A stretch of 50,324 nucleotides of DNA from Spirochaetales bacterium Spiro_04 (lineage in GTDB: Bacteria > Spirochaetota > Spirochaetia > Sphaerochaetales > Sphaerochaetaceae), in the NCBI GenBank assembly GCA_001604325.1, contig LVBF01000037.1, forward strand, positions 1 to 50,324, read 5' to 3'. The translations under genes and the position numbers were made by a program. Shown here in pieces: positions 1 to 50,324 of the stretch. Below the pieces are notes generated by a model. It was not told the origin of the DNA. It made no database searches and saw only the letters and a list, made by a program, of their open reading frames with translations. Within the stretch, counting starts at the first letter, position 1; every line of letters begins with the position of its first letter.

Positions 1-185
1 GGCCTGCCCTTCTCCCGAATCCGGATCATCTTGTAGTACTCGCTGAAGACATTCGCCATGTAGGCACCGCCCCGCAATGATGCGTAGATGATGTCGGGGA
101 CGAAGTGATCTTCCATGTACATCTTGTGGGCAAGCTTCAGCGTCGTGTCACGGATGGTGTCACAGCTGATGAATTCCTTCTGCAT
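1..185 (-). CDS. Phosphoribosyltransferase-like protein, C-terminus cut by window edge
   Basis: Only the first 61 codons are present. The protein begins MQKEFISCDTIRDTTLKLA and reaches PDIIYASLRGGAYMANVF at about residues 30-47, which resembles the start of the type I PRTase fold used by hypoxanthine, xanthine and related base-salvage enzymes. The PRPP-binding loop would lie beyond the edge, so the substrate cannot be named. The start is supported by GGAGAG eight bases upstream of the ATG. It lies 12 bp behind map on the same strand and is probably the distal gene of that operon. Confidence 0.6.
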   Translation of the reverse strand, partial: MQKEFISCDTIRDTTLKLAHKMYMEDHFVPDIIYASLRGGAYMANVFSEYYKMIRIREKGR

Positions 186-197
186 CGGGCTTCTCTC

Positions 198-950
198 CTA
201 TACGGTCAGGACCCTCAGGCCATCGTTTGTTATGGCTACAGTATCCTCAAAGTGGGAGGATGGCAACCCATCGCTTGTGACAACCGTCCAATTATCCTTG
301 AGAACCCGCACTTTGGCAGTCCCCAGGTTGATCATCGGCTCGATGGCGAGGACCATCCCCTCGCGGATGCGGGGGTTGGGCATATAGGGAGAGGCGTAGT
401 TCGGAATCTCCGGCTCCTCGTGGACGGCGAGACCGACCCCATGGCCGCAGTAGTCGCGCACCACGCCGTACTTGTGGGCGTTTGCATGTTTGTAGACCGC
501 CTTGCCGATGTCCTGGATACGGGCGCCCTTCTGAGCGGCCGCCTCGATGCCGAGGCGCAGGCACTCCTCGGTCACCGTGTTCAGTTGTTTTTTCTCTTCG
601 GTCGTTTCCCCGATGATGAAGGTACGCGCCATGTCGCTGAAGTGACCGTCCAGGTTGATGCCGAGGTCGATGTCCACCAGGTCGCCCACGTGGATGATGC
701 GCTTCTTGCTCGGGATGCCGTGGATGACCTCTTCGTTGATGGAGATGCATGCCGAGGCGGGAAAGCCGGCGTAGTTGAGGAAGGCGGGGACGCCGTTGTT
801 GGCTTTGATGAAGTCGTAGCAGAACTTGTCCACCTCCCAGGTGGACATCCCCGGCTCCATGAACGATTCGAGGCGTCGCATGAGACGGGCCGTCAGACGG
901 CACGCCTCCTCGATGCGCTTGATCTGCTCTTCTGTCTTGAGCGTGATCAT
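198..950 (-). CDS. map: Type I methionine aminopeptidase
   Basis: It removes the initiator methionine from nascent cytosolic proteins. At 250 aa it has the normal length of the short type I form, without an N-terminal zinc extension. All expected metal ligands and the catalytic histidine are visible and in register with the E. coli enzyme: H77, D95, D106, H170 (YCGHGVG), H177, E204 (IEPM) and E235. The start overlaps the nusB stop by 4 bp (ATGA), which suggests translational coupling. The gene belongs to the minus-strand run surA-like, nusB, map, phosphoribosyltransferase. Confidence 0.97.
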   Translation of the reverse strand: MITLKTEEQIKRIEEACRLTARLMRRLESFMEPGMSTWEVDKFCYDFIKANNGVPAFLNYAGFPASACISINEEVIHGIPSKKRIIHVGDLVDIDLGINLDGHFSDMARTFIIGETTEEKKQLNTVTEECLRLGIEAAAQKGARIQDIGKAVYKHANAHKYGVVRDYCGHGVGLAVHEEPEIPNYASPYMPNPRIREGMVLAIEPMINLGTAKVRVLKDNWTVVTSDGLPSSHFEDTVAITNDGLRVLTV

Positions 951-1387
951 CGCTGCTCCTTCTTGACGGGGAAGAGCTGCTTCTGCATCGAATCGAGGAT
1001 TCCGTTGATGAACTTGTAGTTCACCTCGGTGGAGAAGTCCTGGCTGAGCTTGACCGCCTCGTCGATGACGATATGGGGGTGGATGTCCTCGTGCATGAAG
1101 CAGAAGACACTGATGCGCAGGATGTTGCGGTCGACATAGTCGATCTTCTCCACCGGTCTATTGAGGGAGAAACGTGCGATGAGCGCATCGATCTCCTCAA
1201 GGTTCTCCAGCGTCCCCCGCACCAGGTACATCCCGTAGATCTTCACCTCGTCTTCAAATTGATTGAACTCCTCCTCGGTGGTGGCACTGAAGGTCGGTTC
1301 AACGAACCGCTCCTCCAACTGTCGGTTGAAGTCCATCGCATAGAGGGTCTGTAGGGCAAGTTCACGCCCTTTGTGTCTGCTCTTCAT
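947..1387 (-). CDS. nusB: Transcription antitermination factor NusB
   Basis: NusB binds boxA RNA together with S10 (NusE) to support antitermination during rRNA transcription. The 146-aa protein opens with the family signature RHKGRELALQTLYAMDF and has the expected internal EIDALIARFSLNRP and DRNILRISVF segments and a C-terminal FINGILD. The length is typical. A single base separates it from the upstream SurA-like gene, and it overlaps map by 4 bp, so the three genes are very probably cotranscribed. Confidence 0.95.
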   Translation of the reverse strand: MKSRHKGRELALQTLYAMDFNRQLEERFVEPTFSATTEEEFNQFEDEVKIYGMYLVRGTLENLEEIDALIARFSLNRPVEKIDYVDRNILRISVFCFMHEDIHPHIVIDEAVKLSQDFSTEVNYKFINGILDSMQKQLFPVKKEQR

Positions 1388-1388
1388 C

Positions 1389-2435
1389 TCACTTATACAA
1401 AATATTGACGGTGGCGCTCTTACGCAGGTCGGAGACCAGGTCGTTGATCGCCTTGATATACACTTCCTCTTGCTTGGCCTGTGAAAGCTGATCGGTGATG
1501 TAGGCGCGGATCGTCACCGTCGTCTCCGGGCTGATGACATCATCGAGGGCGAGGATCTTCGGCTCACTGTAGGTGAGGACCTTGAGGATATGATAGCCGG
1601 TGAGGCTGGTCACCACGGCGCTGGTCATCCCCACCTCGGTGGAGAAGGCCGCATCGAAGAACGCATCGCCGAGGCCGGCGAGCGCATCGGTGTTGTCCAT
1701 CGTCAGCCAGCCGATGTCACCGGCCTTGCTCTTGGATTGGGCATCCTCGCTGTACTCCACCACCGCCTTCTCAAAGCTCAACGCCCCACTCGAGATGCGC
1801 CTGGCGACATCATCGAGCTTCGCCTTGTTGGCGCGATTCGTTGTCTCGTTGTCGGTAAAGGGAATGTAGATGTGGCTGAGCTTGACCGTCTCAGGGCTGA
1901 CGAACTGCGTGCGATACTTGCGGTAGAAGCTGGTGATCTCGCTCTCGGGGATGGTGATGGCCTTATTGAGGTCGCTGGCCTTCATCAGGCGCACGTAGGA
2001 ATCGACGAGCAACTGCTCCCCGATCATGGTACGGTAGTCGGCCACCGAACCGAAGTTGTTGACGATGACCTGGGCAAACTGCTCGTCGGTGAGGCGTTGG
2101 CCATAGGATGCCTCGATGCTCGCCTTCTGGCTGGCGTAGGCGCTGTCGATCATGGCGTCGGTGATCTTCACACCGTCGCGGGCGGCACCCTGGCGGAAGA
2201 GCTCGTTGTTGATCAGGAGGTTGAGGACCTGAAGCGGATCGACGGTCGTGGGATCGCCTCCGGAGGCCTTGGCGCTCTCCTGGTACTGGCGCACCTCACT
2301 CTCCAACTCCGCCATCGAGATGGGGACGGTCTTGGTGAGTTTCACGGTAGCGGCCGGTGCACTGATGGTGGCGGCGGTGAGGAGACTGGTTGCCATGAGG
2401 ATGACCGACACTGTTGCGACGAAACCTTTTCTCAT
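1389..2435 (-). CDS. Exported SurA/PpiC-type peptidyl-prolyl isomerase
   Basis: This is a probable periplasmic chaperone/isomerase. Residues 1-29 form a Sec signal peptide (basic start MRKGF, hydrophobic core, AxA-like end). A SurA-type N-terminal helical region follows (NLLINNELFRQGA, about 71-83). A parvulin rotamase domain spans about residues 183-287, with KLSHIYIPF, GDIGWL and GYHILKV as its hallmark strands. At 348 aa it is shorter than E. coli SurA and has one rotamase domain instead of two. It may help fold outer-membrane proteins such as the LptD-like protein encoded further along. The start overlaps the flavodoxin-like gene by 4 bp. Confidence 0.85.
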   Translation of the reverse strand: MRKGFVATVSVILMATSLLTAATISAPAATVKLTKTVPISMAELESEVRQYQESAKASGGDPTTVDPLQVLNLLINNELFRQGAARDGVKITDAMIDSAYASQKASIEASYGQRLTDEQFAQVIVNNFGSVADYRTMIGEQLLVDSYVRLMKASDLNKAITIPESEITSFYRKYRTQFVSPETVKLSHIYIPFTDNETTNRANKAKLDDVARRISSGALSFEKAVVEYSEDAQSKSKAGDIGWLTMDNTDALAGLGDAFFDAAFSTEVGMTSAVVTSLTGYHILKVLTYSEPKILALDDVISPETTVTIRAYITDQLSQAKQEEVYIKAINDLVSDLRKSATVNILYK

Positions 2436-2857
2436 CGTTTCTCTCCTATTTGCAGATGTTTGCCCACCGCGCGGGCGGCCTCTGCGCTCTTGATCAATTC
2501 ACTTTTCTTGAGGAACATCCCCTCGCCTTCCATCACGCGCATCAACGTCTGCAACGTCTTCATCGACCGGATGCCGCCCTTCGTGATCCACGCCATGCAG
2601 CGTTTCCCACTGAGCGACCCCGCGGTCTTGAGAAAGACAGAGAGGGAGGAGGGAATCTTGCCGCCGAAGGTCGTGGTCGCTTCACTGCCGATGACGATGT
2701 AATCGTAGTAGGAGACGACCTTGCCGGCTTCGAGGGAGGCGTCGAGCACTTCCACGGTATGCCCCTGTGATCCGATCCCCTCGGCGAGGCCACGGGCGAT
2801 CGCCTTCATACGGTCGCTTGCCTTGGCCTTTGGTGCATACAATACGAGTACTCTCAT
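2432..2857 (-). CDS. Flavodoxin-like domain protein
   Basis: A 141-aa protein of probable flavodoxin-like fold. The N-terminal strand MRVLVLYAPKAKASDRMKA is followed by a phosphate-loop-like segment, then a second strand VVSYYDYIVIGSEATTTFGGK that corresponds to the flavin-contacting loop. The canonical TxTGNT loop is not clear, so FMN binding is uncertain. I chose the ATG at 2857 and not the in-frame start 18 bp upstream because GGGGGAG lies seven bases before it. It overlaps the SurA-like gene by 4 bp and follows secG after a hairpin. Confidence 0.6.
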   Translation of the reverse strand: MRVLVLYAPKAKASDRMKAIARGLAEGIGSQGHTVEVLDASLEAGKVVSYYDYIVIGSEATTTFGGKIPSSLSVFLKTAGSLSGKRCMAWITKGGIRSMKTLQTLMRVMEGEGMFLKKSELIKSAEAARAVGKHLQIGEKR

Positions 2858-2875
2858 CACACTCCCCCTAAACAA

Positions 2876-2901
2876 CTACCGACCGCAACAGCGGCCGGTA
2901 G
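2876..2901 (-). terminator. Hairpin between secG and the flavodoxin-like gene
   Basis: An 11-bp inverted repeat (arms 2876-2886 and 2891-2901, loop of 4, one G-U pair on the minus strand) follows the secG stop in the direction of transcription. It is followed by GTTGTTT, which is only weakly U-rich. It could be an imperfect intrinsic terminator, or an attenuator that reduces read-through from the glycolytic operon. Confidence 0.45.
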
Positions 2902-2928
2902 ACGATACGATACGATAGCTACCGCCCC

Positions 2929-3252
2929 CTAGTTCGAAGGGGTGGGCTCTGTGGTCCACCAGTCGGTGGTCTCTTTCACCTGTTCCGTGGTGACGGAGTC
3001 GAGGAGCGTATCCTTTGATGGTGATTTATTGACAAAGGCGACGGCGAGGGCCAGCACCAAAAAGAGGATCGCCAACACCCCGGTGGCCTTGGTGACCACA
3101 CCGCTCGTGTATGATCCGAAAGCAGTGTCGCTGCTTCCTCCGAAGATGCCGCCGAGGCCTTCGCTCTTCTCATCTTGGATGGCGACGAGGAAGATCAGCA
3201 AGAGGCTCACGATGACAAACAATACCAACAAAACTACGCTCAAAACACCCAT
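2929..3252 (-). CDS. secG: Preprotein translocase subunit SecG
   Basis: This is the small integral-membrane subunit of the SecYEG translocon. The 107-aa protein has two hydrophobic segments (about residues 3-24 and 57-77) flanking the typical cytoplasmic loop with QDEKSEGLGG and FGSYTSG. The C-terminal tail is polar and acidic. GGAG lies eight bases before the ATG. The position directly behind tpiA, pgk and gap matches, from memory, the Borrelia arrangement. Confidence 0.9.
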   Translation of the reverse strand: MGVLSVVLLVLFVIVSLLLIFLVAIQDEKSEGLGGIFGGSSDTAFGSYTSGVVTKATGVLAILFLVLALAVAFVNKSPSKDTLLDSVTTEQVKETTDWWTTEPTPSN

Positions 3253-3267
3253 TTTTCTACTCCGATC

Positions 3268-4020
3268 CTACGCACCGAAGTTCACAATCGGAAGGAACTG
3301 CTCCACCGAGAGGGAAGCGCCACCTACCAGTGCACCGTCGATATGTTCTTTGCTCATTAAGGCCTTCGCATTGTTGGCCTTCACTGAACCACCATACTGT
3401 ATAATAAGCTCTTCTGCAACACCTTGGCTGTAGAGTTTTGCGACCAGGCCCCTGATGAATGCATGGGCGCTGTCGGCATCCTCGCCGGTGGCGGTCCGGC
3501 CGGTCCCGATGGCCCAGACCGGCTCGTAGGCAAGCGTGATCTGCCTCATCCCCTCGGCCTTGACCCCCTTGAGGCCTTCGGTGACCTGCCGGGTCAAGAC
3601 CTCCTCCAGCTGTCCGCCCTCACGTTCTGCGAGCGTCTCGCCGATGCAGAGGACCACGTCCATCCCTTCCTCCACGGCCAGGAGGACCTTGCGGTTGATG
3701 AACGCATCGCTCTCAGCGTAGAGGGAGCGCCGCTCACTGTGGCCGAGGATGACGGTGTGGACCCCCAGGTCCTTCAGCATCAGGACGCTGACCTCCCCGG
3801 TGTGGGCCCCACTCCTCACGTCGCTCATGTTCTGCGCGCCGACGATGATGTTCGAATCCTTGAGGACGGACATCACCGCCGGAATGGTGACGAACGGCGG
3901 GGCGACCATGACCTTGGTTTTGCTGTCCTTCAACGCATCTTTCAGCTGTAGGGCGAATGCTGCCCCTTCGCTGGGCGTCATGTTCATCTTCCAGTTTCCT
4001 GCTATGAATGGTCTTCTCAT
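3268..4020 (-). CDS. tpiA: Triosephosphate isomerase
   Basis: It interconverts dihydroxyacetone phosphate and glyceraldehyde 3-phosphate in glycolysis. The 250-aa TIM barrel shows all catalytic residues: K11 in GNWKMN, H94 in GHSERR, and E166 in AYEPVWAIGTG, followed by loop 6 and the phosphate-binding YGGSV near the C-terminus. GGAGAAG precedes the ATG at 4020. One base separates it from pgk, so it is translated from the same operon message. Confidence 0.98.
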   Translation of the reverse strand: MRRPFIAGNWKMNMTPSEGAAFALQLKDALKDSKTKVMVAPPFVTIPAVMSVLKDSNIIVGAQNMSDVRSGAHTGEVSVLMLKDLGVHTVILGHSERRSLYAESDAFINRKVLLAVEEGMDVVLCIGETLAEREGGQLEEVLTRQVTEGLKGVKAEGMRQITLAYEPVWAIGTGRTATGEDADSAHAFIRGLVAKLYSQGVAEELIIQYGGSVKANNAKALMSKEHIDGALVGGASLSVEQFLPIVNFGA

Positions 4021-4021
4021 C

Positions 4022-5200
4022 TTACTTCTCCAATGCCTTGATGCCGGGCAGGGTCTTGCCCTCGAGGAACTCCAGCGACGCTCCGCCCCCGGTGCTCACG
4101 TGACTGATCTTGTCCGCGAGGTGGAACTTGTTGATGGCGGCAACCGAATCCCCTCCCCCGACGACGGTGACGGCGCTGCTTGCTGCAAGGGCCTTCGCGA
4201 CTTCGTGGGTGCCCTCAGCGAAGGCAGCGAACTCAAAGACGCCCATCGGGCCGTTCCATACGACGCTCTTGGCCCTCTTCAGCTCCGCGACGATGAGGGC
4301 GATGGTCTTCACTCCGATGTCCATGCCGATGAGGCCATCGGGGATATCGGCGCTGTCGACCAACACCGGCTCGGTATCTTCCTTGAATGCTGCGCCACAG
4401 AGGTGGTCGACGGGAAGGATGACCTTCACCCCACGCTCCTCAGCCTTCGCGAGGAAGGATGCGGCCGTCTGCCGATACTCCTGCTCCACGAGGCTGTCGC
4501 CGATGGAGTGCCCCTGTTCAAGGAGGAAGGTATAGGCCATGCCGCCGCCGATGACCACCGTCTGGCAGGTCTTGGCGAGGCTCTCGAGCACGCCGATCTT
4601 GCTGCTGACCTTCGAGCCGCCGATGATGGCGACGAACGGCTGGGTCGGGTTGTCGAGCAGGGGACCCATGAACTTGACCTCTTTCTCGATGAGGAAGCCC
4701 GCATAGGAGGGCAGATAATGGGCCACTCCCTCGGTGGAGGCGTGGGCCCGGTGGGCGGTGCCGAAGGCGTCGTTGACGTAGACATCACCGTAGGAAGCGA
4801 GCGTTTTGGCGAAGGCGGGGTCATTGGCCTCCTCCTCGGCGTAGAAGCGCACGTTCTCCAAGAGCAGCACCTCACCCGCCTTGAGCGCCTTGACCTCCTT
4901 CTCCACCGCCTCTCCGATGACATCGCTGGCCAGGGTGACCGGCTTGCCCAAGAGAGCGGAGAAACGCTCTCTGATCGGAGCCATGGAGAAGTCGGGGTTC
5001 TTCTTCCCCTTCGGGCGGCCGAAGTGGCTCATCACCACCACACTGGCGCCTTGATCGAGCAGATACTTGATGGTCGGCAGCGCCGCCTTGATGCGGGTAT
5101 CGTCAGTGACCACCCCATCTTTGACCGGTACGTTGAAGTCGACGCGCACCAGCGCCCGCTTTCCCGCAAAATTTCCATCCAAAATCGTATTCAGGTCCAT
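4022..5200 (-). CDS. pgk: Phosphoglycerate kinase
   Basis: It makes ATP from 1,3-bisphosphoglycerate. The 392-aa protein has the N-domain signature [16 protein letters not shown], the substrate-binding SHFGRPKG, and the C-domain nucleotide motifs KVSSKIGVL and [12 protein letters not shown] chose the internal ATG at 5200 and not one 12 bp upstream because GAGGTGG lies just before it and the protein then starts at the usual family position (MDLNTILDG). It follows gap after a perfect hairpin. Confidence 0.97.
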
Positions 5201-5230
5201 ATTCCACCTCATCTTGGTGTCGAGCTGAAA

Positions 5231-5256
5231 ATCAGGCCTGTGTTACCAGGCCTGAT
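5231..5256 (-). terminator. Perfect hairpin in the gap-pgk spacer
   Basis: A perfect 10-bp inverted repeat, ATCAGGCCTG then a 6-nt loop then CAGGCCTGAT, lies in the 76-bp spacer between gap and pgk. On the minus strand it is followed by TTTTC. It resembles a weak intrinsic terminator. It may instead be a 3'-end stabiliser that keeps gap transcripts more abundant than pgk-tpiA transcripts. I see no separate pgk promoter downstream. Confidence 0.6.
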
Positions 5257-5276
5257 CCTTCGATTCCATTCGTTTA

Positions 5277-6278
5277 TTAGGCCAGCTTCTTGGCAAGGTC
5301 GACAACCCGGGTCGAATAGCCCATCTCGTTGTCATACCAGCTGATGACCTTGACCATCCGCTCGCCCATCTTCATCGTCAGGGCCGAGTCGAAGATCGAG
5401 GAGTGGTGGTTGCCGATGATGTCGTGGCTGACGATCGGGTCCTCGGTATACTCCAAGATGCCCTTCATCGATCCTTCGGCCGCCTTCTTCATCGCAGCGT
5501 TGACCTCCTCGACCGTGGCATCCTTGTCCAGGAGCACGACCAAGTCGACCACGGAGCCGGCGGGCACCGGAACGCGCATCGCCATGCCGTTGAGCTTGCC
5601 CTTGAGGGCGGGGATGACCTCACTGACGGCCCGTGCGGCGCCCGTGGTGGTCGGGATGATCGAGACGGCGCCAGAGCGTGCGCGGCGCAGGTCCTTGTGC
5701 GGCTGGTCGAGCATCACCTGGTCGTTGGTGTACGCATGGATCGTGGTCATGAGGCCACGCTCGATGCCGAAGTTGTCCTCTAGGACCTTGGCGATCGGGG
5801 CGAGACAGTTGGTGGTGCAACTGGCATTGGAGAACGCCTCGAGGGAGAGGTCGATCTCATTGTCATTGACGCCGAGGACGACGGTCTGGTCGATCTTGTC
5901 CTTCGCGGGAACGGTGAGGATCACCTTCTTGGCACCGGCCTTGATGTGGTCCTTGTAGCCACCCTTGGGGCTCTCTGCCAGCGTAAAGACACCGGTGGAC
6001 TCGATGGCGATGTCGACGGCGAGCTTCTTCCACGGAAGGTCGGCGGGGTTGCGCAGTGCAAAGATCGGAATCTTCACACCGTCGACGATGATGGCATCGT
6101 CGGTGGCTTGAACGCTCTTTGAATAAACTCCGTAGGTGGAGTCGTATTTCAGCAGGTGGGCGAGGGTCTTCGGATCGGTGAGGTCGTTGATACCGACGAT
6201 TTCGATGGACTTGTCTTCAAAGGCTACCTTGAATACATTACGGCCGATTCTTCCGAACCCATTGATTGCAATTTTCAT
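5277..6278 (-). CDS. gap: Glyceraldehyde-3-phosphate dehydrogenase, type I
   Basis: It is NAD-dependent and phosphorylating, forming 1,3-bisphosphoglycerate. The 333-aa protein begins with the Rossmann motif INGFGRIGR and contains the active-site SNASCTTNCLAP with nucleophile C154 and base H181 (HAYT). The start at 6278 is chosen over an upstream in-frame codon because GGAGG lies eight bases before it and the protein then begins MKIAINGFG as usual. A strong promoter lies upstream. It is the first gene of gap-pgk-tpiA-secG. Confidence 0.98.
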   Translation of the reverse strand: MKIAINGFGRIGRNVFKVAFEDKSIEIVGINDLTDPKTLAHLLKYDSTYGVYSKSVQATDDAIIVDGVKIPIFALRNPADLPWKKLAVDIAIESTGVFTLAESPKGGYKDHIKAGAKKVILTVPAKDKIDQTVVLGVNDNEIDLSLEAFSNASCTTNCLAPIAKVLEDNFGIERGLMTTIHAYTNDQVMLDQPHKDLRRARSGAVSIIPTTTGAARAVSEVIPALKGKLNGMAMRVPVPAGSVVDLVVLLDKDATVEEVNAAMKKAAEGSMKGILEYTEDPIVSHDIIGNHHSSIFDSALTMKMGERMVKVISWYDNEMGYSTRVVDLAKKLA

Positions 6279-6318
6279 GTTCTGTTTTCCTCCAGGAAAC
6301 TCGTTGTATATCGATAAT

Positions 6319-6348
6319 AATATACTGTCTTCTTTTACCAAGGGTCAA
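6319..6348 (-). promoter_or_regulatory. Sigma-70-type promoter of gap
   Basis: On the minus strand TTGACC (6343-6348) and TATATT (6319-6324) are separated by 18 bp. The region is markedly A+T-rich compared with its surroundings. Predicted transcription start is near 6312, giving a leader of about 34 nt that contains the GGAGG of gap. Confidence 0.7.
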
Positions 6349-6357
6349 CGGACAACC

Positions 6358-7128
6358 CTAATTCTTCACCGTTAATTTAACACGATTGATCTTGTGACCG
6401 TCAATCTCCATGACGGTGAAAATCGCCTGTTCATCCTCAATCGACTCATCATTTTGCGGGATCTTGCCGAAGAGCTCGAAGACATACCCCCCGATGGTCT
6501 CGAATTCCTCGTCGCTGAGGCGGAGACGGCAGGCCTCGTTCACCTCTTCGATCGACGCGCGGGCATCGACGATGTAGCTCTTCTCATCGAGCGCTTGGAT
6601 CGTCTCCTCCTCATCCTCGTCGAACTCGTCCTGGATATCACCGACGATCACCTCGAGGATGTCCTCCATGGAGACGATCCCGCTCACCCCACCGTACTCG
6701 TCGATGGCGATGGCGATGTGGACCTTGCGCAGCTTGAACTCACGCAACAGGTCGTCGAGGTGTTTGCTCTCGGGGATGAAGTACGGCTTGCGCATCAGAG
6801 CGGGGAGGTCGAACTCCTCCTGGATGTCCCGGCGCAGGATATCCTTGACGTAGAGGATGCCGACGATGTTGTCGATGGTCTGCTCGTAGACCGGATAGCG
6901 CGAGTACCCCTCTTCGGCGATGATCAGATAGAGCTCATCAAGGGTGATGTCACGGCTGATGAACGCGACATCGACGCGCGGCACCATGATCTCCTTGACG
7001 GTCTTGTCGCGCAGTTCGCCGATCCCCTCGATCATCGTCTGGCGTTCCACAAGTTCTACACGTGAGGGATCGGATGGCACATGTTTTCTGCTCATGCGTT
7101 TGAACAGATCCTTAAGCGAACGGCTCAA
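6358..7128 (-). CDS. CorC/HlyC (TlyC)-family CBS-domain protein
   Basis: A cytosolic 256-aa protein with the segment VKEIMVPRVDVAFI at about residues 44-57, a pair of CBS motifs (about 60-165, with YSRYPVYE and DEYGGVSGIVSMEDILE) and a C-terminal CorC_HlyC domain (about 180-255). No DUF21 membrane domain is present, so this is the soluble type called TlyC or hemolysin C in spirochaetes. The hemolysin label is historical, and a role in divalent-cation transport is the more general view of the family. It overlaps ybeY by 4 bp. Confidence 0.85.
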   Translation of the reverse strand: MSRSLKDLFKRMSRKHVPSDPSRVELVERQTMIEGIGELRDKTVKEIMVPRVDVAFISRDITLDELYLIIAEEGYSRYPVYEQTIDNIVGILYVKDILRRDIQEEFDLPALMRKPYFIPESKHLDDLLREFKLRKVHIAIAIDEYGGVSGIVSMEDILEVIVGDIQDEFDEDEEETIQALDEKSYIVDARASIEEVNEACRLRLSDEEFETIGGYVFELFGKIPQNDESIEDEQAIFTVMEIDGHKINRVKLTVKN

Positions 7129-7589
7129 TGCTCACTCCCCCTCAGCTGCGCCAACAGCGCCTCCTGCCGCACGAGCATCGGCTCGTCCGCCTCGTTGGTC
7201 TCATGGTCGGCTCCCAGGAGGTGCAGAATGCCATGGATCAGGAGGCGCAGCAGTTCTTCTTCTGTTTCCACACTAAAGGATTGTGCATTTCTTTTCAAGG
7301 CATCAAGAGAAATCGCCAGGTCTCCGAGGTACGGCACCGCCCCCTCGTCGGGGAGGAAGGGAAGGTCGTCCTCCTCGTTGGCAAACGAGAGGATGTCGGT
7401 GCTCTCGTCGATGCCGCGCCAGTGGCGGTTGAGCTCCTGCATCGACTGGTCGCCGATGAAGCTGATCCCGACCTCCCAATTCGGCTCTTCGAGCCGGGCC
7501 AAGATCGCCTCGACCTGTGCACTCACCCACGCTCGGGGAGCATCCCCCTCGTGATCCTCATCCTCATAGCTGATCTCCACGATCGTCAT
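7125..7589 (-). CDS. ybeY: Endoribonuclease YbeY
   Basis: A zinc-dependent RNase for 16S rRNA 3'-end maturation and ribosome quality control. The 154-aa protein carries the signature HGILHLLGADH with H119, H123 and H129 as metal ligands. I chose the ATG at 7589 because GAGGAG, which is also the end of pgpH, lies eight bases upstream. A GTG nine bases earlier has no such site. It sits within the conserved phoH-pgpH-ybeY-corC run. Confidence 0.95.
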   Translation of the reverse strand: MTIVEISYEDEDHEGDAPRAWVSAQVEAILARLEEPNWEVGISFIGDQSMQELNRHWRGIDESTDILSFANEEDDLPFLPDEGAVPYLGDLAISLDALKRNAQSFSVETEEELLRLLIHGILHLLGADHETNEADEPMLVRQEALLAQLRGSEH

Positions 7590-7594
7590 GGCGT

Positions 7595-9775
7595 TCACTC
7601 CTCAGGGTATTCAATCCGGTGGTGGTCCCGACCGATGAGGGTCTGTACGAACGACTCCTCGATGCGGTTCAGGTCGGTGAGGGAGAGGTGGCTTTGGTTG
7701 AGCTGGCCCCGCTCGATCTTGCCCATCACCAGGGTATGGACCAATTTCTGGTACTTGGAGTACGTCGGCTGCTTCAGCGTCCGGCTCGCCGCCTCCACGA
7801 TGTCGGCGAGCATGACGATGGCGCTCTCGGGAAAGTTCGGCGGCTCCCCCGTGTAGGAGTAGTCGTCGGCGTTGATCTCCACGCCCGACGCCTGGGCTTG
7901 CCGGGCCGCCTCGCTGTAGAAGTACTGGATGATGTCGTTGCCGTGGTGCTGGCTGATGATGTCCAGCACCTCCTGCGGCAGGCCCGCTTCCCTCCCCTTC
8001 TCCAGGCCGAGCTTCACGTGGCTCTTGATCACGGCGACACTGAGGCTCGCCTTGATGTCGTCGTGCTTGTTCTCCGTGCCTTGGTTCTCCACGAAGTACT
8101 CGGGGTGGTCGACCTTGCCGATGTCGTGGTAGACCCCGCCGACCCGGGCGAGCATCGCATTGGCCCCGATGGCTTTGGCCGCCTGGTAGGCGAGCTCACT
8201 GACGTTCCGGCTGTGGTTGTACGTTCCTTGGGCCACGGCGCCCAGGCGCTCGAGGATCGGTGAATCGGTGGAGGCGAGCTCATTGAGCCGATAGGCGGTG
8301 GGGATGTTGAAGAGGTACTCCATCAGGGGGACGAAGGCCTGGACCAAAATCAAGCTGGCGGTGATGTTGACCACCAGCGATATGATGAGGGTGGGCAGCG
8401 AGTGGATGGCTACCGCGCTGAGCGGGCTGAAGGCCAGGGCGGCGACAGAGGAGCTCACGACGGCGAAGAACCAGTTGAAGAGGTCCTCGAGCCGCTTGAT
8501 GGAGTAGCGGAAAAAGTTGAGGTTGATGGCGTTGACGCTGAGGATGAAGAAGAAGGTCATCAAGGTGGCCTCACGCATCAAGGTGGCGTAGCAGGCGAGC
8601 AGGAAGGCGGTGATGAAGCCCAGGCGCCGCTTGCTGCTGATGTGGGCGACAAAGAGCGGGGCGAAGAAGAGCGGGAGGAAGCTGTCCAGCACCAGCATCG
8701 AGCGGTTCTGCAGAAATGAAGAGACCAGGTGCATCGCCAGAAGCGAGATGAGGACCGAGGAGAGCATCATGTTGAGGTAGAGGTAGATCCTGCTCTCCTT
8801 GTCCAAGACGCGCAGGAAGACCGCCACGCTGGTGATGGTGACCACCACGATGAAGATCAGGCGGCCGACCAGTTCGAGGATCGAGTACCCCATGGCATGC
8901 TCCTGCATGTACGAGAGCATCTCCAACTGCCGCTGCGTCACCACCGTGTCCTGGCTGATGATCCGGGTTCCCCGTTCGACTTTCATCGTCGGCTCGACCA
9001 CCGATTCACGCGCCTCGGCCCTGAGGTTCATCGTCTGTACCCGATCGTAGGCGACGTTCTCGGTGAGGAGGAAGGCGAGCACATCGATGACCAGCGATGA
9101 GGGGACGCGCGCTTCGATCGCCTCCCCATAGGCGGAGAACCACGGGACAAGTTGTATGGCGAGGTTCTCTTTGGTCATCAAGGCTTTGACCGAGCGTTCC
9201 ACCGTACCGGTCTCCGGGTCGAGGTAGGAGATCTGGCCGTACCCATCGCCCACCACCGCCTCCACTTGGTCGGCGGAAAAGAGCCCATTCTCCAGTACAT
9301 GGTCGGCGCTTTCCCGAAGCAGGGAGAAGAGCAGCAGCCGGTCATCGGCGTCGAGCATCGAGATCTGGCGGACGAGGTGCAGTGAATCCGTCTTCTCTTG
9401 ATCGACGAGGAAGGAAGCGATGGTCCCATTGCCATAGCTGGTGATGAACTCCTCGACCATGCGCTTCGACTGGACGGTGGCTCGGATCTGGTAGGTGAAG
9501 ATCGGGAGCACCGCACGCTCCCCTTCCGCCGCCATCCGCTCCGCTTCAGCCACATCGACGAACTCGAATCCCTTGGTGGCGTAGAAGTCCTCGTCGGCGA
9601 GCTCGCCGACGTGATAGAGGCTGGCCGGGTCGTAGAGGCCGAGGATCGAGCCCTTGCCGCTGTACAGCGTGGTGAGCATCGCCACAACGACGGTGATGCA
9701 CGTGAGGGCGATGGCGATTTGTTGTTGTATCTTCCCCTTGCGCCGTTGCTCTTCGCGTCTCGCTCTGGTGTTCAC
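7595..9775 (-). CDS. pgpH: 7TM-HD-family phosphohydrolase (PgpH-like)
   Basis: This is probably a membrane cyclic-di-AMP phosphodiesterase. In order, the 726-aa protein has one N-terminal membrane segment (about 15-37), an extracytoplasmic 7TMR-HDED-type region (about 50-290), about seven membrane segments (about 300-480) and a cytoplasmic HD domain (about 505-690). The HD domain contains NHSRNVSELA, VYHDIGK and QHHGNDIIQY. It begins with GTG, whose GTGA overlaps the phoH stop, with GGAGG seven bases upstream. Substrate is inferred from characterised family members. Confidence 0.88.
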   Translation of the reverse strand: MNTRARREEQRRKGKIQQQIAIALTCITVVVAMLTTLYSGKGSILGLYDPASLYHVGELADEDFYATKGFEFVDVAEAERMAAEGERAVLPIFTYQIRATVQSKRMVEEFITSYGNGTIASFLVDQEKTDSLHLVRQISMLDADDRLLLFSLLRESADHVLENGLFSADQVEAVVGDGYGQISYLDPETGTVERSVKALMTKENLAIQLVPWFSAYGEAIEARVPSSLVIDVLAFLLTENVAYDRVQTMNLRAEARESVVEPTMKVERGTRIISQDTVVTQRQLEMLSYMQEHAMGYSILELVGRLIFIVVVTITSVAVFLRVLDKESRIYLYLNMMLSSVLISLLAMHLVSSFLQNRSMLVLDSFLPLFFAPLFVAHISSKRRLGFITAFLLACYATLMREATLMTFFFILSVNAINLNFFRYSIKRLEDLFNWFFAVVSSSVAALAFSPLSAVAIHSLPTLIISLVVNITASLILVQAFVPLMEYLFNIPTAYRLNELASTDSPILERLGAVAQGTYNHSRNVSELAYQAAKAIGANAMLARVGGVYHDIGKVDHPEYFVENQGTENKHDDIKASLSVAVIKSHVKLGLEKGREAGLPQEVLDIISQHHGNDIIQYFYSEAARQAQASGVEINADDYSYTGEPPNFPESAIVMLADIVEAASRTLKQPTYSKYQKLVHTLVMGKIERGQLNQSHLSLTDLNRIEESFVQTLIGRDHHRIEYPEE

Positions 9776-10740
9776 GATTTCCTCCGTTGACCATCTTCGG
9801 AGTAAGCATCGATGATCTGGCTGACGATACGCGAACGCACCACATCGCGGCTGTCGAAGTAGACGAAGTCCAACCCCTCGATGTCGGTGAGGATCTTGGC
9901 GGCGTGGATCAGGCCGCTGTCCTTGCTGCGCGGCAGGTCGACCTGGCTGATATCACCGGTGATGATGGCGCTGCTGTTCTCCCCGAGACGGGTGAGGAAC
10001 ATCTGCATCTGCTCCCGGGTGGTGTTCTGCGCCTCATCGAGGATGACGGTGGCGTTCTGCAGGGAACGGCCCCTCATGTAGGCCAACGGGGCGATCTCGA
10101 TCGACCCGTTCTCCTCGAGGCGCCGGATGTTCTGTACGCTGATCATCGTCTCCATCGCATCGTAGAGCGGGCGCAGGTATGGGTTGATCTTCTGTGCGAG
10201 GTCGCCGGGCAAGAAGCCGAGGTTCTCCCCGGCCTCGACGATGGGGCGCGTGAGGATGATCTTCTGCCGTTTGCCGCCGAGCAGCTGGCTCAGCGCATGG
10301 GCGATGGCGAGGAAGGTCTTTCCGGTGCCCGCCGGCCCGATGCCGAAGACGATCTGGTGAAGGGCCATGCTGGTGATGTACGCCTCCTGCCTCGGGCTCT
10401 TGGGGTACGCGATCCGGTTGTGCACGACGATGCACGGCCCTTGGGTGCGCTCCTCGCGCACCAGCTCGGAGATGGGCCGGTCATTCTTCACCGCCTGGAA
10501 CTCGAGGAAGATCTCCGCCTCACTGAAGTACGGCTGGGTCGCCGCAAGACGGTCGAGGCGGTTGAAGAGGAGGGTAAAACGGTTGATCGCCGTCTCATCC
10601 GCGCTGCGGATGGTCAAGGTATTTCCCTTGACGTAGAGGTCGCCTCCCAAGAGCGCCTCAAGGTACGGCAGGTTCCGGTCGTTGATGCCCAACACCCGTT
10701 GGACCTGTTCTTCACTGCCGAAATGTACTGATCTATCCAT
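9772..10740 (-). CDS. PhoH-family ATPase (YbeZ-like)
   Basis: A 322-aa P-loop NTPase of the PhoH/YbeZ group, which is usually encoded beside ybeY and linked to RNA metabolism. An N-terminal KH-like region (about 1-90) precedes the Walker A GPAGTGKT (134-142 region) and a Walker B with VILDEAQNTT (about 230). TGDISQVDLP near the C-terminus is also typical. AGGTGG precedes the ATG. The function is assigned by family and neighbourhood only. Confidence 0.9.
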   Translation of the reverse strand: MDRSVHFGSEEQVQRVLGINDRNLPYLEALLGGDLYVKGNTLTIRSADETAINRFTLLFNRLDRLAATQPYFSEAEIFLEFQAVKNDRPISELVREERTQGPCIVVHNRIAYPKSPRQEAYITSMALHQIVFGIGPAGTGKTFLAIAHALSQLLGGKRQKIILTRPIVEAGENLGFLPGDLAQKINPYLRPLYDAMETMISVQNIRRLEENGSIEIAPLAYMRGRSLQNATVILDEAQNTTREQMQMFLTRLGENSSAIITGDISQVDLPRSKDSGLIHAAKILTDIEGLDFVYFDSRDVVRSRIVSQIIDAYSEDGQRRKS

Positions 10741-10747
10741 TGACCAC

Positions 10748-13700
10748 CTAAGTACTGGCGGAGCGGACCCATACCGACGTGTCCCGGGTCCAGCGTTCCG
10801 CTATGTCCAATTCACTCATCATCTTCCAAGTGAGGAAGACCGAAACGGTCGGCACCCACTCGTATTGGTTGTTCGATAGTACTACACTTGCGCTGTATTT
10901 ACAATTCAGCGACCAATCTCCGAGGTCGTGGACCAGGTCGAAGTTGACGGAGCTGAGGTTGAACTGGGTATTCCGTCTCCCGTTGCCGACAAAGTCGAAG
11001 GAGCGCGCCAAGTCCTCCCAGAGCCGTGCAAAGATGAAATCGTCACCCTCCCAGTAGCGGTAGAAGCCGGTGTTCACGCTCTTGACGCTGACCGTGCAAT
11101 CCAAGAACTCGGCGATGGAGAGTCCCAGTGACGCCTGGATCTCAAACTTCGAGGCATAGGTGTCCTGGAACTGGAAGGAGAGCGAGCTCTCGATCCCCCA
11201 AAAGAGGGCGATGCGCCGCTTGTAGAAGCGCCACTGGCCTTCCAGCAGGGCGATGCTCCCCTTCAGCTCCAGCGGCTTGAGGTGCTCGATGGGGCCGCTC
11301 ACCGAGTAGGAGAGCAGCAGGTGGGGGATTTGGGCCTTGATGCTGAGGCGGTCGACATAATGATCTCCATAGGTTTTGGAAGCCCCGGAGAAATCGAACG
11401 TTTGGCCCAGGTTCCAGAACTTCGATGGGCTCTGCCAGGAGAAAGCCTGGGAGAGCGAGAGCCGCTCGGACCACAAGAGGCCCTCCTCCTTGAGGCGATA
11501 GGTGGGCGCCACGGAGAAGGTGAATAGCCCGTCGCTGTACTTGAAACTCGCGCTGACCTGGTCGGCGGTGAGCGCTTCATCCTCCTCCAGGAATTTGGCC
11601 GAGGCGGAGAGCGTGACCGGCCCGCTTTGCCACGTGAGCAGCGGGACGAGGCTCTGTTGCAGGGGAGGCAGCACCATCGTCACCGAGCCCTTGATGCTCC
11701 CCGCCCCGAGGGCGAAGGATTTGGAGAGCAAGAGGCGGTGGGTCGTCACCTGCTCCTTGGTGAAGAGCGCCCCCTCCTCCGTCACCGTCACCCCAAGCTT
11801 GGTATCCTCGGTGACCTTGGAGCGGGCGAGGCGTTGGCTGAGCTGGTACTCGAGGCCGACGATCGGGACAGCGATGCGGCTGGTGAGGAAGAGCTGGGCC
11901 TCCTTGGTGTAGAAGGTCTTCTTGTTGAGATCCTCGACGATCGAGAGCTGGGGGGCCAGCTCCTCGGTGACGGTCAACCACGTTGAGTGTGGGGTGGCGA
12001 AGAGACGCAGCGAGCCCTTGGAGAGGGAGTACCGGTACTCCTTCTCCCCGCTCTCGGGTTTCAGCCGTTGGTTGAAGCGCTGCTCGGCGGTATAGGAGAG
12101 GGTGATCTCCCTGCTGGCCGATGTCGTGCTCTTCTTCTTCGGTTGCTCGGCGGCGTAGAACGGGACGAGCAACGGGTCGGAGGGGATGGAAGCCTTGGAA
12201 GCTGGGGCGGGATTCGGAGCGGCGCTTTTTTTGGCAACCGGTTTCTTGAAGGAAAAGACGGTGCCCGCCGCGCGGGCCGTGAGGTTGGGGAGCACCACCT
12301 CGGTGTACTCCCACCCGTAGATTTTCTCGATCTTGTCGTATTTGTATTTGCGCGTCACCTGGGCCGTCAAGGTGGGGATGGTGAGTGAGGAGAGATACGG
12401 CTTGGTGTACTGGGAGGGGAAGGTGAAGGAGGCGTTGAGCTTCCACACCGCCGTGGTGATGTCCCCCTTGAAGTCGGTGGGGAACTCGAGCGCCTTTCCC
12501 AGCGGTCCCTCGATGGTGAAGGCGGTGAGTCGGTTTGCGTAGAGGCTCTTGACCGACGGATCTGAGTAGAGGGGCAGCTCCAGGCTCAGCTTCGCATACG
12601 ATGCATCGAACGTGATCACCGGCTCGGCGAGGTAGCGGAGCGGAGGCGCCTCGCTCAACGCGGTGAGCGTCTCGACCCCATCGGGGTAGACGGCGAGCAG
12701 GGAGAGGCCCGAGATGGTGAGTCTCTTGTTCAAGAGCGAAAGATTGGTATCGAGGCCCAGGCTCACCCCGGCTTGTTCATAGGCATCAGCGAAGAGCGCG
12801 ACATACGAGGAGGTCTCCTTCGCCCACGCCTCGACTCCGGTCACCTCGTTCGCCTTGGTGTAGATGATGGTGCCGGGAGTGAGGTCCTCATCACTCTTCT
12901 TGGAGAAGAGGGCGACGGCATCGCTTTGGCCCCCTACCCCGATCTTCGGATAGCGGCCCACGAGCTCCCAGGTCGTGGAGACGAACATGCCGCGGTCACT
13001 GTTGATGCCGATGGCGGGATTGCCCACCATCCGATTCTGGATGAAGGGGAAGAACGGCACCCAGAGGAGGGGAACCCGCCCGATCTGGACGGTCGCTCCC
13101 TTGGCCAAGAGATCCCCTCCGGGGCGGAAGGTCATCTGCGTGGCCTTGATCGAGGAGAGCGGGTCCTCCGTCCTCATCGCGATGACGCCCTGCCGGTAGA
13201 TCGTCAGCTCTCCCAGGGAGACCGCCCTGACCGTCTCGGCATGGTTGTAGAGGACCAGGGGCTCCTCACCCTCCTTGCCGTATTCGTTGAAGAGGAGGGC
13301 ATCGACGATGAAGAGGTTGTTGTTCGACCAATCGAAGGAGAGGATCGCCGCCTCGACCGACCCCATCTGCTCTTCATCCTCGTAGAGGACCGAGGAGTGG
13401 GCGATGATCCGGCTGGTATCGATATCGATGATGAGGCGGTCGGCGCTGATGGTGCGCGAGCGCCCATCGTCGAGCGTCGTGATGGTGATGTGGACCCCTC
13501 CCTCGGCGATGAAGAGCGAGGAGGAGAGGCGTGTGATCGAGTCGGCCTGGGCGATGGTCACCTCAAAGTCACGCTGTGTGCCTGAGAGCAGCGCCTCGCG
13601 CTCAACGGAGAGGCCGTGATAGGCCAAGAGCGCCTCCTGCATCTCGCCGGCAGTGGTGATGGGGATGCCGCGTGAGGCGGCCATCTCCAGAAGGGAGGCG

Positions 13701-13805
13701 TAATCGGAGGTCTCGATGCGCAGGGCGAGGAGCTGCTGCTCCTCACTCAGGGCCGGCCACAGCAGGGCGGTTGAGAGGAGGAAGAGGCAGAGCAACGCGA
13801 TCAAT

Positions 13806-13834
<29 letters not shown>
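10748..13834 (-). CDS. lptD: LptD/OstA-like outer-membrane protein
   Basis: A 1028-aa protein with a signal peptide ([20 protein letters not shown], cleavage near WPALSEE). An N-terminal OstA-like domain (about 60-300) includes [13 protein letters not shown] and [11 protein letters not shown], which is a hallmark of LptD. A long C-terminal region has alternating beta-strand character, as expected for a barrel. In E. coli LptD inserts LPS into the outer leaflet. Some spirochaetes encode such proteins without classical LPS, so its cargo here is unknown. The ATG at 13834 lies inside the end of uvrA (29-bp overlap) and lacks a strong ribosome site, so the exact start is uncertain. Confidence 0.8.
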
Positions 13835-16644
<2,810 letters not shown>

Positions 16645-16655
<11 letters not shown>

Positions 16656-17688
16656 TCCGTACCGCTTCCAAAAGGGCCGCCTTCGCTTCACCGGCCCCCA
16701 CTTTCCGCTCCAGCTTCCCTCCCTTGTAGAGGAAGATGGCGTTCCCAATCCCGGTGATGGCGATATCTGCGCTCTTCGCCTCCCCGGGTCCGTTGACCTG
16801 ACAGCCCATGATGGCCACCGTCAGATCCTTGTCGATGGAGAGCAGATCCTGTTCCACCGAGGCCAAGAAGCCCTGGCTGTCGAACGTCGAGCGACCGCAG
16901 CGGGGACAGCTGACGATGCGGATGCCCCGCTTCCGCAAGCCCAGGGTCCTGAGCAGCTCGACGCCCGCCTGCACCTCGGTCTCGATGGGCCCGGTGATGG
17001 AGATGCGCAGCGTGCTGCCGATTCCCTCGCTCAAGAGAAGGCCGAGCGCCCAGGTGGAGCGCACCACGCTGCTGACCACCGAGCCGGCCTCGGTGACGCC
17101 CAGGTGGAGCGGGTATCCGCTCTGCGAGGCAAAGCGGCGGTTGGCCTCGACGGTCACCGTCTCATCGCTCGCCTTGAGGCTCACCACGGTGTCGGTAAAG
17201 CCCGCCTGCTCGAACCAATCGAGGTAGGTCAGGGCCGTATTGCTCATCAAAATCGCCGGCTCCTCATTCCCCTTGGGGAGCGAGCCGCTGTTGAGGCCGA
17301 TGCGGATGGCCGCACCGTGGTCCTTTGCGGAGGCGAGGATCTCGTCCACCTTCCACCGGGCCCCGACATTGCCCGGGTTGATGCGGATCTTATGGGCGCC
17401 GGCCTCCAGGGCCTCGAGGGCGAGGCGATGGTCAAAGTGGATGTCCGCGACCACCGGGATGGGGCTCTTGGCACAGAGGTAGGAGAAGGGGATGCGGTCA
17501 TCACTGCTTGGGTAGGAGAAGCGGATGATGTCGCAGCCCATCGCATTGAGGCTGCCGATGCGCCGAATCAAGGCATCGAGCGCCTCCCCGTCATGAGGGA
17601 TCGGCTCATCGTACATCGTCTGCACCAAGGGGTGCAGCCCGACTCCGAGCAGTTTCTCCCCAATCCGTACCTGTCTATCAACACCCAT
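16645..17688 (-). CDS. ispG: 4-hydroxy-3-methylbut-2-enyl diphosphate synthase (IspG/GcpE)
   Basis: It reduces methylerythritol cyclodiphosphate in the MEP isoprenoid pathway, using a 4Fe-4S cluster. The expected cluster ligands are visible: C261 and C264 (SCPRCGRS), C296 and E303 (GCQVNGPGE), counted from the ATG at 17688. That start has GAGGTGGGG upstream. An in-frame ATG at 17706 lies only six bases after a TATACT and could be a leaderless alternative, adding MVRWGA. It heads the ispG-uvrA-lptD run, and a palindrome overlaps its promoter. Confidence 0.96.
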
Positions 17689-17715
17689 CGCACCCCACCT
17701 CACCATCTACCAAGT

Positions 17716-17744
17716 ATAGTACTGAGATACTTTACAGTTGTAAA
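17716..17744 (-). promoter_or_regulatory. Promoter of ispG
   Basis: On the minus strand TTTACA (17739-17744) and TACTAT (17716-17721) are spaced by 17 bp. An overlapping TATACT three bases further downstream would place the ATG at 17706 exactly six bases away. The -35 box is inside a palindrome. Confidence 0.65.
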
Positions 17745-17745
17745 G
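17730..17745. promoter_or_regulatory. Palindromic operator candidate over the ispG -35 box
   Basis: CTTTACA-GT-TGTAAAG is a perfect 7-bp inverted repeat. It contains TACA-N2-TGTA, the core known for CopY/BlaI/MecI-type repressors. It covers the -35 hexamer, so a bound protein would block transcription. No regulator of that family is in the window, so the identity of the binder is unknown. Confidence 0.45.
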
Positions 17746-17752
17746 CATAGCC

Positions 17753-18163
17753 TTACCCAAATCGTACGCTCTCACTCTCGACATGCTCGCTGGAGCCTGC
17801 AAGGCGCAAGGCATACGGCTCTCCGGGCATGAAGAGGACAAACTCCCCCTCCCGAAGCGTCAATACCGTAGTCACCTGCGCTCCTTCGACCACGATCGAG
17901 CCGTCATCAGAGGCCGGCAGGCCCGTGGTCTGTTCAGGGTAGCCGACGGCGATGACCTCCCGCCCCGCCTTGACCCAGTGCAGGCAGAGCTGCTCCTTGT
18001 GGGAGCGCAAGGTCCCGTCGAACGGTCGAGACACCCCACTCTCATCGAATCGATCCATCAGGGGAAGGGCATCTACCTCCCCCGCGATCAAGCGCTCGAT
18101 CTGTGCTGCCGCCTCGATGATCGAAGCGTAGGAAGCGAGCGCATCCACTGAATCGTATATCAT
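17753..18163 (-). CDS. YhcH/YjgK/YiaL (DUF386)-family protein
   Basis: A 136-aa cupin-like protein of the family that includes EbgC and the sialic-acid-associated YhcH. The family core is visible as RSHKEQLCLHWVKAGREVIAVG at about residues 53-74 and FVLFMPGEPYALRL at about 108-121. Members act on or bind sugars, and the specific role here is unknown. The ATG at 18163 is six bases after a TATCCT hexamer and has no Shine-Dalgarno site, so it is a probable leaderless gene. It is divergent from ogt. Confidence 0.72.
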   Translation of the reverse strand: MIYDSVDALASYASIIEAAAQIERLIAGEVDALPLMDRFDESGVSRPFDGTLRSHKEQLCLHWVKAGREVIAVGYPEQTTGLPASDDGSIVVEGAQVTTVLTLREGEFVLFMPGEPYALRLAGSSEHVESESVRFG

Positions 18164-18169
18164 GTGCCT

Positions 18170-18198
18170 AGGATATCGATTTGTCCTCCCTCTTGCAA
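18170..18198 (-). promoter_or_regulatory. Leaderless-type promoter of the YhcH-family gene
   Basis: On the minus strand TTGCAA (18193-18198), a 17-bp spacer, TATCCT (18170-18175), then AGGCAC and ATG. The predicted first transcribed base coincides with the A of the ATG. Confidence 0.65.
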
Positions 18199-18259
18199 GG
18201 AAGTGGTGGTCGCCCCGTACGAAGCGAAGATCTCCTTGAAGATCAAAACTCCATCAATG

Positions 18260-18272
18260 TGACCAAGCGCTC
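18260..18272. repeat. 13-bp direct repeat flanking ogt (copy 1)
   Basis: TGACCAAGCGCTC occurs at 18260-18272, just upstream of the ogt promoter, and again at 18814-18826, 37 bp after the ogt stop. Both copies are on the plus strand and outside coding sequence. They may be protein-binding sites or the scar of a small duplication. Confidence 0.5.
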
Positions 18273-18284
18273 CATCACGGAGCC

Positions 18285-18313
18285 TTGATAACCGGCAAGG
18301 GGCAGACTACGAT
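18285..18313 (+). promoter_or_regulatory. Leaderless-type promoter of ogt
   Basis: TTGATA (18285-18290), a 17-bp spacer, TACGAT (18308-18313), then GGGGT and ATG. No room remains for a normal ribosome-binding site after the predicted transcription start. Confidence 0.65.
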
Positions 18314-18318
18314 GGGGT

Positions 18319-18777
18319 ATGATTTATACCACCGCATATCAGAGCCCCCTCGCCCCGATGATCATCAAAGCCGATGATGAGGCGTTGCTCTCCCTTGCAT
18401 TCGGGAGCACCGAAGAGAAAGACCAGAGCCCGATCCTCGATCAGGTGAAACGGGAGTTGGACGAGTATTGGGATGGGAAGCGAACCGTGTTCTCCGTGCC
18501 GCTCAACGCGGTGGGCACCCCCTTCCAGCAGAAGGTCTGGCAGGCGCTCCTCACCATCGGCTACGGCGAGACGAGAAGCTATGGAGAGATTGCCGCGCAG
18601 ATTGGCAATCCGAAGGCATGCCGTGCCGTCGGGATGGCCAACAACCGCAACCCCATCAGCATCATCATCCCCTGCCACCGGGTCATCGGCAGCGACGGGC
18701 GCCTCGTCGGCTACGGTGGAGGGCTGGACAAGAAGGTGTGGCTGCTCGATTTCGAGGCGACGCACAAACCTCTGTAG
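18319..18777 (+). CDS. ogt: Methylated-DNA--protein-cysteine S-methyltransferase
   Basis: A suicide repair enzyme that transfers the methyl group from O6-methylguanine to its own cysteine. The 152-aa protein has TPFQQKVWQALLTIG (about 67-81), SYGEIAAQIG, the asparagine hinge MANNRNP and the active-site IIPCHRVIG with nucleophile C119. It has the length of the short Ogt form without an Ada regulatory domain. A probable leaderless transcript starts at the ATG. It is flanked by 13-bp direct repeats and followed by a hairpin facing the V-ATPase operon. Confidence 0.95.
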   Translation: MIYTTAYQSPLAPMIIKADDEALLSLAFGSTEEKDQSPILDQVKRELDEYWDGKRTVFSVPLNAVGTPFQQKVWQALLTIGYGETRSYGEIAAQIGNPKACRAVGMANNRNPISIIIPCHRVIGSDGRLVGYGGGLDKKVWLLDFEATHKPL

Positions 18778-18784
18778 ATGACGA

Positions 18785-18806
18785 GACGGACACCGTGGTG
18801 TCCGTC
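18785..18806. terminator. Perfect hairpin between convergent ogt and atpK
   Basis: GACGGACACC-GT-GGTGTCCGTC is a perfect 10-bp inverted repeat in the 68-bp gap between two converging genes. Neither side has a U-tract, so it may act as a bidirectional factor-assisted terminator or a 3'-end protector. Confidence 0.55.
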
Positions 18807-18845
18807 CGTACGATGACCAAGCGCTCAACGAGAGGCGATCATCTC

Positions 18846-19283
18846 TTACTGCAGGGCAAGCAAACTGAAGACCAACGTGAAGAGGGCCACGGTTTCTACG
18901 ATACCGATGACGATGAAGTAGTTTGCCGTCCCCTTCCCGGTCTCCGCGAGCGCGTCACATGCTCTGGCGCTGACCAGGCCCTGCATCCAGGCTGAGAGGC
19001 CGATGGCGAGGCCGCCGAAGACTCCGACGCCGAAGGCGAGTGATGAGGCCACCCCTGCCCCAACGGCGCTTGCGATGAAGTTCATCAACAGGAAGCCGTA
19101 GATCGTCTGTGTCAGCGGAGCGCCCGCGAAGGCGACCATGATGAAGGGGGCTGGCTTACCGTTGGCATAGCACTTCTTCCAACCGCCGACCGCCGCCTGG
19201 GATGCAGCTCCCGCACCCAGTCCTGACCCCAAGGCAGAGAGCGCCAAGGCACAGGCCATTCCGATAAATTCCAAGTTACCCAT
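18846..19283 (-). CDS. atpK: V-type ATPase proteolipid subunit K
   Basis: The rotor-ring proteolipid. The 145-aa protein has four membrane segments (about 4-30, 47-72, 78-104, 120-144), a duplicated hairpin with one acidic site. Compared with Enterococcus hirae NtpK, the sodium ligands are all present: T58, Q59 and Y62 (PLTQTIYGF), Q101 (WMQGLV) and E130 (GIVETVALF). This suggests a sodium-coupled enzyme. The ATG at 19283 has AAGGAG upstream; an in-frame start 27 bp earlier does not. It is the last gene of the operon. Confidence 0.95.
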   Translation of the reverse strand: MGNLEFIGMACALALSALGSGLGAGAASQAAVGGWKKCYANGKPAPFIMVAFAGAPLTQTIYGFLLMNFIASAVGAGVASSLAFGVGVFGGLAIGLSAWMQGLVSARACDALAETGKGTANYFIVIGIVETVALFTLVFSLLALQ

Positions 19284-19313
19284 ATGAATCTCCTTCGTTG
19301 ACGTTGGCAACGA

Positions 19314-21152
19314 TTATTGTTCTTGTGCCGTCTGCGAAAACGGTTTGTATGCGACTCCAGTCCACTCCATGCCGAGTTGTCCGGAGAATTCCAAGAGATT
19401 GAGCCTCACCCCATGGACCACCACACTGAGCAACCCCATGATGAGGTTCAGCGAGTGGCCGATGATCAACACCGCGATTCCCGCGACGATGGCGATACCG
19501 CTGTTCATCGAGCTCGCCATCGCGTTGAACGATTGGGCGATGGCCACACTGGCCATGCCGACCGCGAAGAGGCGGATATAACTCATGATGTTGCTGAAGG
19601 CGCTGATGGTATTGAGGAAGGTGGTGAAGAGCCCCGCCAGTCCCTTCAACATTCCCTTGCCGACGGGCACACCGGGCCCCTGCTCACCGAAGAGCACCAC
19701 CATGACAAAGCCAACCAGCACGATGGAGAAAACCACCGCGAAGTTGATGGGGGTACCGATGACCAGTTGCAACACCACCAGGTAGAGGGCAAGGATGGCC
19801 ACCAGCCAGCCGATGTCCGCCATCAAGCTCAGGTCCTTGTGTGGTGCTTTGCGGAACACGTTCAAGGCGCAGGCTAGCGACAGTTGGACCGTCCCGACGA
19901 TGAAGCAGAACTTCATCACCGTGTTCTGCGCCGTCACCGCGTCGATGCCGAAGAGCTCGGGGTAGTTGGCGATCGAGGGGATGACCAGCGTCTGTAAGAA
20001 CGGAAGATGTTCCAAGATCGCCTTGGAGCCGAACCAGGTGCCGGTCAAGGAGCCCCACACGATCGTGGCGGCTGAGAGCACATAGATGAGCAGGGCCAAG
20101 GTGGTCGGTTTCTTGCTCTTGATGTGGATGGCGGCGGCGGCGATCAGGAAGATCAGGCCGTAGCCGGCGTCGCCCACGATCATGGCGAAGAAGAGGGTGA
20201 AGAAGAGGAGGAACCAGGTGGAGATGTCCGCTTCGTGATACCCGGGCACGGTACCCAGGATATCGAAGACCGGCTTGATGATCCCCACGCCCTTGGGGTA
20301 ACGCACCAAGGTCGGGGGATTGTCGTCCTCGCCCACCTCATTGAGGGCATATGCCCACGCATTGGCCCGGGCGAGCGTTTCGAAGGTCTCTACCTCATCG
20401 ACGGGGAGGTAGCCGGCGATCCAGCTCAGCTCCTCCTCCCGGTCCATTCCCTGGGCAATCTCCTCAAAGACCTGCCGCTCTGAGAGGCGCTTCTGGTACT
20501 CCTTGAGGCTGGTAAGGTAGATGGCGCCGCTTTGAAGCGTGGAGACGGTCGTACCAAGCTCCTCGTTCGCCCTCTTCAACCGCTCTTCGATTTGACCGAG
20601 CCCCACACTGGGGAGGACGAGTTCGGTGGCCATCACCGAAGGGGGAAGCTCGAAGCCGACCGTCGCGATCGCCTCCAGTGAGCCGACCGGCGCCAGATGC
20701 AGGTATGCAATGTCCTCGCCCAAGGCGGCGAGGTCCTTCTTGGAAAGCGTGTAGAAGTGCAGATCGATGCCGCTCTCCCTCAGGGCCACGACCTCACTCG
20801 GATCGAAGTCTCCCCATGGCGCGAGCATTTCAGCTTGGGTGCGGAGGGCGGCGATCTCCTCCTCGAGGCGCTTCTTCTCCTCTGCCAGGTGCGCATAGCG
20901 GTCAGCCACCTCAGCACAGGCTTCCGGGGAGAGCTGCTGTTGTTCACGCTTCTCCTTCTTGCCGTGCAACTCGGTGACCAAGGAGATGACGGCGGAGAGG
21001 GTATCGTACCGCTTCTGGATCTGCTGCGTCTCCTCATTTGTGAAGGGTTCGCTCTCCAGGTGGAGCAGTCCGGCCTTGCCCAAGGCTTTGAGCATGCTCC
21101 GCTTCTTGGCCGTCTCGACGACGATATAGGCTTTCTTCATCTCTACGATCAT
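19314..21152 (-). CDS. atpI: V-type ATPase subunit I
   Basis: The stator and membrane subunit that contacts the rotor ring. The 612-aa protein has a long soluble, coiled-coil-rich N-terminal half (about 1-290, with EEKKRLEEEIAALRTQAEM) and a membrane half from about 305 with roughly seven to eight segments, including MIVGDAGYGLIF and NIMSYIRLFAVGMASVAIA. The conserved arginine of SYIRLFAVG is the likely ion-channel residue. The start lies one base after the atpD stop, with GAAGGGG upstream. Confidence 0.95.
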   Translation of the reverse strand: MIVEMKKAYIVVETAKKRSMLKALGKAGLLHLESEPFTNEETQQIQKRYDTLSAVISLVTELHGKKEKREQQQLSPEACAEVADRYAHLAEEKKRLEEEIAALRTQAEMLAPWGDFDPSEVVALRESGIDLHFYTLSKKDLAALGEDIAYLHLAPVGSLEAIATVGFELPPSVMATELVLPSVGLGQIEERLKRANEELGTTVSTLQSGAIYLTSLKEYQKRLSERQVFEEIAQGMDREEELSWIAGYLPVDEVETFETLARANAWAYALNEVGEDDNPPTLVRYPKGVGIIKPVFDILGTVPGYHEADISTWFLLFFTLFFAMIVGDAGYGLIFLIAAAAIHIKSKKPTTLALLIYVLSAATIVWGSLTGTWFGSKAILEHLPFLQTLVIPSIANYPELFGIDAVTAQNTVMKFCFIVGTVQLSLACALNVFRKAPHKDLSLMADIGWLVAILALYLVVLQLVIGTPINFAVVFSIVLVGFVMVVLFGEQGPGVPVGKGMLKGLAGLFTTFLNTISAFSNIMSYIRLFAVGMASVAIAQSFNAMASSMNSGIAIVAGIAVLIIGHSLNLIMGLLSVVVHGVRLNLLEFSGQLGMEWTGVAYKPFSQTAQEQ

Positions 21153-21153
21153 G

Positions 21154-21765
21154 CTAGGCCCCTTCCACCAATTTTTTCTTGGCGATCTTGCCGCGTACCA
21201 CCGCGGCGGTCTGCTGATCCCCGAGGTAGATGCCGATGACGCGGATGTTCTCCTTCGCCTCAGGTATCTTCACCTTCTCAAAGAGGTTGACCCGCTGGCT
21301 GGTGGTCCTGAGCTCCTTCTCAAGCAAGCGGATCTGTTCGGCGAGCGTGACGATCAGGGCATCGAGGCGGGCATATTCGCGCAGGCTCTCCACACCGCGG
21401 TCGACCCAGAGCGGGTAGTACTCGAGGTCATAGGGGACGGCGGCGAAGGTCAGCTCCTCGAAGACCGGGATGATCACGCCGGCGATGTTGCCCCGGCTCT
21501 TGACGATCGTGTCGATCGTGACCAGGGTCTCTATGGAACGCTCCTCGCTGAAGAACGGGTTCTCCCCGTACACGGCGATCCAGCTCTGCATCTCGGTGAC
21601 CAAGCGGCGCTGGGCCCGCTTGTGCAGCTGGATTTCATCCTGGATCTGACGGATGACCAGCTGCAGTTGCTGCTTCTTCAAGAGCAGCGTCGGCAGGTAC
21701 CGCTCGAACTGCTTGAGGTGGTCCTTCTGAAGTTTTTGCTCGTTCTTGGTAAGCTTGACGGCCAT
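21154..21765 (-). CDS. atpD: V-type ATPase subunit D
   Basis: The central rotor stalk subunit. The 203-aa protein is almost wholly helical, with N-terminal KLTKNEQKLQKDHLKQFERYLPTLL split over two heptad-rich stretches, a middle domain with DLEYYPLWVDRG, and a C-terminal helix containing TSQRVNLFEKVKIPEA, which is the most conserved part of the family. It is 8 bp behind atpB. Confidence 0.93.
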   Translation of the reverse strand: MAVKLTKNEQKLQKDHLKQFERYLPTLLLKKQQLQLVIRQIQDEIQLHKRAQRRLVTEMQSWIAVYGENPFFSEERSIETLVTIDTIVKSRGNIAGVIIPVFEELTFAAVPYDLEYYPLWVDRGVESLREYARLDALIVTLAEQIRLLEKELRTTSQRVNLFEKVKIPEAKENIRVIGIYLGDQQTAAVVRGKIAKKKLVEGA

Positions 21766-21773
21766 GGACGCTC

Positions 21774-23075
21774 CTACTCGATCGCCTTCGGCCAGCGGGC
21801 GCGAATCAAATCGGTCCGCAGGCCTGTCTCGGCGGGTTCAAAGCAGTCGGCGAGAATCTCCCAACCAAGGTCCAGGGCATCCTCGAGCGGGATATTGACC
21901 GACAGGTCCATCATCTTGCGCTCGAAGAGATCGCCATACTTGAGCAGTTTTTCATCCCACTCGGTCATCATGAAGCCCATCGAGCGCTTCTCAAGCGACT
22001 CCTTGAAGGCTGCATACAGCTTGATCATGCCGTCCATCAGGGCACGGTGGTCATCCCGGGTGTGGGCGTTGACCTGCTGCTTGAGGCGGCTCAGCGATCC
22101 AAACGGCTCGATGCGTCCCCCCTTGAGGTAGTACTGCCCCTCGGTGATGTAGCCGGTGTTGTCCGGCACCGGGTGGGTGACGTCGTCCCCGGGCATCGTG
22201 GTGACCCCGAGGATCGTCACCGATCCGGCACCCTCGAAGTCGACGGCCTTCTCGTAGCGGGAGGCCAGTGAGCTGTAGAGGTCACCGGGGTATCCACGGT
22301 TGGAGGGGACCTGGTCCATCGTGATGGCCATCTCCTTCATCGCATCGGCGAAGTTCGTCATATCGGTGAGCAGGACCAGCACCTTCTTGCCGTCGAGGGC
22401 GAAGCGCTCGGCCACGGCCAGCGCCATGTCCGGCACCAGCATGCACTCGACCGTCGGGTCGCTGGCGGTATGGATGAACATGATGGTGCGGCTCATCGCG
22501 CCGCTCTCCTCAAGCGTATCGCGGAAGTAGAGGTAGTCGTCGTACTTGAGCCCCATGCCGCCGAGGACGATCAGGTCGACCTCCGCCTGGATGGCGATAC
22601 GGGCCAACAGCTCGTTGTACGGCTCGCCGCTGACGCTGAAGATTGGCAGCTTCTGGCTCTCGACCAGCGTGTTGAAGAGGTCGATCATCGGCAAGCCGGT
22701 GCGGATCATGTTGCGCGGGATGATGCGTTTGGCGGGGTTTACCGCCGGTGTCCCGATCTCGATGAGGTTCCCCTTCATCTCCGGTCCGCGGTCACGCGGC
22801 ATGCCGGTACCGTCGAAGACGCGCCCGAGCAGATCGTTGGAGTAACTGACCCGCATCGGCACGCCCAAGAAGCGCACCTGATCCCCGGTGGAGATGCCCT
22901 GCGCCCCGCTGAAGACCTGCAGGCTCACCAGATCGTCATCGAGCTTGATGACGTTGGCCATGCTCTGCCCCCCCTTGTAGGAGACGAGTCCCAGCTCCCC
23001 GTTCTTCACCCCGTTGGCCCGCACGGTGATGACGTTGCCGACAATGGATTCAATCTTTGAGTATATCTTCTGCAT
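21774..23075 (-). CDS. atpB: V-type ATPase subunit B
   Basis: The non-catalytic nucleotide-binding subunit of the A3B3 head. The 433-aa protein has the beta-barrel domain (1-70), [19 protein letters not shown] and [16 protein letters not shown] where a catalytic subunit would have the P-loop, and [19 protein letters not shown] carrying the conserved arginine. It lacks a canonical Walker A, as expected for B. It is 3 bp behind atpA. Confidence 0.97.
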
Positions 23076-23078
23076 GCC

Positions 23079-24815
23079 TTAGCCCACCCTTCTCTCTTTG
23101 GTCGCGATCAGATCGATGATCTTCGCTTCGATCGCCTTGAACTCTTTGCCGAGGAAGGCGGTATTGTTCCAGTCCAGGAAGCTCTGGCGCAACTGGTAGA
23201 AGAAGGAGCGGACATCGCTCTTCTCCTCAAAGACGAAGTTGGCCTTGAGGAGCGCGTACAGGCGATCGAAGAGGTAGCGCTGTCGCTCAATCTGGACCGA
23301 GGAGTCCACCGGGTCGAAGGAGTTCTGCTGCAGGTAGCAGGCATCGACCAGCTCACCCTTTTGATAGACGACATAATCCTCGATGGAGGTTCCCTCCTCA
23401 CCGACGACCTTCATCATCTGGTTGATCTCGTTGCTGGCGAAGACGACGGAGCGCGCCTCCTCGACCCGCTTGGAATCGATGACGCCCCCGTATTTCGACC
23501 AGGAGGTCAATGGATCGATGGCCGGGTACTTGCGCGCATCACTGCGTTCACGCGACAGGCCGTGGAAGGCACCGACGACCTTCAGCGTCGCTTGGGTCAC
23601 CGGCTCCTCGAAGTTTCCACCCGCGGGGCTCACCGTCCCGCCGATGGTGACCGATCCGGTCCTCCCATCCTTGAGGAGGACCTTGCCGGCCCGCTCGTAG
23701 AACTCGGCGATCCGGCTCTCCAGGTAGGCGGGGAACGCCTCCTCACCGGGAATCTCCTCCAGGCGACCGCTCATCTCGCGCATCGCCTGCGCCCATCGGC
23801 TGGTGGAGTCGGCCAAGAGCAGGATATCGAGGCCCATCTGCCGATAGTACTCGGCGATGGTCACCGCCGTGTAGACCGATGCCTCGCGGCTGGCCACCGG
23901 CATCGAGCTGGTATTGCAGATGATGATGGTGCGCTCCATCAGGGAGCGTCCGGTGCGCGGGTCGATGAGCTCGGGGAACTCCTTGAGGACCTCGACGACC
24001 TCGCCGGCCCGCTCACCACAGGCGGCGATGATGACGATGTCGACGTCGGCGTTCCGACTGGTCATGTGCTGCAACACCGTCTTTCCCGCCCCGAAGGGAC
24101 CGGGGGTACAGTAGGTGCCGCCCTTCGCCACCGGGAGGAAGGTATCGATGGGGCGGATCTTCGTCACCAAGGTCTCGGTGGGCCGGAGGCGCTCCTCATA
24201 GAGCTTGATGGGCACTTTCACCGGCCAGGTGAAGACCATGGAGAGATCACGTGTGCCGCCCTTGGCGTTCTCCACGCTGCAGATGGTGTCGCGCACCGGG
24301 TAGGTGCCCGCTTTCTTGATGCTCTTCACCGTCCACGGTCCATCGGCCATGTCGAAGGGAACCATGATTTGGTGGGTGAAGAGCCCCTCGACGACGGTGC
24401 CGAAGGTATCGCCGGCAAAGAGGGCATCGCCCTGCTTGGCCACGGGGGTGAACTCCCACTCCTTGTCCGGGATCGGCTTGAGGTAGACGCCCCGTTGGAG
24501 GAAGAAGCCGCACTGTGCGGCCAGTTCAGGCAGGGGGTTCTGCAACCCATCGTAGATCTGCTGCAACAAGCCGGGGCCGAGCTCCACGCTGAGCATTTCG
24601 CCGGTGAACTCGACGTGGTCACCGACAGAAACGCCGCCCGTCATCTCAAAGACCTGCAGCGCCGCTTCATTGCCCTTGATCCGGATGACCTCACCCTTGA
24701 GCCGTTCATCCCCGACGTGGATGAAGCCTACCTCATTCTTTGCGATGGCTGAATCGAACTCAACCGTCACCATGTTGCCGTTGACGCCTTTAACCCGTCC
24801 CATACTTGTAGCCAT
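23079..24815 (-). CDS. atpA: V-type ATPase catalytic subunit A
   Basis: The catalytic ATPase subunit. The 578-aa protein has the Walker A GPFGAGKT (239-246), an inserted non-homologous region before it (about 115-185) typical of A subunits, GERAGEVVEVLKEFPEL, and LLADSTSRWAQAMRE. The ATG at 24815 is chosen because GGAG lies six bases upstream; the in-frame GTG at 24827 overlaps the preceding stop and has no site. Confidence 0.98.
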   Translation of the reverse strand: MATSMGRVKGVNGNMVTVEFDSAIAKNEVGFIHVGDERLKGEVIRIKGNEAALQVFEMTGGVSVGDHVEFTGEMLSVELGPGLLQQIYDGLQNPLPELAAQCGFFLQRGVYLKPIPDKEWEFTPVAKQGDALFAGDTFGTVVEGLFTHQIMVPFDMADGPWTVKSIKKAGTYPVRDTICSVENAKGGTRDLSMVFTWPVKVPIKLYEERLRPTETLVTKIRPIDTFLPVAKGGTYCTPGPFGAGKTVLQHMTSRNADVDIVIIAACGERAGEVVEVLKEFPELIDPRTGRSLMERTIIICNTSSMPVASREASVYTAVTIAEYYRQMGLDILLLADSTSRWAQAMREMSGRLEEIPGEEAFPAYLESRIAEFYERAGKVLLKDGRTGSVTIGGTVSPAGGNFEEPVTQATLKVVGAFHGLSRERSDARKYPAIDPLTSWSKYGGVIDSKRVEEARSVVFASNEINQMMKVVGEEGTSIEDYVVYQKGELVDACYLQQNSFDPVDSSVQIERQRYLFDRLYALLKANFVFEEKSDVRSFFYQLRQSFLDWNNTAFLGKEFKAIEAKIIDLIATKERRVG

Positions 24816-24826
24816 GCACAACTCCA

Positions 24827-25360
24827 CTATCGTCTTGCAATCTCACGCTGAAGGTGAGAAAACAGTCGTTCGAACTCACTGTTGCCCGCACTCTGGACAA
24901 ATCGGCTCCTGCGCTCCAACAGCTGTAATTTCAGGACAAATGCCAACAATGCCTCGATGCTGAAGGCGGCAAGCCCCGCCGCCTCATCCAGCTGCTTGAA
25001 GGAGAGCTCCAAGAGCATCAGCTCAGCCTTGAGCGGATCATCGGTAGCCAATGCCTGGCGCACCGTATCGCAGATGCGCAGGTCAGTCTCATCACGGTGG
25101 GGATACGGAGAGCCCACGTACCCTTTGCGCCGGCTGCGCTGGGCTGCCAGCTCCGAGCGCAACAAGCGCTCAAAGCGCTGCCACTTGCGGATGAAGGGGT
25201 GAGCACTCTCCCTCCCCTCCACCGCCGCCACCAGCAACGCATGGTCACGCCGGCTCAGTTGCCCTGCCGAGGCAGAGAGAAACGCTTCGACGCTGAACGG
25301 AAGCGGAGAATCGAGGCGCAAGAGGGGGAGCGTTGAGGCGTAGTAGTAATAGGAAGCCAC
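24827..25360 (-). CDS. DUF2764 protein of the V-ATPase operon (possible subunit C counterpart)
   Basis: A 177-aa helical soluble protein starting MASYYYYASTLPLL and matching what I recall of the DUF2764 family, found between subunits E and A in spirochaetal and related bacterial V-ATPase operons. The motif YASTLPLLRLDSPLPFSVE is characteristic. Because no separate subunit C is encoded here, it may fill the role of the collar connecting stator and rotor. That role is an inference from position only. Confidence 0.75.
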   Translation of the reverse strand: MASYYYYASTLPLLRLDSPLPFSVEAFLSASAGQLSRRDHALLVAAVEGRESAHPFIRKWQRFERLLRSELAAQRSRRKGYVGSPYPHRDETDLRICDTVRQALATDDPLKAELMLLELSFKQLDEAAGLAAFSIEALLAFVLKLQLLERRSRFVQSAGNSEFERLFSHLQREIARR

Positions 25361-25370
25361 CGCAGACTCC

Positions 25371-25964
25371 TCAGCTGAAGATCAACGCTTCGATGGCGTG
25401 TGAAAGATACGGCTTGAGCAGGCTCGCCGTCTCAGCTGCGGTGAAATCGAAGAAGCTCGTCCCATCCTTCTCGACGAGCTTGAAGCCGCCATCCACCGAT
25501 GGGACGGGGCGAATCTCAAGCCCCTTCTTCAGCTCATCGGCGAGCGCGCCCTTCAGGCTCTCGCCGAGGGTGTCGAACTCCTTCTTGTTCAGTTCAAGGA
25601 CCTTGGTCTCGCTCTGCCCGGCAAGTTCTACGACCGCTTTGATGAGGAGCACGACATCTTTGGAGGAGAGGGCCTTGGAGACGGTACCGACCAAGAGGCG
25701 GTCCAACTGGGCGGTGAGGGCGTCTTTCATCGAGATCTGTACGTCTCGACTCGCCTGTGCAAGCGAGGCGCGGGCGCTCTGCTCCTTGGTGGCGATCTCC
25801 CGCTCAGCCTTGGCGATCATGGCCTGTGACTCCTTCTTGGCTTTGGCAAGAATCTGAGCGGCCTGCTGTGTGGCCTCTTCCACGATTGCGTTTGCCTCCT
25901 GTTGGGCAACCTCGATGCCATCCTTGCGGATGGACGCGACTAACTCTTGAATCTGTTGGGCCAT
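25371..25964 (-). CDS. atpE: V-type ATPase subunit E
   Basis: The peripheral stalk subunit. The 197-aa protein has a long N-terminal coiled coil (about 1-95, with EEATQQAAQILAKAKKESQ) and a globular C-terminal domain (about 100-197). The ATG at 25964 has AGGA five bases upstream. The reading frame extends 180 bp further upstream but crosses the promoter, so the longer form is rejected. It is the first gene of the V-ATPase operon, with a leader of about 80 nt. Confidence 0.92.
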   Translation of the reverse strand: MAQQIQELVASIRKDGIEVAQQEANAIVEEATQQAAQILAKAKKESQAMIAKAEREIATKEQSARASLAQASRDVQISMKDALTAQLDRLLVGTVSKALSSKDVVLLIKAVVELAGQSETKVLELNKKEFDTLGESLKGALADELKKGLEIRPVPSVDGGFKLVEKDGTSFFDFTAAETASLLKPYLSHAIEALIFS

Positions 25965-26045
25965 CTGAATCCTACCTCGACGCGTGATTGTACGTGCCCG
26001 GCAAGCCGCTGCGCATGCAACGATCCTGCACCCTTGGGGACAAAC

Positions 26046-26075
26046 TTGGCATATTATCGTTGATAGAAGAATAAT
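26046..26075 (+). promoter_or_regulatory. Possible promoter of the 26166 gene, interleaved with the V-ATPase promoter
   Basis: TTGGCA (26046-26051) and AATAAT (26070-26075) are spaced by 18 bp on the plus strand. They occupy the same 36 bp as the minus-strand V-ATPase promoter, so the two could not be bound by polymerase at once. Confidence 0.45.
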
Positions 26076-26081
26076 ATTCAA
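26053..26081 (-). promoter_or_regulatory. Promoter of the V-ATPase operon
   Basis: On the minus strand TTGAAT (26076-26081), a 17-bp spacer and GATAAT (26053-26058) lie in a strikingly A+T-rich patch. The predicted leader of about 80 nt contains a GCATGC palindrome. The promoter interleaves with a plus-strand promoter for the next gene. Confidence 0.65.
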
Positions 26082-26165
26082 CCAGTGTAGATGATATTCA
26101 CCGCCGCCCCACGTGGCGCTGAAGCAAAAGAACCTCCCCGCCACCTATACGGGCAGGAGGTGACG

Positions 26166-26567
26166 ATGCTCTACTACATCACCCATCGAGGCACGGGAAC
26201 CCGGCTCTACCGAAGCCGACGCGACGCCGCGCTGTTGTTGACCCGCTACAAGACGGAATTGGAAGCTGGAGGCCAGATCCTCATCGATTATCTCTTGCTC
26301 CCCACCTCGCTCGAGGCCCTCATCTTCTGCCCCTTCCCGATCAAGGAGGGAAGCGAGGTCCCGCACCACCTGGTGCTCGACCTCTTGGCACACCTGGCCC
26401 GCATGGGCAGTCTCTGGCCGTTCTCCGGCACCTGGGAGCTGTACAACGGGGGGCCGGCCTTCGCCGAACTCGGCAAGAGCGGGTCAGAGCTGCTGCCCTA
26501 CCCGCTCTCCGTGATCATCGATGCAAAGAGAGACTCAGCGACGGTCCGAGGCGATCAGGCGCCGTAA
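26166..26567 (+). CDS. Uncharacterised protein resembling a REP-associated (Y1) transposase with lost HUH motif
   Basis: A 133-aa protein with AGGAGG five bases before the ATG. Its layout recalls the start of REP-associated tyrosine transposases (TnpA_REP, Y1 fold): a first strand [18 protein letters not shown] (compare the family pattern VTxRGNxRxxxFxxxxD), a helix, then a strand at 42-53 reading [12 protein letters not shown], where the family has YxxMPNHVHLLV. The NHxH metal motif is thus replaced by T47, S48, E50. No catalytic tyrosine can be assigned. If the relationship is right, the protein cannot be an active transposase. Its end overlaps udp by 33 bp in opposite orientation. Confidence 0.45.
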
Positions 26568-27311
26568 CGCCTCGATGGTCAACACGATCGCCGCCTCGGT
26601 GTCGTGGTTGATGGGGTTCTCCATGCCCAAGAGCTCCCGCTCTTGGTTGCCCACCACCGAGAAGGCGCTGCCGCAGCGTACGCCGAGGTGGGCCGCCACG
26701 GTGAAGAGGGCGGCGCTCTCCATCTCACTGGCCAAGACGCCGAGGCGCTTGTACGCCTCCCACTTGTTGAGCAGCTCGTAGCTGACCGGCATGACGGCCG
26801 GCTCGTGCTGGCCGTAGAAGGAGTCCTTGCACTGCACCACCCCGATGTGGGAGCGCTTGCCCAAGGCGTCGGCCGCCTCGCTGAACGCCTGCACGACCGA
26901 GAAGGTGGCGGTGGCCGGATACTCGATGGGAGCATACTCCCGGCTCGTGCCCTCGGCGCGCACCGCCGCGGTGGCGATGACAACATCACCCCCCATCACC
27001 TCCAGCGCGATGCCGCCGCAGGTGCCCATCCGGATGAAGGTGTCAGCACCACAGCGGTAGAGCTCCTCCATGGCGATGGCGGCGCTCGGTCCCCCGATGC
27101 CGGTGGAGGTGACGCTGACCCGTTCCCCGTCGAGCATGCCGGTGTACGTCACGTACTCCCGGTTGTCGGCCACCTCAAAGGCATCGTCGAGGTATCGGGC
27201 GATGAGGCTCACCCGCTTGGGATCGCCGGGCATGATGACATAGCGACCGACGTCGCCGCTCTTGATATGCAGGTGGTATTGCACCCCGCTTCCGTCCATG
27301 TAGTCACTCAT
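26535..27311 (-). CDS. udp: Uridine phosphorylase
   Basis: It cleaves uridine reversibly with phosphate to uracil and ribose 1-phosphate. The 258-aa protein has the phosphate-binding [33 protein letters not shown], and the uridine-phosphorylase segment [11 protein letters not shown] followed by [10 protein letters not shown]. The length matches E. coli Udp (253 aa). It starts with AGGAG upstream and its own promoter. It complements the uracil phosphoribosyltransferase at 40.3 kb in pyrimidine salvage. Confidence 0.93.
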
Positions 27312-27329
27312 TGATCAGCTCCTGTCCCT

Positions 27330-27358
27330 AGTATCGCCTACCCGGTCATCGGTGTAAA
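27330..27358 (-). promoter_or_regulatory. Promoter of udp
   Basis: On the minus strand TTTACA (27353-27358), a 17-bp spacer and GATACT (27330-27335). The predicted start is near 27323, which leaves a short leader just long enough for the AGGAG site. Confidence 0.55.
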
Positions 27359-27369
27359 GCGCCCATCGC

Positions 27370-29721
27370 TCAGAACATCACGTAGGTCTTGCCCATCCCC
27401 CCGTCCTCCGGCAGGGCGAAGCGATAATCCTTCACCGCCGCTACTCCCTTCAGGTACTCGGCGATGCCGCGGCTGAGGATCCCATCCCCGTAGCCGTGGA
27501 TGATGGCAAAGCTCTCCATGCCGTGGACCAGGGCGCTCTCGATCTGCAAGGCCAATTGGGAGAGCGCCTCCTCGAGCGTACAGCCACGCAGGTCGATGAC
27601 CGCCTTCGGCGCCGCGGTGCTGCCCTGGTATGAGACGCGCGGTGCGGAAGGCTCTCCGCTCGAAGCGGTCAAGTCGCTCGCCTTCAGCGTCATCTTCATC
27701 GCATCGATGGCCACCTGGTAGCGTCCCTTGCCGAGCTTCTTGAGGATCTTTCCCTCCCGCTTCGACGGACCGCAGAGCACATCCATGCCGACCTCGAAGA
27801 CGACCGGGTCGCCCTTGGGCTTCGCCTCCTCGATCGTCTCCTCGAGCGCTTTGAGCGCCGACTCCTCCGCTTCGATCCGCTCATTGAGGCTCGAGAGCAG
27901 CGCGACGGCCGGGGCGGTCTCCTCCTTGGAAGCACCCTCTCGGCGGAGCGAGGCGATCAAGAGCTCGATCTCCTTGCGTTTCTCACGGGTGAAGCGCTCC
28001 AGGCTGGAGAGCTGGCGCCCCTTGATCTGGGCGAGCTCCTGGTTGAGGCGCAGCTCCTTCAGCTGCACCGCCTTCACCTCGTTCTGCAGCAAGAGGCGCC
28101 TCCGCTCCAACGATCGCGCACCCTCCTCCAGGGCGATGCGTCGCCCCTCGAGATCCTTGATGATCGCGCTCAGCTTGAGCTGCTCGCCTCCGAGCAGCTG
28201 CTCGGTTTGGGTGATGACCTCGGGTGGCAGGCCCATCGAGCGGGCCATGTCCAGGGCGTGGCTCTCACCGGGAAGGCCGACCACGATGGTGAAGGTGGGC
28301 TCGAGGGAGCGCTCATCGAAGGCCATCGAGGCGTTGATGATCTCTTTTTTGGCGTAGGCGTACTGCTTGAGCAGCGTATGGTGGCTCGTCACCAGCGTCA
28401 GGTGGGCACGGCGATGGGCGTACTCCAGGATCGCCTGGGCGATGGCCGACCCCTCCACCGCCTCGGTGCCGCTGCCCAACTCATCGAAGAGGATGAGGGA
28501 ACGGGGCCCCGCAGAGGCGAGGATCGAGGCGATGTTCTTCATATGGCCGCTGAAGGTGGAGAGATCGTCGTCGATGGACTGCTCATCCCCGATGTCGCAG
28601 AAGACGTCGTCGAAGAGCGGTAGGCTGCTCCCCTCCTTGGCCGGCACATGGCCACAGAACTGGTTGATCATCGCAAAGAGCGCCACCGTCTTGATGGAGA
28701 CGGTCTTGCCGCCGGCGTTGGGTCCGCTGAAGACGACGGCGCGCACCCCCTCATCGATGGCCAGCGTGATGGGCACCGCCTTCCTCCCCAAGAGCGGGTG
28801 ACGTGCTTCGATGAGACGCACCCGCCCGCTCTCGAGGTCGGTGGCCGTAGCGCTCATCTCCCGGATCCAGAGCGCGATGGCCAGCGTGCCGTCCGTCTCT
28901 CCCACCGCACGCTGCAGGCGCTTGATCGCACTGATGGCGCTCCGCGCCTGGGAGGCGAGGGCAGAGAGGATCTTGGCCACCTCGATGAGGATCTGGTTCT
29001 GGGCCATGACCACACTGTTGTTCAGCTCGACCAGGGCGAACGGCTCCATGAAGAGCGTCGAGCCGCTGGATGAGGAGGATGAGACGAAGCCGGCGACCTG
29101 GGAGTGGGCCTCCCGGCGGATGGGGATGACGAGCCGACCATCACGCAGCGCCTCCTGGTCATTCTGGATCACATCACTGTGATCGCGGATGTACTGGCGG
29201 CAGTACTGCGTGCGTCGACTGCGCACCCGCTCGACCTCATGGGAGAGCTTGACCAGGGAGGGATGGGTGGCTCTCACCTCACCGCTCTCATCCAGGTCGC
29301 GCCGGATGGCTAGGCTGAGGCTCGAGAGCTCCTCGGGGAAGGAGGGGCCCATCATATGGGCGGCGAGGGGGAAGGATGATCCGTCACTCTGCTGTTGGTT
29401 GACCCCATCAAAGAGCAGGCGCGCCGCCTCGATGTAGGAGGCCAGGTCGATCAGGCGTGGTCCCTCCACCATGGAAATCGGATCGGCGATCTGTTCGACG
29501 AGGAGCGCGATGGAGGGGAAGGTGCGCAAAAACCCCCCATTGTCTTGGCCGAGGAGGGCGACGCACTCGCCCACGAGACTCTGGCGCTCGGCCAGCGGGT
29601 CCCGGTCGCTTAAAAAGCCCAGGGATGAGAGATAGCCTTTCCCCTCCTCAGAGCGGCAGTGGGACGCCATCCGTGATCGGATGACCGAGAAGCCCAGGGC
29701 CTCAATACTCTTTGTGTTCAT
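27370..29721 (-). CDS. mutS2: MutS2-family protein
   Basis: A 783-aa MutS2, a family linked to recombination control and to rescue of collided ribosomes. It has the MutS2 core and ATPase with Walker A GPNAGGKT (about residue 330), DELGSGTEAVEGSA, a long coiled coil (about 500-620) and a C-terminal Smr domain with IDLRGCTLEEAL and IIHGYGDGIL. In the Smr motif the usual HGKGxGxL is HGYGDGIL. The ATG at 29721 is preceded by GAGAG and overlaps rsgA by 20 bp. From memory, MutS2 also lies near the V-ATPase operon in Borrelia. Confidence 0.93.
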   Translation of the reverse strand: MNTKSIEALGFSVIRSRMASHCRSEEGKGYLSSLGFLSDRDPLAERQSLVGECVALLGQDNGGFLRTFPSIALLVEQIADPISMVEGPRLIDLASYIEAARLLFDGVNQQQSDGSSFPLAAHMMGPSFPEELSSLSLAIRRDLDESGEVRATHPSLVKLSHEVERVRSRRTQYCRQYIRDHSDVIQNDQEALRDGRLVIPIRREAHSQVAGFVSSSSSSGSTLFMEPFALVELNNSVVMAQNQILIEVAKILSALASQARSAISAIKRLQRAVGETDGTLAIALWIREMSATATDLESGRVRLIEARHPLLGRKAVPITLAIDEGVRAVVFSGPNAGGKTVSIKTVALFAMINQFCGHVPAKEGSSLPLFDDVFCDIGDEQSIDDDLSTFSGHMKNIASILASAGPRSLILFDELGSGTEAVEGSAIAQAILEYAHRRAHLTLVTSHHTLLKQYAYAKKEIINASMAFDERSLEPTFTIVVGLPGESHALDMARSMGLPPEVITQTEQLLGGEQLKLSAIIKDLEGRRIALEEGARSLERRRLLLQNEVKAVQLKELRLNQELAQIKGRQLSSLERFTREKRKEIELLIASLRREGASKEETAPAVALLSSLNERIEAEESALKALEETIEEAKPKGDPVVFEVGMDVLCGPSKREGKILKKLGKGRYQVAIDAMKMTLKASDLTASSGEPSAPRVSYQGSTAAPKAVIDLRGCTLEEALSQLALQIESALVHGMESFAIIHGYGDGILSRGIAEYLKGVAAVKDYRFALPEDGGMGKTYVMF

Positions 29722-30676
29722 CACTCTCTCTTCGACTGCGCCACTCTTGGGTCGCTTCGCTCTTTCCCAGCCACTCGGGCCCCTTCTCATCGAGGGAGGC
29801 GATCATGCGCAGGTAGCTCTCGTAGCGGTCCTCATCGATCTTCCCCTCGATGGCGGCCGCCCTCACCATGCAGTCGGGCTCCTCCTCGTGGAAACACGGA
29901 TCGAAGGCGCACCGTCCCCGGTACTCCTCGAACTCCGGGAACGCCTTGACGAGCTGTTGCTTGTCGGTGTGGGGGACCATGATCTCCCGCACCCCCGGCG
30001 TATCGACGAGCCGATATTCTGGACCCTCGAGCAGGAGCGAGTGGTTGGTGGTGTGTCGTCCCCGGTTGTACTTCTCACAGACCTCGGCGGTGCGTTGGTC
30101 GCTGCCCAAGAGCTCGTTGATCAAGGTGGACTTGCCCACCCCGCTCTGGCCGACGAAGGCGACGGTCTTGCCGATGAGCGCCTTGTTCAGCTTCTTCAGG
30201 TTCTTGTTCTTCAAGGCACTGACCTCGATCGTCTCCCACCCCAGATCCCGGTAGAGCTTGAACCGTTCCTTCTCGAACTTCGAGAGGCCGAGGTCGCTCT
30301 TGTTGAGGACGATCATGACGGGGACATTGTCGCAGCAGGCGATGACCCGGTCGATGAAGCGGGGACGGAACGGCGGGTTGTCGCAGCTGCTGATGCAGAC
30401 CACCAGATCCATGTTGGCCACCACTGTCTGGTTGACGCTCCCCTTCGCGTTCCAGCGAGTGAAGGTGGATCGTCGCTCGAGGCGCTCGCTGATCATCCCC
30501 TCCCCGGTGCCGGTGACAGAGAAGCGGACGTAATCGCCCACCGCGATGGGGTTGTATTCACCGCTGATCTCCTTCAGCTGCTTGCCCCAGATCCTGCACT
30601 GGTAACTCCCACTCTCATGGAGCACGGTGAAGATATTGTTGATCCCCCGGCTCACCTGTCCGATAAATTCGCTCAT
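29702..30676 (-). CDS. rsgA: Ribosome small-subunit-dependent GTPase A
   Basis: A circularly permuted GTPase that assists late 30S maturation. The 324-aa protein has an N-terminal OB domain (about 1-80), then the motifs in permuted order: NKSD (G4), GQSGVGKSTLIN (G1), DTPGVRE (G3). The C-terminal zinc module is CAFDPCFHEEEPDC. GGAGG lies four bases before the ATG, and a promoter with a 17-bp spacer is just upstream. Confidence 0.96.
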   Translation of the reverse strand: MSEFIGQVSRGINNIFTVLHESGSYQCRIWGKQLKEISGEYNPIAVGDYVRFSVTGTGEGMISERLERRSTFTRWNAKGSVNQTVVANMDLVVCISSCDNPPFRPRFIDRVIACCDNVPVMIVLNKSDLGLSKFEKERFKLYRDLGWETIEVSALKNKNLKKLNKALIGKTVAFVGQSGVGKSTLINELLGSDQRTAEVCEKYNRGRHTTNHSLLLEGPEYRLVDTPGVREIMVPHTDKQQLVKAFPEFEEYRGRCAFDPCFHEEEPDCMVRAAAIEGKIDEDRYESYLRMIASLDEKGPEWLGKSEATQEWRSRRESDEHKEY

Positions 30677-30691
30677 ATTCCTCCGTCACTT

Positions 30692-30720
30692 ACTGTAATG
30701 GGAAAGTGCCCCCTTGACAA
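30692..30720 (-). promoter_or_regulatory. Promoter of rsgA
   Basis: On the minus strand TTGTCA (30715-30720), a 17-bp spacer and TACAGT (30692-30697). Its -35 box shares five bases with the -35 box of the divergent pentapeptide gene. Confidence 0.6.
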
Positions 30721-30741
30721 CCGAGACCCATCTGCTACCCT
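30714..30741 (+). promoter_or_regulatory. Leaderless-type promoter of the pentapeptide gene
   Basis: A consensus TTGACA (30714-30719), a 16-bp spacer, TACCCT (30736-30741), then TGGGT and ATG. The -35 box overlaps that of rsgA on the other strand. Confidence 0.62.
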
Positions 30742-30746
30742 TGGGT

Positions 30747-31325
30747 ATGTTTTCGCTCAAAACCTGCAGCGTCGACGGGTGCCACCACTACATCTGCGCC
30801 GGTGAGGAGACGTGCTACCACCACAGCCGCGACCAGGAAACGATCCTCGCCCAGGCCCAAAGCCTGCTTGCCGGCAGCAGCGATCTCTTCGACCTCTCGG
30901 TCAGCGAGGCGCACTTCTCTCACCTCACCCTCCTCCCCCGGCGGATGGCGGGCAACAACCTGGCGTGGTGCACCTTCACCGACGTCGACTTCAGCTCGCT
31001 GGCGATGACCAACTGCTTCTTCGACTTCTGTCTCTTCGAACGCTGCCGCTTCAATGCGGTGGACGTGCGCCACACGGTCTTCGCCGGCAGCCGCTTCCTC
31101 TCCTGCGACCTCTCCAACTCGCGCTTCATCCACACCAACTTCAGCGGCATCGCCGCCTTCACCACCAACTTCAGCGAGTGTGACTTCTACTACTCCACCT
31201 TCAACACGGCGTTTTTGACCGACTCGCCCTTCGAGGATTGCAACCTGAAGAAGACCGACTTTCGCCATAGTTTGAGAAAGAACATCTCATTTCGGTACTC
31301 CAACCTGGAGGAGGCGCACCGATGA
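30747..31325 (+). CDS. Pentapeptide-repeat protein with Cys/His-rich N-terminus
   Basis: The 192-aa protein has two parts. Residues 7-26 hold C7, C12, H13, H14, C17, C23, H25 and H26, a plausible small zinc site. From about residue 55 to 185 it runs in pentapeptide repeats of A(D/N)LxX type, with phenylalanines at the centre (for example CTFTDVDFSS, CFFDFCLFER, SRFIHTNFSG), which should form a right-handed quadrilateral beta-helix. Function is unknown. I rejected the TTG 33 bp upstream because it is the -35 box. The start is probably leaderless. It overlaps the next gene by 4 bp. Confidence 0.75.
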   Translation: MFSLKTCSVDGCHHYICAGEETCYHHSRDQETILAQAQSLLAGSSDLFDLSVSEAHFSHLTLLPRRMAGNNLAWCTFTDVDFSSLAMTNCFFDFCLFERCRFNAVDVRHTVFAGSRFLSCDLSNSRFIHTNFSGIAAFTTNFSECDFYYSTFNTAFLTDSPFEDCNLKKTDFRHSLRKNISFRYSNLEEAHR

Positions 31326-31909
31326 AGATCTACCAGTACTTCTCCGCCTCCGCCCTCTGCAACAGCTATCTGGTGGCCAACAAGGAGACCGGGCGGGCCC
31401 TCCTCATCGACCCGGGCTCGGTGGAGGTCGAGCTGGTCAGACTCATCGAGTGCCACCACTTCTCCCTGGAGCATGTCCTGCTCACCCACGGCCACCTCTC
31501 CCACTGGGAGGGGCTCGGCACGCTGAAGAAGATCTACCCCGTCGAGGTGTGGGCGAGCGAACACAGCCGCTTCTCCTTCCCCTTCAAAGCCGTCACGGAC
31601 GGGGAGAAGCTCGATCTCTGCGGTCTGCCCATCGAGGCGATCCACGTCCCGGGACACAGCCTCGACTCGATCGTCTGGAAGATCGGCGGGGCACTCTTCA
31701 CCGGCGATGTCCTGCACAGTGGGTGGGTGGGAAAGAGCGGAGGGCTCAGCGAACAGCGCCTCCTGTTGGATGTGATCGAAAAGAAGCTGTTGACCCTCGA
31801 TGAGAACACCCTGATCTTCAGCGGCCACGGGTCGCCGAGCAAGCTGCGCATCGAGCGCCTCTTCAACGCCGATCTGCGCCCGAGCCGGGTCCGTACACCC
31901 ACTCCTTGA
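31322..31909 (+). CDS. Metallo-beta-lactamase-fold hydrolase (glyoxalase II-like) with altered metal site
   Basis: A 195-aa protein resembling small glyoxalase II-type hydrolases: NSYLVAN near the start, LLTHGHLSHWEGLG, HVPGHSLDSIVW, LFTGDVLHSG and FSGHGSPSKLRIER. In the first metal motif the usual HxHxDH reads HGHLSH, so the aspartate ligand of the second metal is serine, while the other ligands remain. It may bind one metal or be a non-hydrolytic relative. It overlaps the pentapeptide gene by 4 bp and, in opposite orientation, the RluD-type gene by 47 bp. Confidence 0.8.
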   Translation: MKIYQYFSASALCNSYLVANKETGRALLIDPGSVEVELVRLIECHHFSLEHVLLTHGHLSHWEGLGTLKKIYPVEVWASEHSRFSFPFKAVTDGEKLDLCGLPIEAIHVPGHSLDSIVWKIGGALFTGDVLHSGWVGKSGGLSEQRLLLDVIEKKLLTLDENTLIFSGHGSPSKLRIERLFNADLRPSRVRTPTP

Positions 31910-32789
31910 TCCGAGGCGGCAACGGGGCGACAGAGCGGATCCGCTCTCCGGTGACGGGGTGGTCGATGCCCAGTACCAAGGCGTGCAACAGCAGGGTGGA
32001 TTCAGAGCCGCCCCCATAGATCGGGTCCCCGATGATGGGATGGCCGATGGATTTCAGGTGGACGCGGATCTGATGGGTCCGCCCGGTGAAGAGCGTGATG
32101 CGCAGCATCGTCCACCCCCTCCCTTGCATGACCACGCGATACTCGGTGCGGGCGCTGCGTCCCTCCTCGTCGGGGCACGTGATGTACTGTGTGCGCCGGG
32201 TGGGGTCGCGCTTGATGTGCGCCTCGATCGTGCCGCTCTTTGAGGCAAGCGTCCCGCGCACGACAGCGACATAGATCTTCTCACTGGTACGCGCCTTGAA
32301 CTGGGCGCTGAGGGCGCGTTGGCTCTTCGGATTCAAGGCGATGACCATCACACCGCTGGTATCCTTGTCGAGGCGGTGCACGATGCCGGGCCTCCCCTCC
32401 TCACCCATCGCCTCGAAGGCAGTCCCGTAGCGGGCGAGCAGGCCGTTGACGAGCGTCCCCTCCCAATTCCCCGCCCCGGGATGGACCACCAACCCCTGCT
32501 CCTTGTTGATGATGAGCAGGTCGTCATCCTCATAGAGGACGGAGAGTGGCATCATTTGGGGCTCCAACCCCGCAAAGTGCACCTCGCTATAGGTGACGAC
32601 GATCTGATCCCCCGCAGTGACGAGCCGGCTCTTCTTCACCGGTTTGCCGTTGACGGTGATCTGCGTGTCGCTCTTTGAGAAGATCGAGCGCGAGATGCCC
32701 TCCCGGGCCTGCACCACATAGGCGTCGAGGCGCATCGGCGCTTCCAGCTGCCCCACCGCCACGGTGATGGTCTTACTATAGACGGCCAT
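31863..32789 (-). CDS. RluA/RluD-family pseudouridine synthase
   Basis: A 308-aa enzyme that isomerises uridine in structured RNA, most likely 23S rRNA. It has an N-terminal S4 RNA-binding domain (about 17-75, SRSIFSKSDTQITVNGKPV) and a catalytic domain with the signature GRPGIVHRLDKDTSGVM, whose aspartate is the nucleophile, followed by YVAVVRG and GRTHQIRVHL. The length fits the RluD group, but the target cannot be decided from sequence. The start overlaps the stop of the upstream small exported protein. Confidence 0.92.
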   Translation of the reverse strand: MAVYSKTITVAVGQLEAPMRLDAYVVQAREGISRSIFSKSDTQITVNGKPVKKSRLVTAGDQIVVTYSEVHFAGLEPQMMPLSVLYEDDDLLIINKEQGLVVHPGAGNWEGTLVNGLLARYGTAFEAMGEEGRPGIVHRLDKDTSGVMVIALNPKSQRALSAQFKARTSEKIYVAVVRGTLASKSGTIEAHIKRDPTRRTQYITCPDEEGRSARTEYRVVMQGRGWTMLRITLFTGRTHQIRVHLKSIGHPIIGDPIYGGGSESTLLLHALVLGIDHPVTGERIRSVAPLPPRIKEWVYGPGSGADRR

Positions 32790-33121
32790 CAGGGCGTTCT
32801 CACTGCACCGATGATGGAGTCGGCGACCGTGACGGTCAACGAGAGGCCCGCCGCGATGGCCGCGCCGACCAGGTACTGCTGGGCCTCACTCGTCGGCTGG
32901 GCGACCCAGTCGTTGTTGACCGCCAGCGTGTAGACGAGGGCGGCCACCGGGATGGTGATCATCATTGAACCGAAGAAGATCTGCTCGGCTCTCCGGATCT
33001 TGTAGGTCCAGAGGGGGAACTCCCCCTCCTCGTACGGCACATACTCCTTCAGCGGCTCGGCCAGCAGGACGGATGGGGCGAGGAGAGAGAGGATCAACAG
33101 GGTGGCGACAAACCGTTTCAT
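32789..33121 (-). CDS. Small exported or membrane protein, conserved-looking
   Basis: A 110-aa protein with a signal peptide (MKRFVATLLILSLLAPSVLLA) and two hydrophobic segments (about 49-66 and 80-100). A short motif EFPLWTYKIRRAEQIFFGS precedes the first segment and recalls uncharacterised spirochaetal proteins, by impression only. I chose the ATG at 33121 because GGGAGG lies before it and it overlaps the yggS stop as ATGA. It lies between yggS and the pseudouridine synthase gene. Confidence 0.65.
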   Translation of the reverse strand: MKRFVATLLILSLLAPSVLLAEPLKEYVPYEEGEFPLWTYKIRRAEQIFFGSMMITIPVAALVYTLAVNNDWVAQPTSEAQQYLVGAAIAAGLSLTVTVADSIIGAVRTP

Positions 33122-33813
33122 GGCGCCTCCCTCGCTCCAAAGAGCAGGGTGCCGATCCGCACACAGGTCGATCCCTCGGCGATGGCGAGCGGCCAATCGC
33201 CGCTCATCCCCATGGAGAGCTCGAAGAAGGACGGCAGGTCAAAGCGCTCTCGAGCGCGTTCAAAGCTCCTGCGCAGGGCGGCGAAGGAGGTCCGGATCGC
33301 CCGCTCATCCCCTCCCAGGGGACCGAGGGTCAAGAGTCCCTCGACCCGGAGGTTCTCCATCGTGGCGATCTCATCAAGGGCGAAGAAGAGCGCATCCTCA
33401 CTCTCAAAGCCGTGCTTGGCCGCCTCCCCGCTGGTGTTCAGCTCCAGGAGGATGGGATAGGGCACGCTGACCAGATCGTTGAGACGCCGCGCCAAGCGCA
33501 GCGAGTCGACGCTGTCGATGCGGTCGAAGAGGGCGATGGCCTTCTTCGCCTTGTTGCCCTGCAGATGGCCGATAAGGTTGACAGAGAGCGGCCGCTCCCC
33601 CTTGGGGGGCAGCTTGCCCTCCCCCTCCTGCACCCGGTTCTCCCCGAAGAGCAGTTGCCCCTCCTCACAGAGGGCGAGCATCGCCTCATAGGGGTGGGTC
33701 TTGCTCACCGCCATCAAGCGAACACTGTCCTGCGATCTGCCGGATTTCGCGATCGCCTCAGCCAGCGCGCTCTGCACGGCCAGGAGATTGGCTGCCAGCT
33801 CTTCACGTCTCAT
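33118..33813 (-). CDS. YggS-family pyridoxal-phosphate homeostasis protein
   Basis: A 231-aa single-domain PLP-binding barrel related to alanine racemase, thought to buffer PLP. Family motifs are LMAVSKTHPYEAM with the PLP lysine, LFGENRVQEGEGK, LIGHLQGNKAKKAI and LSMGMSGDWPLAIAEGSTCVRIGTLLFG split near the C-terminus. It overlaps the CmpB-like gene upstream and the small exported protein downstream by 4 bp each. Confidence 0.92.
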   Translation of the reverse strand: MRREELAANLLAVQSALAEAIAKSGRSQDSVRLMAVSKTHPYEAMLALCEEGQLLFGENRVQEGEGKLPPKGERPLSVNLIGHLQGNKAKKAIALFDRIDSVDSLRLARRLNDLVSVPYPILLELNTSGEAAKHGFESEDALFFALDEIATMENLRVEGLLTLGPLGGDERAIRTSFAALRRSFERARERFDLPSFFELSMGMSGDWPLAIAEGSTCVRIGTLLFGAREAP

Positions 33814-34568
33814 CGCTTCTTCCGCTCCTGGAGGATCTCCTCAATGCGCTCACGCACTGCGCGCAGGTGACCCTTGCGCTCCTCGCTCTGTGACGTCAGC
33901 GAGGGGAAGCGGGAGAGGATCGAGCGCGATTTGAGGGCCAAGGTCTCCATCAGTTCGACCCGCTCCTCCTTCAGGCGCTCTACGAGGAGACGGGCTTGGC
34001 TTTGGGAGGCGAGCTTCTCCTCGATCTCCCCCTTGCGCAGGTGATAGCGCTCCAGCAGGGCGGCGAAGGAGCGCATGCTGAGGACCGAGGCGGTGGTGTC
34101 GATGGCGAAGACCAACACAATGACGTGGGCTCCGATGTCGGCCGTCCGCTCGCCCATCGCCGCCACCACCTTCTGGACGGCCGGGTGGATGCCATAGACA
34201 AGGGCGAGGCCCAAGAGGCCGAAGAGCGTCGAGTTGCGCAGGCAGATCCGTCCGCGGAAATTAAAGCGGTAGGTTGAGTAATCCCAGAGCCTCAGGCCGA
34301 AGAAGCGCTCCAGGCCCCAGCCGCCGATATACTCCACCGCGCTGGTGAGAAATACCGTGACGAAGAAGACCAGGATGGGCTTGGTCACGACGTGGTGGGT
34401 CCCGATGATGATCAGGAGCGCCCCGATGCCGTAGATCGGCAGCCAGGGGCCGTAGAGGAACCCCCGGTTGACCAGCTTGCGCTGAGGCACGGAGCAGTAG
34501 GTCACCTCGACCAGATACCCGATGACCGCATAGAAGAAGAAGTACCAGATGACCGTATTGAACAACAC
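33810..34568 (-). CDS. CmpB-like (putative ABC-transporter type IV) membrane protein
   Basis: A 252-aa protein with about five to six membrane segments in residues 1-175 and a charged coiled-coil tail (about 180-252). It has the family motifs NRGFLYGPWLPIYGIG, EYIGGWGLERFFGLRLWDYS and NFRGRICLRNS. Despite the Pfam label no transport evidence exists here. The start is a GTG at 34568, with GGGGGG five bases upstream. It follows the tRNA-Val terminator on the same strand and heads a four-gene run to the pseudouridine synthase. Confidence 0.75.
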   Translation of the reverse strand: MLFNTVIWYFFFYAVIGYLVEVTYCSVPQRKLVNRGFLYGPWLPIYGIGALLIIIGTHHVVTKPILVFFVTVFLTSAVEYIGGWGLERFFGLRLWDYSTYRFNFRGRICLRNSTLFGLLGLALVYGIHPAVQKVVAAMGERTADIGAHVIVLVFAIDTTASVLSMRSFAALLERYHLRKGEIEEKLASQSQARLLVERLKEERVELMETLALKSRSILSRFPSLTSQSEERKGHLRAVRERIEEILQERKKR

Positions 34569-34609
34569 GAGCGCCCCCCTGTTCCTTCTACTATAGTCAA
34601 TGCGCCAAG

Positions 34610-34638
34610 AAAAAAAAAGACGTATCGTGCGATACGTC
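34610..34638 (-). terminator. Intrinsic terminator of tRNA-Val
   Basis: Minus strand: a 9-bp stem GACGTATCG / CGATACGTC (34619-34638) followed by a run of nine T (34610-34618). It lies 3 bp after the mature 3' end of the tRNA. It is the clearest rho-independent terminator in the window. Confidence 0.92.
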
Positions 34639-34641
34639 CCA

Positions 34642-34713
34642 TGACCGGAGAGGGATTTGAACCCCCGACCAGTTGCGTGTAAGGCAACCGCTCTCCCACT
34701 GAGCTATCCGGCC
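34642..34713 (-). tRNA. tRNA-Val (anticodon UAC)
   Basis: A 72-nt cloverleaf: acceptor GGCCGGA / TCCGGTC with one G-U pair, D-arm AGCTCAGTGGGAGAGC, anticodon stem GTTGC / GCAAC around the loop CTTACAC giving anticodon TAC, and a T-arm with GGTTCAAATCC. CCA is not encoded and must be added by nucleotidyltransferase. A single tRNA with its own promoter and terminator. Confidence 0.95.
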
Positions 34714-34724
34714 AGCGTGGCAAC

Positions 34725-34752
34725 GTTATCACAATAAAAGTTGCGCTGTCAA
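34725..34752 (-). promoter_or_regulatory. Promoter of tRNA-Val
   Basis: On the minus strand a consensus TTGACA (34747-34752) and GATAAC (34725-34730) are separated by 16 bp. The predicted start is a few bases before the tRNA 5' end. Confidence 0.6.
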
Positions 34753-34800
34753 CACAGCCTCTGTTCCACCCCCACTCCCATCGAGAGAGGAGGCGGAAGC

Positions 34801-35175
34801 ATGCTCGATCCAAAACTCAGAGAGATCCTCACCACCGGAGGCGACGGTGCGTTGACGATCGTGACCAACGGCCCCGGGGGCCCCCATCTGGTCAACAGAC
34901 GGAACAGCTACGTCCTCATCGAAGGGGACGAGCTCTTGATCCCGGTCGGTGGGATGGTCCACACCGGGGAGAACCTAAAGCGGAACAATGCGGTCTCCCT
35001 TTCGGTGTGCAACCGGGATGTGATGGGCCTGCGCTCCAAAGGGTGCGGCATGACCCTCCCCGGGACGGCGCGCATCGAGGAACGCGGTCCTGCCTTCTCG
35101 GCAATCCGCAAACAGTTTTCCTGGGCCCGGGCGGCCCTGGTGATCCGTGTGGAGCAAAGCACCCAGACATTATGA
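34801..35175 (+). CDS. Pyridoxamine 5'-phosphate oxidase-like FMN-binding protein
   Basis: A 124-aa split-barrel protein of the PNPOx-like group, probably binding FMN. Recognisable parts are GALTIVTNGPGGPHLVNRRNSY (first strands, given here as about residues 17-38), PVGGMVHTGENLKRN and a GTARIEERGPAF strand. The start follows GAGAGGAGGCGGAAGC. True pyridoxamine-phosphate oxidases are longer, so vitamin B6 synthesis is not implied. The N-terminal extension of 60 bp in the same frame is rejected because it covers the tRNA promoter. Confidence 0.65.
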   Translation: MLDPKLREILTTGGDGALTIVTNGPGGPHLVNRRNSYVLIEGDELLIPVGGMVHTGENLKRNNAVSLSVCNRDVMGLRSKGCGMTLPGTARIEERGPAFSAIRKQFSWARAALVIRVEQSTQTL

Positions 35176-35187
35176 GGCAGAGTCTCG

Positions 35188-35216
35188 TTGACTGAGTAAG
35201 AAAACCGGTTTAGTAT
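35188..35216 (+). promoter_or_regulatory. lacI-family gene promoter with embedded operator AAACCGGTTT
   Basis: TTGACT (35188-35193), a 17-bp spacer and TAGTAT (35211-35216) form a good promoter. The palindrome AAACCGGTTT at 35202-35211 fills the spacer and has the central CG and flanking A/T of LacI-family operators. The arrangement predicts autorepression by the adjacent regulator. The leader to the ATG at 35304 is about 80 nt. Confidence 0.75.
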
Positions 35217-35303
35217 CTCTATAGCAGCACACCGGGATTGAAGACGGTTCTATTTTTCATCCCGTTGTGCTACGATTTCCGCCATTGGAGCAAGGATAGG
35301 CTG

Positions 35304-36350
35304 ATGAAAGATACGAAGAACGGCAGCAAGAGACCGACGATCAAGGATATCGCCCGTGAGAGCGGATATTCGAAGACCGCCGTCTCCTTTGCCTTCAACG
35401 ATCCCAAGCGCATCAGCAAGAAAGCCCGTGACCAGATCCTCAAGACGGCCGAGCAGCTCGGGTACATCCCCGACCCGATGGCCCGGAACTTCAGCCTCCA
35501 GCGCCACCTCTCCATCGGCTTTCTCCTGCCGCAGATGGTGCAGTACTCCTTGCAGAACCCGTATACGCTCCAGGTCATCGCCGGCATCGGGTCGGTCTGT
35601 GAGAAGATGGGCTATACGTTGACCCTCATCCCACCGCTCCACAAATCGCTCTCGCTGGCGGTGCGCAATGCCGCCGTCGACGGCCTGATCACCCTCGGCA
35701 GCCAGATCGATGACGACATCATCACGGTGATGCAGACCCGCCTCCTCCCCTTCGTCATGATCGACGGGCCGTACGATGAGGAGACGAGCAGCGTCAACAT
35801 CGCCGAGGAGGAAGCCGCCTACCACCAGATGAAAACCGTCCTGGACCATGGGCACCGGAGCATCGCCATCATCGGCTTGGCGAGCGCCACCTTCGCCATC
35901 GGCGAGGTGGGCAAGAGCGTCTCCGCCCGACGGATGCTCGGCTACAACCGCGCCCTCGGTGAGGCGGGCTTGACCTTCAGCGACGTGGCCTGCCTCGTCA
36001 GCGAGTGCACGCCCGACGACGGGAGACAGGCGGCGCAGAAAATCCTCGCCCTCCCCTCCCGTCCCACCTGTGTGGTGACGATGAGCGACATCGTCGCCAT
36101 CAGTTGCATCCTCGCCTTCAAGGAGGCGGGCATCCGTGTCCCCCAAGAGATCTCGGTGGTCGGCTTCGACAACATCGATGAGGCGATCACCATCACCCCG
36201 GCCTTGACCACCATCGACCAACCCGCCTTCGAGAAGGGCCGGCTGGGTGCCAAGACCCTCTTCTCGATCATCGATGGGACACAACAGGAGCCGGTGCACC
36301 TCTTGGTCGAGCACCGACTCCTCCTCCGCGATTCGCTCTCCCGGATCTGA
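35304..36350 (+). CDS. LacI-family transcriptional regulator
   Basis: A 348-aa repressor with an N-terminal helix-turn-helix (PTIKDIARESGYSKTAVSFAF, about residues 11-31), a hinge helix region (PDPMARNFSLQ) and a periplasmic-binding-protein-like sensor domain ending VVGFDNIDEAITITPALTTI, typical of sugar-responsive members. I chose the ATG at 35304, with AAGGAT upstream, over a TTG 66 bp earlier. Likely controls itself through the operator in its promoter, and perhaps the sugar ABC transporter at 37.2 kb. Its stop abuts the adk stop in TGATCA. Confidence 0.9.
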   Translation: MKDTKNGSKRPTIKDIARESGYSKTAVSFAFNDPKRISKKARDQILKTAEQLGYIPDPMARNFSLQRHLSIGFLLPQMVQYSLQNPYTLQVIAGIGSVCEKMGYTLTLIPPLHKSLSLAVRNAAVDGLITLGSQIDDDIITVMQTRLLPFVMIDGPYDEETSSVNIAEEEAAYHQMKTVLDHGHRSIAIIGLASATFAIGEVGKSVSARRMLGYNRALGEAGLTFSDVACLVSECTPDDGRQAAQKILALPSRPTCVVTMSDIVAISCILAFKEAGIRVPQEISVVGFDNIDEAITITPALTTIDQPAFEKGRLGAKTLFSIIDGTQQEPVHLLVEHRLLLRDSLSRI

Positions 36351-36980
36351 TCAGGAGTTGAGTGCGTCCCGCATGGCGGCAAAGACCTCCTCGGGGGTCC
36401 CCGAGGCATCGATGTCGAGCAGCAGGCCACGACTGCGGTAGTACTCGATCAAGGGGTAGGTCTGCCGCTGATAGACCTCGAGGCGGTTGTGGATCGCCTC
36501 AGGACGGTCGTCATCACGCTGGATCAACAGCTCGCCGGTCTCATCATCAAACCCATCACGCTTGGGTGGGTTGTAGAGGAGGTGGTAGATCTTCCCGGTG
36601 GATTTGCAGACCCGCCGACCCGAGAGGCGGGTGATGATCACCTCCTCCTCAAGGGCGAAGTTCAACACGGCATCCAGGGCGGTCAACTCCTTCAGGGCAT
36701 CGGCCTGGGCGATGGTGCGGGGAAAGCCGTCCAGGATGAAGCCCGCCTGGGCGTCCGCTTCGCCGAGGCGGAGGCGTACCATCTCGACGGTGATGTCATC
36801 GCTGACCAAGTCCCCTCTGCCGAGGATCGCCTCCACCTGGAGGCCGAGGGGGGTGTGCTGCTTGATGTGGGAGCGGAAGAGCTCTCCCGTGGAGATATGG
36901 GGAATGTGAAAATACTCTTTCGCCAGAGCCGCAATCGTACCTTTACCGGCCCCCGGAGGGCCGAGGAACACCAACTTCAT
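36351..36980 (-). CDS. adk: Adenylate kinase
   Basis: It converts AMP and ATP to two ADP. The 209-aa protein has the P-loop FLGPPGAGKGT, the AMP-binding STGELFRSHI, GFILDGFPRT, and a long LID region (about 122-160) with QRDDDRPEAI. Only one cysteine (RRVCKSTG) remains of the four-residue zinc site seen in Gram-positive enzymes, so the LID is probably zinc-free. The ATG at 36980 has GAGG upstream; the upstream 42 bp in frame is rejected. Confidence 0.96.
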   Translation of the reverse strand: MKLVFLGPPGAGKGTIAALAKEYFHIPHISTGELFRSHIKQHTPLGLQVEAILGRGDLVSDDITVEMVRLRLGEADAQAGFILDGFPRTIAQADALKELTALDAVLNFALEEEVIITRLSGRRVCKSTGKIYHLLYNPPKRDGFDDETGELLIQRDDDRPEAIHNRLEVYQRQTYPLIEYYRSRGLLLDIDASGTPEEVFAAMRDALNS

Positions 36981-37066
36981 CGCTGTCACCTCTTCTTCAA
37001 ACGTTGCTGGACATTCTATCACAAAGCGACAATCGTTTCAGCCGTTTGGGAGAAATAGTCGTTGGA

Positions 37067-37160
37067 TGTCCCGATATCTCCCCCCCTTCCGCTCCCTCAG
37101 CCACGATTCTTCGGTATTGTCCCGATTTCTTCCTGCCGAAGGGAGAATCGGTGCTATACT
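37067..37160 (+). promoter_or_regulatory. Control region of the sugar ABC operon with repeated elements
   Basis: A -10 TATACT lies at 37155-37160, but no good -35 is present (CCTGCC at the expected place). Upstream, TGTCCCGATATCTCCC (37067-37082) and TGTCCCGATTTCTTCC (37118-37133) are 14/16 identical direct repeats 51 bp apart. A partial inverted copy GGGAGAATCGG sits at 37141-37151 between -35 and -10. This suggests control by a dedicated DNA-binding protein, possibly an activator. Confidence 0.5.
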
Positions 37161-37193
37161 GAAACCATCAAACACAATAAGGAGTGTGAAATC

Positions 37194-38423
37194 ATGAAGC
37201 GATTGAATGTTATCCTCTCCGTGCTGATGCTCGTTTGTGTATTGCTCCCCATTGCAGCACAAGGAACCAAGGCCTCCGTAGGCGAGGTCTCACTCACCAT
37301 GGGTTCGTGGCGAACCGATGATGTGGAACAGATGAACCGGCTCTTGGCCGAGTACAAGAAGGTCGCCCCCACCGTGACCATCAAGTTCCAGCCGACCAAC
37401 CCGCCGGATTACAATGCGACGCTCCGTCTCCAGCTGGACAGCAACACCGGCCCCGACCTGATGTATGCCCGCTCCTACGCCGCTGGCCAAGAGCTCTTCA
37501 AGGCAGGCTACTTCGCCGACTGCACCGACATTCCCGGCCTGATGCAGAACTTCACCGCCAGCAACCTCGCCCCGTGGCAGATGGAGGACGGGAAGATGTT
37601 CGCCGTCCCCTTCGCCGCCGTCAGCCATGCCGTCTACTACAACAAGGACATCCTCAAGAAGGAGGGGCTCTCGGTTCCTCAGAGTTGGGAGGACTTCCTC
37701 TCCCTGCTCAAGACCTTGAAGAGCCGCGGCTACACGCCACTGGCCAACGGCCTGGCCGATGAGTGGGATATCCTTGAGACCTTCTTCCTCGGTTTGCTGC
37801 CCAACTACATCGGTGGCGCCGACCAGCGGGTGCGCTACGAGAGCGGGGAATTGAAGATCAACGACGCCGCTTTCGTCGCGGCCTACCAGGCGATGGCCGA
37901 TGCCGCCCCGTACTGCCCCAACGGCTTCGAGTCGGTGACCTACAACGACAGCCAGGTGCTCTTCGCCAGCCAGAAGGCGGTGATGTTCGTCGATGGTTCG
38001 TGGACCGCCGAGGTCTACAAGGATGCCCCCTTCGATTGGGGTCTCTTCGCCATCCCGGCCCCCCGTGGCAAGCAGACGGCGATCTGCTTCCATCCCGACA
38101 TGGCCATCACGATGAACCGGGCCACGACGCATCCGGATGAGGCCAAGGCGTTCCTCACCTGGCTCTGCACCCGGGAGGGAGCGACCAAGGCGAGTCAGAA
38201 CCTGCCGGTCGGATACTTCCCGATGATCAACTTCCCCATCACGTTGGAGGATGTCCACGCCAACGAGTTCCTCGCCCTCAACACCGGCAAGCAGACCGAC
38301 GCTCGCTTCGTCTGGCCGGCGTTGATGGACCTCTACGCCCCGATGAACCAAGCGGTCATCAAGGTGATGAAGGGACAGTTGACAGCGAAGCAGGCCGCCG
38401 ACTCGGTCGCCGCGGTCTTCTGA
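37194..38423 (+). CDS. Sugar ABC transporter substrate-binding protein (family 1)
   Basis: A 409-aa periplasmic binding protein. A signal peptide (MKRLNVILSVLMLVCVLLP, cleavage near AAQG) has no clear lipobox at the cleavage site. The mature part has MNRLLAEYKKVAPTVTIKFQ, GPDLMYARSYAAGQELF and YYNKDILKKEGLSVPQSWEDF, typical of family 1 oligosaccharide or sugar-polyol binders. AAGGAG precedes the ATG. It starts a three-gene transporter operon; a hairpin directly follows and probably favours high expression of this gene. The sugar is unknown. Confidence 0.9.
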   Translation: MKRLNVILSVLMLVCVLLPIAAQGTKASVGEVSLTMGSWRTDDVEQMNRLLAEYKKVAPTVTIKFQPTNPPDYNATLRLQLDSNTGPDLMYARSYAAGQELFKAGYFADCTDIPGLMQNFTASNLAPWQMEDGKMFAVPFAAVSHAVYYNKDILKKEGLSVPQSWEDFLSLLKTLKSRGYTPLANGLADEWDILETFFLGLLPNYIGGADQRVRYESGELKINDAAFVAAYQAMADAAPYCPNGFESVTYNDSQVLFASQKAVMFVDGSWTAEVYKDAPFDWGLFAIPAPRGKQTAICFHPDMAITMNRATTHPDEAKAFLTWLCTREGATKASQNLPVGYFPMINFPITLEDVHANEFLALNTGKQTDARFVWPALMDLYAPMNQAVIKVMKGQLTAKQAADSVAAVF

Positions 38424-38437
38424 TCCATACTATCGAC

Positions 38438-38464
38438 ATCCCGGGCTTCGGCCCGGGATCTTTT
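38438..38464 (+). terminator. Attenuating hairpin between the binding protein and permease genes
   Basis: ATCCCGGGC-TTCG-GCCCGGGAT is a perfect 9-bp stem closed by a C(UUCG)G tetraloop, followed by CTTTT (38460-38464). Such an intra-operon partial terminator usually yields more binding-protein mRNA than permease mRNA. Confidence 0.8.
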
Positions 38465-38475
38465 GAGGGGATTCC

Positions 38476-39387
38476 ATGCAGAAGAAATCCGCATCACTGT
38501 CCTCATGGTTGCCATACCTCTTGCCGGCCCTGCTGATCTATACGATCTTCATGGCCTTCCCGCTCATCGACAGCCTCCGCCTCAGCCTCTACAGCGGCAA
38601 TACGATGCAGAGCCGCGCCTTCGTCGGCTTTGAAAACTTCGCCCGCCTCTTCGGCGATGAGCGCATCAGCGTCCGCTATTGGGGGGCCTTCTCCAACACC
38701 TGGGTCTTCTTCGCCATCCACATGGTGGTGCAGAACGGGCTCGGCATCCTCTTCGCCGTCCTGCTCACCGCCGAGACGATGAAGGGTCGCCACCTCTACC
38801 AGACCATCATCTTCATCCCCACCACCTTCGCGGTGCTGGTCACCGGCTATCTCTGGAAGCTGATGCTCAACCCGGTGTGGAGCGGGGACTTCTTCGTCTC
38901 CATCGGCCTCCCCTTCCTCAAGTACCCCTGGCTCGGCGACACCAAGACCGCCCTGCCCATCGTCGCCCTCGTCTCCTGCTGGCAGTGGATGGGCATCCCC
39001 ACGATGATGTTCGTCGCCGCGTTGCGCAACATCAGCGTCGAGCTGCTGGAGGCCAGCCACCTGGAGGGAGCCAACGGTTGGCAGGTCTTCCTCCACATCA
39101 AGTTGCCGTTGATCAAGCCGGTGGTGGGCATCATCTCGGTGCTGACCTTCGTCAACAACTTCAATGCCTTCGACATCGTCTTCGCCATGGAGAACGTCAA
39201 CGGGGCGCCCGAGTACTCCACCGACCTCATCGGCACGCTCTTCTACCGCTACGGCATCGCGGGCCAGCACCCCATCGGCATCCCTGATTCCGGCCTCGGG
39301 GCGGCGATCGCGACCATCACGTTCTTCCTCCTCCTGATCATCGTCGTACCGACGCTTCGGGCGACCCAAAGAGGAGACGGCCAATGA
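38476..39387 (+). CDS. Sugar ABC transporter permease (MalF/UgpA type)
   Basis: A 303-aa inner-membrane permease with six predicted segments and the cytoplasmic EAA loop ELLEASHLEGANGWQVFLHIKLP (about 194-216), which docks an ATPase. It opens with the LPYLLPALLIYTIFMAFPL segment common to this family. It overlaps the next permease gene by 4 bp. No ATP-binding protein is encoded nearby, so the system probably shares a multitask ATPase of MsmK/UgpC type encoded elsewhere. Confidence 0.92.
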   Translation: MQKKSASLSSWLPYLLPALLIYTIFMAFPLIDSLRLSLYSGNTMQSRAFVGFENFARLFGDERISVRYWGAFSNTWVFFAIHMVVQNGLGILFAVLLTAETMKGRHLYQTIIFIPTTFAVLVTGYLWKLMLNPVWSGDFFVSIGLPFLKYPWLGDTKTALPIVALVSCWQWMGIPTMMFVAALRNISVELLEASHLEGANGWQVFLHIKLPLIKPVVGIISVLTFVNNFNAFDIVFAMENVNGAPEYSTDLIGTLFYRYGIAGQHPIGIPDSGLGAAIATITFFLLLIIVVPTLRATQRGDGQ

Positions 39388-40220
39388 CCACATCACTGAA
39401 ACGCCAACGCATGCACCTCGGCGGCCACCTGATCCTCATCCTCTGGTGCTTTGTGGTGATCTTCCCCATCTGGACGCTGATCATCAACAGCTTCAAGACC
39501 AGGCTGACCATCTACGAGAACCCCTTCTGGATCCCCACGGTGTGGAACTTCTCCAACTACAGCACCGTCATCCGCGACGGGGACTTCCTCACCTACTTCA
39601 AGAACAGCTTCGTGGTGGTGGTCTTCTCCCTCGTCGCCGTCGTCCTCTTGGCGAGCCTCGCCTCGTATGCGCTGGCACGCTGGAGGGGAAAGCTCTCCAC
39701 CTTCATCTACTTCTACTTCATCGCCGGCATGATGCTGCCGATCAAGATCGCGTCGATCAGGCTGTTGGAGATCACCCGCACCCTCGGTCTGCTCAACACC
39801 ATCTACTCCCTGCCGCCGATCTACATCGCCATGGGGCTGCCGGTGGGGATCTTCATCCTCACCACCTTCATCCGCGAGCTGCCCGAGGAGCTCTTCGAGG
39901 CAGCCCTCATCGACGGGGCGACGAAGCGACGAATCTACTATCTGGTCGTCCTGCCGCTCATCCGTCCGGCGGTGGCCAGCGTGGCCATCTACAACCTCAT
40001 CCCGTTCTGGAACGACCTCTGGTTCCCCCTGATCTTCATCAACCGCGAGGACCAGAAGACCCTGCTTTTGGGGGTGACCCGCCTCTTCGGCCAATACCAG
40101 ACCGACTGGTCAAAAGTGCTCGCCGTATTGACGCTGAGCGCCATCCCGGTCCTCGCCCTCTACCTGGCGATGAGCAGCCAGTTCATCAAGGGGGTGACCG
40201 CGGGGTCGGTGAAGGGGTGA
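39384..40220 (+). CDS. Sugar ABC transporter permease (MalG/UgpE type)
   Basis: A 278-aa partner permease, with six predicted membrane segments and the EAA loop ELFEAALIDGATKRRIYY (about 173-190). The ending QFIKGVTAGSVKG is typical of the CUT1 family. Its ATGA overlaps the preceding stop. The operon ends here, followed by an inverted repeat and the promoter of the next gene. Confidence 0.92.
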   Translation: MTTSLKRQRMHLGGHLILILWCFVVIFPIWTLIINSFKTRLTIYENPFWIPTVWNFSNYSTVIRDGDFLTYFKNSFVVVVFSLVAVVLLASLASYALARWRGKLSTFIYFYFIAGMMLPIKIASIRLLEITRTLGLLNTIYSLPPIYIAMGLPVGIFILTTFIRELPEELFEAALIDGATKRRIYYLVVLPLIRPAVASVAIYNLIPFWNDLWFPLIFINREDQKTLLLGVTRLFGQYQTDWSKVLAVLTLSAIPVLALYLAMSSQFIKGVTAGSVKG

Positions 40221-40221
40221 T

Positions 40222-40255
40222 GGGTGTTGTAATACACCCGTCCTTGGGGTAAAAT
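40222..40255 (+). promoter_or_regulatory. Promoter of the uracil phosphoribosyltransferase gene with overlapping palindrome
   Basis: TTGTAA (40227-40232), a 17-bp spacer and TAAAAT (40250-40255). A perfect inverted repeat GGGTGT-N6-ACACCC (40222-40239) covers the -35 box. It is also 2 bp after the permease stop, so it may be an operator, a weak terminator for the sugar operon, or both. Confidence 0.6.
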
Positions 40256-40282
40256 CGCACTGATCACATCCAAGGAGTATCC

Positions 40283-41347
40283 ATGAACAAAATCATCCTG
40301 CACGCAACGGACCTTGACGGCTATCTCAAGGATTCCGACAAGGAGATTCTTGCCCAGGTCGATGCGCTCTACCGCGCGTATCTGGACGACTGCAAACGCC
40401 TCGACAACGCCCATGAAGAGGCAGCACGTGAAGAGGCACACCGTGCGCTCACCGAAGGGGCGACTGAAATCGGGCACTACCTGAAGAACCTCATGGTCGA
40501 CGAGCCGGCCATCCATGTCTACTCCTTCGAGACCCCGCGCGAGCAGCATGCCCAGGCAAGCCGCCTCATCGCCAAGCTGCGCAACCCATCCACCGGCCAT
40601 GAGGAGTTCCTCTACTATATCCAGCGCGCCTACGAGCTGCTCTTCGGCCACGTCTACGCCGACGCGGCGCTGCCGACCAAACGCTCGATCATCACCCCTA
40701 CCCCGGTCGATGTGCCGGTGCAGAACTATGCGGTCCACCGCATCCCCGATGTGGACAGCCAGATCCACAACAGCGTGATGTGCGTCATGCTGCGCGGCGC
40801 CCTGCTGCCGTCGATGATCCTCAGCAAGGAGATCCAGGAGTACAGCTCCGACGGCTTCGTCACCCCCTTCGCCCTCTTCAAGATCAAGCGGGACGACTCC
40901 AAGAAGGAAGCGAACATGGACTACATCCTCGATCTGGACAAGTCCTACTTCAACCTTGCCTCGCTCGACGGGAAGGACCTGATCTTCGCCGACCCGATGA
41001 ACGCCACCGGCGGCTCGCTGGTGACCATCGTCAAGTACCTCAAGGACCACGGCATCAAACCCAAGAGCGTGAAGTTCATCAACGTCATCAGCGCATTGAA
41101 GGGGTCGCTCAGGATCGTGCGCGCCATCGAGGGAGCGGAGGTCTACACCCTCTGGATGGACCCGGTGCTCAACGAGGCCGCCTACATCCTCCCCGGCCTC
41201 GGCGACGCCGGCGACCGCCTCAACGGAAAGGACCGTGAGGAGAACCCCCGCAACATCATCCAATTGATCGCCGACTACGGCTCGACCATCACCAATCTCT
41301 ATCGCAGCCAGGTGCGCGAGATTGAGAAGACCGTGTTGGAGGCGTGA
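40283..41347 (+). CDS. upp: Uracil phosphoribosyltransferase with N-terminal extension
   Basis: It makes UMP from uracil and PRPP. The C-terminal part (about 140-330) carries the family motifs: MLRGALLPSM, the PRPP loop DPMNATGGSLV (about 235-245) and the uracil-binding NEAAYILPGLGDAGDRL (about 297-313). At 354 aa it is about 145 residues longer than standard UPRTs (around 208 aa). The extra N-terminal 135 residues are mainly helical and charged, and I do not recognise them. AAGGAG precedes the ATG. It is probably coupled to the lipoprotein gene by a TGATG overlap. Confidence 0.88.
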   Translation: MNKIILHATDLDGYLKDSDKEILAQVDALYRAYLDDCKRLDNAHEEAAREEAHRALTEGATEIGHYLKNLMVDEPAIHVYSFETPREQHAQASRLIAKLRNPSTGHEEFLYYIQRAYELLFGHVYADAALPTKRSIITPTPVDVPVQNYAVHRIPDVDSQIHNSVMCVMLRGALLPSMILSKEIQEYSSDGFVTPFALFKIKRDDSKKEANMDYILDLDKSYFNLASLDGKDLIFADPMNATGGSLVTIVKYLKDHGIKPKSVKFINVISALKGSLRIVRAIEGAEVYTLWMDPVLNEAAYILPGLGDAGDRLNGKDREENPRNIIQLIADYGSTITNLYRSQVREIEKTVLEA

Positions 41348-41907
41348 TGAAACGGTACCTGCTGCCGCCCCTGCTCCTCTTGATGCTGTTGGCATCAGGG
41401 TGTGCATCGACGCAGCAGGGCCAGGCCATCCAACGCGCCGACCGCCTGCTCGCCGAAGGAAACGCCCTTGAGGCATCACGCCTCTACGCCACTGCGGCCG
41501 CAAAGCATCCAAAGGACGCCAAGCTCTCCTACAACCACCTCTATGCCCTCTTTTTGGCCGAGGAGTATGAGGCGGCGGCCACGGGAGGGGAGGCCGCCTT
41601 CGCCCGCTTCCCCTCCAACCTGGAGTTCTTGCGCATCCAGGCGCGGGCCCTCTCACAGGGTGGGGAAAGAGCGCGTTCTGAAGAGGTGTGGAGAACCCTC
41701 TTCGCCCTGGACCGGGGCGACCACAGTCTGAAGGCCCAGGTGATGGAGGAGGCGTACCAAGGGGGGCAACTCGCGTTCGCCGAGGAGCTGGCCAAGGAGT
41801 TGGTGTCTGTCCCCTCCCAGGAGCAGCAGGCGCTCACCCTCCTCTCAGCGCTCCATGAGGGCAGCTGGTACGAGGCGGCGCTCGCCTACCTCACCCACCA
41901 AGATTGA
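41347..41907 (+). CDS. Lipoprotein with TPR-like repeats
   Basis: A 186-aa exported lipoprotein: signal peptide MKRYLLPPLLLLMLLASGC with lipobox LASGC (cysteine at about 19). The mature part is helical with TPR-like units (ADRLLAEGNALEASRLYATA; HLYALFLAEEYEAAATGG; AFAEELAKELVSV). TPR lipoproteins often scaffold envelope complexes; none can be named here. The ATG at 41347 overlaps the upp stop. Its end overlaps the chromate-transporter gene by 17 bp on the opposite strand. Confidence 0.75.
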   Translation: MKRYLLPPLLLLMLLASGCASTQQGQAIQRADRLLAEGNALEASRLYATAAAKHPKDAKLSYNHLYALFLAEEYEAAATGGEAAFARFPSNLEFLRIQARALSQGGERARSEEVWRTLFALDRGDHSLKAQVMEEAYQGGQLAFAEELAKELVSVPSQEQQALTLLSALHEGSWYEAALAYLTHQD

Positions 41908-42433
41908 AGAGGATGCCCGCCCCCGCCCCGAGGGCGATCCAGACGAGCGGGTGGACTTTCTTGAAGCGCAGCACCAACACGACGAAGAGGGCGAACGCAA
42001 TGCTCGCGGGGAGATTGAGGGAGCCCGCACTCCACACAACGATGGAGAGGAGGCGCAGGCCCGCGAAGGTGATGAGGCCGACGACGGTGGGCCTGAGGGC
42101 CCAGAAGGCGTCGCCGACGTACTGGTTCTTATCGAAGTTTTCCAAAAAGCGGGCGATGAGGATGATGATCACACTCGGGGTGACCTCACCCACCGTCGCG
42201 ACCAAGCCGCCGAAGAGGCCGGCTGCATGGTAGCCGGCGTACGTGGCCATGTTGATGCCGAGCGGCCCCGGGGTCGATTCACTGATGGCCACCATGTCGG
42301 CGATCTGGGCGGCGGTGAGCCACTGGGGGTGCGTCTCGGCCAGCTTGTAGAGGAACGGGAGCGTGGCGAGCCCTCCCCCGATGGAGAAGAGCCCGATCTT
42401 GAAGAACTCCCAGAAGAGGGCGAGAAAGATCAT
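41891..42433 (-). CDS. Chromate-transporter (CHR) family half-protein, second gene
   Basis: A 180-aa membrane protein of the short CHR type, of which two are made from adjacent genes. It has FFKIGLFSIGGGLATLPFL (about 10-28), SESTPGPLGINMATYAG and VGEVTPSVIIILIARFL, with about five to six membrane segments. The ATG overlaps the stop of the first half by 4 bp. The family includes chromate exporters, but the natural substrate of short CHR pairs is largely unknown. Confidence 0.88.
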   Translation of the reverse strand: MIFLALFWEFFKIGLFSIGGGLATLPFLYKLAETHPQWLTAAQIADMVAISESTPGPLGINMATYAGYHAAGLFGGLVATVGEVTPSVIIILIARFLENFDKNQYVGDAFWALRPTVVGLITFAGLRLLSIVVWSAGSLNLPASIAFALFVVLVLRFKKVHPLVWIALGAGAGILFNLGG

Positions 42434-42978
42434 GTGGAGCTCCTCCGTTTCGTCCAGCCGACGAGCAGGCCACAGAGGATGGCCAGGACCACGATGGCGA
42501 TCGGCGAAACGCCGAGGAAAAACGTCAATGCGGTAGATGCGATGTAGAGGAGGATGGAGGGCAGGTCGACCACGCTCTTCTTCGCCAGCGTGATGATCGA
42601 CTGGACGATGAGGGCGCACACGGCGATGCGGATGCCCCCGAAGGCACGCGCCACCCACACTGAATCCTTCACCTGCGTCAAGACGGACGCCAACAGCGTG
42701 ATGATCACGACACTGGGGGTAATCTCCCCCAAGGTGGCCACGATGGCGCCGAGGACGCCGCGCTTGCGGTAGCCGATCATCGTGGCGGTGTTCACTGCGA
42801 TGATGCCCGGGGTGCACTGCCCGATGGCGTAGATGTCGAGCACCTCCTCGATCGTCGCCCACCCGTGCTTGTCGATGACCTCCCGCTGCAGCATCGGCAG
42901 CATCGCGTAGCCTCCACCGAAGGTCAGTCCCCCGATCTTGAAGAATGCGATATAGAGATCGATCAAACGTACCTTCAT
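42430..42978 (-). CDS. Chromate-transporter (CHR) family half-protein, first gene
   Basis: A 182-aa membrane protein with FFKIGGLTFGGGYAMLPML (about 12-30), QCTPGIIAVNTATMIGY and LGEITPSVVIITLLASVL. It is the homologous partner of the next gene; together they correspond to one full-length ChrA. It overlaps the rnhA stop by 4 bp, so the three genes form one transcript starting at the rnhA promoter. Confidence 0.88.
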   Translation of the reverse strand: MKVRLIDLYIAFFKIGGLTFGGGYAMLPMLQREVIDKHGWATIEEVLDIYAIGQCTPGIIAVNTATMIGYRKRGVLGAIVATLGEITPSVVIITLLASVLTQVKDSVWVARAFGGIRIAVCALIVQSIITLAKKSVVDLPSILLYIASTALTFFLGVSPIAIVVLAILCGLLVGWTKRRSST

Positions 42979-43424
42979 CGAATGCTCTCCATCGCCGCTT
43001 TGACCAGGAGATCGCAGCGTTCATTGCCCTCGATGCCGGCGTGTCCCTTGACCCAATGCCAGTTCACGGGAAGCGAAGAGGCCAACGCGTCGAGGGCGAG
43101 CCAGTACTCCTTGTTCTTCACCGGGTCCTTGGCGGCCGTCCTCCAGCCATTGGCCTTCCATTTGTGGATCCAGCTGGTGATGCCGTTCTTCACGTACTGG
43201 CTGTCCGTGTAGAGGTCGATCCGCACTGAACCGAGCTCTTGTGCGGCCTTCAGCGCCTCGATGACGGCGGTGAGCTCCATGCGGTTGTTGGTCGTGTCGT
43301 GCTCACTACCGCTGGACTCCTTGGAAAACACCCCATCGGCGGAGAGGACATACGCCCATCCGCCGGGGCCTGGATTGCCGAGGCACCCCCCGTCGGTATA
43401 GATGGTGATCGCTTGGTAAGACAT
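42975..43424 (-). CDS. rnhA: Ribonuclease HI
   Basis: It removes RNA from RNA-DNA hybrids. The 149-aa protein has the complete active site D11, E50, D74 and D138, with H128, in IYTDGGCLGNPGPGG, NRMELTAVIEAL, YTDSQYV and WVKGHAGIEGNERCD. I chose the ATG at 43424, which gives the normal family start; the open frame runs 267 bp further but crosses both promoters and the riboswitch. TACTAT lies six bases before the ATG, so the transcript is probably leaderless. Confidence 0.96.
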   Translation of the reverse strand: MSYQAITIYTDGGCLGNPGPGGWAYVLSADGVFSKESSGSEHDTTNNRMELTAVIEALKAAQELGSVRIDLYTDSQYVKNGITSWIHKWKANGWRTAAKDPVKNKEYWLALDALASSLPVNWHWVKGHAGIEGNERCDLLVKAAMESIR

Positions 43425-43430
43425 GGCCCG

Positions 43431-43459
43431 ATAGTACCCAAACTTGGCTCCTCTTGCAA
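43431..43459 (-). promoter_or_regulatory. Leaderless-type promoter of rnhA
   Basis: On the minus strand TTGCAA (43454-43459), a 17-bp spacer, TACTAT (43431-43436), then CGGGCC and ATG. It is back to back with the riboswitch promoter, 12 bp between the two -35 boxes. Confidence 0.68.
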
Positions 43460-43471
43460 CCTCATCGTACC

Positions 43472-43500
43472 TTGACAGAGAGGGTCCCCCTCCGTACGAT
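43472..43500 (+). promoter_or_regulatory. Promoter of the cobalamin riboswitch and transporter operon
   Basis: Consensus TTGACA (43472-43477), a 17-bp spacer and TACGAT (43495-43500). The predicted start, near 43507, coincides with the first base of riboswitch helix P1 at 43508, which supports both calls. Confidence 0.75.
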
Positions 43501-43507
43501 TGGAGTG

Positions 43508-43640
43508 TCCATGCCAAGGGAAAGGGGTACAAGCCCCTGCGGTCCCGCCACTGTAGAGGCTGGGAGACTGCATCATGACACTGCCATGCGCGGGAAGTCG
43601 CAGTCTCTGGGTATGCCTGAGCCAGGAGACCTGCCATGGA
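43508..43640 (+). promoter_or_regulatory. Cobalamin riboswitch (translation-controlling type)
   Basis: Contains the B12 box AGCCAGGAGACCTGCC at 43620-43635, the core AAGGGAA and GGTACAAGCCCCTGCGGTCC, CCGCCACTGT, and closing helix TCCATG (43508-43513) with CATGGA (43635-43640). Downstream, GCCC-N5/6-GGGC (about 43686-43700) can enclose the ribosome-binding AAAAGGGG of the next gene, and CTCCGT...ACGGAG forms another hairpin. No terminator U-tract is seen, so control is probably by hiding the ribosome site when cobalamin binds. Confidence 0.93.
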
Positions 43641-43702
43641 TAATCTCCGTTCGGTCCACGGAGTATGGGCCGGGGTATGATTCATGCCCAAAAAGGGGCG
43701 TT

Positions 43703-44569
43703 ATGCACAATTCCACCCTCTCTCGTCTGTTTCGTGTCGTGGTACTGCTCCTGCTGGTGCCGACGCTGCTCTTCTCGATGGCCACCATCGAACGCCACCC
43801 GGAAAGCGAGCTGCGGATTGTCAGTCTCTCCCCCAACGTCACCGAGACGATCTATGCGTTGGGAAAAGGCGACCTCTTGGTCGGGAGGAGCGACTACTGC
43901 AACTACCCGGAGGAGGCCCTCGCCCTCCCCTCGGTCGGCACCCTCTATTCCCCTTCGCTTGAGAAGCTCCTCTCCCTCGAGCCGACCTTGGCCATCTCAA
44001 GCGCCTTCATCAGCGACCAGATGCTCGCTTCGATCGAGCAGGCCGGCGTCGACGTGCTCCAGATCGACACCCAAGAGAGCTTTGCCGGCACCTGCGACCT
44101 GATCCGCTTGATCGGAGAGGCGGTGGATGCCGAGGACCAGGCGGAGCTGCTGATCCTCTCGATGCAGAACACGGTGCGCGAGGTCCAACTGAAGGCGCAA
44201 GATGGGCCCAAACCGACCGTCTACATGGCCTTTGACTTCGGCTCCTTCGACTCAGCCGCCACGGCGGACACCTTCCTCAGTGAGATGATCGCGCTCGCCG
44301 GCGGAGACAACGTCGCCGATGACGCCCTGTATTGGACCTACTCCAAGGAGATGTTGCTCTTCCACGACCCCGAGGTCATCCTCCTCTCCCCCCGCTGGGG
44401 GGATCCCGGTGAGGCCACCCTCAAGGAGTTTTCCACCACCAAACCGTACAGCGACCTGCATGGGGTGGTGAGGACCTTCGACGCGGACATCATCAGCCGG
44501 CAAGGTCCCCGCAGCGCCCTCGCCCTGGAGATGCTCTACGACTTGATCCACCAGGAGAGCGGGAAATGA
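43703..44569 (+). CDS. Cobalamin ABC transporter substrate-binding protein (BtuF-like)
   Basis: A 288-aa periplasmic binding protein of the helical-backbone (BtuF/FhuD) class. A signal peptide (about 1-26) is followed by RIVSLSPNVTETIYALGKGDLLVG, the typical first lobe (about residues 37-60), YCNYPEEALALPSVG and, in the second lobe, VILLSPRWGDPGEA. Cobalamin or a corrinoid as substrate is inferred from the riboswitch. AAAAGGGG precedes the ATG and is part of the riboswitch switch region. It overlaps the permease gene by 4 bp. Confidence 0.9.
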   Translation: MHNSTLSRLFRVVVLLLLVPTLLFSMATIERHPESELRIVSLSPNVTETIYALGKGDLLVGRSDYCNYPEEALALPSVGTLYSPSLEKLLSLEPTLAISSAFISDQMLASIEQAGVDVLQIDTQESFAGTCDLIRLIGEAVDAEDQAELLILSMQNTVREVQLKAQDGPKPTVYMAFDFGSFDSAATADTFLSEMIALAGGDNVADDALYWTYSKEMLLFHDPEVILLSPRWGDPGEATLKEFSTTKPYSDLHGVVRTFDADIISRQGPRSALALEMLYDLIHQESGK

Positions 44570-45546
44570 AGAAGCCCCTCGTGGCGATCTTGATCGCCGC
44601 GAGCCTGCTTTTGGCTCTCGTCGCCCTGACCCTCGGCCCCTCAGGCATCACCGTCGGCGAGACGGTGCACATCCTGTTGGGACAGGGCAGCACGGCGAAC
44701 AAGCACTACATCATCTGGCGCCTCCGCCTACCCAGGATCATCGCCTCCTTCCTCACCGGTGCGATCCTGGGCTTCAGCGGGGCGATCTTCCAAGCGGCGT
44801 TGCGCAACCCGATGGCCGACCCCTTCATCCTCGGCGTCAGCAGCGGCGCCTCCTTCGGGGTCGCGGTCGCCCTGGCCGTCGGCCTCGGCGCGCTGGTCGG
44901 CTTTCCGATCGCCGCCCTCACCGGCTCGGTGATCACCACCCTCGTCATCCTCGCCCTCTCCGTTCGCCAGAAGGGGGCGACGACGACGCTGATCTTGACC
45001 GGGGTGGCCATCAACTACATCCTCAGCGCCGCCATGACGCTGCTGATGTTCATGAACAAGGAGCAGTACCAACGGATCCTCTACTGGAGCATGGGAAGCT
45101 TCTCCACCGCCACGTGGAGCGAGGTGACGGTCATCGCCCTCACCATGGTGGTGCTGATCATCCCCCTCTCCGCCTCCCACCGCAGCCTCGACATGCTGCT
45201 CCTCGATGAGTCCAGCGGCAGGGCCGCGGGCCTTTCGGTAGGGAGTGTCCGTCTGATGGTGCTCCTGCCCGCCTCCATCGCGACGGCGGTCTGCGTCTCC
45301 TACTTCGGCGTCATCGGCTTCATCGGCCTGATGGCCCCCCACGTCAGCCGCCTGATCGTCGGGCCGAAACACCAGCGCCTCTTGGCCCCCAGCGCCCTCT
45401 TCGGAGGATTCCTCTTGCTCCTCAGCGACACCCTCGCCCGCCTGCTGCTGCCCAGCGGGGAGCTGCCGGTCGGGGTCATCACCAGCCTGGCCGGCGTCCC
45501 GCTCTTCATCTACCTGCTGCGCCGGGGGCGCTACCGCTATGGATAG
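44566..45546 (+). CDS. Cobalamin ABC transporter permease (BtuC/FecCD type)
   Basis: A 326-aa permease with about ten membrane segments. FecCD-family hallmarks are RLPRIIASFLTGAILGFSGAIFQ (about 50-72), NPMADPFILGVSSGASFG, and GVIGFIGLMAPHVSRLIVG, the loop that contacts the ATPase. It overlaps its neighbours by 4 bp and 8 bp, which indicates strong translational coupling in a btuF-btuC-btuD order. Confidence 0.94.
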   Translation: MKKPLVAILIAASLLLALVALTLGPSGITVGETVHILLGQGSTANKHYIIWRLRLPRIIASFLTGAILGFSGAIFQAALRNPMADPFILGVSSGASFGVAVALAVGLGALVGFPIAALTGSVITTLVILALSVRQKGATTTLILTGVAINYILSAAMTLLMFMNKEQYQRILYWSMGSFSTATWSEVTVIALTMVVLIIPLSASHRSLDMLLLDESSGRAAGLSVGSVRLMVLLPASIATAVCVSYFGVIGFIGLMAPHVSRLIVGPKHQRLLAPSALFGGFLLLLSDTLARLLLPSGELPVGVITSLAGVPLFIYLLRRGRYRYG

Positions 45547-46303
45547 CCTCACCTTCAAGGATGTCAATGGAGGGTGGGGAGAGCCGCTCCTCTTTGAAAA
45601 CCTCAGCCTCTCGGTCCCCCGCGGCAGCTTCACCGCCCTCACCGGCCCCAACGGCAGCGGCAAGTCCACCCTCCTCAAGCTCATCTACAAGGAGATCCGC
45701 CCCACCGAGGGCGCCATCTACCTCAACGGGGGGAACATCGCCTCCATGACGCAGAAGGAGCTTGCCCGAAAGATCGGCTTCGTCGCCCAACATCACCTGC
45801 ATGAATACGCCTTCACCGCCCGTGAGGTGGTGGCGATGGGACGGTACGCCCACCCACGGGGTGAGGATGATGCGGTGATCGACGCGGCGATGGAGGCGTG
45901 CGACATCACCCACCTCGCCGACACGCTCATCACGACCTTGAGCGGCGGGGAGCAGCAGCGCGTGATCCTCGCCCGTGCCCTGGCCCAACAGGGACGACTC
46001 CTCTTGCTCGACGAGCCGGTCAACCACCTCGATGTCAAGCACCAACAGGCCATCATGGAGCTGCTCAGGCGCCTCTCACACCAAGGCTACACGATCATCT
46101 GCGTCCTGCATGACCTCCTTTTGGCCCAGATCTACAGCGACCGGACCATCATGCTCAAGGACGGCGTGATCGTGGCCCACGACCGCAGTGATGCGGTCTT
46201 CACCAAAGAGCGGCTCGCTGAGGTCTACCAGATCGAGGCACACCAGGTCTTCGACCCGGTCCTCGGGCGCTCAATCTGGCTCGCCAGCCATCGCGGCGCA
46301 TAA
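45539..46303 (+). CDS. Cobalamin ABC transporter ATP-binding protein (BtuD/FepC type)
   Basis: A 254-aa ABC ATPase with Walker A GPNGSGKST (about 36-44), Q-loop GFVAQHHLHEY, signature LSGGEQQRVILARAL (about 138-152), Walker B LLLLDEPVNHLD and H-loop histidine in VLHDLLLA. It completes the importer downstream of the riboswitch. The gene ends 80 bp before the next start, with a promoter in between. Confidence 0.95.
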   Translation: MDSLTFKDVNGGWGEPLLFENLSLSVPRGSFTALTGPNGSGKSTLLKLIYKEIRPTEGAIYLNGGNIASMTQKELARKIGFVAQHHLHEYAFTAREVVAMGRYAHPRGEDDAVIDAAMEACDITHLADTLITTLSGGEQQRVILARALAQQGRLLLLDEPVNHLDVKHQQAIMELLRRLSHQGYTIICVLHDLLLAQIYSDRTIMLKDGVIVAHDRSDAVFTKERLAEVYQIEAHQVFDPVLGRSIWLASHRGA

Positions 46304-46330
46304 TTTGCCTCCCCCCCGTCCTGTTTTCGC

Positions 46331-46359
46331 TTTCCATCAGCGGACAAAGCCCCTATACT
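46331..46359 (+). promoter_or_regulatory. Promoter of the Gfo/Idh/MocA gene
   Basis: TTTCCA (46331-46336), a 17-bp spacer and TATACT (46354-46359). An ATG at 46366 lies six bases after the -10 box and opens a seven-codon frame that ends over the start of the main gene. Confidence 0.6.
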
Positions 46360-46365
46360 ACCCAT

Positions 46366-46386
46366 ATGAGAGGAGGGGCACCATGA
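46366..46386 (+). CDS. Possible leaderless mini-ORF MRGGAP before the oxidoreductase gene
   Basis: The frame ATG to TGA encodes MRGGAP. Its ATG has the same six-base distance from a -10 hexamer as the leaderless genes of this window, and its stop overlaps the oxidoreductase start as ATGA. Its codons include the GGAGGGG that would serve as ribosome site for the main gene. It may couple translation, but it may also be chance. Confidence 0.3.
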   Translation: MRGGAP

Positions 46387-47351
46387 AGCTTGGAATACTG
46401 GGGGCCGGGAACATCGCCCGCAAGATGGCCTATACCGTAGGGGAGATGGAGCACGTCGAGGCGTACGCCGTCGCCTCGAGGGACCTCGCGAAGGCCCAGG
46501 CCTTCGCCAAGGAGCAGAACGTCAGAAAAGCCTACGGCTCCTACGAGGAGATGGTGAGTGACCCGGAGGTGGACCTCGTCTATGTGGCCACCCCCCACTC
46601 ACACCACTATCAACATATGATGCTCGCCCTTGAGCACAACAAACCGGTGCTCTGTGAGAAGTCGTTCACCACCAACGCCCGCCAAGCCGAGGAGGTCATT
46701 GAGTACGGCCGCTCGAAGGGGCTGCTCGTGGCGGAGGCGATCTGGACACGCTACCTGCCGATGCGTCTGGTCCTCGACCAGGTGATCGAGCGCCGGGTCA
46801 TCGGGGACGTCCAGGCCATCACGGCCAACCTCTGCTACCCGGTCAAGGCGAATGCGCGGGTCCATGACCCCGCCTTGAGCGGTGGCGCCCTGCTCGATGT
46901 GGGCGTCTACCCCATCAACTTCGCCCTGATGGTGCTCGGCAACAAGGTCGAAACGATCGAATCGAGCTGCATCAAGATGGAGAGCGGGGTCGACGAGTCC
47001 AACGTCATCACCTTCACCTACAAGGGAGGGAAGCAGGCGATGCTGCACTCGGCGGTCAACTCGCTGAGCGACCGAAGGGGTATGATCTTCGGCAGCCGCG
47101 GCTACATCGAGTTTCTGAACATCAACAACTGTGAGGGCATCAACGTCTATGACCGCGACTACAACCTCGTGGAGACGTACAAGCCGTTCAAGTTCATCAC
47201 CGGCTTCGAGCATCAGGTAGAGGCGTGCCGCCATGCCCTCGCCGAGGGGGCGATCGAGCTGAAGCAGATGCCGCACAGCGAGATCATCAAGGTCATGCAA
47301 ATCATGGATGAGATCCGCGCCCAGTGGGGTTTGGTCTATCCGGGGGAGTAA
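46383..47351 (+). CDS. Gfo/Idh/MocA-family oxidoreductase
   Basis: A 322-aa NAD(P)-dependent dehydrogenase. A Rossmann domain (about 1-120) with ILGAGNIARKM and YVATPHSHHYQHM is followed by the family signature LCEKSFTTNARQAEE (normally EKP) and an alpha/beta C-terminal domain with SGGALLDVGVYPINFA. The variant EKS retains the catalytic lysine. GGAGGGG precedes the ATG. The substrate, probably a sugar or polyol, cannot be told. It is followed after 3 bp by the UPF0303 gene. Confidence 0.9.
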   Translation: MKLGILGAGNIARKMAYTVGEMEHVEAYAVASRDLAKAQAFAKEQNVRKAYGSYEEMVSDPEVDLVYVATPHSHHYQHMMLALEHNKPVLCEKSFTTNARQAEEVIEYGRSKGLLVAEAIWTRYLPMRLVLDQVIERRVIGDVQAITANLCYPVKANARVHDPALSGGALLDVGVYPINFALMVLGNKVETIESSCIKMESGVDESNVITFTYKGGKQAMLHSAVNSLSDRRGMIFGSRGYIEFLNINNCEGINVYDRDYNLVETYKPFKFITGFEHQVEACRHALAEGAIELKQMPHSEIIKVMQIMDEIRAQWGLVYPGE

Positions 47352-47354
47352 GAT

Positions 47355-47849
47355 ATGGAATTAGAAGAGAGAGTCGCCATCGTCAGCGCCCAAGAGGAGC
47401 TGTTGAAATTCGAGACATTCACCGCCGAGGACGCCTGGGAGCTGGGCAAGGTATTCGTCGCCGAAGCGATGGACCAGGACATCAAGATCGCCATCTCCAT
47501 CCGGTCGATGAGCGGCAAGCGGATGTTCCACTATGCAGCCGAGGGAACGAACCACGGCTCCGACGCGTGGTTGGACCGCAAGTTCAACACGGTACAGCAC
47601 TTTGAATCCAGCACCCTCGCCTACGCACTCTTCCTCAAGCGGCGCGGCGCGACGCTTGAGGAGCGCGGGCTCGACCCCACCCAGTTCGTCGCCTGTGGCG
47701 GCGGCTTCCCCATCTTCGTCTACGGGGTCGGGGTGGTCGCGGCCGTGATGGTCAGCGGCCTGACCGATGTCGCGGACCACGATATCCTCGTCCGCTGCAT
47801 CGCAAAGTACCTGGGCGTGGAGGATGTCCCCCGCTACCCGGTGATCTGA
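47355..47849 (+). CDS. UPF0303/GlcG-HbpS-like protein
   Basis: A 164-aa protein with KIAISIRSMSGKRMFHYA (about 44-61), DAWLDRKFNTVQHFESST (about 71-88) and ACGGGFPIFVYGVGVVAAVMVSGL (about 112-135), matching the UPF0303 (YBR137W-like) family, sometimes labelled heme-degrading because of HbpS similarity. No such activity is shown for most members. GGGGGAG lies before the ATG; cotranscription with the oxidoreductase is likely. Its end overlaps the CYTH gene by 16 bp on the other strand. Confidence 0.8.
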   Translation: MELEERVAIVSAQEELLKFETFTAEDAWELGKVFVAEAMDQDIKIAISIRSMSGKRMFHYAAEGTNHGSDAWLDRKFNTVQHFESSTLAYALFLKRRGATLEERGLDPTQFVACGGGFPIFVYGVGVVAAVMVSGLTDVADHDILVRCIAKYLGVEDVPRYPVI

Positions 47850-48385
47850 GAGAGGAGCAGGAGGTAGGGTTTCCCTTCGATCTGGGAATTTTCAATCTCA
47901 AGCAGGGCGAGCGCTTTTCCAAGCGCTCGCTTCGCGTCTTCGACCTGGGCCCGCTTTTCGAGGACGAACTCCATCTCGATGAACCAGCCGAGGGTGGAGA
48001 CCTCGCAGAGCTCGATGGTCAGATCGCCGAGCCCATCGCCCCAGGCAAGCGAGTAGGAGAGCCCCCGCTTGGTCTTCTTGGCCACGACCTCATATCCAAG
48101 TGAGGTGACGAAGGCGACCGCCCGATCGAACTGGCCCTCATCAGTTTCGAATTCGAACTCCTCGTTGGCCTCGATGTCGCCGTCCATGCGCTTGCGCTTG
48201 CGGGTGAAGAGCACCCTCCCCGCCTCTCGCCGCAGGCGAAAGAGCGCCTGCTGACCCGGCGTGGAGAAGTACCAGTCATCCTTGTCGATGGGGGTAGGCG
48301 CACTGATGAGCGCAAGCGCCTCGATCACGGTCTGCACGCGAAGAGGGTCGTCCACATGTGCCTTCACCTCGACTTCGAAGGCCAT
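47834..48385 (-). CDS. CYTH-domain protein (class IV adenylate cyclase / thiamine triphosphatase-like)
   Basis: A 183-aa triphosphate-tunnel enzyme candidate. The N-terminal EVEVK (residues 4-8) is the ExExK metal-binding signature, and later strands supply the basic and acidic tunnel residues (ALFRLRREAGRVLFTRKRK; NEEFEFETDE; LTIELCEV; IEMEFVLE). The family includes class IV adenylate cyclases, inorganic triphosphatases and thiamine triphosphatases, and sequence alone does not decide. It starts 1 bp after the membrane-protein gene, with AAGGAT upstream. Confidence 0.82.
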   Translation of the reverse strand: MAFEVEVKAHVDDPLRVQTVIEALALISAPTPIDKDDWYFSTPGQQALFRLRREAGRVLFTRKRKRMDGDIEANEEFEFETDEGQFDRAVAFVTSLGYEVVAKKTKRGLSYSLAWGDGLGDLTIELCEVSTLGWFIEMEFVLEKRAQVEDAKRALGKALALLEIENSQIEGKPYLLLLSQITG

Positions 48386-48386
48386 C

Positions 48387-49163
48387 TCAATCCTTCCAGG
48401 GGAAGATCATGCCCTTCAGACTGCGGTGACCGACGCTTTCTCGCTCCTCGTAGAGCAGCTCATCCCAGGGGACGTGCTTTCGGTCTCCCTCTGGGTTCTC
48501 CTCGAGCCAGTCGTACTTGTACATGAGCAGCTTGAGGGCGACGCTCTGGCCGAGGAGCAGGCCACCGACTCCGGGAGCGAGACCGGCCAACACCAGGCTG
48601 ATGACGAAGGTGATGATCTGATGAAAGGCGAAGAAGAGGGAGAAGAAGAGGTTGTCGGCGACGATGACGAAGCTCTTGCGCAGCGTCTTGGTCGGACGGT
48701 CCCCCTGCATGGCGTAGAAGAGCGGCCAGTAGTAGAGCAACGCGAGCGAGAGGGCGATGAAGAGCCAGAAGAGGAGGACGGAGAGGACGGTGCCCACGAT
48801 GGTCCCATAGGCGAGGTAGAAGGGAATGACGAAGAGGATCAGGGCGAAGTCCAGCACGAAGAGCAACCAGTAGAGCAGCGCATGGCGCCAGCTGATCCGG
48901 ATGCCGCGCACAAAGCCGTCCCAACCGGGACGCTCATAGCGCGCCCATGCCCACGTCAGGTGGGCGCTGCCCGCGGTGAAGAAGGCAAAGAGCCCCGCCG
49001 TGAGCACGAGCAACACGACCGGGAGAATCGCGATCTCAGAGAGCAGCGTGAGACTGCCGATGCCGGCCAGGAGGATCAAGAGGAAGCCGAGGTTGAGGAC
49101 AACCATCCCGATGAGGTTGTCCCAACCGTCAAAGAACGCCTTTTTAATGAAGAATCCAATCAT
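48387..49163 (-). CDS. Polytopic membrane protein of unknown function
   Basis: A 258-aa protein with five to six predicted membrane segments (about 18-40, 46-66, 95-118, 120-148, 172-200) and a soluble C-terminal tail ending HRSLKGMIFPWKD. The N-terminal MIGFFIKKAFFDGWDNLIG resembles bacterial DUF624-like or spirochaetal conserved membrane proteins, but I cannot assign a family. The ATG is six bases after TACTCT and has no Shine-Dalgarno site; probably leaderless. It leads a two-gene unit with the CYTH gene. Confidence 0.7.
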   Translation of the reverse strand: MIGFFIKKAFFDGWDNLIGMVVLNLGFLLILLAGIGSLTLLSEIAILPVVLLVLTAGLFAFFTAGSAHLTWAWARYERPGWDGFVRGIRISWRHALLYWLLFVLDFALILFVIPFYLAYGTIVGTVLSVLLFWLFIALSLALLYYWPLFYAMQGDRPTKTLRKSFVIVADNLFFSLFFAFHQIITFVISLVLAGLAPGVGGLLLGQSVALKLLMYKYDWLEENPEGDRKHVPWDELLYEERESVGHRSLKGMIFPWKD

Positions 49164-49169
49164 GAGTGA

Positions 49170-49198
49170 AGAGTACCGAGACTCCCGACCAATTACAA
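49170..49198 (-). promoter_or_regulatory. Leaderless-type promoter of the 49163 membrane gene
   Basis: On the minus strand TTGTAA (49193-49198), a 17-bp spacer, TACTCT (49170-49175), then TCACTC and ATG. It lies in the 42-bp gap behind the aldo/keto reductase stop. Confidence 0.66.
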
Positions 49199-49205
49199 GA
49201 GTTGC

Positions 49206-50045
49206 CTAGAAGAGCGCCTCATCCGGATTGCGCGTCGGACCGACGCTGTTCTCCATTCCATCGAGGAGATGCATCTCCTCCCCCGTCAAGCTGAAGTCGA
49301 AGATCGCGAGGTTCTCCCTGATCGTCTCCTCCCTGATCGACTTGGGCAGGACCACGAACCCCTTCTGCACCAGATAGCGCAGCGAAATCTGGGCCGCGCT
49401 CTTGCCGTGCGCCGCGGCCACGGTGGCGATGGTCTCGTTCTTCAAGAGATTCCCGGTCCCGAGCGGGCTGTACGCCTCCAGCACCATCCCCCGCTTGCGG
49501 CAGTAGGAGACCAAGGCCTCTTGCCGTTCCCCGGCGAAGAGACGGATCTGGTTGACCATCGGGGCGATCTCGGCGCTCTTCATCAGCTCCTCGAGGTGCC
49601 GCTCGGCGAAGTTCGAGACCCCGATGCTCTTGACCACGCCGGCGCGGTAGAACTCCTCGATCGCCCGCCAGGAGCCTGCATTGGCCTCCTGCCAATGGTG
49701 GCGGTGTGCGATGGGGTTCGGCCAGTGGATCAGGTAGAGGTCGATGTAGTCGACCCCCAGGGCCTTCAGGCTCTTCTCGAAACCGGCACGGGTCAAGTCG
49801 TAGCCGTGGTCCTCGTTATGGAGCTTGGTGGTGAGGAAGATCTCGCCTCGCGCGATGCCGCTCTCGGCGATGCCCTCCCCCACGCTCTGCTCGTTGAAGT
49901 ACGCTGCGGCGGTATCGATGTGTCGATACCCCGCCTCCAGGGCCAAGCGTACGCTGTCCCGGGTCACGATGCCGCTGGGGATCTGCCAGGTGCCGAATCC
50001 GATCTGGGGGATTTGCACCCCATTGCTCATGGTGATTTTCTGCAT
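49206..50045 (-). CDS. Aldo/keto reductase
   Basis: A 279-aa NADPH-dependent TIM-barrel reductase of the 2,5-diketo-gluconate reductase type. The catalytic tetrad is complete: D44 and Y49 (RHIDTAAAYFNE), K74 (LTTKLHNED) and H107 (YLIHWPNP). IGVSNFAERHLEEL and ending PTRNPDEALF are also typical. Substrate is not predictable. The ATG at 50045 is chosen over a longer frame; it is six bases after TATGGT, with GGTGG overlapping that box as a possible but very close ribosome site. Confidence 0.93.
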   Translation of the reverse strand: MQKITMSNGVQIPQIGFGTWQIPSGIVTRDSVRLALEAGYRHIDTAAAYFNEQSVGEGIAESGIARGEIFLTTKLHNEDHGYDLTRAGFEKSLKALGVDYIDLYLIHWPNPIAHRHHWQEANAGSWRAIEEFYRAGVVKSIGVSNFAERHLEELMKSAEIAPMVNQIRLFAGERQEALVSYCRKRGMVLEAYSPLGTGNLLKNETIATVAAAHGKSAAQISLRYLVQKGFVVLPKSIREETIRENLAIFDFSLTGEEMHLLDGMENSVGPTRNPDEALF

Positions 50046-50051
50046 ACATCC

Positions 50052-50079
50052 ACCATACCACAAGTCTGGGGAAATGCAA
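50052..50079 (-). promoter_or_regulatory. Leaderless-type promoter of the aldo/keto reductase
   Basis: On the minus strand TTGCAT (50074-50079), a 16-bp spacer, TATGGT (50052-50057), then GGATGT and ATG. Confidence 0.58.
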
Positions 50080-50280
50080 AACAGCGAGAGACAGGATGGA
50101 TGCAATCCGTTTTTCCGTTTGTTCGCCCATCGCTGTTTGTTCCCAAATTCCTTCGGTATTATCCACTGCGACATACGGATGAGAGAAATTGCTCATCTTG
50201 AGACAGTTCTCCAGCAATTGGTTGACTATGGCTGAGTTTGCGATGATTTATGCTCAGATTTGGCGAATTATAGTTTTTTT
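50079..50280. other. Non-coding, A+T-richer intergenic segment with inverted repeats
   Basis: I see no credible gene here. It holds a 9-bp inverted repeat AAACAGCGA (50079-50087) / TCGCTGTTT (50130-50138), and a nested pair AATTGCT (50187-50193) / AGCAATT (50213-50219) with an inner GAGA/TCTC. A run of eight T follows at 50274-50281, but no strong stem directly precedes it. It may contain regulatory sites or a small RNA; neither can be shown. Confidence 0.4.
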
Positions 50281-50283
50281 TGT

Positions 50284-50312
50284 TTGACAACGCCTATTTC
50301 ATCGCCTACCAT
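50284..50312 (+). promoter_or_regulatory. Leaderless-type promoter at the right edge
   Basis: Consensus TTGACA (50284-50289), a 17-bp spacer, TACCAT (50307-50312), then AGAAGC and ATG at 50319. The geometry is identical to that of the other leaderless genes. Confidence 0.65.
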
Positions 50313-50318
50313 AGAAGC

Positions 50319-50324
50319 ATGTTG
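50319..50324 (+). CDS. Predicted start of a gene running out of the window
   Basis: Only ATG TTG (Met-Leu) is visible. The call rests on the promoter placed six bases upstream, as at six other genes in this window. No product can be inferred. Confidence 0.4.

Follow-up and report, generated by a model that had tools for sequence, protein, structure and literature searches.

Predicted leaderless genes in a spirochaete genome related to Sphaerochaeta

A 50,324-nt contig (LVBF01000037.1) of Spirochaetales bacterium Spiro_04 (GCA_001604325.1), a genome placed in Spirochaetota near Sphaerochaeta, carries several genes whose promoters lie almost against their start codons. Are these genes translated from mRNAs that begin at the AUG itself? 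This leaderless mode is already known from other bacteria. We examined the contig (the whole of which is called the window below), the rest of the genome, and related and control genomes for this arrangement.

Promoters and start codons in the window

All seven promoter–ATG arrangements described in an earlier note on this DNA are found in the sequence. Each of the seven sites reads TTGNNN-N16/17-TANNNT and is followed by an ATG after 5 or 6 bases. Spacers and gaps, the gap being the number of bases between the end of the -10 box and the ATG, were counted by hand:

18161..18198, minus strand: start of a DUF386/YhcH gene, ATG 18163; -10 TATCCT 18170-18175, -35 TTGCAA 18193-18198, spacer 17, gap 6
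18285..18321, plus strand: start of ogt (6-O-methylguanine-DNA methyltransferase), ATG 18319; -35 TTGATA 18285-18290, -10 TACGAT 18308-18313, spacer 17, gap 5
30714..30749, plus strand: start of a pentapeptide-repeat gene, ATG 30747; -35 TTGACA 30714-30719, -10 TACCCT 30736-30741, spacer 16, gap 5
43422..43459, minus strand: start of rnhA (RNase H), ATG 43424; -10 TACTAT 43431-43436, -35 TTGCAA 43454-43459, spacer 17, gap 6
49161..49198, minus strand: start of gene 48387-49163, ATG 49163; -10 TACTCT 49170-49175, -35 TTGTAA 49193-49198, spacer 17, gap 6
50043..50079, minus strand: start of an aldo/keto reductase gene, ATG 50045; -10 TATGGT 50052-50057, -35 TTGCAT 50074-50079, spacer 16, gap 6
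50284..50321, plus strand: promoter and ATG 50319 of a putative gene cut by the contig end; -35 TTGACA 50284-50289, -10 TACCAT 50307-50312, spacer 17, gap 6

The set of gap values matches the earlier note, which had those of 18163 (6) and 30747 (5) the wrong way round. A gene caller that uses coding score and start-codon weight and is blind to upstream sequence chose six of the seven ATGs (18163, 18319, 30747, 43424, 49163, 50045). The seventh, 50319, stays a putative gene start because the contig stops at 50324. When leaderless-like ORFs (defined below) of at least 60 codons were scanned around the aldo/keto reductase gene in this genome and at fourteen same-genus loci, no counterpart of 50319 appeared in the two closest relatives. 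Beyond the reductase and the 49163 gene, that scan returned ORFs in L247 only, one that we labelled LacI-like and one of 69 codons. The 258-aa product of gene 48387-49163 has no Pfam match at 0.001.

All seven had been taken as first genes of their units, which is less certain for 49163, where a same-strand gene ends 42 bp upstream. No more than three genes (18163, 18319 and 50045) could form units of their own, one fewer than proposed, because those at 30747, 43424 and 49163 each overlap or adjoin the next gene on their strand. The absence of Shine-Dalgarno sites holds up: five of the six window genes have no match, and 50045 has the expected marginal one, of four bases (GGTG). Among genes named as having Shine-Dalgarno leaders (threshold at least 4 bases), rsgA, ispG (start 17688) and the solute-binding protein gene at 37194 do carry matches of 5-6 bases, but the gene behind the riboswitch (43703) has one of 4 bases only. 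Of the window's nineteen other first genes, three lack a match of at least 4 bases. Shine-Dalgarno leaders are also used by the same genome.

Frequency of the arrangement within and beyond the genome

Genes were called leaderless-like if they had TANNNT at a gap of 5-7 plus a -35 with at least three of six bases matching at a spacing of 16-18; leaderless genes without a -35 would be missed, because the test demands one. By this definition 6/25 first genes of the window are leaderless-like (mean of 200 shuffles 0.40, maximum 3). Outside the window we sampled forty contigs, of which twenty-four were readable and sixteen, all under 3 kb, read as N; the G+C content of 0.536 for these contigs is too low for that reason. 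In this sample 16/158 first genes have the signature, against a shuffle mean of 2.65 and a maximum of 9 in 200. A Shine-Dalgarno match is absent in 15/16 of these genes and in 60/142 other first genes (P = 6e-5), all sixteen start with ATG compared with 100/142 (P = 0.005), and all sixteen encode proteins with a Pfam match. Across the genome's own leaderless-like genes, ATG is the start in 22/22.

The genome scan that the earlier note proposed also gave an excess of short spacings, over other gaps as well as over shuffles. The pattern TTGAC-N17..19-TANNNT-N0..30-ATG occurs 98 times in the 1.75-Mb genome bin, the reversed pattern 16 times. Thirty-three of the matches have gaps 5-7, thirty-one of them outside the window; the gaps beyond 4-8 predict 6.1 for this class (Poisson P ~3e-14).

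The cultured species Sphaerochaeta halotolerans carries the signal too. In a 400-kb sample, 20/221 first genes are leaderless-like (shuffle mean 6.94, maximum 14 of 200), so that about seven of the twenty are expected by chance; seventeen lack a Shine-Dalgarno match and nineteen start with ATG. At the spirochaete loci, ATG is the start in 38/42 leaderless-like genes.

In a survey of the class, covering a sample of 148 genomes, there were 5452 matches at gaps 5-7 and 2158 at gaps 12-14. The shorter gaps were more frequent in 144 genomes, with four showing no excess, and 34/40 families reached P < 0.01 (uncorrected) while six missed it. Spiro_04 itself (31 vs 2) has the top ratio of the 148 save for one genome with 5 vs 0; family f19, with genomes of 1.0-1.8 Mb, has a weak ratio (108 vs 74). 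Elsewhere in Spirochaetota, 103 genomes gave 3826 matches at gaps 5-7 vs 2234, with the higher count at gaps 5-7 in 91 genomes and P < 0.01 in 16/35 families. Many families outside the class show nothing, and we therefore claim the excess for the class and not the phylum. Five clostridial control genomes, two of which (L097 and L102) are strains of one species, showed no excess (91 vs 88), nor did twenty-four clostridial loci (3/182 first genes, shuffle mean 4.68).

The excess, the flat clostridial controls and the spacings conserved at several genes (below) support the leaderless interpretation of the window genes, and we consider it very probable that these and the signature genes across the genome are leaderless. 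About one in ten of the unit-starting genes in the sampled part of the genome seem to be of this kind, copied from the first base of the start codon. RNA polymerase would use a conventional -35/-10 promoter with 5-7 bases between the end of its -10 box and the ATG; from this geometry, transcription would start on the A of the AUG or about a base from it. The mRNA would thus have neither a leader nor a Shine-Dalgarno site, and a ribosome carrying initiator tRNA would probably bind the 5'-terminal AUG, as for leaderless mRNAs elsewhere.

Orthologues and alternative readings

The spacing is kept at orthologues of several window genes but not in most relatives of the DUF386 and aldo/keto reductase genes; counts among related sequences, here and in the survey above, are not independent of one another. 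For rnhA, 21/23 same-genus relatives matched, one of them a split match without a locus, and all twenty readable same-genus sequences (own included) keep the promoter and a short gap, of 7 bases in eighteen and 6 in two. The 49163 gene has gap 6 in 17/20 same-genus relatives with the locus and no promoter in the other three; across its fifteen distinct upstream sequences, the TTG of the -35, the first two bases (TA) and last base (T) of the -10, and the gap of 6 are invariant. Of twenty pentapeptide-gene sequences, that of this genome among them, seventeen have their best -35 at 34-35 bases ahead of the ATG, a spread bounded by design because the search was confined to 27-40 bases before the ATG; TANNNT stands at gap 5-6 in twelve and is missing from the expected position in seven. 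Relatives of the DUF386 gene, located beside ogt and only 23-37% identical, have gap 6 in 2/15 and gap 9, read by eye, in 7/15. For ogt, 14/19 same-genus relatives with the locus are leaderless-like, and four of the five that are not have an ATG farther upstream, preceded by a purine-rich leader. The aldo/keto reductase gene, compared in the 14/23 same-genus relatives with tblastn E < 1e-60, is leaderless-like in the two closest and not in the other twelve.

These gaps bear on one alternative, that the promoters are real and the first transcribed base lies 1-4 bases ahead of the AUG, leaving a very short leader. The gap of 7 in most rnhA sequences and of 9 in nearly half of the DUF386 relatives would suit such a leader. 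However, the commonest gap in the genome bin is 6 (22/33 matches at gaps 5-7), and the base before the ATG is C or T in 35/42 leaderless-like genes of Spiro_04 and S. halotolerans compared with 210/362 other first genes (P = 0.0008), which fits a start on the A. We regard very short leaders as a real but minor possibility, and such mRNAs would in any case be functionally near to leaderless ones.

It is much less plausible that the true start codons lie downstream behind leaders of their own, with the ATG next to the -10 left untranslated. In some ogt relatives that ATG and the aligned start are one or two codons apart, and our gene caller favours ATG over GTG and TTG; against this, the caller selects these ATGs without seeing the upstream sequence, and relatives of the 49163 gene, rnhA and the pentapeptide gene align from residue 1. 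Wrong start codons at the six window genes were judged unlikely on these grounds. Chance or base composition can be dismissed almost entirely: TANNNT alone is a common and weak motif, the seven sites may have been picked as good cases, and the signature is more frequent in the window than in the other contigs sampled, but the excess over shuffles, reversed patterns and other gaps recurs in independent contigs and genomes and has no parallel in the clostridial controls.

Known leaderless genes and the predicted ones here

The leaderless reading has close parallels. In Deinococcus-Thermus (PMC12340547, available portion), TANNNT likewise stands a few bases upstream of the start in genes with leaderless mRNA, and genes with GGAG-type ribosome-binding motifs coexist in the genome. 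There the motif's function was tested experimentally and the -35 described as an enhancer, whereas our case is built on sequence; the share is about one-third of genes in D. radiodurans and about one-tenth of first genes here.

The earlier note knew of no description for this lineage, yet for Spirochaetota a prediction of leaderless genes dates from 2011, and transcripts beginning at most 10 bases from the start codon were mapped in Leptospira in 2017. According to the available portion of PMC3160421, such genes are predicted in 6/18 spirochaete genomes (mean 3.9% of genes), with a TA-like -10 signal just before the start, as here; that portion contains no genome names or orthologue comparison, in contrast to the gene-by-gene comparison above. 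In Leptospira interrogans, of the same phylum, starts were measured by dRNA-seq and not predicted as here: the accessible text of PMC5243855 gives 430-450 genes with a primary start at most 10 bases from the start codon, 170-184 of those starts lying exactly on it. No common promoter motif emerged there except sigma-54 elements, whereas the -35 and -10 are plain in our genes. Leaderless transcripts are also frequent in Borrelia burgdorferi (PMC10618245, in part). Counting against the leaderless reading, Spirochaetes (six species) are negative on a component tied to leaderless mRNA in bacteria, as given in the available part of PMC5397173. Our literature search found nothing on leaderless genes in Sphaerochaeta, though the GeneMarkS-2 paper might list the genus. 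Leaderless genes themselves are thus already known; what we add is the lineage described here, the extent of the pattern across the class and an apparent switching between leaderless and Shine-Dalgarno-led forms. The mode looks old at some genes and of recent change at others.

We tentatively suggest, at somewhat short of even confidence, that in this class leaderless expression is ancient and specific to particular genes, stable across several families at genes such as rnhA, while ogt and the aldo/keto reductase gene switch to or from Shine-Dalgarno-led forms as their neighbourhood changes. If so, related genomes would record changes in the mode of translation initiation.

In these genomes, gene prediction that relies on Shine-Dalgarno sites may put starts and promoters in the wrong place. 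Initiation on leadered transcripts, unlike that on leaderless ones, is blocked by some antibiotics (PMC9581028, in part). A direct test of a switch in initiation mode would be feasible, since the signal is present in a cultured species and the same gene occurs in both predicted forms among related genomes.

Promoters close to the start codon

The window is a complete contig of a genome bin that totals 1.75 Mb in 227 contigs and is 80.6% complete. The V-ATPase A subunit encoded in the window shares 90% identity with its counterpart in an uncultured Spirochaetales bin and 80% with two Sphaerochaeta records, so the organism is, judging from sequence, a Sphaerochaeta-like spirochaete. The earlier note had described seven genes with a -10 box (TANNNT) 5-6 bases before the ATG and, with one marginal case, no Shine-Dalgarno site, whose mRNAs would therefore be leaderless. 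All seven promoter sequences are present, with spacers of 16-17 bases and gaps (the bases between TANNNT and ATG) of 5 or 6. We called genes with a purpose-made caller that combines a coding score with a start-codon weight and ignores upstream sequence. It picked six of the seven ATGs, while the seventh gene runs off the contig:

18163, minus strand, DUF386/YhcH protein
18319, plus strand, ogt
30747, plus strand, pentapeptide-repeat protein
43424, minus strand, rnhA
49163, minus strand, 258-residue protein without a Pfam match
50045, minus strand, aldo/keto reductase
50319, plus strand, gene running off the contig

Excess over chance in the bin and across the class

Across the whole bin, TTGAC-N17..19-TANNNT-N0..30-ATG had 98 matches versus 16 for the reversed pattern. 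Twenty-two matches had a gap of 6, and 33 fell at gaps 5-7 versus 6.1 expected from gaps outside 4-8. We then scored first genes (those that begin a transcription unit) as leaderless-like if TANNNT lay at gap 5-7 with a -35 box matching at least three of six bases at a spacing of 16-18, comparing each set with 200 dinucleotide shuffles. The comparison with shuffled sequence, proposed as a check in the earlier note, found an excess: 16/158 first genes were leaderless-like on sampled contigs outside the window (shuffle mean 2.65, maximum 9), as were 6/25 in the window itself (mean 0.40, maximum 3). After subtracting the shuffle mean, roughly 8% of the first genes sampled outside the window carry the signature when both boxes are required. 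An excess also appears in spirochaete loci (42/356; mean 10.16, maximum 19), a few of which are near-duplicates, and in Sphaerochaeta halotolerans (20/221; mean 6.94, maximum 14). Clostridial control loci show none (3/182; mean 4.68, maximum 11).

A survey of 148 sampled genomes of the class for TTGAC-N17..18-TANNNT gave 5452 matches at gaps 5-7 versus 2158 at gaps 12-14. The nearer gaps had more matches in 144 genomes, fewer in three and equal numbers in one, with uncorrected p <0.01 in 34/40 families. Spiro_04 itself had 31 versus 2, and five named spirochaete genomes 150 versus 65; five clostridial genomes had no excess (91 versus 88). Beyond the class the signal is uneven, reaching p <0.01 in 16/35 families.

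Fifteen of the 16 signature genes outside the window lack a Shine-Dalgarno match (other first genes 60/142). All 16 start with ATG, versus 100/142 other first genes. These features are less absolute elsewhere: 38/42 leaderless-like genes in the spirochaete loci lack a match and 38/42 start with ATG, as do 17/20 and 19/20, respectively, in S. halotolerans. C or T directly precedes the ATG in 35/42 leaderless-like genes (own genome plus S. halotolerans) versus 210/362 other first genes, as expected if the A of ATG is the first transcribed base.

All 16 genes have a Pfam match: signal peptidase S26, GTP-binding GTPase, YdcZ exporter, DUF188, AMP-binding enzyme, OsmC, EPSP synthase, S41 peptidase, LGT, dicarboxylate symporter, ArsR-type regulator, DsbD transmembrane domain, RsmB/F methyltransferase, MnmE, class II tRNA synthetase domain and Glucosamine_iso. 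No particular functional class is prominent among them. The gene at 10733 on sampled contig L015, with its 5-base Shine-Dalgarno match, could be a false positive. Two divergent pairs are leaderless-like on both sides, DsbD-like and RsmB/F methyltransferase on contig L115 (12150-/12885+, start ATGs near 12821/12885) and MnmE and the class II tRNA-synthetase-like gene on L116 (7694-/9090+, near 9022/9090). Only 63 or 67 bp separate the genes, placing both promoters within one tiny region. Divergent pairs account for 16/21 leaderless-like versus 64/144 other first genes in the Spiro_04 genome, and 16/18 versus 74/188 in S. halotolerans (L213-L232); the rule defining first genes may explain this enrichment in part. 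Contig L016 (G000:C15) has 48.3% G+C versus 57-62% in the remaining readable sampled contigs, and may be foreign DNA or wrongly binned.

Orthologues of the window genes

Comparisons of six orthologue sets indicate that some genes have long been leaderless-like, whereas at others the state is labile. Spacing was kept at orthologues of rnhA and mostly at those of the 49163 gene and ogt, but not at most relatives of the aldo/keto reductase and DUF386. Of 21 same-genus sequences with the rnhA locus (own included), 20 were readable and all 20 keep the promoter, with gap 7 in 18 and gap 6 in two. Among nine loci from other families, TTGNNN-N17/18-TANNNT-N6/7-ATG was seen by eye in four (L144, L146, L147, L150), a Shine-Dalgarno-like leader occurs in two (L149, L152) and three are ambiguous. 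The interval separating rnhA from the divergent gene at 43703 holds a cobalamin riboswitch (43495-43652, plus strand), setting the seemingly leaderless rnhA back to back with that gene's structured leader.

For the 49163 gene, TANNNT lies 6 bases from the ATG in 17/20 same-genus relatives (absent in L200, L202 and L203) and in 1/9 relatives outside the genus. Across 15 distinct upstreams the TTG, TA and final T are invariant, as are bases -36, -29, -16, -10 and -1; agreement at gap positions -2 to -6 is 47-67%.

The leaderless-like form occurs in 14 of 19 same-genus ogt relatives; in some of these the ATG is displaced by one or two codons from the aligned start and the -35 matches at just 3/6 bases. 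Of the other five, four carry an upstream ATG preceded by a purine-rich leader, and one has neither form. Among 20 pentapeptide sequences, the best -35 sits 34-35 bases from the ATG in 17. Twelve have TANNNT at gap 5-6, one has it at gap 8 and seven lack it, and GGAG occurs in two. Seven relatives (L027, L060, L074, L083, L085, L091, L099) keep TTGACA 34-35 bases before the ATG with no TANNNT at the -10 place (e.g. GAGCAT, GAACAT), which may reflect a less stringent -10 combined with a perfect -35. For the aldo/keto reductase, the leaderless-like form is confined to our sequence and the two nearest of 14 same-genus relatives, and the -35 is weak in one of these. Of the remaining relatives, eight carry AGGAGG or AAGGAG ahead of the start codon and four have no promoter there. 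The 15 DUF386 relatives have gap 6 in two, gap 9 (by eye) in seven, GGTGAGGT before the ATG in three and another arrangement in three.

Known and predicted leaderless genes in spirochaetes

At such promoters the A of AUG would be the first base transcribed, and ribosomes would begin on this 5'-terminal AUG. Leaderless genes are a known kind. Earlier papers report them as predicted in 6/18 spirochaete genomes (PMC3160421), count 430-450 Leptospira interrogans genes with a start at most 10 bases from the start codon (PMC5243855), call leaderless transcripts frequent in Borrelia burgdorferi (PMC10618245) and cite predicted users as 21.6% of bacterial species (PMC9581028). As counter-evidence, another paper gives Spirochaetes a negative score on a component linked to bacterial leaderless mRNA (PMC5397173). 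Our literature search found no paper on Sphaerochaeta and leaderless genes. The present analysis adds their predicted use in a Sphaerochaeta-like lineage, the spread of the signal through the class, and an apparent switching between leaderless and Shine-Dalgarno-led forms.
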